Source of the DNA: Mesodorylaimus sp. YZB2_4
Taxonomy: Eukaryota; Nematoda; Enoplea; Dorylaimida; Dorylaimidae
DNA: 64,000 bases
Direction: 5' to 3'
NCBI GenBank assembly: GCA_030248295.1
Contig: JASANH010001452.1
Coordinates: 51,880 to 115,879 of the forward strand
Made by a program: the position numbers and the translations under genes. Below the pieces are notes generated by a model, which worked only from the letters and a program-made list of their open reading frames with translations, was not told the origin of the DNA and did no database searches. This document shows, one piece after another, positions 1-64,000 of this stretch (position 1 is its first letter; the number at the start of each line of letters is the position of its first letter).

Positions 1-1494
1 AGAATTTTCATAAAAATCCATTTTTGTAATTTTGCGAAACAGATCTGAAACCATGTATTTTTCGGACAGAGCATAAAAAACGGCATTAATTGGTTTTCCC
101 GGTTGAAATTCGACTTGTAAATGTGAAAATAGACGAGAATAATGTAGCAGTCACCAAGTGCCATTATTACGCATTTTTTGAATTTCCCTCCCGTGCGTCG
201 CTTATGACAACAGAGCTGTTTGGGCTGCTTTCTTAGGAAATGGCGAGAAAATATTTTTTTCTTTTTTTCCCTACAGCTCGGTCTAATTTTGTACCGGAGC
301 GTCTATGCTTCGTGCAAAATTTGAAAAAAGTATATTTTTTCGCGATTTCTCGAGTGAGCAGTCGAACCCGCTCTTATGTCATAAGCGGCGTATGGGTGGG
401 AAATTCAAAAACTGCGAACATGGCCCAAAGTAGCAAATTTCGGAAATCCAACCACGAAACCATGTATTGTAGTTAGATTGTGCTAACATTTTTTGTATAG
501 GCTGTCAGTTTTTGGCAATACATGTATCTTGTAAAATTCGGTTGAGTTTTTGGTTTCCAATCAGTTTTTCTAACGCGCTTGAATTCCTCCATTTATTCCA
601 AAAATTCTTCTTTCATCTTGCATGGCAAACGGATGACCACAGAGAAATCTTTTTCTCACCCGATGGGATTCACTAATATGCATTCGAGTGAGTCGGGTAG
701 GAAACCTTTTTACACGATTTTCCATTTTCGCGTCATCGATCATACGATATACGAAAAAGCAACGATGTTGTTGAAGTGATTGGCTGCGCGACCCCGCACA
801 CAGTTTCGTTGCAGTCGCAAAAAGTCGCGAGAGGGGGCACAGCGACTGATGAGGGTTTCGTGGTTGGATTTCCGAAATTTGCCCCAAACCATTATGTCTT
901 CCCTTCTATTTTCTCAATGAGAAGTCGAATTCCAATCGGGAAAAACCAATCGATGCTATTTTTCACGCTCTATCCGAAAATAAATGTCTGGTTACGTTAT
1001 CTGTTTCAGAAGATTTTCAAAAATGGATGTTTCTGAAAGTTTTCTGTAGCTGGCTGCAGTTTCTTGCATATTTGGATATCAAATGTAAAGATCACGTTGA
1101 AAGCTAGATGGATTGGGTATGTTTTTAGGCAGGTCAAACCCTGGTCAAAGTTAGCAAAAAGGAACAGGAGGTCTGAAAGCCGTCAACTCGGAGGGCACTT
1201 TTAAATTTGGCGCTTACTGTCTCGGATTAGGTGCAAGGTAGAAATTTTTCGCGACAGACATTCAATTCCTCATTCATTTGCGAACACGCTGATGTGTTGT
1301 TGATCAGGAAAGACTGAAAAATTGGCGGGTTATGGCTGATATCGCCCAAGCACTTTTGAAAAACGTTTTTTCGAGATAATCCCATGAAAATCGAGCTCGC
1401 ACAAAAAAGCACTGCCGCGTCACTCAGCACGAGGGTGTATCGAAGTCACACAAAATAGGGGCGGTCAAAAATTGAAGCTTGGCAACCTTTGTTT
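1..1494. other. Non-coding stretch, upstream of or within the first intron of the SDR gene
   Basis: I see no convincing exon here. The missing first exon of the SDR gene, which should carry the Gly-rich cofactor motif, is not recognisable and probably lies upstream of the window. A palindromic repeat at about 170-412 is annotated separately. At 782-830 there is a GC-rich patch (gcgaccccgcacac...gttgcagtcgc) that resembles the repeated motif at 15.59-16.31 kb and at 37.32 kb. Confidence 0.5.
170..412. repeat. Palindromic (foldback) repeat, copy 1 of 3
   Basis: The left arm begins near 'TTTTTGAATTTCCC' and continues with 'GTCGCTTATGACA'. The right arm contains 'TGTCATAAGCGGC' and ends 'GGGAAATTCAAAA', so the two ends are inverted repeats. 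The same pattern recurs at 17868-18112 (centre of a larger foldback) and 28841-29095. There is no coding capacity. It is probably a non-autonomous foldback/MITE family. Confidence 0.6.
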
Positions 1495-2188
1495 TAGCGT
1501 TCGTTCGGGATCCCAGTCCCGATCCCGATCCCGATCCCGGTCGGGATTGCCCCTCCCGAACCCGATCCCGATCCCGATAAAAAGTGTTCGGGATTGGGGA
1601 CTGAATATTGTGGTGATAGAATGTTTTTATTGCAACAGGGAATGGGGCTGGTGTATGGGAAACGAGCTGTAGGGGTGATAATGGCATGATCGGATGAAAC
1701 TACTCCCATAAAATGCACAAGTCCTGCTTTTTCTGATGTACGATTTGCGCCCAGTTGGATACAGTAACAGCCCGCATTTGCCATCATTAGATGGTGGGCC
1801 TGCTGCAGAAGCTGGCGACATTCTGCTTGACACTGACTCAGATGGTCATGGCCATCAAAATATTTCAGAAGGGGAAATATAGAGACCTTGGCGGATGATC
1901 GAATTGATAGAGAAGAAGGAGGGGATTTGTTTGCTGATTTGTAACTGATTCTTCGCTTGCCTGATTTTGAATGCAATGATAAATACTGCACTAAAAATTA
2001 TCCAAGGAAAGGGAATCTGTGGCTTTTAATTTGCTGGCTACTCAGGGTGGGCTGTAGGTCATCTATAGCCAATGAAAAGCGCTCTTTTCACAAAATCCCG
2101 ATCCTGTCCCGATCCCGATCCCGGTCGGGATTGAGCGAGTCCCGATCCCGATACCGATCCCGAAAATAATGATCCCGAACGAACGCTA
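1495..2188. mobile_element. Non-autonomous hAT-like element, family 'GATCCC', copy 1
   Basis: The 694-bp element starts TAGCGTTCGTTCGGGATC and ends with the reverse complement GATCCCGAACGAACGCTA. It is flanked by a perfect 8-bp target duplication, CTTTGTTT (1487-1494 and 2189-2196). TAGNG-type ends and 8-bp duplications are typical of the hAT superfamily. Both subterminal regions carry tandem CCCGAT/ATCGGG words. No intact transposase is visible inside. A nearly identical copy lies at 49955-50642 with a different 8-bp duplication, so the family moved recently. Confidence 0.9.
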
Positions 2189-2273
2189 CTTTGTTTCCCA
2201 TGGGTCGAACCTTACAGACAACCTGTCAGTAAATATGAATTTGAATTATTTTGACAATTGATTTTGCTTGCAG

Positions 2274-3928
2274 GTGCTAGAGTTTATATGGGATGTCGCT
2301 CATTAGAAAAAGGTCAAAATGCTATAAAAGAATTGACAGCGGCAGGATGCAGTTTCGATCGTTTAATTTTATACGAATTAGATTTATCATCATTCGAATC
2401 GATTCGTAAATTTGTTAAATTCGTCACAGAAAAAGAAACCGATGGCATCGATATTTTGGTCAATAATGCAGGCGTAATGCTTTATCCAAAATTCAAATTG
2501 ACTGAAGATGGTCACGAATTGACTTGGCAAACTAATTATCTTGGTCATTTTCTGTTGACCGAATTATTATTACCAACATTGAAGAAGGCCAAGGACGGGG
2601 CCAGGATTGTGAACGTGAGTGCCCAGGCCCACTATTCTGTCACTGACTTCAATTTGGAAACAATCGATCGCCGAGAAGGATGGGATAGCAGGGATTCATT
2701 CAGCCGAAGCAAGTTGGCCATGGTAAGATATCGGGGGGGGGGGGGGGGCCCCCCGTGAAAGACTGCAACTTGAGATTTTCAATTTGCTTATCGTGCTAAA
2801 AATAATTAAAACTGGTTTTATTGAAACTGGTTTTGTAAAAACTAGCTTTTGGAGTACCTTTTTTGTGGAAACTAGTTTTGTAGAAACTGGTTTTGTGGTA
2901 ACTAGTTTTGTGGAAACTATAGTTTTGTAGAAACCAGTTTTGTGGAAACTGGTTTTGTGGAAATTTTTTTTATTGGAATAGTTTCATAGAAACTAGTTTT
3001 GTGGAAACTGGTTTTGTGGAAGCTAGTTTTATAAAAACTGGCTTGGTGGAAGCTAGTTTTGTGGAAATGGCTTCATAGAAACTAGTTTTGTTGAAACTGG
3101 TTTTGTGGAAGCCAATTTTGTGGGAATGGTTTCATAGAAACTAGTTTTGTCGAAACTGGTTTTGTGGAAACTTGTTTCGTAGAAATTGAATATCAATCAG
3201 GAAAAATACCAAATTTTTGTTTGGAAAGAGAGCGGAAATTTTTAGAGGCTGCAATTTGAGATCCCAATTTTTGACTCTTCCACCTTTTTTGTGTGCTCTT
3301 TTTATGCTGAAAATCGATAAACCAGTTGGAAGAGTCAAACAGCGGTGGAGCAGGAATTAGGGGGAAGTCAAATTTTTGTATTGTCTGGAAACTTGCAAAA
3401 ATGAGGTGCGGTATAATTTTTAGTGCCTGTTTTAAGCCTGACATTACAGTACTGCATCCAGAGGGGGTCCTGTTCAACTTTGGTCATATTTATCAGTCAG
3501 ATTGGCCTGATTTCAGTACTGCATCCAGAGGGGGTCCTGTTCAACTTTAGTCATATTTATCAGTCAGATTCGCGTGATTTCAGATCCTGCATGGTGTGCA
3601 TTTGACCAATGTTCTTCGTCGCGATGGGAGCGGGGTGATTGTGAACTCGTGCCACCCTGGTTTCTCCTTTACTCGACTGATCCGCCACACTCCGCTGACC
3701 ACGAATGCAATTCTGCGCACGTTGACGAGCCCACTGGCTTGGTATTTTTTGAAGACGCCTAAAGATGGAGCTCAATGCATTTTATATTGCGCTTTGGCGA
3801 AAGATTTACAAGGCGTGTCGGGCAAATACTTTTCGGAATGCAAAGCCAAAGAACCATCCGAGTTGGCCAAGGACACGAAATTGGCGCAGGAACTTTATGA
3901 ATACAGCAAAGGTGCTTGCGGATTTTGA
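2274..3928 (+). CDS. Short-chain dehydrogenase/reductase, retinol dehydrogenase (RDH11-14)-like, 3' two exons
   Basis: Exons are 2274-2722 (acceptor tttgcttgcag, donor ATG|gtaaga) and 3584-3928 (acceptor gatttcag), joined in phase 0 and ending at TGA. The incoming intron is phase 1. Together they give about 263 residues of an NAD(P)(H)-dependent SDR. Visible motifs are RVYMGCRS (end of the first Rossmann beta-alpha unit), the DLSS acidic turn, LVNNAGVM (NNAG motif), IVNVSA (catalytic Ser region), and CHPGF after the active site. The N-terminal TGxxxGIG exon is missing from the window. RDH-family members reduce or oxidise retinoids or lipid aldehydes at membranes; the substrate here cannot be inferred. 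Oddity: at the YxxxK catalytic motif the sequence reads F-S-R-S-K, so Phe replaces the proton-donor Tyr. The intron 2723-3583 holds a 16-bp tandem repeat and a G16C6 tract. Confidence 0.88.
2805..3182. repeat. Minisatellite, about 16-bp unit, in SDR intron
   Basis: More than 20 imperfect head-to-tail units of the type 'gaaactagttttgtgg' (variants gaaactggttttgtgg, gaagctagttttgtgg) fill the middle of the 861-bp intron. A duplicated segment 'catccagagggggtcctgttcaacttt...' follows at 3456-3549. Confidence 0.85.
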
Positions 3929-4800
3929 TGTGTGCAAAAGGGATGGGATATCTGGTGGTGATATGCGTGAATTGGGATATTGGTAGTTGCGTAGTGATAA
4001 GGTCGTAAGCGCTTTAAATTGTGGTAGTAGTGATAATGATAAGGAAAGTGTGCTGTGATGGATCGGAGGTGAGGTAGGCGGAGTTGCAGGGGTGAGCTTG
4101 TGTTGCTGTAAGTGTTTACAGTATCAGCTACTGATAAGCCAGTGGTGATGGGGTCAGTTGTTAGCCTGGGAGATCACTGATAGACGAAGACAGTGAATGT
4201 GGTGATGAACGTGCAGTGGATTGGGCAGGCTTGTATCGATAGTGTGGGTGAACTGAGAAGGGTTTCATAGTAAGCAAAAAGTATGCGTCATTACATTTAG
4301 GACAAATGGGTGGGTAAAAGAGTAATAGTAGCTGATAAGTGATAAGAAGCAAGCAGTGCTAAGGGTTCAATCAGCCAGCGAGTCTGTATGGTTCCTGTCA
4401 ATTAAGGGCATGAGGTCAGCTTTGCCCTCCATTGATGGGGCCAGTGCTGAGCTGAACTGATAAGGCGATATGAGGGGTGATTTTACAGTCTGTCAGAAAG
4501 GATCTGCAGCACCTTCACACAGGGTGGATAAGAGTGGCTGAGTGAAGCGGTGACTGCTATGAAGGAATGTGATATCAGTGACGCCCAACCCCAGAAGCAT
4601 AGAGCCCTTCCAAATAAAATTTGCGATCATAAGTGATACGAATTGGGCAGTGATAAAGTGACAAGGGGAAAATACTCCACCCCTCTCTCACAGTTGGTGG
4701 ACTGTGTGTCGATAGATTGTGATGTCGCACAGCGCTCTACCTACAGTGGTTGTGTAGTGCATAGAGTTTACATCTATATCATTCATTACGAGAACTTCAG
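3929..4800. other. Intergenic stretch, no gene seen
   Basis: The region holds scattered 'gataag/tgataa' words that become denser downstream. I see no splice-consistent exon. The SDR 3' UTR must begin here, but no clear AATAAA is visible close to the stop. Confidence 0.4.
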
Positions 4801-4819
4801 CAATGAGCCGTTATGTGAT

Positions 4820-6620
4820 GGTATCCAGCACTGATGAGGTGATAAGCATGAGTATAGTATTTGTCATAAACTCTGTTTTATTGTGAGTAAGCGAGTTATA
4901 ATGACTGACAGTCATACAGCCTGAATAACGGGTGTGCAGCGATGAGGATAAGTTGACTCCTTTTGATGCCTCCATGTGTACTGAGCCTCCAGAGCCTCCA
5001 GTATAATGCCTCCTTTCAGATCGAAGGTATTACCCCTCCATCGGGAATATAAATGTTTGCGGCTATCATATGGAGATAATACTATATATGATAAGATATG
5101 GGACATGATAAGGTGTGATGCATGATAAGGGGTCCATCAAGCATGCACCCCCTCCATTCATAGAAGGATAGGTCATTTATAATAATTCCCGACTCTTGAA
5201 ATAATAAGTGATAAGGTGATAGGTGACTATAACTCCTTTCCCTCAATTGGACTGTGTGGTGAACGGGTAGCACACACAGTGACTGTGTACCTACCTATCG
5301 TACATACAATGCACGGACACTCTACATAGTCGAATCAATAGTGTTCTGATAGGTGATAAGCATGAGTGCAACGATTGTCAGCAGCGCGCATCGCTTCATT
5401 GTGAAAAAAGGGTGAGTAAGGGGCTGGCACTCCTGGCAGAGCCCTGAACTGATAACTGATAAGGGATAAGGTGATAAGAGTAGTACACAGTCGCTGTCTG
5501 TTCCCCTCAATGACACTGTTTGTGGTGAACACAAAACACAGTTACACACCGCGTAAAAAGGGTGAGAATGAGTGGGTCAGAGTGACAGAAATTTCTGATC
5601 ATTAATCCTGAACTGATGGGTGATAAGGTGGTAAGAACTCAATGACACTGTTTGAGGTCAACATGCTCTCCGCGTGCATATTCGAAGACACATTTCGCAT
5701 GTACCTACCTATATTACATACAGCGCTTTCAGCCTTTCATAGTCATTAGCCAACACTAAACTGATAATTGATTAGCGCCATTGATAAGATGATAAGTGTG
5801 ATTTTTATCAAGTATACACCACCTGTATGGTGAGAACGGATGGGTAAGAACGACTGGCACGCCTGATGATGAGTCCCCGCACTGATAAGAGATAAGGTGA
5901 TAAGGGTGATATGCAGTAATTTCTTCCTCTCAAGGACAGTTTCCAGTAAAAAAACACTCGCACACACTAAATGCCTACTTTGGTGCACATACAGAGCACA
6001 GGCAATCTAATAATTAATAGCCAACACTAAACTGATACCTTACGAAAAAAGGAGGGGCACTGATAAGATGATAAGCAATACGTTATCAAGCATGCAGCCC
6101 TGCATTGTGAAGAGGAAGTGAGGTGAGTGACAGAAATTACCTAATCATGAATCCTGAACTGATAAGTGATAAGGTGATAAGGGTAATATACAGTAGCCTC
6201 CTTCCCCTCAATGACACTGTGGTGAAAGAATACTCACGCAGCGTGCACGCATACTCCCACACACTGGCTCTGTACCTACCTAGGTAATAGTACATACAGT
6301 GCACGCAGTCTTTCATAGTCAACAGCCAACAGAACTGATAAGTGGTCCGTGCCATTGATTAGGTGATAAGCACAATTTTTTTCAAGTATACATCCAGTTT
6401 AGTGAAATGCTGGTATAAACGACTGGCATTCCCAATCATGAATGCTGAACTGATAAGTGATAAGGTGATAAGGGTATATGCAGTAACTTCGTTCCCCTCA
6501 ATGACAGTGGTAAACAGGTACACAGACACACACACACACGGCGCGTGCACACTCGCACACACTGGCTGTGTACCTACCTATGGTACATACAGTGCGTACA
6601 GTTTACATAGTCGAGTGTGA
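4820..6620. repeat. Long-period degenerate tandem repeat (about 270-290 bp) rich in GATAAG
   Basis: A module 'ctgataagtgataaggtgataagggt' followed by 'ccctcaatgacactgt..tgtggtgaac', 'cacacactggctgtgtacctacctat', 'ggtacatacagtgca' and 'tcatagtc' recurs with starts near 5200, 5450, 5612, 5878, 6157 and 6448. The copies are diverged, and the spacing varies from about 160 to 290 bp. No coding function is apparent. Confidence 0.75.
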
Positions 6621-6776
6621 CATGTCGATTGTGCGGGGCCAGGCCGAGCCGGTTTTCCTGTTCGTCGACAGACTGACTACTCATGTGATTTCGAGTCATT
6701 CCCGGCCCTGCCCTGCCGCCTGACTGTACGAAAGACATATTTGGTTTTAATTCAGTCGATATAATTTTTGTCCAAA

Positions 6777-7149
6777 ATGCCCCGTCGAATATGTCCAATT
6801 TGTGGCCCCAAATGTTCAGTTTGCTGTTTAGTAATGAGTGCTTGGGGAATTATTTTTCTGGTAACTTATACAATTTATATCTTTAAAATTATTCATTAAA
6901 ATGTGGTCTTTTTCGTAGACTTTATTGGGAATCTTCTTTTACATCAAAAGTGCCGTGTTGTACGAGGATATCGGCTACGAGAAGGAGTGGAGTCACGGCG
7001 AGGAGTGGGAAGTTGATGAGGTCAATCATAAATTCGAAGCAGTGGCCAGAAATTGTTGGATCGCAGCCGCAGCCTACGTGGTCACATTGATCTTCTCAGT
7101 ATGGCAATGTTTTATGAACGTGCGCAAATCGTCGTCCAGTGCCAATTAG
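6777..7149 (+). CDS. RNASEK: Ribonuclease kappa / V-ATPase-associated RNASEK protein
   Basis: Two exons, 6777-6860 and 6919-7149, are joined in phase 0 across a 58-bp intron (donor CTG|gtaact, acceptor tttcgtag). The product is 104 aa, close to the roughly 95-105 aa of the family. Diagnostic stretches are CGPKCSVCCLVMSAWGII near the N terminus and NCWIAAAAYV at about residues 73-82. There are two hydrophobic spans (about 17-37 and 74-94), as in animal RNase kappa, a small two-span protein of the endolysosomal V-ATPase. Older literature ascribes endoribonuclease activity to the family. An AATAAA signal lies at 7316-7321. The gene converges on the stomatin gene. Confidence 0.95.
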
Positions 7150-7389
7150 GCAGGGCCCACTTAGAAATGGCCTCGGAGTCCCGGGTTCGTGCTTAGTTTG
7201 TAATTTAGATGTATCAGATTTGAAAGGAATATCACTTATTTTCTGTCAAAAAGTGATCAATTAAAGTTAGATTTAGACCGATTGAACATATTCCTAAAAT
7301 TGTTGTTGGATTTATAATAAAGTCAGATGAAATCAGATCACATTTTCACAATTATGTGTAATAAAGAACTGAAAAACATTAAAAATTTT

Positions 7390-8540
7390 TTAAAATTTTT
7401 GACTACAGTGGGTATTGAACCCACGTTTCTGGGATCCCCTAAAATTGCTATCAGATTATATTAAAAAGATCACATCAGAACAATATCATAACAATCACGG
7501 GAGAGAAAACGATCAAAGAAAAACCATTCAAAAATTTTTCCAAAAGCTTTGAGTGCAGAGGGATTCGAACCCATGTTTCTGAGACCCATTCTCGAGAACC
7601 TCCAAAATTGTCACCAGATTGTGGTGATGTGGTTCTGATTTGATCAGATTTATATTGAAGATAGATCAAATCAGAACCACATATCACAATTACAGAGATA
7701 CAGAGACTCACAGAAACACATACAGTTTTTTCGAAAAAATTTGACTACGGTGGGGTTTGAACCCACGTTTCTGGTATCCCCTGAAATTGTTATCAGATTA
7801 AATTACAACCACATCATCAAAATTTCAGATATACATTATAAAAAATTGAACAATTGATTAAATTGTTGCAAAAAATTTTGACTAGAGCGGGGATCGAACC
7901 CATTTTGCTGGGGATCCATTCTTGGCAACCCCAAAAATTGTCATCAGATTGTGGTGATGTGGTTATTAAAGATACAGTAGATAGAATCAGAACCGCTTAG
8001 CACAATTTCGAGACACAGTTACTAAAAAAAACTTCAAAAATTTTTGCTACAGCGGGATTCGAACCCACGTTTCGCCTATACCCAGGATCCCATAAAATTG
8101 TCATCAGATTTATATTAAAGTTCGATCAAATCATAAACACATTTTCACAACTGCGGAGACAGAGTCTCAGTATGAGAAAACACATTCAAAAATTTTGACC
8201 GCAGCGGGATTCGAACCCATGTCTATGGGGTCCATCTTTAGGAGCCCCTAAAATTTTCATCAGATTAATGTTAAATTCAGATTAAATTAAAACTACATCA
8301 TCACAATTTCAGAGATTCGCAAAAAAAATTCAAAAAATTTTGACTACAGTGGGATTCGAACTCATGTTTCTGGGATCCACTCTCGGGAACCCCAAAATTT
8401 GCATCAGATTCATATTAAAGACAGATCAAATTAGAACCACTTAATCGTAATCGGCTGAAAAGGCAAAAATCTAATTCAGAAAATCCAAAAACTGTGCCTC
8501 GAGCGGGTCTCGAACCCACGCTTCTCTCACCTTATTGGCG
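7390..8540. repeat. Tandem array of eight tRNA T-arm-like units (about 150 bp period)
   Basis: Eight units recur near 7400, 7549, 7741, 7879, 8042, 8196, 8341 and 8496. Each contains a variant of 'gcgggattcgaacccacgtt'. Its reverse complement carries GGTTCGAATCC, the RNA polymerase III B-box/T-arm consensus. Each unit then runs through 'tgggatcccc...aaaattgtcatcagatt' and a partly palindromic 'gatgtggttctgatttgatc / gatcaaatcagaaccac' segment. I see no complete cloverleaf, so these are tRNA-like or SINE-like repeats and not tRNA genes. The array fills the space between the convergent RNASEK and stomatin genes. Confidence 0.8.
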
Positions 8541-8937
8541 CGAGCTCAAATCCTACTCAACCCAGAACTTTTTGCTTTTTTTAAATGCCAATCAAGATCA
8601 GAAAAAATACACAAAATAAGATCTTGGCAATTAAAGAATAATCGATTGCTTTCAGCAAAGTTTAACTCAAATCACGTGCAATCTGACCAAAAAAGAGCAC
8701 ACACAAAATAAAGAAAGCAACTTTGAAGGCAAAAAACCAATCTAATAATATTTCCAAAAAATACCCCACCTCAGGCGCATGCTGGGTCCAACTAGTAACT
8801 CTTTTAAACTTTTGTTAGAACTTCAACAAAAAAAACAAAAAATCTTACATATCTCATCAATTTCAAAGTCGCATCTAAAAAATTACAGTGGTGAATTTTT
8901 TAAAAATTTTACTAATTCAGTTTAAAATACCTCAAAT

Positions 8938-11900
8938 TTAAGCAGTACGATTTTTATTTTTCATAAACGTAGTCATTAAATCGATCGGCAATGGGAAAAT
9001 TATGGTTGAATTTTTTTCAGCCGAAATCGTATTCAAAGTTTGCAAATAACGTAATTGCAAAGCGGCAGGCGATTCACAAATAATATTAGCCGCATCTCTT
9101 AAAGCTTTGCTAGCTTTTTGTTCACCTTCAGCAGCGATTACCTAAAAATCACAAAAATTCACTCAAAAGGAGTGAAAAAATCAAATACGAGTTCTCCCTG
9201 GTTTTTTTAGAAGAGTTCGTTGTTTCAGGTTTTTACCACAAAAATTTGATTTTGCTTCTGCTGTCCAAAACCAATTATTTCCGCATATTTACTGATTTCC
9301 AGCATGATTAGCATGATCTAGCATGATGCATAGAAAAGGCGGGAAATTCAAAAATGTGGACCCTTAAAATGTACCCTCTCAGCTTTTTCTTATTTCAGCT
9401 CAAAGTTTCTCATTTCTCCGACTTCTCCACATTTTCAATGTCCTTTAATCTTGAATGCCCTTCTTTTATCCTTGCTGGACACTGTCTCACCTTGGCCCTG
9501 GCTTCGCGAGCAGCTTCGGCTTCGGCGGCCATGGCCCGTTGCAATTGTTCAGGCAAGCGAGTATTCTTGATTTCCACACGTTCCACAGTCACACCCCACG
9601 GGTCTGTCGCGACGTCCAGAGTAGTCTAAAAGTACAGATGAAACAAGAATGTGTGTCTGTATTCCTCAAAGCAGCATTATAGACCAAACCAAGTGTCTGT
9701 GCGTGTGCCCCCCCCCCCCCCCATGGAAGCCACTGCCCCAAAATGGGGGGATTTCAAAGGCATATTTTATCCCTTCTCTTGGGAAAGCAGTTAAATTATT
9801 ATATAGCGGGTGTCATTATCATTTTTATATGTAAATATGTTATATAAATAATATATATATATATACATAGTATACTGCCCATCTATATGTACCCATACTG
9901 TGTGTATACTCCATGTATATTCAGTATACTGTATACTCTGTATATGTACAGTAGGTATACTGGATATGTATTTATATATATCCAGTATACTGTACACATA
10001 TATATACAGTACCTATATAAATTGTTTTCAGTATACTGCATACAGACATATACATATCTGGCATACCGCACACACATATGTAGCTATGTATATCCAGTAT
10101 ACTACATGTAAATAACAGTACAGCATATATAGATAAATTTATGCACATACATATACATAAAAAAATATATTTTGTTACGAATTTTTATGGATTGATCCCA
10201 GATTTTATCGCGCTAGTGTAATGGGAATCTTACTTGCGAAATAAAAAACTGGCATGTTTATAGATTGCGAGCTTACCAAAATTCAAATCTCCTGCACAAA
10301 AATATTGGTTCTATCGAACGATAGTTGCATATCATTCATCGACTGATATCGATAATTGGTTAACTGGTCGGACTCAGGCATATTCTGTATACATACTGTA
10401 CTATATATATTACATGCTGGCATGGATGAGTTCATATATAACAAAAAGTGGATGCAAAATATTTATTTATATACATAAAAACTAAATGCATATATTACAT
10501 ATGTATATGCTGTTTCATTAAATCCGGAAAAACTTATATATATGTATATATATATTTTTTTTTACATGAAAAACCTAAATGGATATATCACATATGTATA
10601 TGCTGTTTCATTAAATCCGCAAAAATTTCAATATATATGAATATATATATATATATTTTACATAAAAAACCTAAATGCATATATTACATATGTATATGCT
10701 GTTTCATTATATCCGTTAAAATTTACATACATATTTTAAATAATACAAACTAAATGTAGATACTACATTGCATACATATAAACATATAGATATAACATAT
10801 GTATATGTCGCTTCATTCAATTCATAAAATATATTTATATGTCCCTTGGATCCAGGCCCTGCCAACTCATAGCCCGAATCACCACTTACAGCGACCTGAA
10901 CGCCACAGAAAAAAATGCAAAAAACTAACCTGCATCAAATGAGCGATAGCTTCACGATCCGACAACATTTCGGATAAAGTTCTCGTTCCAAGAATATTAC
11001 GCAACGTAGTTTGAGCCAAAAGTTTTGTACTTTGCACAGCATCTTCGACATTGGTCACCGAAAGAGTGGCATTCGAGATGCGAAAATAAACGACGGCATC
11101 AACTTGAACAGTGACCGAATCTTTTGATAAAACCTGCAAAAAAAATTTGCCATTACTTTTGTAAAAAATGTAAACTTTATAGATTTTACTTCTTGCGGCG
11201 GTACATCGAAAGTGAACGTGCGTAGATCAACTTTGACGTAGGAATCAGTGCATGGAATAACGCAAAAGATGCCTGAAAATGTGAGAAATTCATGTGTAGC
11301 GTTTTTACCCAAACTGATTGATTCTGTGTGACGATTCGAGTAAGCAAGCGAAAGAATTCAAAGGGCCGCTATATCAATTTCTTTTATAAATTTTTTGGGC
11401 CCGACACCCGTTTTTGCCTCGCCGGCCAGCAGTCGGGGGCCAGCTCTCACGGCAGCTTCCCTGTGCGTGTCTCCACTAGGAGCACCTCCACGCGAGGGCA
11501 TCCTGCACAGGACACCGACTTCCTCAGTCGATGGCGGGCGGGCTTCGAACCCTGTCAGTATTCAACAGCTGAGACTCTCCTCGTGTGGCTTCCGTGTCTC
11601 CAGTGGGGGCAGTCACCTCGCGGGTGAGTCACCCACGGTCTGGCGTGCAAGGTTGGCGAGGCTCTATGGTGCGCATGCCGACCTCCGTCACCGGGGATCG
11701 AACCCGGGACGAGTCCAGCTACTCACTCCCAAGCAATACGGGGCGACCAATGCCGAACCGCTGCACCGCACCACCTACTCAAGCTCCCTTTGGCAGGGAG
11801 TAGCCCGCGACGCGGTGTCTGCTCCACCCTCCCTTACGCTACGCTGTCACCAAATCGGTCCACTCCGATTGGTAAAGCTTGCATAATGGGTCCCCTTCGC

Positions 11901-13875
11901 AAAGAAGGGACCCGCCAAGGACCCGTTCTTTGCGAGAGGATCCGCTGCGTAAGGTCTGTCCTAAATTTTTCAGGAAAGGACCCGCTACGCAAGGTTTTTT
12001 GTAGCTTCTTCGTGGAGAGGACCCAGATGCAAGGCTTTTCCTTACTCCTTTCAGGAGGGTACCCGCATACAATATCTGAATCACCACTGACTCTGTTAGA
12101 TCGAAACAGTTAAACAGTGATTCCCGTAACTTCATCCCGTTTGGGAGCCGCTTTATCTCTGAATTAACTCCCTTCATCGAAAGCACCGCTATGCTTTCTC
12201 CAAATTGCTCCCTCTCCATCACCCTCCATGTTTGCTCTAACTCCCCTCGAGAAGGATCCCGCCATGCAAACTTCGAATGACCTCTGATTCCTAATTAGCA
12301 GACGCACTGTTCAAAGTTTTTTCTTGCTTCATTGCGGAGAGGATCCAGATGCAAGATTTTTCGTACCTTCCTCAGGAGGGGATCCGCTATGCATTCTCCG
12401 AACTACCACTGACTCCGTTGGAGTGAACCAGCTACGCAGTGTTTGCAATAACTGCATTCAGCACAGGACCCGCTTAGTATCTTCAAATTAGGCGCCCACT
12501 ATGCTTTTTTCAAATGGCTCCCTCCGCATCAACCCACTATTTTATGTTTACCCCAACTCCAGCATTGACCAACCCACCGATCCGAGGGGTGAGCTGGTTC
12601 CCGATCTTATGCGACTGCTGGATCAGGAACTACAATTTTTCACGCTTTATCTGCTGGAAAATAGATGTGGCACACTATCGTAAGAAAATCTCGTTTTTCT
12701 CTTTAATCAGCACCAAATCCCGCTTTAGGCATTTATTAGCTCTCCTGTGCCCTTTGGAGTGGTCTGATGGAGTGACACCGAGGAAACAGAGCGGGTTGGT
12801 GAGGACCCGGTGCCAAAGACGTCATCCTAATCTTTTATTTTCTGAAACAGATCGGCAAGATCGGATCGTTATCGGGCTGATCCAGACCCTGGATCGGATC
12901 GTTATCGGGCTGATCCAGACCCTAGATCGGATCGGGATTGGGCTGATCCAGACCCTGGATCGGATCGTTATCGGGCTGATCCAGACCCTAGATCGGATCG
13001 GGATTGGGCTGATCCAGACCCTGGATCGGATCGGGATTGGGCTGATCCAGACCCTGGATCGGATCGGGATTGGGCTGATCCAGACCCTGGATCGGATCGG
13101 GATTGGGCTGATCCAGACCCTGGATCGGATCGGGATTGGGCTGATCCAGACCGTGGATCGGTCGATGCTGGCCCCAACTCCCTTCGAACAGAATCCCGCC
13201 ATGCAATCTTCAAATTACCACTGACTCCTCAAAAGGGGACCCGGTACGCTGCGCGTTGTCTGCTACAACCACTCGTGAGGACTCCTTTATCTTAAACGGA
13301 CCAAACCATAAAAAACATGGCAGCGGGCCTCACCGGGTCCGCGAGCACCGCCTTTCATGATCCGACCCAAACGAAAAATGACCGCACGTTCGTATTCTTG
13401 AACAATCTAAAAAGAAACCGACATAAAAAAATTGTGGCAATAAAACTCGAGAGCCACTCGCCTTGATCAGACAAAACAAAGAAAACGGAAAAGAAATAGC
13501 GATTAAGAAATACGACAGGATCAACAAGCACGTGCCACACCCGCCATCGTCAACGCTATCGTTTGCACCTAAAAAATTTTTCAATAAAAACGTGTGTCAA
13601 ATAATTTGCATGCTACAATTTGAATTTCAAGGATCTTCCTTGTTTCATGCTCATCAATACTTTTTTAACACAACTTAAAACACGAAAAGTTCGGAAAAAC
13701 TTCAAGAAAAATGTGAGACACCACAAAAATTACAGAAAATTTCACATTTTTAAATCTTACCGCCAGTGTATCCTGATCGACGCGGAGCAAAATTGGTCGC
13801 AGGTGGAGGGGGTGGAAAAGCGGGAGGTGGAGCAGGTCGAGCAGTTGTCGGCAGGGTCGATCGTTTGGAGCTCAT
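8938..13875 (-). CDS. STOM: Stomatin (band 7 / SPFH domain membrane protein)
   Basis: Seven exons in transcription order: 13875-13761, 13568-13462, 13406-13334, 11272-11190, 11133-10930, 9625-9491, 9141-8938. All phases agree, and they total 921 nt for 306 aa. The Pro-rich N terminus (1-38) is followed by a hydrophobic hairpin (about 53-73), as in stomatin and MEC-2. The SPFH core then follows: [76 protein letters not shown] and [13 protein letters not shown]. Stomatins oligomerise on the cytoplasmic face of cholesterol-rich membranes and modulate channels and transporters. The start is the first Met before the Pro-rich segment. Intron 2 begins with GC (AAG|gcgagt), a GC-AG intron. The 2.1-kb intron 3 and the 1.3-kb intron 5 carry repeats. 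Confidence 0.95.
9790..10130. repeat. TA-rich palindromic simple repeat (CAGTATACTG type)
   Basis: Multiple copies of the self-complementary word cagtatactg/tccagtatac are mixed with (TA)n runs. The block lies inside stomatin intron 5. Confidence 0.8.
10440..10840. repeat. Tandem repeat, about 100-bp AT-rich unit, roughly four copies
   Basis: The unit is built on 'acatatgtatatgctgtttc' followed by 'attaaatccg.aaaa', a (TA)n stretch and 'ttacataaaaaacctaaatg'. Copies start near 10497, 10590, 10687 and 10796. It lies in stomatin intron 5. Confidence 0.8.
11680..11790 (-). repeat. tRNA-like SINE head
   Basis: On the minus strand the order is A-box-like 'ggtgcagcggttcggcattgg', then B-box 'gggttcgatcccc' about 60 nt on. 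This is the internal polymerase III promoter arrangement of tRNA-derived SINEs. A second B-box-like word (ttcgaacccTG) lies at 11546. The element is inside stomatin intron 3. I could not fold a full functional tRNA. Confidence 0.55.
11895..12500. repeat. Degenerate repeat block ('ggacccgctacgcaaggttttt')
   Basis: Imperfect units of about 40-60 bp recur (ggacccgctacgcaagg, ggatcccgccatgcaa, ggatccgctatgcattc, accactgactccgttgg). The 11.98-12.10 kb segment is roughly repeated at 12.31-12.43 kb, and fragments reappear at 13.18-13.25 kb. No gene is seen; this is stomatin intron 3. Confidence 0.6.
12859..13162. repeat. 33-bp minisatellite, nine units
   Basis: Nine head-to-tail copies of a unit beginning 'gatcggatcg' and ending 'gctgatccagaccct(g/a)'. 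The internal variants are GTTATCG and GGATTG. Because 33 is a multiple of three, all frames stay open and spurious ORFs result on both strands. I read this as intronic, since it lies in stomatin intron 3. Confidence 0.95.
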
Positions 13876-14674
13876 TTTTGAATATCAAGCTTTAGGTCGG
13901 AAATCAAAGTTCTAGAATAAAAACTTCGGTAAAATCGTTTTTTAGAATAAGTCAACATGACCAAAAAAATATTCGATCTATACAAAATGCTACTTTATTA
14001 AAGCTCGCAAAAAATTTCGGAAACTGTGTAAATTTTAGAGAAATATTGCAATTTTTAAACGAAATTTTCGATTTGAATCGAAATCGCAAAATTTTCTATT
14101 CGTCCCGCAGATTTTTAGGAAAACCATACGATTTAACGATTACCAACATGAAAGTGATGGCAATTTTTTTTTTGGAAAATTGCTCGACGGAGTTAAAAAA
14201 CCTGATAAATCTATCATTTTTTAGCTAAATATAAACGTCGAATCGCAATTTATTGTCCCGGTAAACATTTTTTTTTCGGAAAAATTAGAGAGCAAAGAAT
14301 TTTAATCCAAAAAATTAATCGCTAAAAATCGCAAATATGTATAATCGGACGGAAAAAAGATATTTCTCAATCGATCAATTTTTCGAATTTTAAAAACGGA
14401 GTCGGAAATTTTTCACTTTTTTGATAACCTATTTTACCGAAAATTTAAAAAACTTACGAAATAACTATATTTCGATTGAAATTTTTCAGCCAAATTCGCA
14501 ACGCAACTCGAATTTTTCCCCTTCTTTCAAATCACATCTCCCGGTCATACAAGCTTCAAAATGTCATAAGCAGTTCGGTGCATGCTCGATTTGTCTGCTA
14601 AGTCGCGCGAAGGCAAGCGGGGTTATTATTTCGTCATTCCATTTCAATCCAATAATTCAATTTTTTTGAGTAAA
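13876..14674. promoter_or_regulatory. Divergent intergenic region between stomatin (-) and FARSB (+)
   Basis: About 800 bp of AT-rich sequence separates the two divergent start codons, so both promoters should lie here. I do not see a convincing TATA box or any other nameable element. Near 14565-14640 there is a diverged 'gtcataagc' patch related to the foldback repeats. This is inferred from gene orientation only. Confidence 0.5.
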
Positions 14675-17600
14675 ATGCCGACCGTTTCGATAAAGAAAGC
14701 AATTTTAGAAAAAGCGCTAGGAAGATCTTATAGTAAGCAAAAAAGTTTTTGATTTCGACTTTTTTGAAAATAAACGGCGGTTTCATGAATTTTTCTTTTT
14801 TTCATTTTAGCCGATGAAGAATTCGATGCTTTATGTTTCGATTACGGGTTAGAATTGGACGAAGTTGTAAGTTTTTTTTCGTAAATTTCTGGTAGTTTTA
14901 AAAATGTTTCCGTGAAGATCGAGCAAGGCCATGCCAGGTGAAAATTGGTGCCCACAATTTTTTGTGCTTTGTAGTCAGAACTCCATGAAGAATTACGGGA
15001 CGTCAAAAGTCAAAAATGTTTTCCCTCTTTCCTATAAAAATACACATGAAAACGTTGCTCGGGCGATATCGCCTGTGTCTCCCTTAATTTTGGTTTTGAA
15101 AGAATCTAAAAGATACTTAAATGAGCGCAAAACGATGCGCTATCGAGCGCTTTTTTAAAAATTTCTTTAAGTTCCATCGTTCTTGACATATTCCCGCCAA
15201 AAAAGTCAAAATTCAAATTTTTTCTCACAAGCACGGGCTTATAGCTCGAATTTACGTAAGAGGGACCAACCTTCAGTGATAGCACCATCAATCATGCTCT
15301 TTGATAAGAAGACTTAAAAAATATCCGTGTGTTGTATAGATTGAGCGTAAACTGGAACTAGATAAGTGCAGAAAACCGAATTTTCAACGCCTTTTTGGGT
15401 AACGCTCGTCTCCCGAGACGTGTAACTTACAAACACAAGCAAACATTGACTTTGGACATAGCCTATCTTGTAGAGCAGAAAAAATGCTACAAAACCAATC
15501 CTCTCCCGTGTTTGGATGTCAAAGAACCGCAAAGAAAACGTGTATATTATCTAAACTGACCATGGCGAGGACATTGCGACGCGTCTACGACCATTTGCGA
15601 CCGCAACGAAAGCGTGCGCGGTCGCAGACACTCAAAAAACAGTCGCAGACGCGTCGCGAGCTGTAATTCTCACATTTTAGAAATACACGTCCTGCACGCT
15701 GTTTATTAATGATTTCGTAACATGGACCAGGTCTTCTTTTGTGGGAATTTTTGCTTCTCCACAAGATTATCTCGCTCTCAGGACGCGACACATCTTGTTG
15801 AGCAGAAAAATTCTATAGAAAAAGCCTGGTCCCATGTTAAGAAGTTCCATGAGACTCGTACAGGACCTGTTTTCCGAAAGTGTACAGTACCATTGCTGGG
15901 GCATTGCGGCTTATGATGCGTCCGCGACCATCTGCGACCGCAACGAAAGCATGCGCGGTCGCAGACACTCAAAAAACAGTCGCAGACGCGTCGCGAGCTG
16001 CAATGCTCACATTTTAGAAAAACACGTCTTGCAGGCGTTTTTTAACACGAAACAGGGCAATTCTCTTTGTATTTTCGCTTTTCTAGAAGATTATCTTGCT
16101 TTCTGGACAGAACCCATCTTGTAGAGCAGAAAAATGCCACCAAAATGTATCCCTGTCACATGTTCAGAAACCGAAAAGAACTGCCTGAAGATCGTGTATG
16201 TTTAGAGTGAGCCATTGACAGGGCGAAGCGGCTTGTGATCATTTGCGACCGCAACGAAAGCATGCGCGGTCGCAGACACTCAAAAACAGTCGCAGACGCG
16301 TCGCAGGTGTTATATTCAAAGAGGCACTTATGTGAAGTTTTTTTGCTGGGGGGGGGGGGTAGTTTGTCTAGGAGTTTTTTGGACAAGCATGTGCAGAAAA
16401 ATTTGAATTTCAACTTTGGCGGGAGTATCTCACGAGGGGTAAGACACTTGAAAAAGCTTAAAAAAGTATTTGATAGCTTATCATCTTGTGATCATTTTGA
16501 TATATTCTAGATTATTCCAGGACCAAGGGTTGGGGAGATATGGCCGATATTGCCAAAGCATCACGTTTTTTGTGTTTTTCCATATTTTTGACTTCTGCGT
16601 GCACGTCATCATGCATTCATGGGGTGCAGACTACTAAGCACAAAAATCAGGGGCTCAAAACTTTTACTCGGCAAGTTCTTAGTTGATCCTTGCAGAAATC
16701 CTGTCCGAAAACCCAAATTTCATAGGATTTCAATAATTTCTACAATGTTTTTTCAGACTAGCGAAAAAGCTATTATCCAAAAAGAACGAGGCATATTGGA
16801 CGCATCTGCAGCGGCAGCTAGTGACGAATTAATTTATAAAATTGAAATTCCTGCCAATAGGTAAAAAAAAGGAACTTATCAAGTTTTTCTTCAAAATTTT
16901 TTTGATTTCAGATACGATTTGCTCTGTGCTGAAGGACTTTGTCGCGCGCTGTTAATTTATCTTGGAAAGTAATTATTGGGTTTTTTATATTTTTTGTGGG
17001 AAATTTATGAGTTCATACTTTTTTCAGGCAGGAACCACCAAAATATTGTTTAGCGCCTCCGGAAAATGGGCAACTGCAAATATTGAAAATTACATCCGAG
17101 GTGAGTTGAATCTTGATAATTGTGGTATTAAAAAATGATTCTGGTCAATAATGGCGTAAAAAACTTTAAGCTTACGAGTTTTTCAAATTAAAAAAAACAT
17201 TTGTCAGAAGTTTTTAAATTTTTCGAAGAATTTAGTAGAGGGTTTTTGAGAGACTCGACCTGGGGGCTGGCCAGTCGACTTTTTTGACTCTTTTGTATGT
17301 GCACTCACAAAACTGATTGTCTCGGCAGAAGTAAAATTTTTCTGAAATGCCTATATATGGAAATAAAGCACTTCAAAAAAAAGGGCCACTCGGGTTAACA
17401 AATCATAACGTGCTTAGTTTTGGGTCTGGAACAATTTTTAAGATAAAGAAATGACCGCTACATTCCAAGGAATCTAAAACCTTTTTCAAAATTAGCCTAG
17501 CTATAATCGTTGATAAGATATTCAACAAAAACCGCTCGTGATCAGCCCTGATCGGGCACATAATCGATTGTGGTGAATTGTAAAAGCCAGATCTCCCTGA

Positions 17601-20600
17601 TAAGTAGCCTTGGGTCAGTACATTATAAAACAACCTGGATTTTCGCACTACGAACCACAGTTATTGTGCACATGGCCGATAACTGCACCCCATTACAGCA
17701 ATTTTGGCTAATCATGATCGATAATCCTGACGGTTGATCACTCGCGCTGATTAGTCATAGTCTATTTTTGAGCCCCTGGAAAGAGCTTCCAAATGCTCTT
17801 TTCTGCATCAGAGCTCGTTGAATTTCGCCCGAGATATTGAAGATGACTGAAATTCAGAAGAAGTGCCTTCAGTACGCACTTTTTGAATTTCCCGCCCGCG
17901 TGCCGCTTATGACAGAAGAGCGGGATCGGCTGCTTACTTTAGAAGTCGCCAGAAAATTTATAGCTTTTTCACTTTTTCACTACGTGTCAGTCTAAGTTTT
18001 TACTGGGGTATGTCTTTCATGAAAAAAAAGTTATAAATTTTCTGGCGATTAGAGTAAGCAGCCAACCCCGCTCTTATGTCATAAGCGGCAATCGGGCGGG
18101 AAATTCAAAGTAGCGTCCTAAAAGGAATTCTCGCCTAATTGTATGTTTCTTCAATATCCCGGGTAAAAATGAACGAATTTTAACGCGGAAGAAAGCATTT
18201 GATAGCTCTTTTCAAAGGCTACAAGATAAGACATCAGTGATTAGCGCAAATGATTAAAAACTGAATTGATCGAGCATGATTAGCTGACATTGCCGAAATG
18301 GGGCGCAGTTATCGGCCATGTGCACAATAACTGTGGTCTGTAGTGCGAAAATTGATGATTTAAGGGTTTTTTTATGATGTGACTTCATGCTACTATTTCA
18401 GTGAAAAATCAGGGAGATCTGGCTTCATAAATCAAACTATAATCGATTATGCGCCTGATCACGGCTAATCACAGACGGATCTTTTGAATATCTCATAAAC
18501 GGGTATAGCTAGGTAATTTTTGAAAAAGCTCCAGGCTCCTTGAAATTTGGTGGTCATTTCTGCACTTTGAAAATTGTTTTAGACCCAAAACTAAGCAAGT
18601 TATGATTTTGGACCAAAAGTGACTCTTTTTGACCTTTAAAAGTCTTTATTTCCATATATAGGCATTTTAGGAAAACTTTACTTACACCAAGACAATCAGT
18701 TCCAGGTCCGACCGATATATCGGTTGACCGATAATATCGGCCGATAATTGCGTTATCGGTTATCGGCCGATACCGATAATTAGTGCTGCCGATATTGCCG
18801 ATAATGTAGATTTCCCTATCAATAAGAGTTTAGGGCAAACATACGGCCTGTTGATAGTGATTATGACGAGGAGCAGGGAGCTACGGATTCTCGATCAAAG
18901 AGGTCAGTGCCCAAGAACAGTCTGGAGATAAATCACGACAAGTCACGATCACCATGATCATGACTTTTCTTACTGGGATGCCCGCAATGGCACCAAAGCA
19001 GTTTACACCAAAAGCACTTGGCTGTCTGTGTGTTGCATAGGCTGAGGCTATGGGAAGGAGGTAGGGCTGGCCCTGTCTTGTTACTTGCATGCTTCTCAAT
19101 GAAGGCGACCTCTTTGCCTCGTGTCGTATTCTTATTACACTGTACACTCGGAAACAACAGTCCTTCTCAGGCCCCCGCGGCACAATAGATTACAGGTTAG
19201 TCTGACTCAAAAAAGGGGCTATGACTACAAATTATCGCTGTAGTCGTATCATTCACCCTTGCGTGAGATTTTGGGGACAAGGTTAGTCTTTCCCCATTTG
19301 GAGTCAGGGACAGGAATGGTGGTGGTCTTCGGGGTCTCCTGGGGTTGGAGATAACCCTGGAGGGGCTGGGATAGAAAAAAGCGTACTGGCTGTTTAAGTC
19401 CGTCTATCTGTTCACTTCTTTTCTTGACATGTTCTACAAACTTCATGAAGTTTGCCCTGCTTCGGAACTATTTTTTATGAGTATAAACATCTCAGTCATC
19501 TCACAACATTTCACATAATGCTGATACTATGTTTCGTGGGTATTTTCGTTTATCTGGACGTGGAAAAGTGTTTGAAGGTGAATCCCCGATGCATGCTGTT
19601 TGAGATAGGGATCAGGGTCAGGGCCCCAGTCGAACACTAGAGCCCTCAAAAAGTTGTGAAAGGATTCTGCTTTGCATATTTCATTCATTATTCCTACCTA
19701 GAGTCTAACAAAATGAGTTTTAGACGGTTCTGGGTCTCATTCAAGTTTCCAGGGTGTGCATGTGCACATAATGTACCTCCGCCTGTGAGATAGTAGCAAC
19801 AAAATCCAGTTTGTATTCCAATTTAAATAAAGGGAATTCTCCTGTTCCATCAGTAACTTCCCTTTATTCAAGCATCCAGACCCTGTCCTGCCAGCTGGGT
19901 TTCAACTTGCCCACTTCCTGACAGTGTCACACGGCTGGTCCCAGAGGTGTCATGCGTTGCCTAAAGTGTATGACATCTGCGAAGAGGAGTTTTTAGTTGG
20001 CATATTGCAACTTACATAGTCTTCGGTCTCGAGATTTTGGGCTACCAGATTGATTCAAATTGGTCTTAAAAGGAAGCATAGCATGCGAAATTAAAAAATT
20101 GCATGTTAAAAGGATGGCGATCTGACCAAAATTCAAATTTCCCGCCATAAAACTTGAATTTTTAAGTTTTTGAAAATTTATCGGTTTTATCGGCCGATAA
20201 TTGCCGTATCGGTCGGACCTGGAATCAGTTTTGTAAATACTTTCAATCGACTGGGCATATAAAAAGGGGGTCGAAAAAGTCGACTGGCCAAGTATATTCG
20301 AGTCGAGTCTCTCAGAAACCCTCTCTTAATCTTTTTGTTTCTTTGTAAAAAGACGTTTCAAAAAAATTTCGCCCTTTAAGTATGTGGCATTTAAAGATAT
20401 TATCGCGATTTTACATTGAATATTCCAAAAATTGATACTTTCCCGCTCAAAAACTTCAAAATTTGCAAGATTTTTCCATTTTTTCTCATTCAAAAATGTG
20501 TAGAAAATGAATTTTATAAGATTGATCACAATAATTCTTTTTTTTAGACAGCTTCGATTCGTCCACACGCAGTGGCGGCAGTTTTACGCGATGTGACATT

Positions 20601-23600
20601 GACGGAAGAAGCGTACGCGAGTTTTATCGAATTGCAGGACAAATTGCATCAAAATTTGTGTCGAAAACGTACACTTGTGGCCATTGGAACGCACGATTTG
20701 GATTCGGTGCATGGTCCGTTCACCTACACGGCCAAACCCCCGCAGGAGATCCGATTCGTGCCACTCAATCAAACAGAATCTATGACGGCTGTGGAATTGA
20801 TGAAGTTTTATGCGGTAAGCACGGGCTTGGTCTTAAAGGCGACGTGGAATAGAGTCGATGTGGGAATATTGAAAAAAGAATATGATATTCGGATTGAGCA
20901 CCCACGTTTTAGTGGGAGAGCTGGTATCCCAATTATTTTAGAGCATGGTACCCCCTTTGGAATCAGAAATTTCTATTCTTAATGGTGCTGGAAGTCCAGA
21001 ATTTCTACTGCTTGGATGCTGAATTTGAATATCATATTCTTTTTACAATGCTCTGACATTGATTCTAGAGTGCACTCCATCTTTTAGGGGGGAGCGGTCA
21101 CTCCTGCGGCCAATCAAGTCTTCCAACTTGGTCCATGTTTGAAACATCACTTTGACGGGTGATGTGGCTCTGTGGGGGGGGGGGATTGTAGCACCCCTGT
21201 CCAATACATATATTGCTCCCACCAATCGTAGGTGCTAGTTACTGGCTGATGCCTGATCGATCGATTGATTTGGTGATCAGTCGTTTATATGGATTGATCT
21301 TGACAATCGATTAATAGTGGCTGGATTTTGTGATAAGCTTGTCAATCAATCGATTGGGGTGGTGACTACAAGATGATCGATCGATTGATTTGGTGATCAG
21401 TCGTTTATATGGATTGATCTTGACAATCGATTAATAGTGGCTGGATTTTGTGATAAGCTTGTCAATCAATCGATTGTGGTGGTGATTACAATATGATCGA
21501 TCGATTGAGTATCGGCATAGTTAGGTGCCCAGATTAGTGCACTGTCAAATTTACATGTATGATAGGGCGCAAGAATTTATGCAAAATTTATTGGCATCAG
21601 CTTCTTGGTTTTTTCGACTTCTTAGAGGGGCGAAAAAAGGGCGGATTCTGGGCCTAATTTGCATAAAAAATTACCAAAATTAGAATTCGCATCATGGGTC
21701 CCGCGTGCCCATGTAGGACCCCCACCCAGCTTGGGGGAAGGGTGGTCCATATTTTAGCGATGAGTGTATAAACTCTGTGTTTCAATAGGTTTGACGCTAG
21801 TTGCTAAATGCAATACCAGACTGAGTGCAGTGGAAGTGAGGGGTGGGTGACAAGTGAATGTGCATTTGTTCCAGGACAGTCACCTTCGTCATTACTTGCC
21901 CATAATCGAGGCCAGTGCAGTCTATCCGGTCATCTACGACGCGAATGGGGAAGTGCTGTCCATGCCGCCCATAATCAATGGCGATCGATCCAAGCTGACC
22001 ACCAAGACGAGGAATATTCTGATCGAGTGCACAGCTACCGATTTGACCAAAGCCAAGGTGGTGTTGGACACGTTGGTCACCATATTCAGTCAATATTGCC
22101 AACGACAATTCTTGGTCGAACCTGTCGAAGTCGTTCAAGCTGATGGCACTGTCGTGGTGTATCCGGTAAGAAATAAGTTATTGATTGACTGCTGATCAAT
22201 CGATTTCTTGGTTGGTGATCATAATTATCGATAGATAGTGATGGAATTTTTTATCAGGTGGCAGTCAACCGATTAGGTGATGATTGAGAGCTAGTTGATT
22301 CATTGGGACTGCTTATAAGACTGATTGATCGATTACGATGACCAATCGATTTATTAGATTAGAGATAGTGATTATCGATTTATAGTGAATGAATTTTGTG
22401 GTAAATGGGTCAGTCAGTTGATTCGTTGTGGTTATCAGGGGATTGATCAGTTTTAATCATGATTATGAAATGATCGATCGATTGGGATGATGCCCAGTCG
22501 ATTTCGTGGATTGATGCTCGTCACTATCGACTGAAAGTGATTGAGTTTTTTAGCAGTAAGGCAGTCTATCGATCGGGGTTGTGATTATCAGATGATTGAT
22601 CTGTTGACTCTCGGCTGATCGATCGATCGGGACTATGATCATACAGTAAAACTGATTGATCAATAACGATGATCAATCGATTTCCTAGATTGGAGATGGT
22701 GATTATCGATTTATAGCGGCTGAATTTTGTGTAAATGGGTCGGTCATTTCATTAGTGGTGATTATCATGTGATGGAGCAGTTCCAATAAGGATTATAAAC
22801 TGATCGATCGATTGAACCAATGATCGAAATCTGATCCATGCTGTCGCCAATCAACTGTTTATCATTGTGCAGTATCAGTCGATCAATCAATAAATCGATT
22901 GTCCTGTTCTTAATCGATTACTCAATTTATCAGTCACTGTAGTTATGGCGGTTTATAGATGGCTGTTTGGTCCATCTGTGAGGCCAGTGATGATGGCCGC
23001 CCATAGAATGGGAGACAATCACAAGTGTTTCCTCTGTCTTTTAGGAATTACGCTATTGGAATATGAATATTTCAATTGCCGAAATCAACAGCAAAGTTGG
23101 TGTCAAGTAAGTTTTTATCGCTCAATTGAGAATTGTGAGCTAATCGATGGTTTTGTTTCTAGTTTATCGCGGGATGAAATGGTGAAGTCATTGCACAAGA
23201 TGTGTTTGGGTGTGCACGAGGAGTATGGTGGTTGTGCGAGGGACGACTCGACGTTGACCATTTGCATACCCCCCACACGGCACGATATCCTGCACGCCTG
23301 CGATATTGTGGAGGATGTGGCTGTGGCCTATGGTTTTAATAACATCCAAATGCAATTACCACCAACTGCAACTGTGGCCAGGCAATTGCCCTTGAATAAG
23401 CTGACTGATTTGTTACGACAGGAAATTGTGGCGGCTGGATTCACGGAGGCGTTGACTTTCGCGTTGGTGAGTTAAAGGGTGCCAAGGTGGGCGTTGGTTA
23501 GAGTACACCACCGCTTGTATGGGCATTTGGCATTCACATGTGTTTATGTGGGTACTACTCGTTTGTCACTGTATTTTACACATGCACGCGAAAATGTGCC

Positions 23601-26600
23601 TGAAACTGTATTTTACGCATGCATACATGCAAGAATCTGCTGTCTGAAACTGTATTTTACACATGTATGCATGCAAGAATCTGCTGTCTGAAACTGTATT
23701 TTACGCATGCATACATGCAAGAATCTGTTGTCTGAAACTATTTCAGACATGCATGCATGCAAGAATATGTTGCTGAAACTGTATTTTACACATGCATGCA
23801 TGCAAGCATCTGCTATCTGAAACTGTATTTTGCACATGTATGCATGCAAGAATCTGCTGTCTGAAACTGTATTTTACGCATGCATACATGCAAGAATCTG
23901 TTGTCTGAAACTGTATTTCAGACATGCATGCATGCAAGAATATGTTGCTGAAACTGTATTTTACACATGCATGCATGCAAGCATCTGCTATCTGAAACTG
24001 TATTTTGCACATGTATGCATGCAAGAATCTGCTGTCTGAAACTGTATTTTACGCATGCATACATGCAAGAATTTGTTGCTGAAACTGTATTTTACACATG
24101 CATGCATGCAAGAATATGTTGCTGAAACTGTATTTTACACATGCATGCATGCAAGCATCTGCTATCTGAAACTGTATTTTGCACATGTATGCATGCAAGA
24201 ATCTGCTGTCTGAAACTGTATTTTACGCATGCATACATGCAAGAATCTGCTGTCTGAAACTGTATTTTACACATGTATGCATGCAAGAATCTGCTGTCTG
24301 AAACTGTATTTTACGCATGCATACATGCAAGAATCTGTTGTCTGAAACTATTTCAGACATGCATGCATGCAAGAATATGTTGCTGAAACTGTATTTTACA
24401 CATGCATGCATGCAAGCATCTGCTATCTGAAACTGTATTTTGCACATGTATGCATGCAAGAATCTGCTGTCTGAAACTGTATTTTACGCATGCATACATG
24501 CAAGAATCTGTTGTCTGAAACTGTATTTCAGACATGCATGCATGCAAGAATATGTTGCTGAAACTGTATTTTACACATGCATGCATGCAAGCATCTGCTA
24601 TCTGAAACTGTATTTTGCACATGTATGCATGCAAGAATCTGCTGTCTGAAACTGTATTTTACGCATGCATACATGCAAGAATCTGTTGTCTGAAACTGTA
24701 TTTCAGACATGCATGCATGCAAGAATATGTTGCTGAAACTGTATTTTACACATGCATGCATGCAAGCATCTGCTATCTGAAACTGTATTTTGCACATGTA
24801 TGCATGCAAGAATCTGCTATCTGAAACTGTATTTTACGCATGCATACATGCAAGAATCTGCTGTCTGAAACTGTATTTTACGCATGCATACATGCAAGAA
24901 TTTGTTGCTGAAACTGTATTTTACACATGCATGCATGCAAGCATCTGCTATCTGAAACTGTATTTTGCACATGTATGCATGCAAGAATCTGCTGTCTGAA
25001 ACTGTATTTTACGCATGCATACATGCAAGAATCTGTTGTCTGAAACTGTATTTCAGACATGCATGCATGCAAGAATATGTTGCTGAAACTGTATTTTACA
25101 CATGCATGCATGCAAGCATCTGCTATCTGAAACTGTATTTTGCACATGTATGCATGCAAGAATCTGCTGTCTGAAACTGTATTTTACGCATGCATACATG
25201 CAAGAATCTGTTGTCTGAAACTGTATTTCAGACATGCATGCATGCAAGAATATGTTGCTGAAACTGTATTTTACACATGCATGCATGCAAGCATCTGCTA
25301 TCTGAAACTGTATTTTGCACATGTATGCATGCAAGAATCTGCTGTCTGAAACTGTATTTTACGCATGCATACATGCAAGAATTTGTTGCTGAAACTGTAT
25401 TTTACACATGCATGCATGCAAGCATCTGCTATCTGAAACTGTATTTTGCACATGTATGCATGCAAGAATCTGCTATCTGAAACTGTATTTTGCACATGTA
25501 TGCATGCAAGAATCTGCTGTCTGAAACTGTATTTTGCACATGTATGCATGCAAGAATCTGCTGTCTGAAACTGTATTTTACGCATGCATACATGCAAGAA
25601 TTTGTTGCTGAAACTATATTTCACGCATCCATGCAACAATCTGCTGTCTGAATCTTTATTTCACGCAGGCGTTCGAGAATGTGTCTTTTTGAATCCTTAG
25701 GTGCTATGATGTGTTCGATATTATCTGATGATTTTCTTAAAATTTTAGTGCAGTCGTGATGATATTTCGGTCAAATTACGTCAACCAGATGGCGTTGATG
25801 GGGCAGTGAAAATTACGAATCCGAAGACGTTGGAGTTCCAAGTGGTCCGCACGACTCTGCTGCCTGGTATATTGAAGACGATCAGTTACAACAAGGACAT
25901 GCCCTTGCCCTTGCGGCTGTTCGAGATACAAGACGTGGTGAATAAGGATTCGTCCATGGGTAAAATGGGAGGTGGGGTAGTGGAGTGGAGGATTGATGGC
26001 TGGTTGTTGCAGACGTTGGATCGAAGAATCGGCGTCAATTTTGTGCAGTTTATTACGGCAAGACGTCGGGATTTGAAATAATACATGGACTGTTGGATCG
26101 AGTCATGCAGTTGTTGGGCATCCCGATGGACACCAAGTCGGCCAGTGGTTACTGCATTCGTGCGTGTGATGGTGAGGGGGCACGGTCATTGTCTGATGTG
26201 GGGGGGGGGGGATAAGTGCAGTGAGAGTGAGGGGTCCCTCCCTGGTCATGGCGAGATGGCATGGGGCAAGTGTGCTAGGCGTCTGCCTGCCTATCTGGGG
26301 GTCCCAGGTTCGAGCCCCAGCCAAGGCAACGAATTTGTTCTTTGTCTTTTGAAACCTTAGGTGAGTCTTGCACATTTATCTTTGGCAGCCTGGGTCATGG
26401 CCTAGCGGTTAGAGCATCTGTCTCTCGCCCTTGCGTGGGAGGGTTCGAATCCCGCCCAGGTAAAAATGATTGTCAATTTATGTGTTCCTTAGCCCTCAAG
26501 TGCGCTGTTCAGTACTTGGATAACGTTTGACATGGCATGACCTATCGGCTCGAAACGTTCGAAAAGCGAGTGAAGAAGTAGGGACCAGTTGGGGGGGGGG

Positions 26601-26965
26601 GGGTCGGACTGCTGTGGCCTTAAATGGTTTGAGCCAAAGTGCAAAATAGCGTTGGCTTGGTACTTTTTGCGGCCTCACTAAGGGTTTTTATTGATGTCGT
26701 GAGACAGCAAGATTTTAAAAAAACAAAATGGTTTGGAATATTCAAATTAAAAAATGCGGGAAAAATTTGCATATTGTCTGCTGAGGGTCAACTAGCGAGT
26801 ATCTTTTCAGATGCGACCTATTTCGAAGGTCGGTGTGCGAGTGTACGAGGACCAGGCGATGTGGAGTTGGGTCGTTTGGGCGTCATCCATCCTGAGGTGT
26901 TGAAGGCATTTGAGTTGACGATGCCGTGTTCTGCACTCGAGATCACGATCGAACCGTTTTTGTGA
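14675..26965 (+). CDS. FARSB: Phenylalanyl-tRNA synthetase beta subunit, cytosolic
   Basis: Twelve exons: 14675-14732, 14811-14866, 16757-16860, 16912-16968, 17028-17100, 20548-20814, 21875-22165, 23045-23106, 23163-23466, 25749-25959, 26013-26171, 26811-26965. All junctions are GT-AG with matching phases; the total is 1797 nt, 598 aa (human about 589). The protein begins [16 protein letters not shown] and contains [44 protein letters not shown] [69 protein letters not shown] and [18 protein letters not shown]. The beta subunit pairs with FARSA in the alpha2-beta2 enzyme that charges tRNA-Phe; its B3/B4 region (exons 3-7) edits Tyr-tRNA-Phe. The introns are strongly repeat-laden (see separate entries). 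Confidence 0.97.
15560..16330. repeat. Tandem repeat (about 320-335 bp), three copies, with GC-rich hairpin core
   Basis: The core 'tgcgaccgcaacgaaagc' plus 'tgcgcggtcgcagacactc' plus 'cagtcgcagacgcgtcgc' recurs at 15595-15663, 15935-16003 and 16247-16310. The intervening sequence is shared in part (ttctcacattttagaaa.acacgtc, gtagagcagaaaaat). TGCGACCGC and GCGGTCGCA form an inverted repeat in each core. It lies in FARSB intron 2. Confidence 0.8.
17868..18112. repeat. Palindromic repeat, copy 2 of 3 (centre of the larger foldback)
   Basis: Left 'tttgaatttcccgcccg', 'gccgcttatgaca' and 'gccagaaaatttata' are mirrored by 'tataaattttctggcgat', 'tgtcataagcggc' and 'cgggcgggaaattcaaa'. It is the same family as 170-412. 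Confidence 0.7.
18702..20222. mobile_element. hAT-like element, family 'CCGATA', nested in the foldback element
   Basis: The 1521-bp insertion has termini CCAGGTCCGACCGATA...TATCGGTCGGACCTGG and a perfect 8-bp duplication, AATCAGTT (18694-18701 and 20223-20230). Subterminal words ccgata/tatcgg are repeated at both ends (18710-18800 and 20180-20212). The interior holds a minus-strand Cys/His-containing open stretch near 18933-19157, which I cannot assign to a transposase. The duplication and ends fit hAT. Confidence 0.82.
21250..22925. repeat. GATCGATTGATC-rich degenerate repeats flanking FARSB exon 7
   Basis: Two nearly identical 120-bp copies lie at about 21255-21374 and 21375-21494 (gatcgatcgattgatttgg...caatcaatcgattg). 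Diverged relatives fill much of 22190-22925 on the other side of exon 7. Apart from exon 7 (21875-22165) I see no coding sequence. Confidence 0.75.
23575..25655. repeat. Higher-order minisatellite (about 44-bp monomers, 175-bp blocks, 610-bp duplication)
   Basis: Nearly 50 monomers of 'tgaaactgtatttta(c/g)' plus 'catgcatgcatgcaag' plus 'aatctgctgtc' run through FARSB intron 9. Four monomer variants form a 175-bp block repeated in register at 24440, 24615, 24790, 24965 and 25140. The 23613-24225 stretch recurs 610 bp later. The palindromic CATGCATGCATG core keeps both strands open and creates spurious ORFs. Copies are highly similar, suggesting recent amplification. Confidence 0.95.
26388..26530 (+). 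repeat. tRNA-derived SINE, family A, copy 1
   Basis: The tRNA-like head has A box 'tggcctagcggttagagc' and B box 'gggttcgaatccc', with a partial acceptor match (gcctgg/ccaggt). A body follows, 'attgtcaatttatgtgttcc' then 'ttagccctcaagtgcgc', which is shared with the minus-strand copies at 37147-37312 and 52855-53013. The degenerate anticodon arm argues against a functional tRNA. It lies in FARSB intron 11. Confidence 0.75.
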
Positions 26966-28186
26966 AAGTGATTGGTGGAATGAGTTTTTTTGTGGATTTG
27001 AGGAAAGGCTTATGGTGGATGTGGTTGATGGGAGGATGGGGCTTTGCCAGGGCGGGGTTGCAAAGGACCATATGCTTGCACATACTGTAAAATGGGTCCA
27101 GGGGGGTTGAAGGTGACTCCGAAGGCATGAGTCTCGCGAAATGCATGATTTACACCTGCTGAATGGTGGTTGTAGTGGGAACTAGCGACGGTATTGCTGG
27201 TGCGGGGTTCGAATCCCACGGGGGGAATTTGCTATTTAATTTTAAGAAATTTCTTCCATCTAAAATTTTAGAAATGTCTACGTGCTTTTTTAAAAAAAAT
27301 CAAATTAAAAATGGCGGGAAAATTTTGAACCTCGAAGTCCCTTTGGATTGTGCCCGTATTAGTACAAAGGGCTGGTCACAGGGTTGCCTTGTTGGTTAGA
27401 TAAGCAGTCAGCATATGACCACAAGATCCTAGCTGGCGGTCACAGTGTCGCAGCGGTAACTACTCTGTAGCTGCAAGCTGAGGTTGGCTCAGGTTCAACT
27501 CCCAGTCGGGGCGGTTGTTTTTTGAACCAAACTGTCTCTGCATTTCAGACATTTGTAACTCAGTTTGTTTCATCGCCCCCCCCCCCCCCCCGAGCCTCAC
27601 TCGTGCTGGCTGCCTTAGCAGAACGGGCTGTGCTCGAGTGAGTCAAAAATAAACAGTCGCTGGTTCTGGTTGTGGATAGATAAACACGAAATTCGTTGCG
27701 CAGAGTTGGCAGAAGCTGTTCGAGCTAGAGCATGGCGTTGTTGGCAGGCAGTAAAGTACAGGTGCAGTGTCACAGGCCATGCGCACCCCAATGGGTCCCT
27801 GGTAAGTCTAGATTTAAAGGGGGGAAATTACTCGCTAGAAACTCATCTTCTAGTGAAAATTCGAATTCAAAAAATGGCGGGAAACTGTGATTGTTGAGTA
27901 ACAGGCGATCTCGTGCCTGAGTTGAAGTACAGAGCGTGTGACGAGTCCAGGCGCAAGGCACAGCCTTACATGGCCACAGTGTTTGCCTCTCGTCTAGTGG
28001 GGGGGGGGGGGGATCGGATTGCGCATATTTTCCATGCCGAATATGGACGGCCAGGTGGCGGGGTTGCCAGGCGACAAGGACTCGCCAATTCGAAGAGTGT
28101 GCCTAGCGCCTACTATCGACCCATGTTGGTCTTTGTCATTTTCGTTGTGTACCAGTCGTCTTAAAATCGAAACACCGGTTTTTCTA
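26966..28186. other. Intergenic stretch between FARSB and the two-span protein gene
   Basis: No gene is seen. It contains at least two tRNA-T-arm-like words (gcggggttcgaatccca at 27202; ctcaggttcaactcccag at 27487), a C16 tract at 27576-27591 and a G14 tract at 27999-28012. The FARSB 3' UTR and the next promoter should lie here. Confidence 0.5.
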
Positions 28187-31100
28187 ATGCGGACACGGCG
28201 TGCTGACGAGCAGCGAGGCCAGTCATCTGAACTGGACTCGTATAAGTTGGGTGAGGAGATGGAGGCGAGGATGGGGCACGAGTACGAGGATGCCCAGACC
28301 AAGGAGTCGAGTTCCATCTACGACAGGATATTCCCACTCAGGTAAGCCCAATCACATTCACTTGCAGTCCATATGCCAGTCGAGTGTCAGGTTGTTCATA
28401 TGGACAGCCAACTTGTCGATGAGTCTGACCCTAAAGGGCTGGGATTTCCAAAAATACTTGGTGGAACTGAGATTTGAACCATGGACCTCTAGGATATTAG
28501 AGCATGTGATGTATATGAATTGTGTGCGCCACACCCTGCATTAGTGTCCATTCTGCCCATATGCCAGTCAAAAATGCTAGGCTTCATATGGACGCTATTT
28601 TGTACGTTCAAGTTCAAGCTTTACTGCGACCCATAGCAGCACGAGTGCACCTACTAGGGCACACACAAGCCTGACCGTGAAGGACTGGGGTTAAGAGGGT
28701 GTCACGCTTTTCAAAAACGTTTGGTGGAACTGGGATTTGAACCGTAGACCTCCAGGCTGATAGTGCATGTGATGAATATGAAGCCTTCCCACATGCCTCT
28801 GGCCCTATAGACCATTTTAAAGGATTAGTAAATTACACAATTTAAATTTCCCGCTGCAAGCCGCATATAACAGTTTTACAATTATTAAATTTCATCACTT
28901 CAAAGCTTTTGCGCAGTGCGTCCCGCTCTTAAGCTTTTAAAAACAGAATAGCAACATATCACTTTTTGAAAAAAACCAATCTGAAACCCATGGAAACGGT
29001 CAACTGAAAATTTCTGTCAATACAACTAGCGCACAGGCTTCAAAGTGAGACTCATCAAAATTGTCATAAGCGGCTTGGAGCGGGAAATTTAAATTTTGCC
29101 ATGTATGAAGCCTGTGAAATAATTTATAGCGTATGCTGTATTGAGCCATATCCTAGCAGTGTGTAAGAAGAAAAGGGGCCTGTAGGATTTGAACCAGGGA
29201 CCTCCAAGTTGTCAGTGCTGGACCTCAGCGTGACGATTCTGAGTTTCTCCAGCAGCTACTCCTGCTCGCATGGATTATTCTGCCCCTTGATCGAATACTT
29301 GACAGGATAGCAGAACGGCCTCGGAATCGAATAGATGTGATGTCAATCCCGCTTTTTGCTCTAGAGCTACAGGATTTCATAGCGCCTGAAGGGGGGGGTT
29401 CAAGTCAGGTACAGAGCAGAATAACCCCTGGAATTATTGGTGATGGTATCCAATGCTCGTTGTCAATGTCTGCTCGCAACACTGGCTCTGACTGAGTTTC
29501 GTTTGTCATAGGTTTCCGATGATGGCCATTGGGGCCATAGTGTCCCTGGTCGGTCTGGGCATGTTCATTGGCGGATTCGCTGGCTTGGTGGCTGATATGG
29601 ATGTGAAAATTAGACGAACCGGTGCTCCGAATATTGGGTGAGTAGCTGTGATAAGATGGGCACAAAAAGTGTTGGCTTGAGTGGGATTCGAACCCGCCCC
29701 AGTAGGATTACCGAAACCACTAATGACATCGGCTAGTATCAAGTCTCTCTGCATTGCACCCAATCCCATGTTATTAGCATCCTTTTTCAGACCACTTAAT
29801 TACAATTACGTCCACTTGCTTTTTCATGCGAAGTGGATACAAAAGATTGCTGCACAAGTGGCTGGGGTGATAACATTGTCATTAGTGGGTGCTGCACGCC
29901 TTCTCAGCATCCCAGGATTTAATTGGTCAGGCGAAAGCTAACTTTTTTACGGTCTATTGATAAAACTGATCACGAACCTAGGGGCCCTTCTGACTCTGTT
30001 ATTTAGGAACTTTCACAATCCTTGTTTCATCATGTGGCTCAGCCATCCTCCATCACCTAACTGATTTTCTTGTCATTGATCACTTATCTGCACATCACTG
30101 ATTATTAATCCTGATAGCTGCGGCTTATCACTTATTACTTGTCTGATCAGTGGCCATTAATTAGTTATTAATTACCAGCACCTAAATATCGATCACTGAG
30201 CAGTAACTGATAATCAGTGGATGCATCAAACGTTTTTGCTTTTAAATGATCAATTATCACCGATAACAGAAGTGGCAACAGGTCACCGATGATTGAGGAT
30301 CTAATAAGTCATTACTTCACTATTTATTTATCGATAACCCATGCCTCATGTCTGATCTTCGATTACTGATTACTGGTCATGATAACTGATCGTTGATGAC
30401 TGATAGTTTCCTGATCGATACCCTCTGACAACTGATGTTGTATAACAGATTACCTATGATCATCTGATCAGATTCAAGATCATTGACCTATAATCCAGGC
30501 CATGTGTCTTCGATCACTACAGTAATCATTAATCAATAATTTTGACCATCAGTTATCAGTGATCAACGATGAGTGATAATGTTCTGATCGATAACCTTTG
30601 ATAATTAAGTGATAAAAGAGATCATCGATAATCTGATCAGTCATTGTTCAAAGATCACTGATCAATAATCCAGGCCACATGTCTCAGATTTTTGATTACC
30701 GATCACTGATCATTGAACGATGATAATGTTCTGATCAATTATCACTGATAACAAATGTGATAACAGGTCATTGATGATCGCCGATTAGATCAGTCGTCAC
30801 TTCACTGATCACTAATCCATAATCCCAGCCGCTTGTCTGATCTTTGATTAATGATCATCAATGATTGTGCCTTCAGTGATCGTTGATGAGTGATGAGTGA
30901 TAATGTTCTGATCATTTATCACTAAAAACAGGCAACCCATGATCACTGATCTGATCTGATCAGTTTACTACTTCACTGATCACTTATCAATAATCAGGAA
31001 TCAACTCTTCTATACCTACTGCGGGACACCACCAATGACCTCTTCATTTTCAGCTACCTGTTGATGCTGGTCGTGTCAGTGGTGGTCATGGTCGGTGGTG

Positions 31101-31760
31101 GTGTCAGTTTGTTCTGCGGTTGTGGTGCTATTCGATATAGGAAGAGAATGACCGAAATGAGAGAAGGCAAGAAGGACAAGTACAAGGCCAAATCAACATC
31201 GCCTATGAAACCAGGACTGGCATCCAGTGGGTCGAGGTCCACCTTGGCATTTTCAAGTGCCCAGACCAGGACCTATGAGCCGAATGGCGATGTGACATAC
31301 ACAGTCACCTATCAGTACAGGGGACCACCACCAGCAGAAATCAAGTGAGTCATAGCCCAGTACAGCGCTGAATGTTTTACGCAAGGGTTCGATTCCTGGT
31401 GGGTCCACCTGTTTTAGTTTTTAGAATTGGTAGAGTAATTTCTTCATGCAGAGTAGTGTTACTTGTTCAGCGGCGCTTCTGGGATGGAGACTAGAGGCAG
31501 CAGGACATCCACTGTGTGTCTGTCATAAACATCCCCTTCATTCTAGTGGCATCCCGGCATACCCGGCTCCACCGCCCGACGTGTCGCCGACATTGAAAAT
31601 CGATCCTAATTCAATCAAATCCACCCCTGGTCAACACAAACTAAAATTAAAGCCAGTCGTTCAACAACGTCCCCACTTAGCCGCCCAGCCTTGTACGGAG
31701 AGTAGGGAAATGGCATTGGCCAATGTGCCGCGCAAATTGGTATTGATTAAAAGGGTTTGA
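28187..31760 (+). CDS. Unrecognised two-transmembrane protein with Pro-rich C-terminal tail
   Basis: Four exons, 28187-28341, 29512-29637, 31054-31344, 31547-31760, all join in phase 2 with GT-AG junctions. They give 786 nt, 261 aa. I do not recognise the family. The Met at 28187 is the first plausible start, but the frame is open upstream, so the N terminus is uncertain. Residues 1-52 are acidic and hydrophilic. Hydrophobic spans lie at about 55-78 (IGAIVSLVGLGMFIGGFAG) and 95-120 (YLLMLVVSVVVMVGGGVSLF), separated by a 15-residue charged loop. A basic segment after span 2 (RYRKRMTEMREGKKDKYKAK) is followed by a Ser/Thr/Pro-rich tail of about 125 residues. The consistent exon phases and sharp hydrophobicity support a real gene. 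Both ends are probably cytoplasmic (inference). Confidence 0.8.
28350..28795 (-). repeat. tRNA-like repeat, two tandem copies, in intron 1
   Basis: Two related units of about 200 bp start with 'catatgccagtc' (28369 and 28558). Each contains on the minus strand a T-arm-like word, (g/c)gttcaaatc(t/c)cagttccacc. A third, separate tRNA-like word is at 29187 (aggatttgaaccaggga, minus strand). No full cloverleaf is evident. Confidence 0.55.
28841..29095. repeat. Palindromic repeat, copy 3 of 3
   Basis: The ends are 'tttaaatttcccgctgcaag' and its inverse 'ttggagcgggaaatttaaa', with inner 'gccgcatataaca' and 'tgtcataagcggc' also inverted. It is the same family as 170-412 and 17868-18112. It lies in intron 1 of the two-span gene. 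Confidence 0.65.
30040..31015. repeat. Degenerate TGATCA/GATAA-rich repeats in intron 2
   Basis: Around 1 kb is dominated by 'tgatcactgatca', 'gttctgatcgataacc' and 'ataatccaggccacatgtct' words repeated at about 170-230 bp intervals (for example near 30490, 30667 and 30820). No exon-like sequence is seen. Confidence 0.7.
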
Positions 31761-32795
31761 CAAATGTGGCTGCATGATAGGATCTCTCGGGGCATGGAAC
31801 TGCCATTGCTTGTATGGTGCTCATTGTGCAATGTACATGGGAATGTGGCGTGCAATAAATGACGTAGCTGTTTGTGTCGTCTATCTGGGTGGGCTGGTCT
31901 GTCTTGCTAGCTATGGGTACAAGCATGGCCATGTCAGTGCTGGTGCAGTGGCTCGACCTTGATCGGTGTCGCGTGAGTGCCTGGGTTCAATTCCTGGTGG
32001 GTGCTTATGATTTGTGAGCCCCAGCTGATCTTGCAGGCCGCCATGGGTGACATCTGGGACCGACGGCACTGCGGAGAGGTCTCTGCAGTCGTTCGGCCTT
32101 AGTTTGTGCATAGGACAAAAGCCTGGGTACTTTGAACTATGAACCTTTGCTGATTTTGCAATCTGAGCCATGGGTGACATCTAGGGCTGTAGAGGCACTG
32201 AGGGGAGGTCCCTCCAGCATGATTTCACATAGATTACACTGTAATGGCACCAGATAGTCTGCCTGGATGCTTTGGTTGTGGGTGTACTCACTGTGGAAGG
32301 CCATGCTTGAATGGTAGCTGTACCATTGGGCCAATAGCGTATGGTATGCGCAGGCTGTAACGTTCCGCCAGGTCAGCAGAGTTTTTACTGTAGCCTATGG
32401 CGTATGCTCAGCGTATTGTACTCTGTCGCTGCCAGCGGCCTGACCTAGCTGTCAAAGAAAGAAGGAATGAACTTTATGTGTCCAGTCAAGGGTTGCGGGC
32501 CCCATATGCACCTATTGTGTGTTCCAGCCATGTGTACTGTGTGCTGTCAGAAGGGGCTTGATTTGTGGGCGCAACCTGTCACTGACTAGCGGTTGACCAA
32601 TCGGTTCTATTGAATGCTGCTGGACAAGATCACAGTGCAAAGTGACCCGTTTATGCTTGGTGGCATAACATACGCTTATGTTACCATTGACCTGGCTGCA
32701 CAAACAGGCCCCTACTAAGCCTTACTAGGCCTGTAACTGTCAATTATTGTAAACACTACAGTGTGCCAGCTATCTGGCAGTGAGCTACAGTAAGC
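31761..32795. other. Convergent intergenic stretch
   Basis: It lies between the 3' ends of the two-span gene (+) and GPB5 (-). A tRNA-like word 'gggttcaattcctggtggg' is at 31983, and a similar word is at 31386 within the upstream intron. No other gene is seen. Confidence 0.45.
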
Positions 32796-34411
32796 TCAAT
32801 CATAGGCTTCAATGGGGACTTCTCTGGTCAGCAGTCGAATACGGGTGGCCACTTTCATTGGTTTGCGCCAGTCGTAAGTGGGCGGGTAAACCACAGCTTC
32901 CTTTTCGGTCAGTCCGTTTCCACCTTCGTTGTCCTGACCCATGGTACCCACTACGGGCATGCTACCCATGCGACCACCCAGTCGCTTTCGTTTTGGATTG
33001 CCAGGAGTCATGCAGTTGGTTGTCTTGGGGTTGCATCTGAAGAGATATCTTGCATGGAAGGCAGTTCAGTGGCTGCACTGGCACCAGTCACGATGACTTC
33101 TGCCCCCATTGAACATTCGGGGGCCTACCCCCTGGTGCCCTCCAGTACCCCCAGGGGTACCCTACACCCTATCCCCGCAACATACGTCGAGCAAACGCAG
33201 CTCTCCGCTTCAGTGAACACGTATCGTCTGGCTTCCATGCCAGCACCTGGATCGCAGTTGGACAGCGTGACCACGCGTTGTTTGGCCTGTCCAAAATTGC
33301 ACACCTGTTGCGATCCAGCCATGTGCGGGAACATGTACGTGCCGAACTGAAACGGTAATCGTCAGTGTTAAGTTTGGTAGGGCGGGTGCGTGCAGTCCTG
33401 CCAGACCTGCAGTAATTATCCGCAGCCCCAGTGGGATTTGGGGAATGGGTGTGAGGCATGGACTAGTCTCTCCAGCCTCAAGTCAGGTGTTTCCTGAACC
33501 AGTGCACTGATATTGGGGCAGTTACATGGGGAGTGGAGTCGAGACTCTTCTTCTGGCCCATGAATCGTGATGGCTCCTATCTACAGGGATTAGCTAGTAG
33601 AGATTTACACCAGTCAGCCAAAGTCTTGCGGCCTACGTGGCTGAAACATGACGCTGATGGGTGACGTTCACAGCTGCTCGTTCCAGATTGCCAGGCTAGC
33701 TTAAAAAACACCTCATAGGAGCCTAGCGGAGTTCTCCTTTACCACTCTCCCAGGTATCTTTTCTCAGAAGCCCTTAGGCTTTCTGATGAGTTATAGTCTT
33801 GCGACCTGGTCTGTGGCTGAAACATCATCCCGACGGGTGACATTCACAGCTGCTCTTTCTTGCAGAGGAGGAATTGCCACGCTAGCTTTTAATAAGAGAC
33901 CTCATGGGAACTCAGGGTAGTTCTCCCAAGCCCATTTTCTCAGAAGCCCCCAGGCTCTCTGAGGAGACCTGTCTTTATGACATTGCCCAGTTGGTCCTGC
34001 CATCATTTGTGACCACAGATCCCGCTTTAGGATCCCACAGATCCCATTTTAGGATCCCACAGATCCCACTTTAGGATCCCACAGATCCCACTTTAGGATC
34101 CCACAGATCCCACTTTAGGATCCCACAGATCCCACTTTAGGATCCCACAGATCCCACTTTAGGATCTTGCCTCCTCCCAAACTGACCTTTCTTTGGCCCA
34201 ACCTGAGAGAACACGATCAGAAGTGCACTCTCACCTCATTCGATTCGCACCGTCCGAAACAAGCCAATGTGCTGATTTTCTGCCTGCACGTCAGCCCGTT
34301 CTTATCCACACCGACAGCAGTGAAATTCAATTCTCTTAGCTGGCATTGCGATTGGGCGTTGTTGAATGGGACCAGGGCCAGCAAAGCAACCTGTACTAGC
34401 AGACTGAGCAT
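32796..34411 (-). CDS. GPB5: Glycoprotein hormone beta-5 subunit (thyrostimulin beta), with long C-terminal extension
   Basis: Three exons, 34411-34235, 33346-33186, 33036-32796 (phases 0 and 2, GT-AG), give 192 aa. A signal peptide of about 20 residues (MLSLLVQVALLALVPFNNAQ) precedes a cystine-knot domain with ten cysteines at 23, 42, 51, 55, 75, 90, 109, 111, 114 and 121. These include the CxGxC motif (CFGRC, 51-55), CxC (109-111) and TLSNC before the last loop. The spacing matches animal GPB5. An N-glycosylation sequon NFT is at 29-31. GPB5 pairs with GPA2 as a secreted ligand of LGR-type receptors. Past the knot is an unusual tail of about 60 residues starting NPKRKRLGGRM, with a KRKR basic site at 128-131. 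The 0.9-kb intron 1 carries a 22-bp tandem repeat and a duplicated block. Confidence 0.92.
33600..33985. repeat. Duplicated block of about 185 bp in GPB5 intron 1
   Basis: Two tandem copies (about 33616-33793 and 33797-33974) share 'gtggctgaaacat', 'gacgggtgacattcacagctgctc', 'ttgccacgctagctt' and 'ttctcagaagccc.aggct.tctga'. Fragments of the 'ggctgaaacatca...gggt' motif also occur at about 36332, 47452 and 61623, so it belongs to a dispersed family. Confidence 0.7.
34012..34168. repeat. 22-bp minisatellite, seven units
   Basis: The unit is 'ggatcccacagatcccactt' plus 'ta', with nearly perfect copies; the first has 'cgctt' and the second 'cattt'. It lies in GPB5 intron 1. Confidence 0.95.
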
Positions 34412-37400
34412 GATTCTATCCTTGCTTCTTCTTCAATGACCGCCTTTATAAATGAGAAGCTCGGACACACTTTCTAGGGTCAAAAGTGATTAATGAGAAG
34501 TCAGCTAAATCAAAGCTTAGAGCTTAAGTTTTTCGACGAAAAGATAAAGGAAATATGTGATTTTGACAAAGTCTTGAATATAAGTCGATGGGAAAAGAGA
34601 AGACGAATGCCAAGCAGCGATAAGAGCCTTAGCTTATGAGACGACCTACCCGTGAGTAGATGGCAGCCAAAGTTTTTACAAGGTTTCTTTGCTTAAGATT
34701 TGTCATATTTCAAAATGGCACACAGGAAAATCCTTTTTCGTCTTTTCATCGACGCCTGACCGGATCGGCATTAGTGCATATTTGAAAAGGTCGGCTCCCG
34801 TTTCCACCCTAATTCATCATCCGCCAGATGAGACGATGGGCAAATGGACAAGTACCCTGGCGTGATACATGCTGGGTAGAGTGCACTGAAGATGGGGCTG
34901 GAGAGAAGGCCACAAAGCAGGTCTCATCGAATCGTGTGTCGGACATTTGTAAATTGATTCTATGGACTGGAAAGAGAATGTCACGAAATAGAGTACAAAT
35001 GTGCTAATATGACTGAAACCATGGAAACCTTCCTGACAAAGTCGAGGAATGACCACAGCAGAGAATATGCTGTGACGCACATCGAGTCATAACGAGGCAC
35101 TGGTTCTGATTTCGTACAGATTTTTTGCTTGGATTATTTTACACTGCATTAGCTGTTGAAACTTTTGGAATAAATATGAATGTAGAGGAGAGGCACGCAA
35201 AACAGGGTTCTTACTTCTGTTATTTACAGCAGGCGAATCAGTAAGACCACATCAACAGTGGCAGATATGGCTGTTGCTGGGTCGCGCATGGGGTTCGAGC
35301 GAGGGCAACAGCGTCAGATGCAGCTTGGGTTTCTGGAATCAGATTCGACTTGGAAAGGGAAGAATCGATGTCAAATCCCAACAAAGAGAGTTGGCTTGTG
35401 GACTGCAGATTGTCACTGATGTCGCCAAGCACGCCTCATTTGCTCCCTCCTAGAGTTCCCTGTTGATTGTTTCCGTTAGCCGACAGGGAGCGTTGGGGGG
35501 GGGGGGGGCAGGGGGATAAATTGAGTACCCCGAGGACTTCAGTAGAAATGTAACCCTGGCGCGGCGACTGCTGCACAAAGACTGCGAGAGCCAACTGTAA
35601 CTCTCGAGCCAGGTGCTGTAGAGAGTGGGAGGTTATTGATGTCCTCTGGCGGAAAGAATTGACGTTTCAGCCGCAGGTGAATCAGTGCCTTGATCTGCGT
35701 TGATATGCTGTTCTAGTATCGCCAACTTTGGTCAGCCTTTTCTCTCCTACGTCTGCTGGCTGGGGGTTCAATAGGCGTCACGGGATTATGGGGCCATCCA
35801 TGCAGTTGTAAGTCCCTGTTGAAGACCAACCCCGGCAGCTAGTCCCAGCCAGTGTAAGGACGGCCTCTTCGTCTTGTCAAACTATGCAGGTGCTCTGTGG
35901 AATCTCAGATAAGTCTAATCAGATTCATGCCGCGCTAGCTGCCAAACCTGAAGCGATTCGATTGGTCAACAATGTGAAAGAGCGAGCGCCCACGACTAAC
36001 GAGCCATCCCAGAATACAGGTCTCGACTTTCCGAGGCAACAATAGGGGCACATGTGATGATTACCCGAAAGAAATGATTACCCCAAGCCTCGAGGTTCGT
36101 TAGCAACTGGCAGCCACTGGCGCTTTCTGATCTCACGATAAGCCTCGCCTTTTTATAAGCCCGTTCACAATCCGAAGTATGAAATGCTAGAGCAACCCAT
36201 GCTGACGTCTGCAATAGGCGTGTTTTGCCGGTGGGGAAGGTTGTGTATTTGGCTGCCTTGACTGGCCGCCTTATACACGGAGTAGTGTATTGGCTTGCCT
36301 TCGTTGGCCAGTCGTGATACGCTCCTCCAGGCGAGGCTGAAACCCGTTGGGTTGATGTCTCAGCCACCTACGACTAGGTGGCCTGCCTGGAGGTATTTTT
36401 GAGTTCATCCGCTCTCCGCGGTACCTTCTCCAATGTAAGGCCGTTCAGCCTGCTGCACGTCGCTGCACCGCTTCCAAAAGAAGATCCATTGAAAAAGACC
36501 ATCGCACTCACACAGGCGCTTTTTCCCGCACTACTTATATACTGTGCTGCCAAATATACGGTACTTCTCTCCCTGGGGGCGAAACGGCGGAAGGGGGCGA
36601 AAAACGGGGCGAGCTGTCCGTAAACCGTGAACAGAAGCCAGAAGCGAGGATTTTTTGGTTTGACTCAGGGCAACTAGAACAGATAGCATTAGTGCGATAC
36701 GATTTACGGACAGTTCGTATGTAACTTGCACCTTTCTGTGCTTGTGGCTCCTTCTCTGCCTGTCCACACAGAACGTGAATCACTTCAAAGTGTTCTGCCC
36801 TTCTTGGCATTAGATCAGAAGCCAACCCGGTCTAACCAGTTTTGGGTCGTTGGCCCGTCTGACGGGCCGGTGTCTCCTGCCCTTAGTTCACATTGGTTAT
36901 TCCGTCCAGTGTGGTCGTGTCTAGCGTTCGACTGCTTACGCCCTCCATATTCCTGCTCGTGTATTTCCGCACGATCGATCTGTGGTGGGCGTGCGAGTTG
37001 GCATAGTGAACTGGTACGTTGCTATTATCTGGCTGTTGGGACCGCGCAGTGAGTGATTCGAACCCACAGAGAGCCCTGTAGACAACATCGTCCAACCAGG
37101 GACAGGAAGTCACAACTATGAACTCTCACTTTATCCACCCTCACTCATGTCATACTGTACTTTATCCATAGCCAAGCACAATAAGGGGGCACTCGCGGGC
37201 TAAGGAACACATAATTGACAATCATTTTGTATTGGGGCGGGAGTCGAACTCTCCCCTGTCTGTGCGCACCAAGCGCGAGCGGCAGACGCCTTAACCCGCT
37301 AGGCCACGACCCCGGTGTTCCGCTGCGCATGCGCTTTCGTTGCAGTCACAAACAGTCGTGGAAGGCGCATTGACGCTCTGACGCTGAAGCAAACAACGTC

Positions 37401-37690
37401 AAAGGAGCACGAGCTTCGTCTCCACGAGAATCAAATCCATTCTTGCATGATGTTAAATCTATGTACACTTGGACGATCACGATTGCCTGGCTGCGCCCTG
37501 AGTCTTGTATGCATCACCCAATTACAGTTAAAGGTTTGCTTTACCGCGCTTAATCGAATCGGGACAACACTGATTTGAGTCTCGGTCCACGGTCCAAAAA
37601 ACCCCGGTCCACGATAGTGCACCTACATTCACAGCGTCATACATTCTAGCACTGAGCACGCTGCATCAGATCACCTGATCATCATTCTTG
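34412..37690. other. Gene-poor stretch between GPB5 and the VWA/TSP1-like cluster
   Basis: The GPB5 promoter should lie just above 34411. I found no splice-consistent exons. A hairpin-like inverted repeat (ctcctccaggc...gcctgcctggagg) spans about 36320-36393. A G14 tract lies at 35495-35508 and a SINE at 37147-37312. A minus-strand open stretch at 35238-35432 is short and unsupported. Confidence 0.45.
37147..37312 (-). repeat. tRNA-derived SINE, family A, copy 2
   Basis: On the minus strand the head 'ggggtcgtggcctagcggg' then 'ttaaggcg' and the T arm 'gagagttcgactcccgcccc' resemble a Leu/Ser-type tRNA with a long variable arm. GGGG/CCCC pair at the acceptor ends. The tail holds 'attgtcaattatgtgttcc', then 'ttagcccgcgagtgccccc' and 'gcttggctatggataaagta', the same body as at 52855-53013. 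Confidence 0.78.
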
Positions 37691-37694
37691 CAGT

Positions 37695-39251
37695 TCAGCG
37701 GCGAGTTCGGGTTCGACTGCGCGATGGCCTGCTTGAAGGTGGCCTGCTGGCGGACGGCCTGCTGACGGATGGCATGCTCGAGCCAGGACTCCCTCGTCCA
37801 GCCGATGGGCCATAGCGCGGTTTTGAGTCACGTGGTGGTGGACGACGGCGATCTGGAGCTGCGCGATGCACATGTTTTCGCATTGGACCTGCAGCGAGCC
37901 TCCGCCTCTTGGCATTGACGATGCAGACAACGATGATGACGAAGACGGCCAGCACAGCCAGCGATCCCAGACTGATAACGGCGATCATCCAAGGCTCCAT
38001 GATCTGCTTCGACTCCGTGGTCGGAAACGGCGCCAGAATCCCATCCACAGTGACCGTTTGTCGTTTTGACGGAGTAGTCTTCACTGTGCCAGGAGTCAGA
38101 TGCTGCGTTGTCTTGCTTGTCGGAGATGGCTCGACGTGGGACGCCTTGCTGTGTCGAGTAGATTTGCTTGTGGTCGAGGTGGTCGTTGAAGTCGAAGACG
38201 TACACGGCGGACCTGTGCAAGGACGCACATCGTACGGGCAGTACTTGTAGTCAGGGTAAATTTTTGATCGGATGGTTCCATTCATTTCGACTCCTTTACC
38301 ACCGCACGTGGCATTGCATGGAATCCGCTCCGGGTCGTTTTTCTTTGCCTCGTCGCACTTCTCTTTGCAGTGATTGCTTCCATGCTTGCACTCGAATTTG
38401 ATTTGGGATCCGTTGATGCAGAACTTTTCGAATCCTGGTTGTGATCTCTGAATTGTGTAGTTGACAAAATGCACGCATTCCAGCTCGCTGCTGAATTGGC
38501 AGTCGGTCCATTTCACCTCTAACTCGCACGAGTCGAAAAGTTCGACGATGCTTTTCTTGATCATGTCATACAAAGCGTCTTTCTCACTCGTCTGTTTGCC
38601 CCCAAATCGGACTTGATCAGAGAGTCGACCACTTTTTTCCTTCGTCGATTTTCTGCGCATGAAAGTTACCCAGCCAGTGCTCGACAACTCGCCGGGAAAT
38701 GGATCCATACTATAGCCGGTATGCAACCAAATGTCGACTTGCTCAGCCACTTGATCGAACATTTTGTGCCATGACTCGGTGACGTTCGTGAAATAAAACT
38801 CAAAACAAACGGAGATCCATATGACGAGATCAGGGGCATTGGCACGATTCGAACTCAGCGATTCGAAGATGGGAGCCTGGTGCCGCAGGAAGTCGAGGGA
38901 AGGCTTTGGTTTCAATCTCTCCATTTTTAGGAGTCGTTCTCTCAACGTTGAGGTGAATTCCGCGTCGCTTGGAGAACGAAACTCGAACATTGTCTCGAAT
39001 CGATCCTGCATGTTCGTGAACACCATCACAGCTATTTTCGTATCGAGGTTGATGTTTTGCAGAGCTTTCACGATCATATCCACAGTTTTGTATCGCTCAT
39101 CCAAAGCTACATACCCTAGAGAGCGTTGGGAATGTGCGAACATGGTCGTTTGATCGATCACGATGCCCAAGTCGGCCATTTGCTTGACAGCATCAATGAT
39201 TCGAGACGAACTGATGCGCAAGAGCAGAATCAGCCAGAAGCGAATTTGCAT
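37695..39251 (-). CDS. VWA/TSP1-like type I membrane protein, copy A (intact)
   Basis: One uninterrupted exon encodes 518 aa. Visible order: signal peptide (1-21); a VWA-like region (about 26-240) with GIVIDQTT in place of a canonical DxSxS metal site, IAVMVFT and APDLVIWIS strands; then a block with 12 cysteines (242-350). The last part, CNATCGG...YCPYDVRPCTGPPC (312-350), resembles a thrombospondin type 1 repeat without its tryptophans. A Ser/Thr-rich stalk (351-415), one membrane span (421-446, WMIAVISLGSLAVLAVFVII) and an Arg/Ser/Pro tail (447-518) follow. I do not recognise the family. Domain order suggests a surface receptor or adhesion protein (inference). Paralogues lie at 43314-44869, 45618-46215 and 59688-61250. 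Flanking sequence is also conserved, and a 5' UTR intron is possible (gtgagt near 39347). Confidence 0.85.
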   Translation of the reverse strand: MQIRFWLILLLRISSSRIIDAVKQMADLGIVIDQTTMFAHSQRSLGYVALDERYKTVDMIVKALQNINLDTKIAVMVFTNMQDRFETMFEFRSPSDAEFTSTLRERLLKMERLKPKPSLDFLRHQAPIFESLSSNRANAPDLVIWISVCFEFYFTNVTESWHKMFDQVAEQVDIWLHTGYSMDPFPGELSSTGWVTFMRRKSTKEKSGRLSDQVRFGGKQTSEKDALYDMIKKSIVELFDSCELEVKWTDCQFSSELECVHFVNYTIQRSQPGFEKFCINGSQIKFECKHGSNHCKEKCDEAKKNDPERIPCNATCGGKGVEMNGTIRSKIYPDYKYCPYDVRPCTGPPCTSSTSTTTSTTSKSTRHSKASHVEPSPTSKTTQHLTPGTVKTTPSKRQTVTVDGILAPFPTTESKQIMEPWMIAVISLGSLAVLAVFVIIVVCIVNAKRRRLAAGPMRKHVHRAAPDRRRPPPRDSKPRYGPSAGRGSPGSSMPSVSRPSASRPPSSRPSRSRTRTRR

Positions 39252-39636
39252 CTTCCTTCAGATCTTGAATGAAAGTTGATACTTGAGAGAAGTTGATGGG
39301 TTGATTGGACGAAGTGCTTCACCAAAGAGCGCGCGCACGACCACTCACCAGCAGCGAGCACAGCAAAATGAAGGGCTTCAGATTTTTCTGCGCAGTGCAC
39401 CCCTGCTTCACACTGCCTTCAAAGAACTGATGATTGCATTCCGGTGGGATATTCAAACACATTTAAACAACATTTGCTCGGGTAGAGATTGAAGCACATG
39501 CCTGAAAACATCATGCTTGTGTTTCAATTGAGTGATCTCGGGCTACGATCTGGTGAATTTCCTGTGATATGTACCAAACATGGTGAAAGTAGGAAAGCCC
39601 CTGCCTGGCCCGAACTGATTTTGTTGAACGCTAGGT

Positions 39637-39787
39637 TTATAAACTGCAGTATTGCCCGCAAGAAGTGCATCCCTGCAAAGGTCCGCCGTGTACTGTACGT
39701 CTTTGAATTCTTCCACAACCACCACCACGGCCATAACAAAAACTACCCGGCCAATTGTGGATGGGGTTCGAGATCCGTCAGCGCCTA
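39637..39787 (+). pseudogene. Inverted fragment of a VWA/TSP1-like family gene (fragment E)
   Basis: About 150 bp in opposite orientation matches the TSP1-like/stalk part of copy B: gcccgcaagaagtgcatccc, then 'ggtccgccgtgtac', 'tttgaattcttccacaacca' and 'ccggccaattgtggatgggg'. In the coding frame it contains a stop, so it is a remnant. It ends next to a TGACCT-type hAT terminus at 39793. Confidence 0.8.
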
Positions 39788-39792
39788 AAGAG

Positions 39793-39960
39793 TAGTGTTC
39801 CAATGACTTGGGTTTTTCACTGTCTGACCTGACCCTGACCTTGACCGACCCCTCAAAAAACTTCCTGACCGTGACCTTGACCGAAGCAAAAAACTTTCTG
39901 ACCTGACCGTTGACCTGCAAGGAATTGTAAATTTTCTGGCTCTGACTTTGACATTGATCA
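39793..39960. mobile_element. hAT-like terminus, family 'TGACCT'
   Basis: TAGTGTTCCAATGACTTGGG starts at 39793 and is followed by repeated tgacct/tgaccc/tgaccg words to about 39960. The same end is found inverted at 46757. The opposite end and target duplication of this copy were not found, so the extent is unknown. Confidence 0.55.
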
Positions 39961-41225
39961 GACAAAAAATTTTGCTTATAATCGGCACCAGCAACAAAGC
40001 ATCTCTGTGTTTGCAATTTTACCAAGAAATTTCACTACAGCTGACAATGTTCTGGCATTACGTGAAATTCCACGGGCACTCCAAGAAACTGAATCTTTAT
40101 CAAGCTCAAAAATATATGCAAAGCTGTTTTCACGGCTTTTGGAAAACTAGAGAAGCTGACTTCCATTGAAAATCAAAGATAAATCTCATTCGTTATACGT
40201 CAATTCCTGCTCAAACTGCCTGCTGCATGATCGATTTCTTTCCGCCGTAATCCAAGAAAAAGCGCCTGGCTGGAATTGGCTGGTAAGCCAGAATACCTCG
40301 CTCGAATGACACCAGGTTTGGATATGAACGAGTGGGAAGAGATAGGGATGGCTAGGCCACGGATGAATGGCATTCGCAAGCACAGACGCTGGCACACAGT
40401 AGTCTATGCAGCTGGGCTCGTAGGGGACTGGACGAGTAAGACAACTGCAATAGCACCAGACTCACAATCAGCAGGGGCCAGTTTCAGAGTACGAATTGAG
40501 GGCACTATTAGACAGCAACTTGGGACAACGCTGAGACAATTTAGGACGTGCCACAATAGCTGTTCTAGGGGTGTCTAATCCGTAGATTTAGTCACGTCCA
40601 AGGACAATATTGTTTCACGAAAGGATGACTTGAGACATTTTAGCAGACAACAAAATCTAACGCGGGAAATACATCTGTACGTGTAAGCTGGGCACCCATT
40701 ACTGGTCCAAGTTTGCTGCGCGATTGTATCTCAATATTGTTACTACGTCACGAGGATGCCTTGGCTGAGCCAGGCTGGTCCACATTTTATAAGCCCTGTA
40801 ACCGTGCCTAATTGGGTTTTATTTTATAAGGTTTACCATGGGTTTAACGATTTGGGAATCCACGTTTTATGCACATTATCTGACCATCATGTCAGCAGAC
40901 TGCGCGAAGCACATCATTTGTTTTTTCCAAGTCATAATTTGGAGTCCACAGAGCTTTATGTTTTGTGCGACTGTTTTACGGGATTCTTTCCCATGGGATT
41001 ATGCTTGCTAGTGACTCTAACACGCGTACAAGTTTTAATTAATACTGTGTCCCCCCTCCCCTGTCAAGTGCATGTATTTGCTTGGGTAAGGAAGGAGTAA
41101 AATGATGATGATGGCATTCTGTCGTCCCTTTTTGGCCTCAATGGTTAAAAAGACCGACAGAATTTTAGTTCAGCTGAAAAAGCACCATTGTTACGGCTCG
41201 AGACAGATAACGCAAAATGCCACGA
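39961..41225. other. Stretch without recognised genes
   Basis: I see no family motif or splice-consistent exon here. It may be internal sequence of a diverged transposon between the TGACCT-type end at 39793 and the repeat at 41226-41800. Confidence 0.35.
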
Positions 41226-41800
41226 TCTCAAGACGCCCAAAAAGTTGCTCTACAAAGCAGGTGATAAACTGGCATGAGGTAATTTGAGTGCGCCTCCAAA
41301 TTCGATTTTTGAACTTCTTCGTAGAAAGATCAGCTCAAAATTGCCATAGATCAAGAGACATTGCCCTGCGCCTGACAGCGCTTCTGGGAAATAAAGACAC
41401 CTGGGAGTGTCTTAAGACATGGTCGAGGTCGCCCTAAACTTACTGTATGACTGCCTGGTGTCCTCGGGTGGGTCACCAAGCTGATTGTGAAATGACTTAG
41501 GACTGTCCCAGAATTTAGGACAAGCCTTGAGATTTAGAATTGTAAAACTGCCCTCAGATCTCCACGCAGGAAGGCGGGAGCTTGAAATGTTTTTTACCTA
41601 AATTTCACTAAATTCACTTTCTTTCGCTGTCAGAATACTCTGACCGGGTGCAAGAAATTCTGACCTGACCCTGACCTTGACCAGACCTTAAAAAATTTTC
41701 TGACCTTGACCCTGACTTTGACCAAGGGTCGGTCAATCGGGGTTTTGACAGAATTCTAACCTTGACCTTGAGGTCATTTCTAAAACTACTATGTACAGAG
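41226..41800 (-). repeat. Dispersed repeat with TGACCT-type end, copy 1 (inverse of 47055-47445)
   Basis: The segment shares 'agacgcccaaaaagttgctct', 'gatcagctcaaaattgccat', 'ctgcgcctgacagcgc', 'gtcagaatactctgaccggg' and 'tcaatcggggttttgacaga' in inverse order with 47055-47445. It ends in gacct-type words and a terminus near 'catttctaaaacta'. It probably derives from the same hAT-like family. Confidence 0.65.
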
Positions 41801-43313
41801 TCGAAGGAGACCATGGAACCCATGGCTTAGGCTGACTCGAGTAGGTGAATGGCTCATATGGTGAATTTTTTTGGGAGTGAGGATTTTCTATTTTTAGTAA
41901 TTCGGATAAATATGTGCCGGAAAGCTTTTTATTGTAAAAACATAAACAATGTGTGCGCCAGAAGCTTTTTATATGCCGCTTATATATGCTTGAGCCAGTG
42001 CACATAAACTGAAGTAACTCATGCTCCTTGTTCTCCCAATAAACCACTTACGGCCTCATTATAGTCGGTCACTTTCCTTTAGTGACTCGCGCCTGCACGC
42101 AAATCACGCGGATTCGCTACTTTTAGGCAATTTGTTCTCAAAATTCATAGCGATAACCCTAGTCGATGTCAGCAACTAGTTTGAGGAATCAAGTGTGCTC
42201 TATTAAGCAGATATATTTTCGAGGCGTGATTTTTCGTTTTCAGTTTTTACCAAAGTTTTTTCATGATAAAAAGAGAAAAATCTATCAAAAGGTTGATAAT
42301 TGCAGTAAAAGCAAAGCAAAGACATCCAGTCGATAGAGCATGTTTTTCTCCATCAAAATGTCGCTGACATGAACCCTCGTTTTCGCTGAAAATTGTGAGA
42401 AAAATTGGCCGAAAGCAATGATGGCGCAAAACGCATTTCGACAGGCGAATGTGCACTCAACTAGAATCAGCCCGTTTTTTTGCGTACTATGTTACGGATG
42501 ACATACAGTACGTGTCTTCTTAATCGTACAAATCTTTAAATTCCCGCTTCTTTGTGTCGTGTTTTTTCAGGTTCGTTGATGACAGGATGGCGGGCGAGAG
42601 ACAGGAAATAAATGTTTGACTTGGTCCGCTATCACTCAAGAAGAACGAGCCGAAAAATATTCTGCTGTGAGAAACCCTTAGAAAAACTCTCTTCTCGAGC
42701 ATCGAACACAGATTAAGCCTAAGTCAACCTGGGCAACAAGGAGTCAACCTGAACTTTCTTGCCGCTGCAGTCGTTAGCCTGTACTGTGATCCTCAGGTAC
42801 ACAGGAACTGGCGGTAGATTCAAAAGTAAAATGCTGGAAATTCACGTTATCACGCGTCACGCGCACGTGAAGAGAAGCAAAGGTGATGGGTGATGGATCT
42901 TGGATGCGGCTGGCCAGTTCAGGATTTGGTGATCAATTCATGAACAGCTTGAGCTTAAGCTTGATGCTTGCTTAAAATGGTTCGATCGAGAAAAGCGTAA
43001 TTGGGCAAACAAGGGCAGACATTGACCATTGCCCCATGTTTTAGGTTGTAAATCAAGCGCACATCGGCACAAGATGAAATACTATGTCCATGGAGGAATA
43101 TGCAGTCAGGGATGGCCCTTGGCAGTGCCAGGTGATTGAAGTTGGTGGTGGGGCAGCAGTGAAGAGTGCACATTTCCTGCGTTTTTTCCAGAGTTCAGTC
43201 CATGCTTATCAATTTGCCAGAAGCAGATCCGTGATTACTCATTAGATTCATTAGCGTCACGCATTCTAGCACTAGCACACTGCACCAGATCATCTCAGCG
43301 TCATTCTTGCACT
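41801..43313. other. Stretch without recognised genes
   Basis: I find no convincing exon on either strand. The last 60 bp resemble the 3' flank of the family genes (gcgtcacgcattctagcact). Confidence 0.4.
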
Positions 43314-44869
43314 TCAGCGGCGCATTCGGTGTCGCCTATTTGATGGCCTCCTTGAAGCTCGCCCGCTTGAGGATCTCCTGTGTGCAGCTGGCCTGCTTGT
43401 GGAGGGCCTCCTTGGACTTTGCCTGTTGGTTGCTGGCCTACCCGTAGAAGGCCTGCTGAAGGACAGCCTGCTTGAAGCTGGCATGCTGGTGGATGTCATG
43501 TTGGTGGATAGCCTGCTCGAGTCAGGATCCCCTCGTCCCATCGATCGGCCGTAGCGTGGCTTGGAGTCACGCGGTGGTGGACGATGGCGATCTGGAGTTG
43601 CACGATGCACATGTTTTCGATTTAGACTTGAAGCACGCGTACGCCTCCTGGCATTGACGATGCAGACAACGATGATGACAAAGACGGTCAGCACAGCCAG
43701 CGAACCCAGACTGATGATGGCAATCATCAACGGCTCCATGGTCTCCTTCGACTCTGTAGGCACTGACTGATCTCGAACCCCATCCACAATTGGCCGGGTA
43801 GTTTTCATTATGGTCCTGGTGGTCGTTGTGGAAGAATTCAAAGACGTACACGGCGGACCTTTGCAGGGATGCATTTCTTGCGGGCAATGCTTGAAGTCAG
43901 GGTAAAGTTTTGCCTTGGCGGTTCCAAGAAATTTGACCCCTTCACCACCGCACGTAGCATTGCATGGAGTACAATCCGGTTCAGTCTTTTTTGCATTATC
44001 GCACATTTGTTGGCAGTAATTCTTTTCATGGTTGCACTCATATTTGATTTGCGATCCGTATATGCAAAACTTTTCGAATCCAGGATGTGACTTTTGAATT
44101 GTGTAGTTGACAAAGTTCACGCATTCAAGCTCGCTGTTGAATCGGCAATTGGTCGATGTAGCCGTTGACGTGCACGAGTCGAGAAGTTCGACGATGCTTC
44201 CCTTCATCAGAGTATAGATCTGATCCGAGTCGCTGAAACTGCCCGAGACTCTGATGTGACCAGAGACTCGATTATCTTTATCTTTTGTCGATTTTCTATA
44301 CATGAAAAGCTCCATCTGAACCCCATGGAACCCAATAAAAGGATTGGTGTGCAGCCGAATGTCGATCTGGTTTGCCACTCGATTAAACATTTCGTACCAT
44401 GGTTTATAGAATGTTCTGGGCGCATATTCGTTACTCACCGAGATCCACAAGATCAAGTCGGGAGCATCGGCACGATTCGAACTCAGCGATTCGAAGATAG
44501 GACTGTGGTGTTCCAGAAAGTCGAGGGTATTTTGAGTCTTTCGTTTCAATCGCTTGAATTTGGCGAGTCGTTGAATTCCGAGTCGCTTGGAGAACGAAAT
44601 TCGAAGATCGTCTCAAATTTTATCTGATCGTCCGTGAACGCCATCACAGCTATTTTCGTATTATAGTCGATGTCTCGAAGAACTTGCGCGATTTTAGCAA
44701 TTATTATATATCGCATTTCAATGATCGTTTGGTTAATTACATATTCGCGGTTTTCTAACAAGGTCGTTTGATCGATCACGACGCCCACATCGGCCGATTG
44801 CTTGGAGGCATTGACGATTTGCGATAAGATTATGCACAGCACCAACACCAACCAGCAGCGTTTTTGCAT
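43314..44869 (-). pseudogene. VWA/TSP1-like membrane protein, copy B, broken by a small deletion
   Basis: The copy starts MQKRCWLVLVLCIILSQIVN at 44869 and runs through the same order as copy A: VWA-like region (VVIDQTT, IAVMAFT, APDLILWIS), Cys-rich block, CNATCGGEG...CPQEMHPCKGPPC, short stalk, membrane span and Arg/Ser-rich tail. Near 44549 the frame is lost just after EFRSPSDSEFN. Relative to copy D about 16 nt are missing (five codons plus one base). The downstream frame remains open for over 400 codons to TGA. It is either a recent pseudogene or spliced or sequenced around the lesion. The tail is longer in Ser-Arg-Pro repeats than in A. Confidence 0.85.
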
Positions 44870-44962
44870 CTTTTTGGTTGAGACGAATCGGTTCACTAAA
44901 GAGCGCAGCGCACGACCACTCATCAACAACATCACAGCGAAATAAAGGGCTTCGGGGTTTTG

Positions 44963-45187
44963 ACGCGGTACTAACGAGCAGGATGTGTTTACTATCCCCG
45001 CACGCTCTAGAAGACACGGCTAACGGAGACACGCATTTTTCAGTCAGACGAATCTGCAAACAAGGAAGCGCCAGACTAAGCCTAAGCCTAGGATTAGATA
45101 GAAAGTGATAAGATACGCAGAAATACACAAAGAAACGAATAGAGCAAGTTTCAGGTTGGAAACACATCCTGCTCGTTAGTGCCGAGT
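44963..45187. mobile_element. 225-bp TIR element (MITE) in the 5' flank of copy B, 9-bp target duplication
   Basis: The ends ACGCGGTACTAACGAGCAGG and CCTGCTCGTTAGTGCCGAGT are inverted repeats (about 28 bp, 3 differences) that run into atgtgttt/aaacacat. It is flanked by a perfect 9-bp direct repeat, GGGGTTTTG (44954-44962 and 45188-45196). A 9-bp duplication suggests Mutator-like rather than hAT. The flanks continue the 5' flank shared with copies A and D, so the insertion postdates the gene duplication. Confidence 0.85.
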
Positions 45188-45617
45188 GGGGTTTTGGTGC
45201 ACAGCGCCGGAACTTTCACACTTTACGCCTTTTTTTATTTCACACTGCTTTCGTAACTGCCGATTGCATCCAGGCGGGAAATTAAAAAATTATCCGGACA
45301 CACGTTTTCCCCCGCGGCCTAGAATTATCCAGTACATACAAAAACAACTACGAGATCGATCCTGATCTCTCAGTCTGGCATTCCTAACTTGTGAGATTTT
45401 TTGTGCTGGAATTCGGGTACTTGTAAAATAAGCACTTGTGGCGCTGGTAACACTTCCAAGTGCCTCGGTGAAACTGGGCCCAGGTGCTCATAATTGGAGA
45501 CATGGAACTGGGGCAACGCCATAAATGGGAGCCGATCCAAACCCGTACTCACATCACTACACTCGTCGGCGTCATACATTCTAGCACTGAGCACGCTGCA
45601 TCAGATCACCCTGCAGT

Positions 45618-46215
45618 TCAGCGGCGAGTTCGAAGTCGACTGTTTGATGGCCTCTCTAAAGCTGGCCTGCTGGCGGACGGCCTGCTGACGGATGGTCTGC
45701 TCGACCCAGGATCACCTCGTCCCATCGATCGGCCATAGCGTGGCTCAGAGTCACGCGGCGATGGACGATGGCGTTGTGGGGTACCACGATGCATGTGTTT
45801 CCGCATGAGATCTGGAGTACGCCTACGCTTCTTGGCAATGACGCAAACAGTGACAATAATATGGACTAATAGCACAGCCAGCGATCCCAGACTGATGACA
45901 GCCATTATCAACATGGCTTGCTTCATCCCAGTGGTCGTTGACGGATCTCGAACCTCATCCGCAGTCACCGTTTGTCGTTCTATGGCCGAAGTCTTCAGCC
46001 AAGAGTCGGACGCTGCGTCTTCTTGCTTGTTGAAGATGGCGCGATGCGGGGCTCCTTGGTTTGTCGACTCGTGCGGTGGTGACGTGGCATTGCATGGAGT
46101 CCACATTGGGTCGATTCGTTTTGCATCGTCACACTCTCGCTGGCAGTAATCTTTGCCATGTTTGCACTCGTATTTGATCTGGGATCCACTCATGCAGGAC
46201 TTCTCGAGTCCATCG
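45618..46215 (-). pseudogene. VWA/TSP1-like family, copy C, truncated remnant
   Basis: Only the 3' part survives. It starts at the SGSQIKYECKHGKDYC block, the signal peptide and whole VWA-like part are absent, and homology stops at about 46215. The TSP1-like stretch after PCNAT is deleted and the stalk is frameshifted. The frame then recovers through the membrane span (MAVISLGSLAVLLVHIIVTV) and the Arg/Ser/Pro tail to TGA. The 3' flank (cattctagcactgagcacgc) is shared with copies A and D. Confidence 0.85.
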
Positions 46216-46596
46216 CGGGGTTTACAAAAATTTGCTTCGAAGGAACTTTGATTTTTAACCTCTTCTCTCTAGCATAGTGACTGCACCAATGTCAAGATCA
46301 GTCAAAACTTTAAAAGAAAAAACTTCAAATCCTCAGTTAAGGTCAGCTCACATAGGAACATCGACAACCGTCAAGTGGATCTTTGCAAAACCAAAAATTG
46401 TAATATGTTCCTGGATGAAAAAAAGCTCTGTGCAAAATTTCACAGACATCTGGCCAAGTGTTTAGCTCAGTGCCTAAAGTCCTAAGAAATTTTTGAATTC
46501 TAAATTTTTTGGGTTTTCAGGAAAAGTCCTCTCTGCCTCTTTGGGCCCTTACTGTAGTCTGCACACGAGTGTACAGTAAGCCACTTTCAACTGGTC

Positions 46597-46757
46597 TAGT
46601 GTTAGAAATGACCTCAAGGTCAAAGGTCATAATTCTGACAAAACCCCGATTGACCGACCCTTGGCCAAAGTCAGGGTCAAGGTCAGAAAATTTTTTTGGG
46701 TCCGGTCAATGTCAAGGTCAGGTCAGACAGCGAAAAACCCAGGTCATTGGGACACTA
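46597..46757. mobile_element. hAT-like MITE, family 'TGACCT', complete short copy
   Basis: The 161-bp element starts TAGTGTTAGAAATGACCT and ends AGGTCATTGGGACACTA. It is flanked by an 8-bp duplication with one mismatch (AACTGGTC 46589-46596; AATTGGTC 46758-46765). The interior is almost entirely aggtca/gggtca words in direct and inverse orientation. Confidence 0.85.
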
Positions 46758-46784
46758 AATTGGTCTATACAAGCATATCGTACC

Positions 46785-46925
46785 GGGCTCGTGGCCTGGT
46801 GGGTTAGGCGTCCACCTTTCACGCCAAGCGTGCAGTTGCAGGCGAACGTTCGACTCGCGGCCTGGTAAATCAATTCTTGTACAATATGTCCTTTCACCCT
46901 CGTTCTTGGTAATGTGGTATAACAG
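46785..46925 (+). repeat. tRNA-derived SINE, family A-related, copy 3
   Basis: The head 'gggctcgtggcctggtgggtt' with T arm 'gaacgttcgactcgcggcc' is followed by 'tgtacaatatgtcctttcac', then 'cctcgttcttggtaatg' and 'cggtataaca'-like words. The segment 52020-52125 repeats the T arm and body. Confidence 0.65.
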
Positions 46926-47054
46926 GAGGAGCAGGAACCATTCTAGGCTAACTTTGGCAAGGAATAAGCGTGCGTCCACCTCTGAGGCGTCTACACATCA
47001 CATCAGTCAGTCAAAAGGAACCAAGCAAAAACATACAGTATGCCTCACTAGTGT

Positions 47055-47445
47055 GTTAGAAATGACTTCAAGGTCAAAGGTCAGAATTCTGTCAAAACCC
47101 CGATTGACCGACCCTTGGCCAAAGTCAGGGTCAAGGTCAGAAAGTTTTTTGGGGTCTGGTCAAAGTCAGGGTCAGGTCACAAAATGTTTTGAAGGGTCGG
47201 TCAAGTTCAGGGTCAGGTCAGAATTTCTTGCACCCGGTCAGAGTATTCTGGCAGCGAAAGAATGTAAATTAAGTGAAATTTTGGTGAAAAACATTTCAAG
47301 CTCCCGGCTTCCTGCGTGGGGATCTGAGGGCAGTTTCACAGTTCTAAATCTCAAGGCATGCGCTGTCAGGCGCAGGGCAATTTCATCTGATCTATGGCAA
47401 TTTTGAGCTGATCTTGCTAGAGCAACTTTTTGGGCGTCTTATCGT
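47055..47445 (+). repeat. Dispersed repeat with TGACCT-type end, copy 2
   Basis: It begins near TAGTGTGTTAGAAATGAC with dense aggtca/gggtca words to 47245. It then runs through 'cggtcagagtattctggcag', 'ctcaaggcatgcgctgtcag' and 'gagcaactttttgggcgtct'. It is an inverse copy of 41226-41800. Confidence 0.65.
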
Positions 47446-49515
47446 CACCCGTCAGGGTGAGGTTTCAGCCATGTCCTAGGTCGGGAGACTTGGTAAACTG
47501 CCCTTGCTGCCTTGGGTTTTTGGCGTGGTGCGAAAGCACCGCCAGCCATTTCCTTCATGAATGCGGACCCAATTTCCAGGGTCGACGTACCGACTCTTTT
47601 GACTGTCCCCTAGCGTACTGTACTAAAAAAAGCTATATCTTCGCAGACCAAAAAATTTTTAAATTTTTCAAAAAAAAAATTTTTAATTTTTTTAATAAAG
47701 GCTTTCTAACTCTGGTGTGCATCTCAAAAATTGTCATTCCTAATATATTCATCTTCATCTTCGCTCTGAACAGTTTGATCATCGTCGTAATATTGTAACC
47801 TAGAACAGCAAAGAAGAATGGAAGTACAGGTTTGAGATGCCAATGTCCCTGACTTCAAAGCGAACTCCACTTTTTTGATATCGCAGATTACCAGAATCAT
47901 TTTTTCCATCATGCGACTGAACCTATGCGCTTAAAGACTAGATGATCTACAGTACAGCTACAACAACATGGGATGTTGTGACCATTGCCGGCTGGGACCG
48001 CCGGGAATTCTTGGGGGTGTGGCGCGGGAAGTTGGCTCGGTAAGGAGGAGCCAGGCCGGTATAAGAGCAGGCCGCCGGGAGAAATCGGGGCTCTCCCTTG
48101 CTTGTGTTCACTCGATTCGGTTCCATCTATTTTGTTCTGAATTTGTGGGGAGCCACCCCTTGTGTTGTCCACCCCACTGGCAGGCCTGTGGGGGCCAGGT
48201 GCCAGCCAGGGACTTCGATTAGCATACTCTCAAAGGGCCTCTGCGGGCGTCGTTTTCTTTGGTTCATACTGGAAGAGTCCAGGAGTTGACTCCTGGGCAG
48301 GCATCTGGTCTGTCTGCGGATTTGTCTGTGGGTAAGATCTAGGACGGCTGAGACATCGTCGTGCTTTGTTATGCTTCGTAAAGGATTCTCGTGTTCAGTG
48401 AGTCTTTACTGCGCCATCGACAGTGGAACTGTTCGTCAGCGTAGGCAGCTTAAAACCAGGTGCATTCGACCAGCAGCCAGGCTAGTGTGTCTGCACAGAG
48501 CAGTTGCAGGCACCCTTGGGTGGCGCGGCAAACACGCCTGAGGGGTTTGTTGAGGAGTCAGGGTCTTAGTGATCGATTCTCTGCAGGAATAAGTCTTTCC
48601 ATCAGGCTTGGGCTATCGAAGACCTTTGACCGCTCGCTCGTAAGATCAGCCCGAACCCGCCGGTACGAGAGCGAAGAAGAGCTGTCGCTCACTCGCAAAC
48701 AACAACAACCACAATGAAACAGTCTGTTCTCGTGCTTGTACACTGAACCAACTGCGTTGTGGTGTGAAGGTTCGAATCAAGCCACGCAGCCCAAGTACCG
48801 GAATAGTTTATTACAAGTGTCCACTACGCCGGACTGGAGGTTCTCACGCAGGACCAGGGGAGCCACCTGCAAGCGTCGGGTCGTCGAGGAATACTGATCG
48901 AGACTGAATCCCGCCAGGCAAGGAGCAAAGCCTTTGTATAGGCAATGCTCGGGTCCATATCAATCCCTCGCATGTTAGGAAAACCAGTCAGCTCGGCCTC
49001 TCGGGCTCGCTGGGTCCTGACCAGGGAGGGAGACAGGTAGTTTGTGCATCGTGTGCACACTAAGTGTCCTATGCAAATAGAATACACTGAGGCATCTATT
49101 ACAATAACAACAGGGACAATGGTATAAATCTGTGCTGTGTCGCGACGCTTACTGATCAATGCTAAGTGAAATTTTTTGTATTAAAATGGATGAGAGAACC
49201 TTGCAGAAAACATTTGCTGAAATTTACATAATCAAAAAATACGTTCCCCAACGCCATCAGCGCTTCGAAAAATTGAAGGCAACGAATTTATTCTAGTTCA
49301 TGAACGAAATTGTAGCATGGCGCGCGCGATGAACGAAGCCTGAGCCATTAGTTCAGCAACGTAAACGACCACATAATAATTCAAAAAAGCAGCATTTTCA
49401 GCAGCACTGGGTGGGACTCATAAGGATCACAGTGCCGAAGTCAGCAAACTAGCATCAGGATTATAAGATAAGGCTGTGCGAGCAACTGCATGAAACTTTG
49501 GTCACTCTTTGAGAT
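47446..49515. other. Stretch without recognised genes
   Basis: I see a 'ggctgaaac'-type repeat fragment at the left edge and a T-arm-like word (aggttcgaatcaagcc, 48768), but no recognisable protein. The right part (about 49200-49515) may be the 5' portion of the LINE whose RT follows after the insertion at 49524, but no endonuclease motif is visible. Confidence 0.35.
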
Positions 49516-49954
49516 GAGCCCACTACGGTTGGTAAAAATACTCGATTTGAATGCGTATGCGTATACGCAAAGTCTCTTGAATGCGTATGCGTATTGCGTA
49601 ATATGCAAATTGCGTACTCCCCAAAGTATGCATACAAGTTTGCGTATTGCGTATTTTCCCTACTATAGCTAATGATACATGTAGTCATAAACTGCAACTA
49701 GCTGTATGTCCATAACTGAAATGTCAACCACCACAGCAGTACAACAAACATAAGACATCGCAGAACTTGTCGCTGCCGCTTATGGTCAGTTCAAAAAACG
49801 TCTTCGGGGAGAAATTCCTGTTAGGTTCGATCATAGATTATTTCTCAGGGCCACATCCTGGTTCAGCCAGCAACCCGTTTAGCCAGAATCCCTTTCTGCC
49901 ATTGCATTAGGTGGGTGGTGTTCTCTGTGCATGCCCGCACCCGCACTCGTGACG

Positions 49955-50642
49955 TAGCGTTCGTTCGGGATCCCGGTCCCGATCCCGATCCCGGTCGGGA
50001 TTGCCCCTCCCGAACCCGATCCCGATCCCGATAAAAAGTGTTCGGGATTGGGGACTGAATATTGTGGTGATAGAATGTTTTTATTGCAACAGGGAATGGG
50101 GCTGGTGTATGGGAAACGAGCTGTAGGGGTGATAATGGCATGATCGGATGAAACTACTCCCATAAAATGCACAAGTCCTGCTTTTTCTGATGTACGATTT
50201 GCGCCCAGTTGGATACAGTAACAGCCCGCATTTGCCATCATTAGATGGTGGGCCTGCTGCAGAAGCTGGCGACATTCTGCTTGACACTGACTCAGATGGT
50301 CATGGCCATCAAAATATTTCAGAAGGGGAAATATAGAGACCTTGGCGGATGATCGAATTGATAGAGGAGAAGGAGGGGATTTGTTTGCTGATTTGTAACT
50401 GATTCTTCGCTTGCCTGATTTTGAATGCAATGATAAATACTGCACTAAAAATTATCCAAGGAAAGGGAATCTGTGGCTTTTAATTTGCTGGCTACTCAGG
50501 GTGGGTTGTAGGTCATCTATAGCCAATGAAAAGCGCTCTCTTCACAAAATCCCGATCCTGTCCCGATCCCGATCCCGGTCGGGATTGAGCGAGTCCCGAT
50601 CCCGATACCGATCCCGAAAATAATGATCCCGAATGAACGCTA
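49955..50642. mobile_element. Non-autonomous hAT-like element, family 'GATCCC', copy 2 (nested)
   Basis: The ends TAGCGTTCGTTCGGGATC and GATCCCGAATGAACGCTA are flanked by a perfect 8-bp duplication TCGTGACG (49947-49954, 50643-50650). It is nearly identical to 1495-2188 over its 688 bp. Differences are a few substitutions and one fewer 6-bp GATCCC unit. Confidence 0.92.
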
Positions 50643-51094
50643 TCGTGACGTGGTTGAAAATGGCCAAAATTCCAACAGATTATGATCGAGAGCTAAAACT
50701 GGAGGTGATTCTACAAAACGGCCACGGTGCCATCCTGCTGTGTTCTTCGTACACTGATTTGCGAGCTCTCAAAAAAATCAGAATATGTTATCGGTGGAAC
50801 ATTAGTTTGCTTCCTTGCATCATGTGCTCGCCATTCATGCTCCTCTCCATGTGCTGGTGCGAGAAATTCAAGCTTACTCGGATCCTTGGTTCACTAAGGG
50901 CATTTGGAGGGGGTTGAAGTGAATTTCCTTGTAAAGAATGCTTGGCAACCTTTTCAAAAAATATGTGGCTGAATCGGTTTTCTGGTTGAACCGGGACTGC
51001 CAAAAGGGGTCTCTGGGAATTTTTCTGGCTGAAAGGAGACACTGGCCGAAATGGGTCACAATCGGCACAGATACTTAAAAAGAAATGCTAGGGA

Positions 51095-51365
51095 ACAATG
51101 CAAAATCCCGAAAAAATCAAAAAACCGGAACAGAAAACGGGGCCGCAAACAAAACAAAAACACCAACCACCACCACAAAAAACACCCCACCCAAAAACAC
51201 CCAAAAAAAACCCAACACAACCACCCCCCCAAAAACAACAAAAAAACAACCCCCCCCCCCCAAAAAAAACAAAAAAAAAAAAACACAAAAAAAATATACA
51301 AACCACCAAAAAATAAAAAATACCCCAAACAAAAAAAAAAAAAAAAAAAAAAAAAAACAAAAAAA
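51095..51365. repeat. A/C-only low-complexity tract
   Basis: About 270 bp is almost purely A and C on the + strand (poly-A runs mixed with ccacc and cccccc). It yields spurious Lys/Pro/Thr or Phe/Gly/Val-rich open frames on either strand. It could be a genuine strand-asymmetric repeat or an assembly artefact. Confidence 0.8.
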
Positions 51366-52019
51366 ACAAACTATGCGTACACGCATACGCATCCGAATTT
51401 CAATGCGTAATACGCAAACTTTGCGTTTGCGTATTTTGTACGCAACCAACTGTAGAGCCCACCATCGCACTGGAAAGTGGTCAAAGTTATACCTGTTCCT
51501 CAGCAGGGTCCTAGAATGAGCTTAGCTAAATTATCGGCTATCTCACTTCTACCAATATCATCGAAGATTTTGGAGCGCCATGTTCAACAGCTTCTTCGTA
51601 GAAAAGTACGTGTATCCGAGAATCAGCATGGTTTCTGTCCGTATTATTCTACGACAAGTGTTCTTGCGCGCTCAGCCAGTTCATTCACGATGGCCTAAAT
51701 TCCAAAGGGTAAAAATGTGGGCGCAGTTTTTTGACCCGAAGATTTGATCAGGTCACTGCCAGTTGTTAGGGATATTAAATAAGTATCACAGTCTATCTCC
51801 CCGACTGCTCATTTTGTTGGCCCAGAGTCCTGCACGGGTATGAAAATCGTACCCTACCCGTACTAGTAATTTTTAAAAAATGTACCCAAACCCACACCCG
51901 TACCCGGTTTTTCGATAACTGTTCAAATGCATTACAAGAACAGAAAAGTAATCAATTTATAAAAATATTTACAGAAAACCAGAGTTTTCAAGAAAACTCG
52001 ATCAATTTTTATTCAAAAG

Positions 52020-52125
52020 CTTATTCAGGCGAGTGTTCGACTCGCGGGCCGGTAAATCATTTCGTGTAAAATGTGTCCCTTCATCCTCGAGTGCGCATAA
52101 GCGTTTGGTGATGCGGTAAAACATG
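52020..52125 (+). repeat. tRNA-derived SINE fragment, 5'-truncated
   Basis: T arm 'gcgagtgttcgactcgcggg' plus the body 'aaaatgtgtcccttcatcct', 'cgagtgcgcataagcg' and 'gatgcggtaaaacatg' match the second half of 46785-46925. Confidence 0.6.
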
Positions 52126-52854
52126 AACATGAACATTCACTATCGCAAGATGAAAGACTTTCTGACATGAGCCAAATGCTTTAGCGCTATAAGCCTGGAT
52201 AATGTCTATTTCGAGCAATGTTTTGGTTTTCTAGTTCCTTTGGAAATAGACGTCTCAATTCAAACTTAAAAACTTGAAGCTGACAACAACCTGACAATGA
52301 GGAATGGGTCTACCAGAAATGAGCTGGGGCCTCCCCCCCCCCCCCTGAACCTAGATTCGTGACTCTGCTACCAAACGTGCTTTTCATTTGAGCGCTAGTA
52401 TAGCTTGTATGCAGGAGGTCAGCAACGACTACTGCAGATAGAACAAGCTAGTTTGTGTGCAAGCAACCAGTTTCACAATTAGATGAGACGTGTCTGATGG
52501 TAGATCGCAGGCCACACAAGAAAGTCCTATCCTACATAAAAAGGACACTGCTGTCCTAATCTAAGAACCCGCTGACCTGAGTGAAAGTGACTTGGATCCT
52601 GCAAAGTCAAGGTTGCTGCACTGGTGCGTATGTCATATACAAGTACGGACCCTTTTTTTCCTCGACCCCCTCTTAGAAGCTCAGAAATACTCGTTCATCT
52701 TTTTTTGTACCTTGTTTCAAAGTTTTCTAACTGAAGATGCTCTGTACTGCAGTTTTATTTCCCAGAAATTTTCACTGGAAAACAGCTTTTATAGCATCAT
52801 TTTATCTATGTATTTTAAAATTTTTGTTGTCTCTGCTTTGATAGGAGCTGTCAT

Positions 52855-53013
52855 GTCATACTTTATCCATAGCCAAGCACCATATGGCGCACTTGAGGGC
52901 TAAGGAACACATAATTGACAATAATTTTGTACCCAGGCGGGAGTCGAACCCTCCCCTGTACTGTACGTGCGCATCCAGGATGAGGGGCAGACGCCTTAAT
53001 CCGCTAGGCTGCG
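52855..53013 (-). repeat. tRNA-derived SINE, family A, copy 4
   Basis: Minus-strand head 'cgcagcctagcggattaagg' with T arm 'gggttcgactcccgcctggg', and the same body as 37147-37312 ('aaggaacacataattgacaa', 'ctttatccatagccaagca' on the + strand). Confidence 0.75.
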
Positions 53014-53601
53014 ACCTCGGTCGGTCAGCTTAGACAGATAAGCAAGAAGCCAGTCAGTCGTCGTGTGACACCCAACACTTGTCTTGACGTCCTCCACGGA
53101 TGGCGCCCTAGCGGCTGTTAGACATAAACCAGGCTCTTTTTTGTAGGGAGCAAACACTTTCGAATCTCAAAAACGCTTAAAGGACAACAATATGGCACGC
53201 TTGGCATGGCGTAAAAACACCAGTGTTTTTAGGATGTTCAGGTTCAAAACGATCTGTGCGTAAACTAGTATCGCCATGAAATTCAGCTCAACTTCTGAAC
53301 AGCGCCCATGATTTTTGCGGCTCATTACAGCTCGCGCTGCAAAGTACTAGTTACTGTATGCGAGGCCAAGCCTCTCTCCCTCGGTCACCCATCGCTCGCT
53401 CGCTCGCCTAGCCCGCTCGCGAGACCACGCCTATCGCTCGCTCATGGTTCCTTGTCCTACTCGATCGAGATCAGTTTGACTAGCGATAGGCAATTGAACT
53501 CATTGTTTCCGCAGCATCGATCTTTATCACCTTTTAGACGCGGACACTAAAAATAAACGACAACATAATATCTATGTCAGAGCAATGAGTTTTAATCTTA
53601 C

Positions 53602-53694
53602 CCTTTTACATACGCATTTTTCGATCCTTTCACTCTCAGGAACGGCCGCCCCATTCACTTGATAATCTATTTCGTACTCATCCGCTTCCGACTC
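53602..53694 (-). CDS. Candidate 93-nt exon of unknown gene, inside hAT-like element
   Basis: On the minus strand an acceptor (taacctgttcag) precedes an open 31-codon stretch containing ESEADEYEIDYQVNG and ending VCKR, then a GTAAGA donor. Length is a multiple of three (phase 0-0 cassette). I cannot assign a family. It may be a captured host exon or a chance arrangement. A second minus-strand open piece with an ATG (about 53950-53827, containing FPLRRVHLDEKEKIFLPAEC) lies upstream, but the two do not join in a matching phase by the obvious splice sites. Confidence 0.3.
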
Positions 53695-55535
53695 CTGAAC
53701 AGGTTACATAATTATGACACTTCAAGTCACCATGTCAAGTGAACTTTACAAAAGCATTGGAAGCAGAGACAGGAAGTTCCAACACGTCATTTCGAGCGAC
53801 AAAATTATCAGACTGACTTTATGGCCTACTTGACTTTCTTCTCGTCGTCTTGGTCTCCGAAGATTTGACATTCTGCTGGCAAAAATATCTTTTCCTTCTC
53901 ATCCAAATGAACTCTTCTCAAAGGAAATCTGCGATCAACCTTATCATGCATCCCCCCGCACAGCAGTCTCCGTTATCTGCCGCCAAAATCAAATCTTGCG
54001 TTCACTGTTGCAACATGCGCCACTGTTGTCCTTTAAGTATGCATTTCTTTTTATAAGCTTATCTTGGTTGTGAAAAAATGTAATGTATAACTGTTTTCTT
54101 TGAGAATATACACGCCCTTCACGTGTCGCGTGTATTTCCAAAGGAAACAGATAGGATATGAATATCCCAAAAGATATGGATATGATTTCGATATCGGTAT
54201 CGATTAGATATACAGTAGTCATAACTAGCCTCAAAATAGCAGACATCAGAACTGTTTCGCTGAAAACAATCACAAAATGCATAAGATTTAAATTTACAGC
54301 GCTGTCATTGATATGAATTTTAAAAAATTAAACAAGAACGAATACCCAGACCCGTACCCATGCTCGCCGGGTACGGGTGGGTACTCATGCAGGACTCTGG
54401 GTTGGCCTCTTACCTCACTGATCGTACGCATTTCAATTCTTCTGGCAGTGCCTCCTTTCGAACTATGCATACACCGTCATGTGGGCCTCAAGGTTCTGTT
54501 CTTAGACTGATTTTATGTATTGCATGCATTGATTCTTTTTGTGTGATTTCCACAATCTATTGCCTGGCCTTTTGCTACAAGCGTATGCTAACGACATCGT
54601 TGTTGTTTCTCCTGCGTGCCCGCTGTCGGACTTCAGAAGTTTGCTCCAACGGGCAGTCTCATTCACTGCCGAAAAGGTGTCGGATTTGGGGCTTGAATTC
54701 AATTCCGCAAAGACTCAAGGTTGCATTTTTCGACTTGATCCGAGACCTTGCAGGGGTATCCCGTCTGTAGTGTTAAGCGGCATTGTAGTTACATTTTTTG
54801 ATGTGGTCTTCTCAGAGTTAAATTGTCATCTAATATGCGTTTTGCGGTGCATTGTCACGACATTGCCAATTGTGATCGCAGGTATGTTGGTGCGTTTCGT
54901 CAAAACTTAGGAAACTTCGCTGGTAATGTCCTCAAAACTGTTCACGTTCAGATTATGTTTGTTGTGCTTGGTCGCCAGTTCATGATTACTTGATCGATGA
55001 TCTCGAGAACGCTCAGAAGTTTGCTGCTCCGTCGATCTGATTGGAGCGAGTCCTATGATGATGCCAGAGCCTAACCGAAATTGTGCGCATTGGAAGATCG
55101 TCGAAACCAGCTAAGGCTACCTTGATTTTACAAGTAGTATCATAGTCGAAGCTCTGATTCGGAAGCTCATTTTATTTATATTACTGACTCTGTGAGTCGT
55201 TTTAGCCAGCGTTTAGAAGTTTTAAGAAATCATTTTATTTCTGTACCAAAGATTTATAAAAGTGCTTTTGCTCAGTCTTTTGAGTATTCGGTTATGAATA
55301 AGTTTTGGAATACTGATGTGATTCTATCTGATATTGCCGTGGCTTCATGTGACTCTTCAGGGCCCCGATGCATAAACGTCATGCCAAGTCAACTTTTTAT
55401 GCCGACTTTCATGCCGACTTCTTTCATGGCAACTCGTTTGTCTATGCTATGTTTTATGTATACGTAACTGCGCGGCGCGTCAAGTCGGCATTGCCCATGC
55501 CAATAGGGGTGCATCAAGTCGGCATGAACTACCGG

Positions 55536-56666
55536 TAGACCCCGGATCGGGTCAGGTACTTTCGGGTCGGGACGGGTCACTTTTTTGAAAGATCGGGTCA
55601 AAGGGGTCAAAAATACAGAAATTTTGCAAGTTACTACTATTAGCAACTTGAGAAACCTTCTCATAGTTGTTCGACTCCAGGATTTGCAGTATATGCTTCA
55701 TGCATGCATGCATGAAGTCTTTTATTCCACGTTCTCATTCTGCGTCACTTCCAGGAATGTCAGACGAATTGTAAGCTTTGAGAACGACCAATTTTTCGGA
55801 GTAATTTCTGCAAAGGGGAGGGTCCATATGTGAGAGTTCTCATAAACATTCTTGTCCACTCTGATAAATGGGTGGGACTAGCCATACTTAAAAAGGAATC
55901 GATAACTTTTAGCAGGTCGTAGGAGGTATCTACAATCACATTTGATTCCTGAATATGACATAACTTCCTGAGTATACCTGGCTGGAAGAGCAATATACAG
56001 TAGTCTATACCCAAACACCAAATATGGACCAATAATAGCCCCCTTGACCACCATCCATGTTACCATTGCAGAACACTTTGCTGTGTTCGAAAGTCCCTCA
56101 CATCCCTCCATCAGTAGTGAAGGTTCTGACAGGAACTAGTGTTCAGCACAATATGACTTTGTAAGCAATATCTTTTGTGAAGACTAGATGCAACTCTAGC
56201 CTGGGGTTCATATATATTTAGGTATTTCTTTGTTTAACCAAGGATAAGCTGTCTCAGACTCCGAAAGTCATGACAGAGTTGTCTCTATTTTTCACGCCTA
56301 TCATTCGGATTGGTTAAATCTTGTCTCAAGTGGACAGACCCTAGTCGCTTTTAGATCTAAGGTTTTTAAAAAATTATTTGACTACTATTGTAGGAAATAT
56401 GAAGGAACGTTATTGCATTTACTAAGGATAACTAGGGAATAACAAAAGATGGAGATTCGCGTGCGTGAGATTTCTCCATCTCATATTTTCTCGCAGTCCT
56501 CTTTACACCAACGCCACCACCTTCTGAGCATTTGTGAATGGTTTTTATCGCGAGGAACTTCAACTACTTATACCGAATTCGGGTCAACCCGACCCGAAAT
56601 TTCGGGTCACGGACTTTCGGGTCGGGTCGGGTCGGGCGGGTTGAACCCGACCTGATTCGGTGTCTA
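55536..56666. mobile_element. hAT-like element, family 'CGGGTC'
   Basis: The 1131-bp element has ends TAGACCCCGGATCGGGTCAG and, inverted, TAGACACCGAATCAGGTCGG. It is flanked by a perfect 8-bp duplication ACTACCGG (55528-55535 and 56667-56674). Subterminal cgggtc/gacccg words are repeated near both ends (55547-55612; 56581-56650). No transposase was recognised; minus-strand open stretches around 55.76-56.11 kb are unassigned. Confidence 0.85.
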
Positions 56667-56946
56667 ACTACCGGCAGACCCGTTGTGACGTGGCAGATGT
56701 CAAGCGAAGGTGATTTTGAAGATTGAATCCGAAAAACGTCGCTTTATGGAGTGCATTTTTGCTACGAATGCCGCCGCAAAAAGGGGAAATCGGTGATAAA
56801 ATAGTTTCCAGTTCGGCGATAAAATAGTTTCGGCCAATTTTCCATTGCCACTGTGGAGAATAGGAAATTAGTTCAGCATTCATTATCCAATACCAAAAGC
56901 TAATTATCGCCCGACTGATCAACGAGAAAAAGAACGATCCGTTTAG

Positions 56947-58968
56947 CCAGATCGATGCATCAAACGAATCACCCTGGGTGGCAAGAGAAAGAAGTGGTCG
57001 GAAATCATCGACATTTGCATGAACGAGTTGGATTTCGATGCTGGTAAGTGTCTTCGCAAAATGGTGTTGAAGAGTGTTGTTTATCAGGACTCAATTGCAT
57101 AGTTTTAGTACCACAAAATAGTGTTATTTGATTTTGCGAATTTAAGAGTAACTATCACATGCATACGATCTCTTAATGACAAATGCTAATGCCTGCTAAA
57201 ATCTGTAGAATGCACATGGACAGAAGACAGGAAGACTGCTTCACACTTTCTGGCTGAATTTTGTAGAGAAATGCGGGTAACAGCAATTTAGTCTTCATCA
57301 TGCTTTTCCTCTGTTTCAAGAACCTCAGGATTTCCTCTGCCCAGTGTTTCAGTGGAGCCCGGAGAAGGGGACACCAAGGAAAATCAGGAAGAGCAGTTAT
57401 CGATTAGCATCGCCTTACTGGGCACCGTCACCACAAAAATTGCCCCTGGCTCGCCGATCGCCATCCCCTATCTGGGCGTGTTCATCGATTCAGTCGCCCA
57501 AGCCTCGCAGTGGTCGTTTTGCAAGAGCAGGTGAGCTGTATGTGTTTAATGCATCCTCTTGACCGCGGCTGTTCTTTTCTTGTTTCCTCAAGGCTCATTT
57601 ATTCTGGCCACCGAGTTCTCTGTGACAGAGCGGCGCACTGCTTGGGATGGTCCCAGATTTTCATGTTCGCGGATTACTGTACTCTGTCCCAGACTTCACT
57701 GGACCCTGAAAACTCGGGGACCAGTATAAATGCACCAAAATCAGGAAAATGAGTATAAAAGCGACCAGGCCTAGGCGCCCGTACTGAGGCCCCGATCGGT
57801 GTCCCTGCGCGCTCTGTCCCTGCGTTTTTGCACAAAAAGTCAAAGTTTGTGCAAAAACGCAGGGACTCGTTTTTATCGATTGTAAAAATCGACGATCGTC
57901 TCTAAAATTTTAAACAAGGTGTTAACCGATGCAGTTTTTTTAGCTGAATCCGATAATGAAGTCAAAATTTAGGTTTGAGGGCGATTTTTACCTGTATTTC
58001 CTCATGTTCTGAGCCTAGTTTTTCGCTTTCAAAGAGCTCACTCTATGATCCTCACATCATTGGCTATGTGTGATTTATTGACCTTATTGTTGAATTCGAG
58101 TATTCGATTGATCATTGTGACCATTCGATCAGTCAATATGATCGATCAGATCATTTATGTCAACCGATCGATTGATTGATTGATCGATTGATTGATCATT
58201 CAATCTGTTGTTCGATTCACTTAATGATATGACTCATCGATCGATCCATCAGTCTATCATATAGATCAGATCAGCTCATCGTATCGATCAGACCAGCTGA
58301 TCATATCAATCACCCGATCATATCAATCAGCGGATCGATCAGCCAATCATCCGGCGAGTTATCGGGCAGAAATCGATCTGTCATTCTTATACGATTCTTT
58401 CATGATTTTTACTCGTATCGGCCGTATCAATATTTTCAAACTACCCCTCTCTTATCGATCAAAAGCACTACAGAAAACCAATTGTGCGTGTGGTTATCAC
58501 ATCGTTCTGTTCTCGTATATTCTAATCATATAGGATCTCTGTCCTGCAAGAAGCCCCCGTTTCCGACTGGTTTGCGCCGCGCCTCGCCTCTTTGTGCAAA
58601 GAGCAGAAAATGCTTTTCTCTCTTTTTTAGCAGCGCCTCTCTGGGACAGCGCCTCTCTAGACGCAGGGACAGAGTCCCAGTTTCTGAAAATGCAGGAGAG
58701 TGAGCTCTGGATCAGGGACTCTTGAGGCAGTATAAACGCCCTCTCGGTGACAGAGTGGCAGAGAACTCTGTCCTGAGCGCGCAGTCACAGAGAGCTCGGT
58801 GGCCTGTATAAATGAGCCTTCATGACTGAAGGTCCTGCGTCGTTTCCATTCCCTGATTTCCATATATTTTTCTCCAGCTTCTACATAATAGTGGTGGAGA
58901 TATTGTACGATCCAGCCAGAAGCGCAAAACTCGACGAATTAGAAGAAGAGAAACGAAAGCAGGCCTAG
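56947..58968 (+). CDS. Unrecognised small gene, three 3' exons
   Basis: Exons 56947-57043, 57353-57530 and 58878-58968 join with matching phases (1, then 2), all GT-AG, to a TAG stop. They give 121 residues. The 5' exon(s) and start were not found; the frame is closed just upstream of an acceptor (gatccgtttag). The peptide reads KRKKWSEIIDICMNELDFDA, then an acidic EPGEGDTKENQEEQ, a mildly hydrophobic LSISIALLGTVTTKIAPGSP with IPYLGVFIDSVAQA, a short hydrophobic FYIIVVEILY and a charged C terminus LDELEEEKRKQA. I do not recognise it. IPYLGVF faintly recalls a RasGEF motif, but the rest does not support that. The large intron (57531-58877) holds a TIR element and GATC repeats. Confidence 0.55.
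57816..57866. repeat. Perfect inverted repeat (21-bp arms, 9-nt spacer)
   Basis: The arm 57816-57836 (GTCCCTGCGTTTTTGCACAA plus A) is exactly mirrored at 57846-57866, with AAGTCAAAG between. It lies inside the 57590-58820 element. Confidence 0.95.
58080..58400. repeat. GATCGATC-rich degenerate repeat
   Basis: Runs of gatcgattgattgatcgatt and 'atcagatcagctgatcatat' type words dominate the block. It resembles, without being clearly homologous to, the blocks at 21250-22925 and 30040-31015. Confidence 0.7.
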
Positions 58969-59687
58969 TTGAAAAACGATATCTTGTATTTGCAGGAATA
59001 ATGTATGACTTCGAAAAACAAAAAGCTTGTGCTGGTGATTGATGCTTTAGAAATGTTGAGTGAATTCTCATTAGTGGAATAGGAAAATCAAAGGGATTCG
59101 AGTGACCATATAATGGCTCTGCTCTGTGCGAATAAGATAGCAGCAAGTAACTGGAAACAGCATCCCATTTTAAGCGAGATAATTAGCAACCTGTGCAAAA
59201 AAAATTTTTTAGACTTTTAGTGTACTCGCTATTAGGAACACAGCCCCACTTTCCACTTTTACAGTGATAGATTGTGTTGCCATGATTATAAGGTCATATT
59301 GTAGGTCGATCTCAAAATCTCTATCCACCGCTGGTATTCTCTACTGTCGGAGGAAAACCCGCGAGTCCGGGCGCCAACGTCGGAGCTTTCCTTTCAGGGC
59401 GAATCTCTGATTTTTTGGGAGCAAAAAACGGAAACAGTCATCACAGTGATTTTCATTCTTGCTGCTTCTGAATTGACTTTTACCGCTTGCATGATCTCCG
59501 TCATTTGCTGCAGTCCAGAGAACACCATGACTGTCACCTGAGTGCTAACGAGGGAAGAAATTAAACTACGACAACGCCACGAAAAGAAGCCGATTAATGA
59601 TCACACTCACATCACAAAATTCCTGAGCGTCCTACATTCTAGCAATGAGCACGCTGCATCAGATCACATGATCGTCATCATCTCAGC
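58969..59687. other. Intergenic stretch before copy D
   Basis: No exon is recognised. The last 60 bp (gtcctacattctagcaatgagcacgctgcatcagatcac) are the 3' flank conserved among the VWA/TSP1-like family genes. Confidence 0.45.
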
Positions 59688-61250
59688 TCAGCGGCGAGTT
59701 CGGGTTCGACTGCGCGATGGCCTGCTTGAAGGTGGCCTGCTGGCGGATGGCCTGCTCGACCCAGGATCACCTCGTCCCATCGATCGGCCATGGCGCGGCT
59801 TGGAGTCACGCGGCGATGGACGGTGGCGTTGTGGGGTGTCACGATGCGCGTACCTGCGCGCGGGGTCTGCAGCACGCTTTCGTTTGTTGGCGTTGATGAT
59901 GCAGACGATGATGATGATGATGATGGCCAGCACAGCCAGCGATCCCAGACCGATGACGGCCATCATCCATGGCTCCATGGCTTGCTTCGGCCCAGTGGTC
60001 GTTGACTGATCTCGAACCTCATCCACAGTCACCGTTTGCCGTTCTGTGGCCGAAGTCTGGACAGCGCCTGGAGTCGGAGTCTGCGTCTTCTTGCTCGTTG
60101 GAGACGGCGCAATGCGGGGCTCCTTGGTTTGTTGGGTAGATTTGGTCGCGGTTGTGGTCGTGGTGATCGCCATGGTGGTAATCGAACTCGTGCACGGCGG
60201 GCCTGTGCAAGGATGCACTTCGAACGGGCAGTACTTGTAGTCGGCGTAAATTTTCGATCGGATTGTTCCGAACTGTTTGACTCCTTCACCACCGCACGTG
60301 GCATTGCACAGGGTCCACATTGGATCGATTCGTTTAGCCTCGTCACACTTTCCTTGACAGTGATCCTTGCCGTGGTAGCACTCGTATTTGATCTGGGATC
60401 CACTCATGCAGAACTTTTCGAATCCTCGATGTGAACTCTGAATCGAGTAGTTGACGAAATGCACGCATTCCAACTCGCTGTTGTATTGGCAGTTGCTTGA
60501 TTCCGCCGCCGATGTGCACGAGGTGAGCAGTTCGACGATGCTTCCGTTAAGCATATAATGGATAACATCTGGGGATCTGGGGACTAGGCCTGAAAGAGGG
60601 ACAACCTCAAAGACACGCCCACTTTCTTCTTTCGTCGATTTCCTGTGCATGAGGAGCCAATCAGCATCAAATATTCTGTGGCTAGAGAAATGTGTGTATC
60701 GGCCAGCGTGCAACCAAATGTCGATTCGCTCAGCCGCTGCATTGAAAATTGCGCGCCATGGATCGACGAATTTGTCAAAGAGAAATTCTCGACCTGCGGA
60801 GAACCAAATGACCAGATCGGGAGCCTCGACACGATTCCCGGGAAGTCCGCTGAAGATGGGCGGGTGTGATGGCACATTTTCGAGAGGACGCGTCGCATAA
60901 TTCTCTCGTCGCAAGTCCTTCATTTGGGCGAGTCGATCCAACAACGCTGAGTTGAATTCTGGGTCATTCGGAGAATGGAATTCGAAGATTTGTTCGAAGA
61001 GAAGCTTTTTACCAGTATACGCCATCACAGCTACTTTTGTGTCGAAGTCGATATTTTGCAGAACTTGCAAGATTTTAGTGATGGCAGTATTTCGTATTTT
61101 AGCGATAGTTTCGGCTATCGTGAATTCATGTTGCTCGAGAAGAATTGTTTGATCGATCACAATGCCCACATCGGCCAATTTTTTCGAAGCATCGACGATT
61201 TGCGACAAGCTCATGCACAAGAGCAGAATCAGCCAGCAGCGTGTTTGCAT
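59688..61250 (-). CDS. VWA/TSP1-like type I membrane protein, copy D (intact)
   Basis: A single exon of 520 aa. The frame is open upstream, but the start at 61250 (MQTRCWLILLLCMSLSQIVD) is chosen because it aligns with the signal peptides of copies A and B. Order is as in copy A: VWA-like region (VGIVIDQT, VAVMAYT, APDLVIWFS), a Cys-rich block (SSNCQYNSELECVHFVNY, HCQGKCDEAKRIDP), CNATCGGEG...CPFEVHPCTGPPC, a Thr-rich stalk, one span (MMAVIGLGSLAVLAIIIIII) and an Arg/Ser/Pro tail. It is closest to remnant C in the stalk and tail. Upstream, 'gaccactcaccatcaccgagcac' is shared with copies A and B and includes a GTGAGT on the minus strand that could be a 5' UTR donor. Function unknown; surface location inferred. 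Confidence 0.85.
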   Translation of the reverse strand: MQTRCWLILLLCMSLSQIVDASKKLADVGIVIDQTILLEQHEFTIAETIAKIRNTAITKILQVLQNIDFDTKVAVMAYTGKKLLFEQIFEFHSPNDPEFNSALLDRLAQMKDLRRENYATRPLENVPSHPPIFSGLPGNRVEAPDLVIWFSAGREFLFDKFVDPWRAIFNAAAERIDIWLHAGRYTHFSSHRIFDADWLLMHRKSTKEESGRVFEVVPLSGLVPRSPDVIHYMLNGSIVELLTSCTSAAESSNCQYNSELECVHFVNYSIQSSHRGFEKFCMSGSQIKYECYHGKDHCQGKCDEAKRIDPMWTLCNATCGGEGVKQFGTIRSKIYADYKYCPFEVHPCTGPPCTSSITTMAITTTTTATKSTQQTKEPRIAPSPTSKKTQTPTPGAVQTSATERQTVTVDEVRDQSTTTGPKQAMEPWMMAVIGLGSLAVLAIIIIIIVCIINANKRKRAADPARRYAHRDTPQRHRPSPRDSKPRHGRSMGRGDPGSSRPSASRPPSSRPSRSRTRTRR

Positions 61251-62430
61251 GTCGAGTTTTTGCTTCAGAGACGTTGATGAAGGTTCAAGGTCACAAGACC
61301 ACTCACCATCACCGAGCACAGCGAAATGAACGGGTTAGTTTTTGCTGCACAGTGCATCCGTGCTTTACACTGCTTGGTTTTGTGGGTAGCTGACGATGGA
61401 TTTTCGCGGGAACTTAAAATTATGCGAGCACAGTGGCAGTTTGGTGATGCAACCAGCTGCTAGCTACTGTTAGCTACAGGCTGCGCATAAAAAATGGCCA
61501 GTACTTAGATTTACATTAATCCACTGTGCAACTACGTATTCCTGGCAGGCGTAGGAAAGAGATGGCTGACCTAGGTGGTCAAAAAACTCCGACGGGAGTA
61601 GGCAAGTCTTACGACTGTACCTACGGCTGAAACATCAACCTGAGAGGTTGACATCTCCAAGCCAGGAGAGAGCATCGATTGCTCTCAACCACTCGTCATG
61701 GCCTACCAGGCGGGGGGGGGGTTACAACTGGAATCCACCTCAAAATCTAAAATCCGTAGAGCGAAAAATCCGCTAGATCTAGCGGATGCGAGTTACATCT
61801 GGCATGCTGAACCCGCAGATAATGTTTGTGCTCAAAATTCGCTTTTCAACATTATATTTTACGAAGCATGCATACTTTTTTCGGTTTTGCGCTTCTGTTC
61901 GGAGCGCAAAACAGGCGCTTGTGAGCAAGGTAGAGAATAGAAAAATGGCTGACTATCGCAACTAGGGGGGGGGGGGGGGAGAAATTCGAATTATGCGACC
62001 ACATACAGTATTTGCAGCATCAGCGGAGGCTGAAGCAGATGCATTACTAAATAGCATATAACTGTATTGTAGACTTACCAAAAAAGTGCCCTGCATCCCA
62101 CGAGTACAACAGTTGATTCTATCGCAGATTCGAATATTTGTTGGAATGAGCTACAAATATCTCTCTTATTCGTAGTTTAAAGTTTAATTGCGACACAGTG
62201 TTTCCTCGAGAAGAAAACTTGAGAAACAGTCGTATGAGGACTTCTTGGACACCGTCTGGAGTCGCAAAAGCTGGGTGTTCATGGTTCGTGAATCGGCCTC
62301 TAAGAATTAAAGCGCGCTAGAGCACCAAAATTCTGTTGCCACATACTGTATGGCCAGTCGCGTTAATAAACAAAGTCTTCTCACTGCCGATTTCTCAGTG
62401 CAGCCGTTTTAAATAGGCTCCCGAAGTTTT
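61251..62430. other. Stretch without recognised genes
   Basis: The first 180 bp are the conserved 5' flank of the VWA/TSP1-like genes (minus strand, so promoter side). Beyond that are G10 and G15 tracts (61712-61721; 61965-61979) and a 'ggctgaaacatcaacc' repeat fragment, but no gene. Confidence 0.45.
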
Positions 62431-62435
62431 TGGGG

Positions 62436-62686
62436 AGCCATGGGCGATCCAAGGCTGGCAGCAACACTTGGATCGGCACGCAATGTCGACCTAACCACTT
62501 ATAACAAAGCCCGCCATTTTCAAAATCTGCGTAGTGCACGCATATGTGCATATCTTGTTTAGTAAACCATCCAACCGCGCGAAGGAGCAGACCATTGTGT
62601 CTGCTATGCGATAAGTGGTTTAGATCAGGGGCTGGCGATCCAAGTGTGCTGCCAGCTCTGGTTCGCACCATGGGCGACGGCCGTGT
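62436..62686. repeat. Inverted-repeat element with arms of about 65 bp
   Basis: The left arm 'gccatgggcgatccaaggct', 'ggcagcaacacttggatcgg' and 'taaccacttat' is mirrored by 'ataagtggttta', 'gatccaagtgtgctgccag' and 'gcaccatgggc'. Probably a short MITE; the target duplication is not clear. Confidence 0.65.
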
Positions 62687-62689
62687 ATA

Positions 62690-63711
62690 TTCCTAAAGAA
62701 AAAAGATAATACAGCTCACTACTCTTTACTGAAAATGGTTGCTTTCTTGCCGAAAGGCGTGCAAGAAATTAAGCAAGCCGCAAACGACAGAAGCAAAACT
62801 AGCAAAACTCATGTTTTATCAGCATTCAGTCTTTTTTGGTCATTCTTTCAGTACCATCTCCAGCAGACATTAACTTGCTGACGTAAGTGGCCTACTATAC
62901 CTGCAGAGCGGCAAATTTAAATTCTTAAAAAATTTAACAAATCGAGGTGCCCGTTTTCAACGGCCCAGCTCATCCTGTTTCCTCCTCAATTCCGTTGTCC
63001 GTTTTTCGATATCATGCATATTCGTGTCACAAATAGGTAATATCATTCGCGACATACGTTTTCAGCACCGTGATGTATCTAAGCAGTCGATCCAGCGCCT
63101 TCGGCGCATATAGTGTATCCATGGCCAATTTGCCGCCTCCCTGTTTTTTTTGATGAAGTTGGAAAACTTGAACTTTTCCGGCCGCACCAGCCGCAACTTG
63201 CCATGGTTGATGTGATTTTTGGTCGACCGACGAAATTGCTCAATGTGAACGCGTCCTGCTAGCCAGCCTACTGTTGCTTTCGTTCATGTCATAAAATTCC
63301 TTATCTGATCAATTATATTTCCTAGTCCAGTCTCGTTTATATCAGGATTTCGGCACCCTATAGCTGCATTTTGTTAGGCGTTTGATCATTTCAGTCGATG
63401 AGCAGGCTGGACATGAGGTGAAACGCAACAGATTGCATTTCATTACTCCTGGAACAGCATCCTTGTGCAAAGAAAGCTCTAAGGACAAATTCTTTTCACT
63501 GAGTAAATGGTAAAGCACTAGTCTAATTTCAGCTCAACTTATTCTTACTTACTGCAAGTTTTTGCAGCTGCAAGAATCTGACTACACATTTTCGAAAGGG
63601 CTGGAGCTGGTGGCTCGGACTGCCATGCCAGTTGGGCCTGCCAATGTGAACCCGCCTTTCGCAGTGTTGCTGTGTTAAGTCAATCATAGTCAAACGTAGC
63701 TTTGTATTTGC
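62690..63711. other. Stretch without recognised genes
   Basis: AT-rich sequence with no family motif, repeat array or splice-consistent exon that I could support. Confidence 0.4.
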
Positions 63712-63999
63712 CTAACGATAAGTTTCCAATGGCATATGTGTGTAATCCGCTAAGCTGACCGGCATTCTATTCTTTCGCGATTCTCTGGAAATCCCTGAGA
63801 TCATTTCATAATTGAAGTTTTCAAACTCGTCTTCTTCATCACCCGCCTCCTGATGACAGTGCCTGACGTGCGCCTCGGTTCTGGCGCAGTATGAATTATT
63901 TCCAAAAAAGTCTTTTATGACAGACTCGAAACTTCTAGACCAGCCTATGCACACAGTTGAACCAGGGCTTAGGATGGCTGGTCTACTGTACTCGGCCAC
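63712..63999 (-). CDS. Possible 3' exon of an unknown gene running off the window
   Basis: A minus-strand frame is open from the window edge to a TAA/TAG-type stop at 63712. It includes an acidic, protein-like stretch (HCHQEAGDEEDEFENFNYE) and a C terminus SLADYTHMPLETYR. I do not recognise it. Composition unlike the surrounding repeats is the only support; the upstream part is outside the window. Confidence 0.3.
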   Translation of the reverse strand: MAEYSRPAILSPGSTVCIGWSRSFESVIKDFFGNNSYCARTEAHVRHCHQEAGDEEDEFENFNYEMISGISRESRKNRMPVSLADYTHMPLETYR

Positions 64000-64000
64000 T

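What the first reader, a model, noticed from the sequence alone, without database searches (positions are those of the whole stretch)
37695..61250. Undescribed-looking cluster of single-exon VWA/TSP1-like membrane protein genes
Two intact intronless genes (518 and 520 aa), one recently broken copy, one truncated copy and one inverted fragment share a signal peptide, a VWA-like fold with a degenerate metal site (IDQT in place of DxSxS), a 12-cysteine block ending in a TSP1-like CNATCGG...C..PC, a Ser/Thr stalk, one membrane span and an Arg/Ser/Pro-rich cytoplasmic tail. I do not know an animal family with this layout; VWA plus TSP1 plus a span is best known from apicomplexan TRAP/MIC2 adhesins, which is an analogy only. 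Birth-and-death evolution of intronless surface proteins suggests recognition, immunity or gamete roles (inference).
Basis: partly seen in the sequence, partly recalled or inferred. Interest (0 to 1): 0.8.

Follow-up and report, generated by a model that had tools for sequence, protein, structure and literature searches.

The report
Large intronless VWA/TSP1-like receptor family
The gene cluster is real: it is one patch of a large, fast-changing family of apparently intron-free cell-surface proteins in one animal genome, built like adhesion receptors, with a probable but unproven role in adhesion or recognition.

Summary
In detail: two intact single-exon genes (518, 520 aa), one frame-broken copy, one truncated copy, one inverted fragment. 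They belong to something much larger. The 518-aa protein matches 55 places in its own genome. 45 of 108 VWA places there lie in open frames of at least 380 aa (hand count); 38 were fetched. Of 39 family frames kept, 33 show a signal-like start and a span. Pfam finds no VWA in the window proteins, but disjoint profiles link their subfamily to clear VWA members (14 against 20 sequences, P=1.4e-13, probability 98, reversed control 7). TSP1 is only suggested (TSP_1 in 4 of 15 at E up to 0.05, best just below cut-off). The metal site is lost in A and D; 15 of 38 members keep DxSxS. dN/dS of A against D is 0.51 (0.41-0.64): constraint. All 39 tails tested are basic, so it is not a TRAP-family protein. 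Eight literature searches found no description. Most likely: lineage-expanded adhesion or recognition receptors. Expression, ligand and species are not shown.

The parts
37695..39251 (-). Copy A, intact single-exon gene, 518 aa: signal-like start, VWA-like about 23-241, 12-Cys block 242-350, Ser/Thr stalk, span about 421-446, basic tail
39647..39793 (+). Inverted fragment of a family copy (end of the Cys block and following sequence)
   Evidence: 16-aa match, 69% to A and 81% to D; inverted repeat I4, 92%
43314..44390 (-). Copy B, C-terminal piece (358 aa), in another frame than its N-terminal piece
44546..44869 (-). Copy B, N-terminal piece (signal-like start and beginning of the VWA-like domain)
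45618..46211 (-). Copy C, truncated: about residues 273-518, part of the Cys block missing
59688..61250 (-). Copy D, intact single-exon gene, 520 aa
60519..61184 (-). D residues 23-244: VWA-derived domain without a metal site
   Evidence: (VWA parts alone P=5.7e-7, prob 92; reversed control P=0.03)
60192..60518 (-). D residues 245-353: 12-Cys block with family-wide framework; residues about 312-353 align with the TSP1-like part of L044
59976..60188 (-). D Ser/Thr/Pro stalk
   Evidence: sequence
59886..59975 (-). D membrane span and its borders
   Evidence: hydropathy
59688..59885 (-). D basic Arg/Ser/Pro tail ending RR

Best explanation
The window genes are divergent, metal-site-less members of a large, lineage-expanded family of apparently intronless type I membrane receptors: signal peptide, VWA head, Cys-rich block ending in a TSP1-like module, Ser/Thr stalk, one span, basic cytoplasmic tail. 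Shown: the family, its layout, its arrays, purifying constraint, repeated metal-site loss, copies in various stages of decay. Inferred: the VWA head binds a protein or matrix ligand, through a metal ion in MIDAS-bearing paralogs and without one in the window subfamily; the Cys block and stalk hold the head off the membrane; the basic tail, often ending in two basic residues, links to cytoplasmic partners or trafficking. Multi-copy birth and decay with heads changing faster than the Cys block suggests adhesion or recognition receptors.
For: VWA: hhalign of 14 subfamily against 20 VWA-family sequences, none shared, P=1.4e-13, prob 98, reversed control prob 7; VWA parts alone P=5.7e-7, prob 92. 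A genome search with A reaches VWA-bearing members on C5 at E 3.4e-5 and 1.8e-4, over Cys block to span. Six Cys columns at least 90% conserved in 40 sequences; eight Cys invariant in 15. Pfam VWA in 37 of 40, a set chosen mostly by PF00092 hits. Layout: signal-like start and span in 33 of 39 kept frames. Copy number: 55 places for A, 13 with stops inside, 19 distinct clean frames of at least 450 aa, A and D included, by hand count. Constraint: A-D dN/dS 0.51; ten pairs 0.25-0.53 overall. VWA dN/dS above Cys dN/dS in 7 of 9 measurable pairs. Basic tails 39 of 39.
Against: No transcript, localisation or ligand data. VWA dN/dS is below 1 in all ten pairs (0.20-0.60), so positive selection is not shown; span plus tail exceeds the VWA part in 6 of 8 measurable pairs, so divergence is not centred on the head. 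Cys parts alone match weakly (P=2.3e-4, prob 44). With A, B and D alone, three of six family groups gave no match and one only prob 22. AlphaFold models are poor (mean pLDDT 36 and 46) and the rows shown by the fold searches hold no VWA. A and D have no Pfam VWA or TSP1 hit of their own.
Confidence: 0.55

Rival explanations
1. Matrix-attachment receptors: the family ties cells to cuticle or extracellular matrix, and its size reflects tissue or stage specialisation, not recognition.
For: VWA domains of collagen VI, a mussel byssus matrix protein and integrins are the best PDB profile matches of the ectodomain set A3. The genome also holds an EGF/VWA gene that looks like the MUA-3/MUP-4 matrix receptors (L001: EGF over cut-off, EGF_Mua-3 only at E 0.0055, below its cut-off; likeness otherwise recalled). 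VWA heads stay under constraint in all ten pairs.
Against: Many broken copies (13 of 55 places with stops) and repeated metal-site loss are unusual for conserved structural parts.
Confidence: 0.25
2. The window array is a decaying graveyard of a retrocopy-like expansion with little present function.
For: B, C and the fragment are dead; 13 of 55 genome places carry stops.
Against: A, D and the C986 and C235 copies are open over 513-523 codons. A-D dN/dS 0.51, upper bound 0.64, Cys block 0.31.
Confidence: 0.1
3. A TRAP/MIC2-family adhesin acquired from, or contaminating from, an apicomplexan.
For: Same order of domains; MIC2 VWA is among the PDB profile matches of A3.
Against: Net-basic tails in 39 of 39 and in 15 of 15 of A5; Trp in the last 15 residues in 1 of 39 (L019) and in L049, none in A, B or D; the TRAP hallmark is an acidic tail with subterminal Trp (PMC9019593 passages). 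The window contig carries an exon of phenylalanyl-tRNA synthetase beta whose best PDB matches are 8s8b_C and 3l4g_B (the latter human, recalled), and the genome a COX1 frame open in the invertebrate mitochondrial code.
Confidence: 0.02
4. Gamete-recognition proteins specifically.
For: Single-exon, multi-copy, changing surface genes fit this role (general knowledge, no call).
Against: No expression data; nothing here separates it from immunity or self-recognition.
Confidence: 0.15

Closest known systems
TRAP/MIC2 family of apicomplexans
   Same: Signal peptide, VWA, TSP1-type module, one span; MIC2 VWA among the profile matches of A3
   Different: Tails basic, no subterminal Trp in A, B, D; A and D lack MIDAS, whereas the review states that all VWA domains of TRAP and TRP proteins identified so far have it (PMC9019593 passages)
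ANTXR1/ANTXR2 (TEM8/CMG2) receptors
   Same: VWA head on a receptor; VWA of the paralog L007 matches ANTXR2 at about 6e-10
   Different: Recalled, not tested: Ig-like domain after the VWA and a long conserved tail; here a Cys block and a short basic tail
MUA-3/MUP-4 EGF/VWA matrix receptors of nematodes (recalled)
   Same: VWA in a cell-matrix receptor; a gene that looks of this type lies in the same genome (L001)
   Different: EGF repeats; A, B and D have no EGF match
Coral coadhesin and hemicentin type VWA plus TSP1 proteins (recalled)
   Same: Combine VWA and TSP1
   Different: Long proteins with more domains (recalled; not compared here)

Membership tests
VWA domain superfamily | Sequence homology to VWA domains | tested here: met
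   disjoint profiles P=1.4e-13, VWA parts alone P=5.7e-7, reversed controls not significant. Single-sequence Pfam gives no hit for A, B, D; the subfamily profile matches PDB VWA chains only at E 0.49-0.65
VWA domain superfamily | Rossmann-like VWA fold by structure | tested here: inconclusive
MIDAS-bearing I/A domains | DxSxS with distal TDG motif | tested here: not met
   A and D have IDQT and no TDG; in the wider family 15 of 38 have DxSxS and 13 of 38 TDG
TSP1 repeat | Profile match in the Cys block | tested here: inconclusive
   TSP_1 at E up to 0.05 in 4 of the 15 sequences of A5 (14 subfamily plus L044). L044 is best: 6.6e-4, 20.3 bits against cut-off 21.6. A and D have none alone; they align with L044 over that part
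TRAP family | Signal peptide, VWA and/or TSR, span near the C-terminus | tested here: met
   the TSR only below threshold
TRAP family | Acidic cytoplasmic tail | tested here: not met
   Net charge positive in 39 of 39 tails (3 of 42 members had no span and were not scored); A +20, D +18
TRAP family | Subterminal tryptophan | tested here: not met
   None in A, B or D; Trp in the last 15 residues in L019 (1 of 39) and L049 (1 of 15)
MUA-3/MUP-4 | EGF repeats | tested here: not met
   No EGF match in A, D or B at E up to 10
ANTXR | Ig-like domain and conserved tail after the VWA | not tested
   Recalled features; no ANTXR sequence was compared with the window proteins

The most novel reading that the evidence does not exclude
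This lineage evolved its own large, polymorphic recognition system from intronless VWA/TSP1-like receptors, convergent in layout on apicomplexan TRAP adhesins. MIDAS-bearing members act as metal-dependent binders, and MIDAS-dead clades, the window genes among them, as metal-independent partners or decoys; patchy gene conversion (seen between L011 and L012) reshuffles heads over shared membrane parts.
Probability: 0.15. Interest if true: 0.8.

Novelty: new variant of a known kind. Interest (0 to 1): 0.55.

Why it matters
A large single-exon receptor family with a TRAP-like layout in an animal would be an independent case of VWA plus TSP1-like surface receptors expanding by birth and death. MIDAS-alive and MIDAS-dead clades of one family in one genome make the role of the metal site in VWA adhesion testable by comparison. 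Pfam misses the VWA domain of the window clade, so such families are probably undercounted.

Tried and rejected
Pfam, PDB and protein-database searches with the 518-aa protein gave no family. The protein search scores only candidates sharing short words, and low-complexity words may have filled the list, so the absence is weak evidence. L007 alone found none at E up to 1e-5. The 21-sequence ectodomain profile found four proteins with VWA domains and, by eye, without this layout.

AlphaFold with 4-row alignments gave mean pLDDT 36 and 46. Foldseek and VIA rows shown are Rossmann-like ATPases, CTP synthase and others at low score: inconclusive, not evidence against the fold. The best PDB match of the subfamily profile (7.1e-4) is to a span region, taken as composition; TMEM154, PARM and RIFIN Pfam matches lie below cut-off in stalk and span.

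Sphaeroforma arctica as the source was considered and is not supported: 142,721,209 bp, accessions 1-733 (PMC6855841, passages) against 145,146,385 bases in 1067 contigs. Tardigrade was considered. A COX1 frame open in the invertebrate code and the EGF/VWA gene L001 suggest from memory an ecdysozoan, perhaps a nematode. The species is not established.

The hhalign of A5 against A3 (P=6.3e-20) had L044 on both sides and is not used; one search repeats it without overlap. Conservation after the stop codon is shared by the dead copies B and C, so it is not used as evidence of function. I first took heads to diverge while tails stay alike in general; one search bears this out for L011/L012 and, by dS, for A-D only, and L014/L040 shows the reverse.

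Papers: of ten searches, eight aimed at the family and two at the organism; listings and abstract starts seen. Passages read of PMC6855841 and PMC9019593 only. No description of this family was seen there.
Full report
Observation. ORF listing gives 37695-39251(-) of 518 aa and 59688-61250(-) of 520 aa. tblastn of both against the window finds three further traces: copy B in two frames (43314-44390 and 44546-44869), truncated copy C (45618-46211) and a short fragment on the other strand starting at 39647 (extended to 39793 by inverted repeat I4). In 30 shuffles of the 29-kb region in two-base blocks the longest ORF was 224 aa. The 12-Cys block is exact (A 242-350, D 245-353), followed by one strong span and a tail with 17-18 Arg and 2-4 acidic residues. 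A, B, C and D share about 60-65 nt after the stop, and A, B and D a block before the ATG that holds GTGAGT in A and D. An intron in the 5' untranslated part cannot be excluded; the coding part is single-exon.

Constraint. Nei-Gojobori dN/dS of A against D is 0.51 over 512 codons, bootstrap 0.41-0.64; VWA-like part 0.59, Cys block 0.31, tail 0.37. Ten pairs, window pair included, have 0.25-0.53 overall. The VWA part is 0.20-0.60, above the Cys part in 7 of 9 measurable pairs (L014/L040 and L018/L023 go the other way). Span plus tail is above the VWA part in 6 of 8 measurable pairs, once at 1.09 over 15 codons. L011/L012 have dS 0 in span plus tail against 0.50 in the VWA part, which suggests gene conversion there; A-D show a milder contrast (0.36 against 0.83), L014/L040 the reverse (0.24 against 0.08). 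This is purifying constraint with patchy conversion, not proof of positive selection.

Not five genes but a family. PF00092 matches 108 places at E up to 1e-3, a lower bound; 45 lie in stop-to-stop frames of at least 380 aa (hand count), and 38 of these 45 were fetched. One search lists 46 distinct ORFs of at least 300 aa; seven were set aside (six unrelated or antisense, among them those on C87 and C2, and one near-duplicate fragment), leaving 39. By hydropathy 33 of 39 have a signal-like start and a span; L012-8989, L013-3117, L014-103, L021, L028 and L032 do not, some being truncated. The 518-aa protein matches 55 places on C285, C235, C986, C920, C159, C130, C125, C1, C237, C62 and C5; 13 have stops inside, and 19 distinct frames of at least 450 aa are clean, A and D included (hand counts). 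The contig holds more copies before the window and ends with it.

Is it really VWA? Pfam sees none in A, B or D. With A, B and D alone, hhalign gave P=1.4e-7, prob 94 with a 19-member VWA cluster (reversed control 9.6) and P=1.1e-8 with L044, prob 22 with the L016 group, and nothing with three other groups. With the larger subfamily and no shared sequence, 14 against 20: P=1.4e-13, prob 98 (reversed 7.4); VWA parts alone P=5.7e-7, prob 92 (reversed P=0.03); Cys parts alone P=2.3e-4, prob 44 (reversed P=0.07). The Cys framework is shared: six columns at least 90% conserved in 40 sequences, eight invariant in 15. Structure models are too poor to decide.

TSP1. L044 has VWA over the cut-off (25.9 against 23.8 bits) and TSP_1 just below it (20.3 against 21.6), and aligns with the CNATCGG region of D. 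In the subfamily the motif reads CNATCGG or CSVTCGRG in several members. TSP_1 appears in 4 of 15 sequences of A5, L044 among those scanned. The A5 profile matches circumsporozoite-protein and semaphorin-5A TSP1 chains on the same columns at E 0.01-0.33. TSP1-derived is the best reading, not proven for A and D.

Metal site. DxSxS in 15 of 38, TDG in 13 of 38, at least 7 changes of the DxSxS state on the tree; the set was picked by PF00092, so loss is under-sampled. A and D have lost both.

Tail. 39 of 39 tails are net positive; Trp in the last 15 residues in L019 and, in A5, L049. 23 of 51 tails end in two basic residues, 2.6 expected from the tails' own make-up; 2 of 51 fit KKXX or KXKXX. Related sequences count many times there; on a tree of 48 the state changes at least 13 times. 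Its meaning is unknown.

Place of the window genes. On the tree of 48 they fall in a 14-row clade (SH-aLRT 98) apart from 34 other rows that hold the MIDAS-bearing members and L044; several long branches make deep placements unsure.

Organism. An exon of FARSB in the window matches PDB FARSB chains at about 1e-34. An EGF/VWA gene resembling MUA-3/MUP-4 (likeness recalled) and a COX1 frame open in the invertebrate code suggest an ecdysozoan, perhaps a nematode. The species is not established.

Function. Type I layout, a ligand-binding kind of head, stalk, multi-copy birth and decay and metal-site turnover make adhesion or recognition the best reading; matrix attachment is the main rival. Neither is shown. 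TRAP-family membership fails on its two hallmarks. No description was seen in eight searches of the open-licence library aimed at the family.

Noticed in passing
59691-59696 and 37698-37703 (-), and other family C-termini: 23 of 51 tails end in two basic residues (RR or KK) against 2.6 expected; the state changes at least 13 times on a tree of 48.
   Followed up: partly
L057 and 14 other places: 15 COX1-like places, all with stops under the standard code; the best lies on a contig of at least 254 kb and opens in the invertebrate mitochondrial code: nuclear copies of mitochondrial DNA or an assembly join.
   Followed up: partly
G000:C285:1506-3057 and G000:C920:5053-6604: Two stretches with identical match scores: a recent duplication or a redundant contig.
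   Followed up: no
20535-26965 (+): Phenylalanyl-tRNA synthetase beta in several exons by eye (one exon confirmed), with a tandem array at about 23600-25600 in between.
   Followed up: partly
2255-2758 and 3578-3928 (+): Looks like exons of a short-chain dehydrogenase/reductase (by eye).
   Followed up: no
1494-1997 and 49879-50241 (-): Two copies of a repeat that read almost the same ORF: a dispersed element.
   Followed up: no
37186-37316 and 52886-53021: Repeat pair, 80-88% identical, resembling a tRNA-derived SINE by eye; ARAGORN finds no tRNA.
   Followed up: no
33991-34188: 22-base tandem repeat.
   Followed up: no
39252-39420 and 61251-61420 (upstream of A and D): Conserved block holding GTGAGT before the ATG: possible 5' untranslated exon and donor site.
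   Followed up: partly
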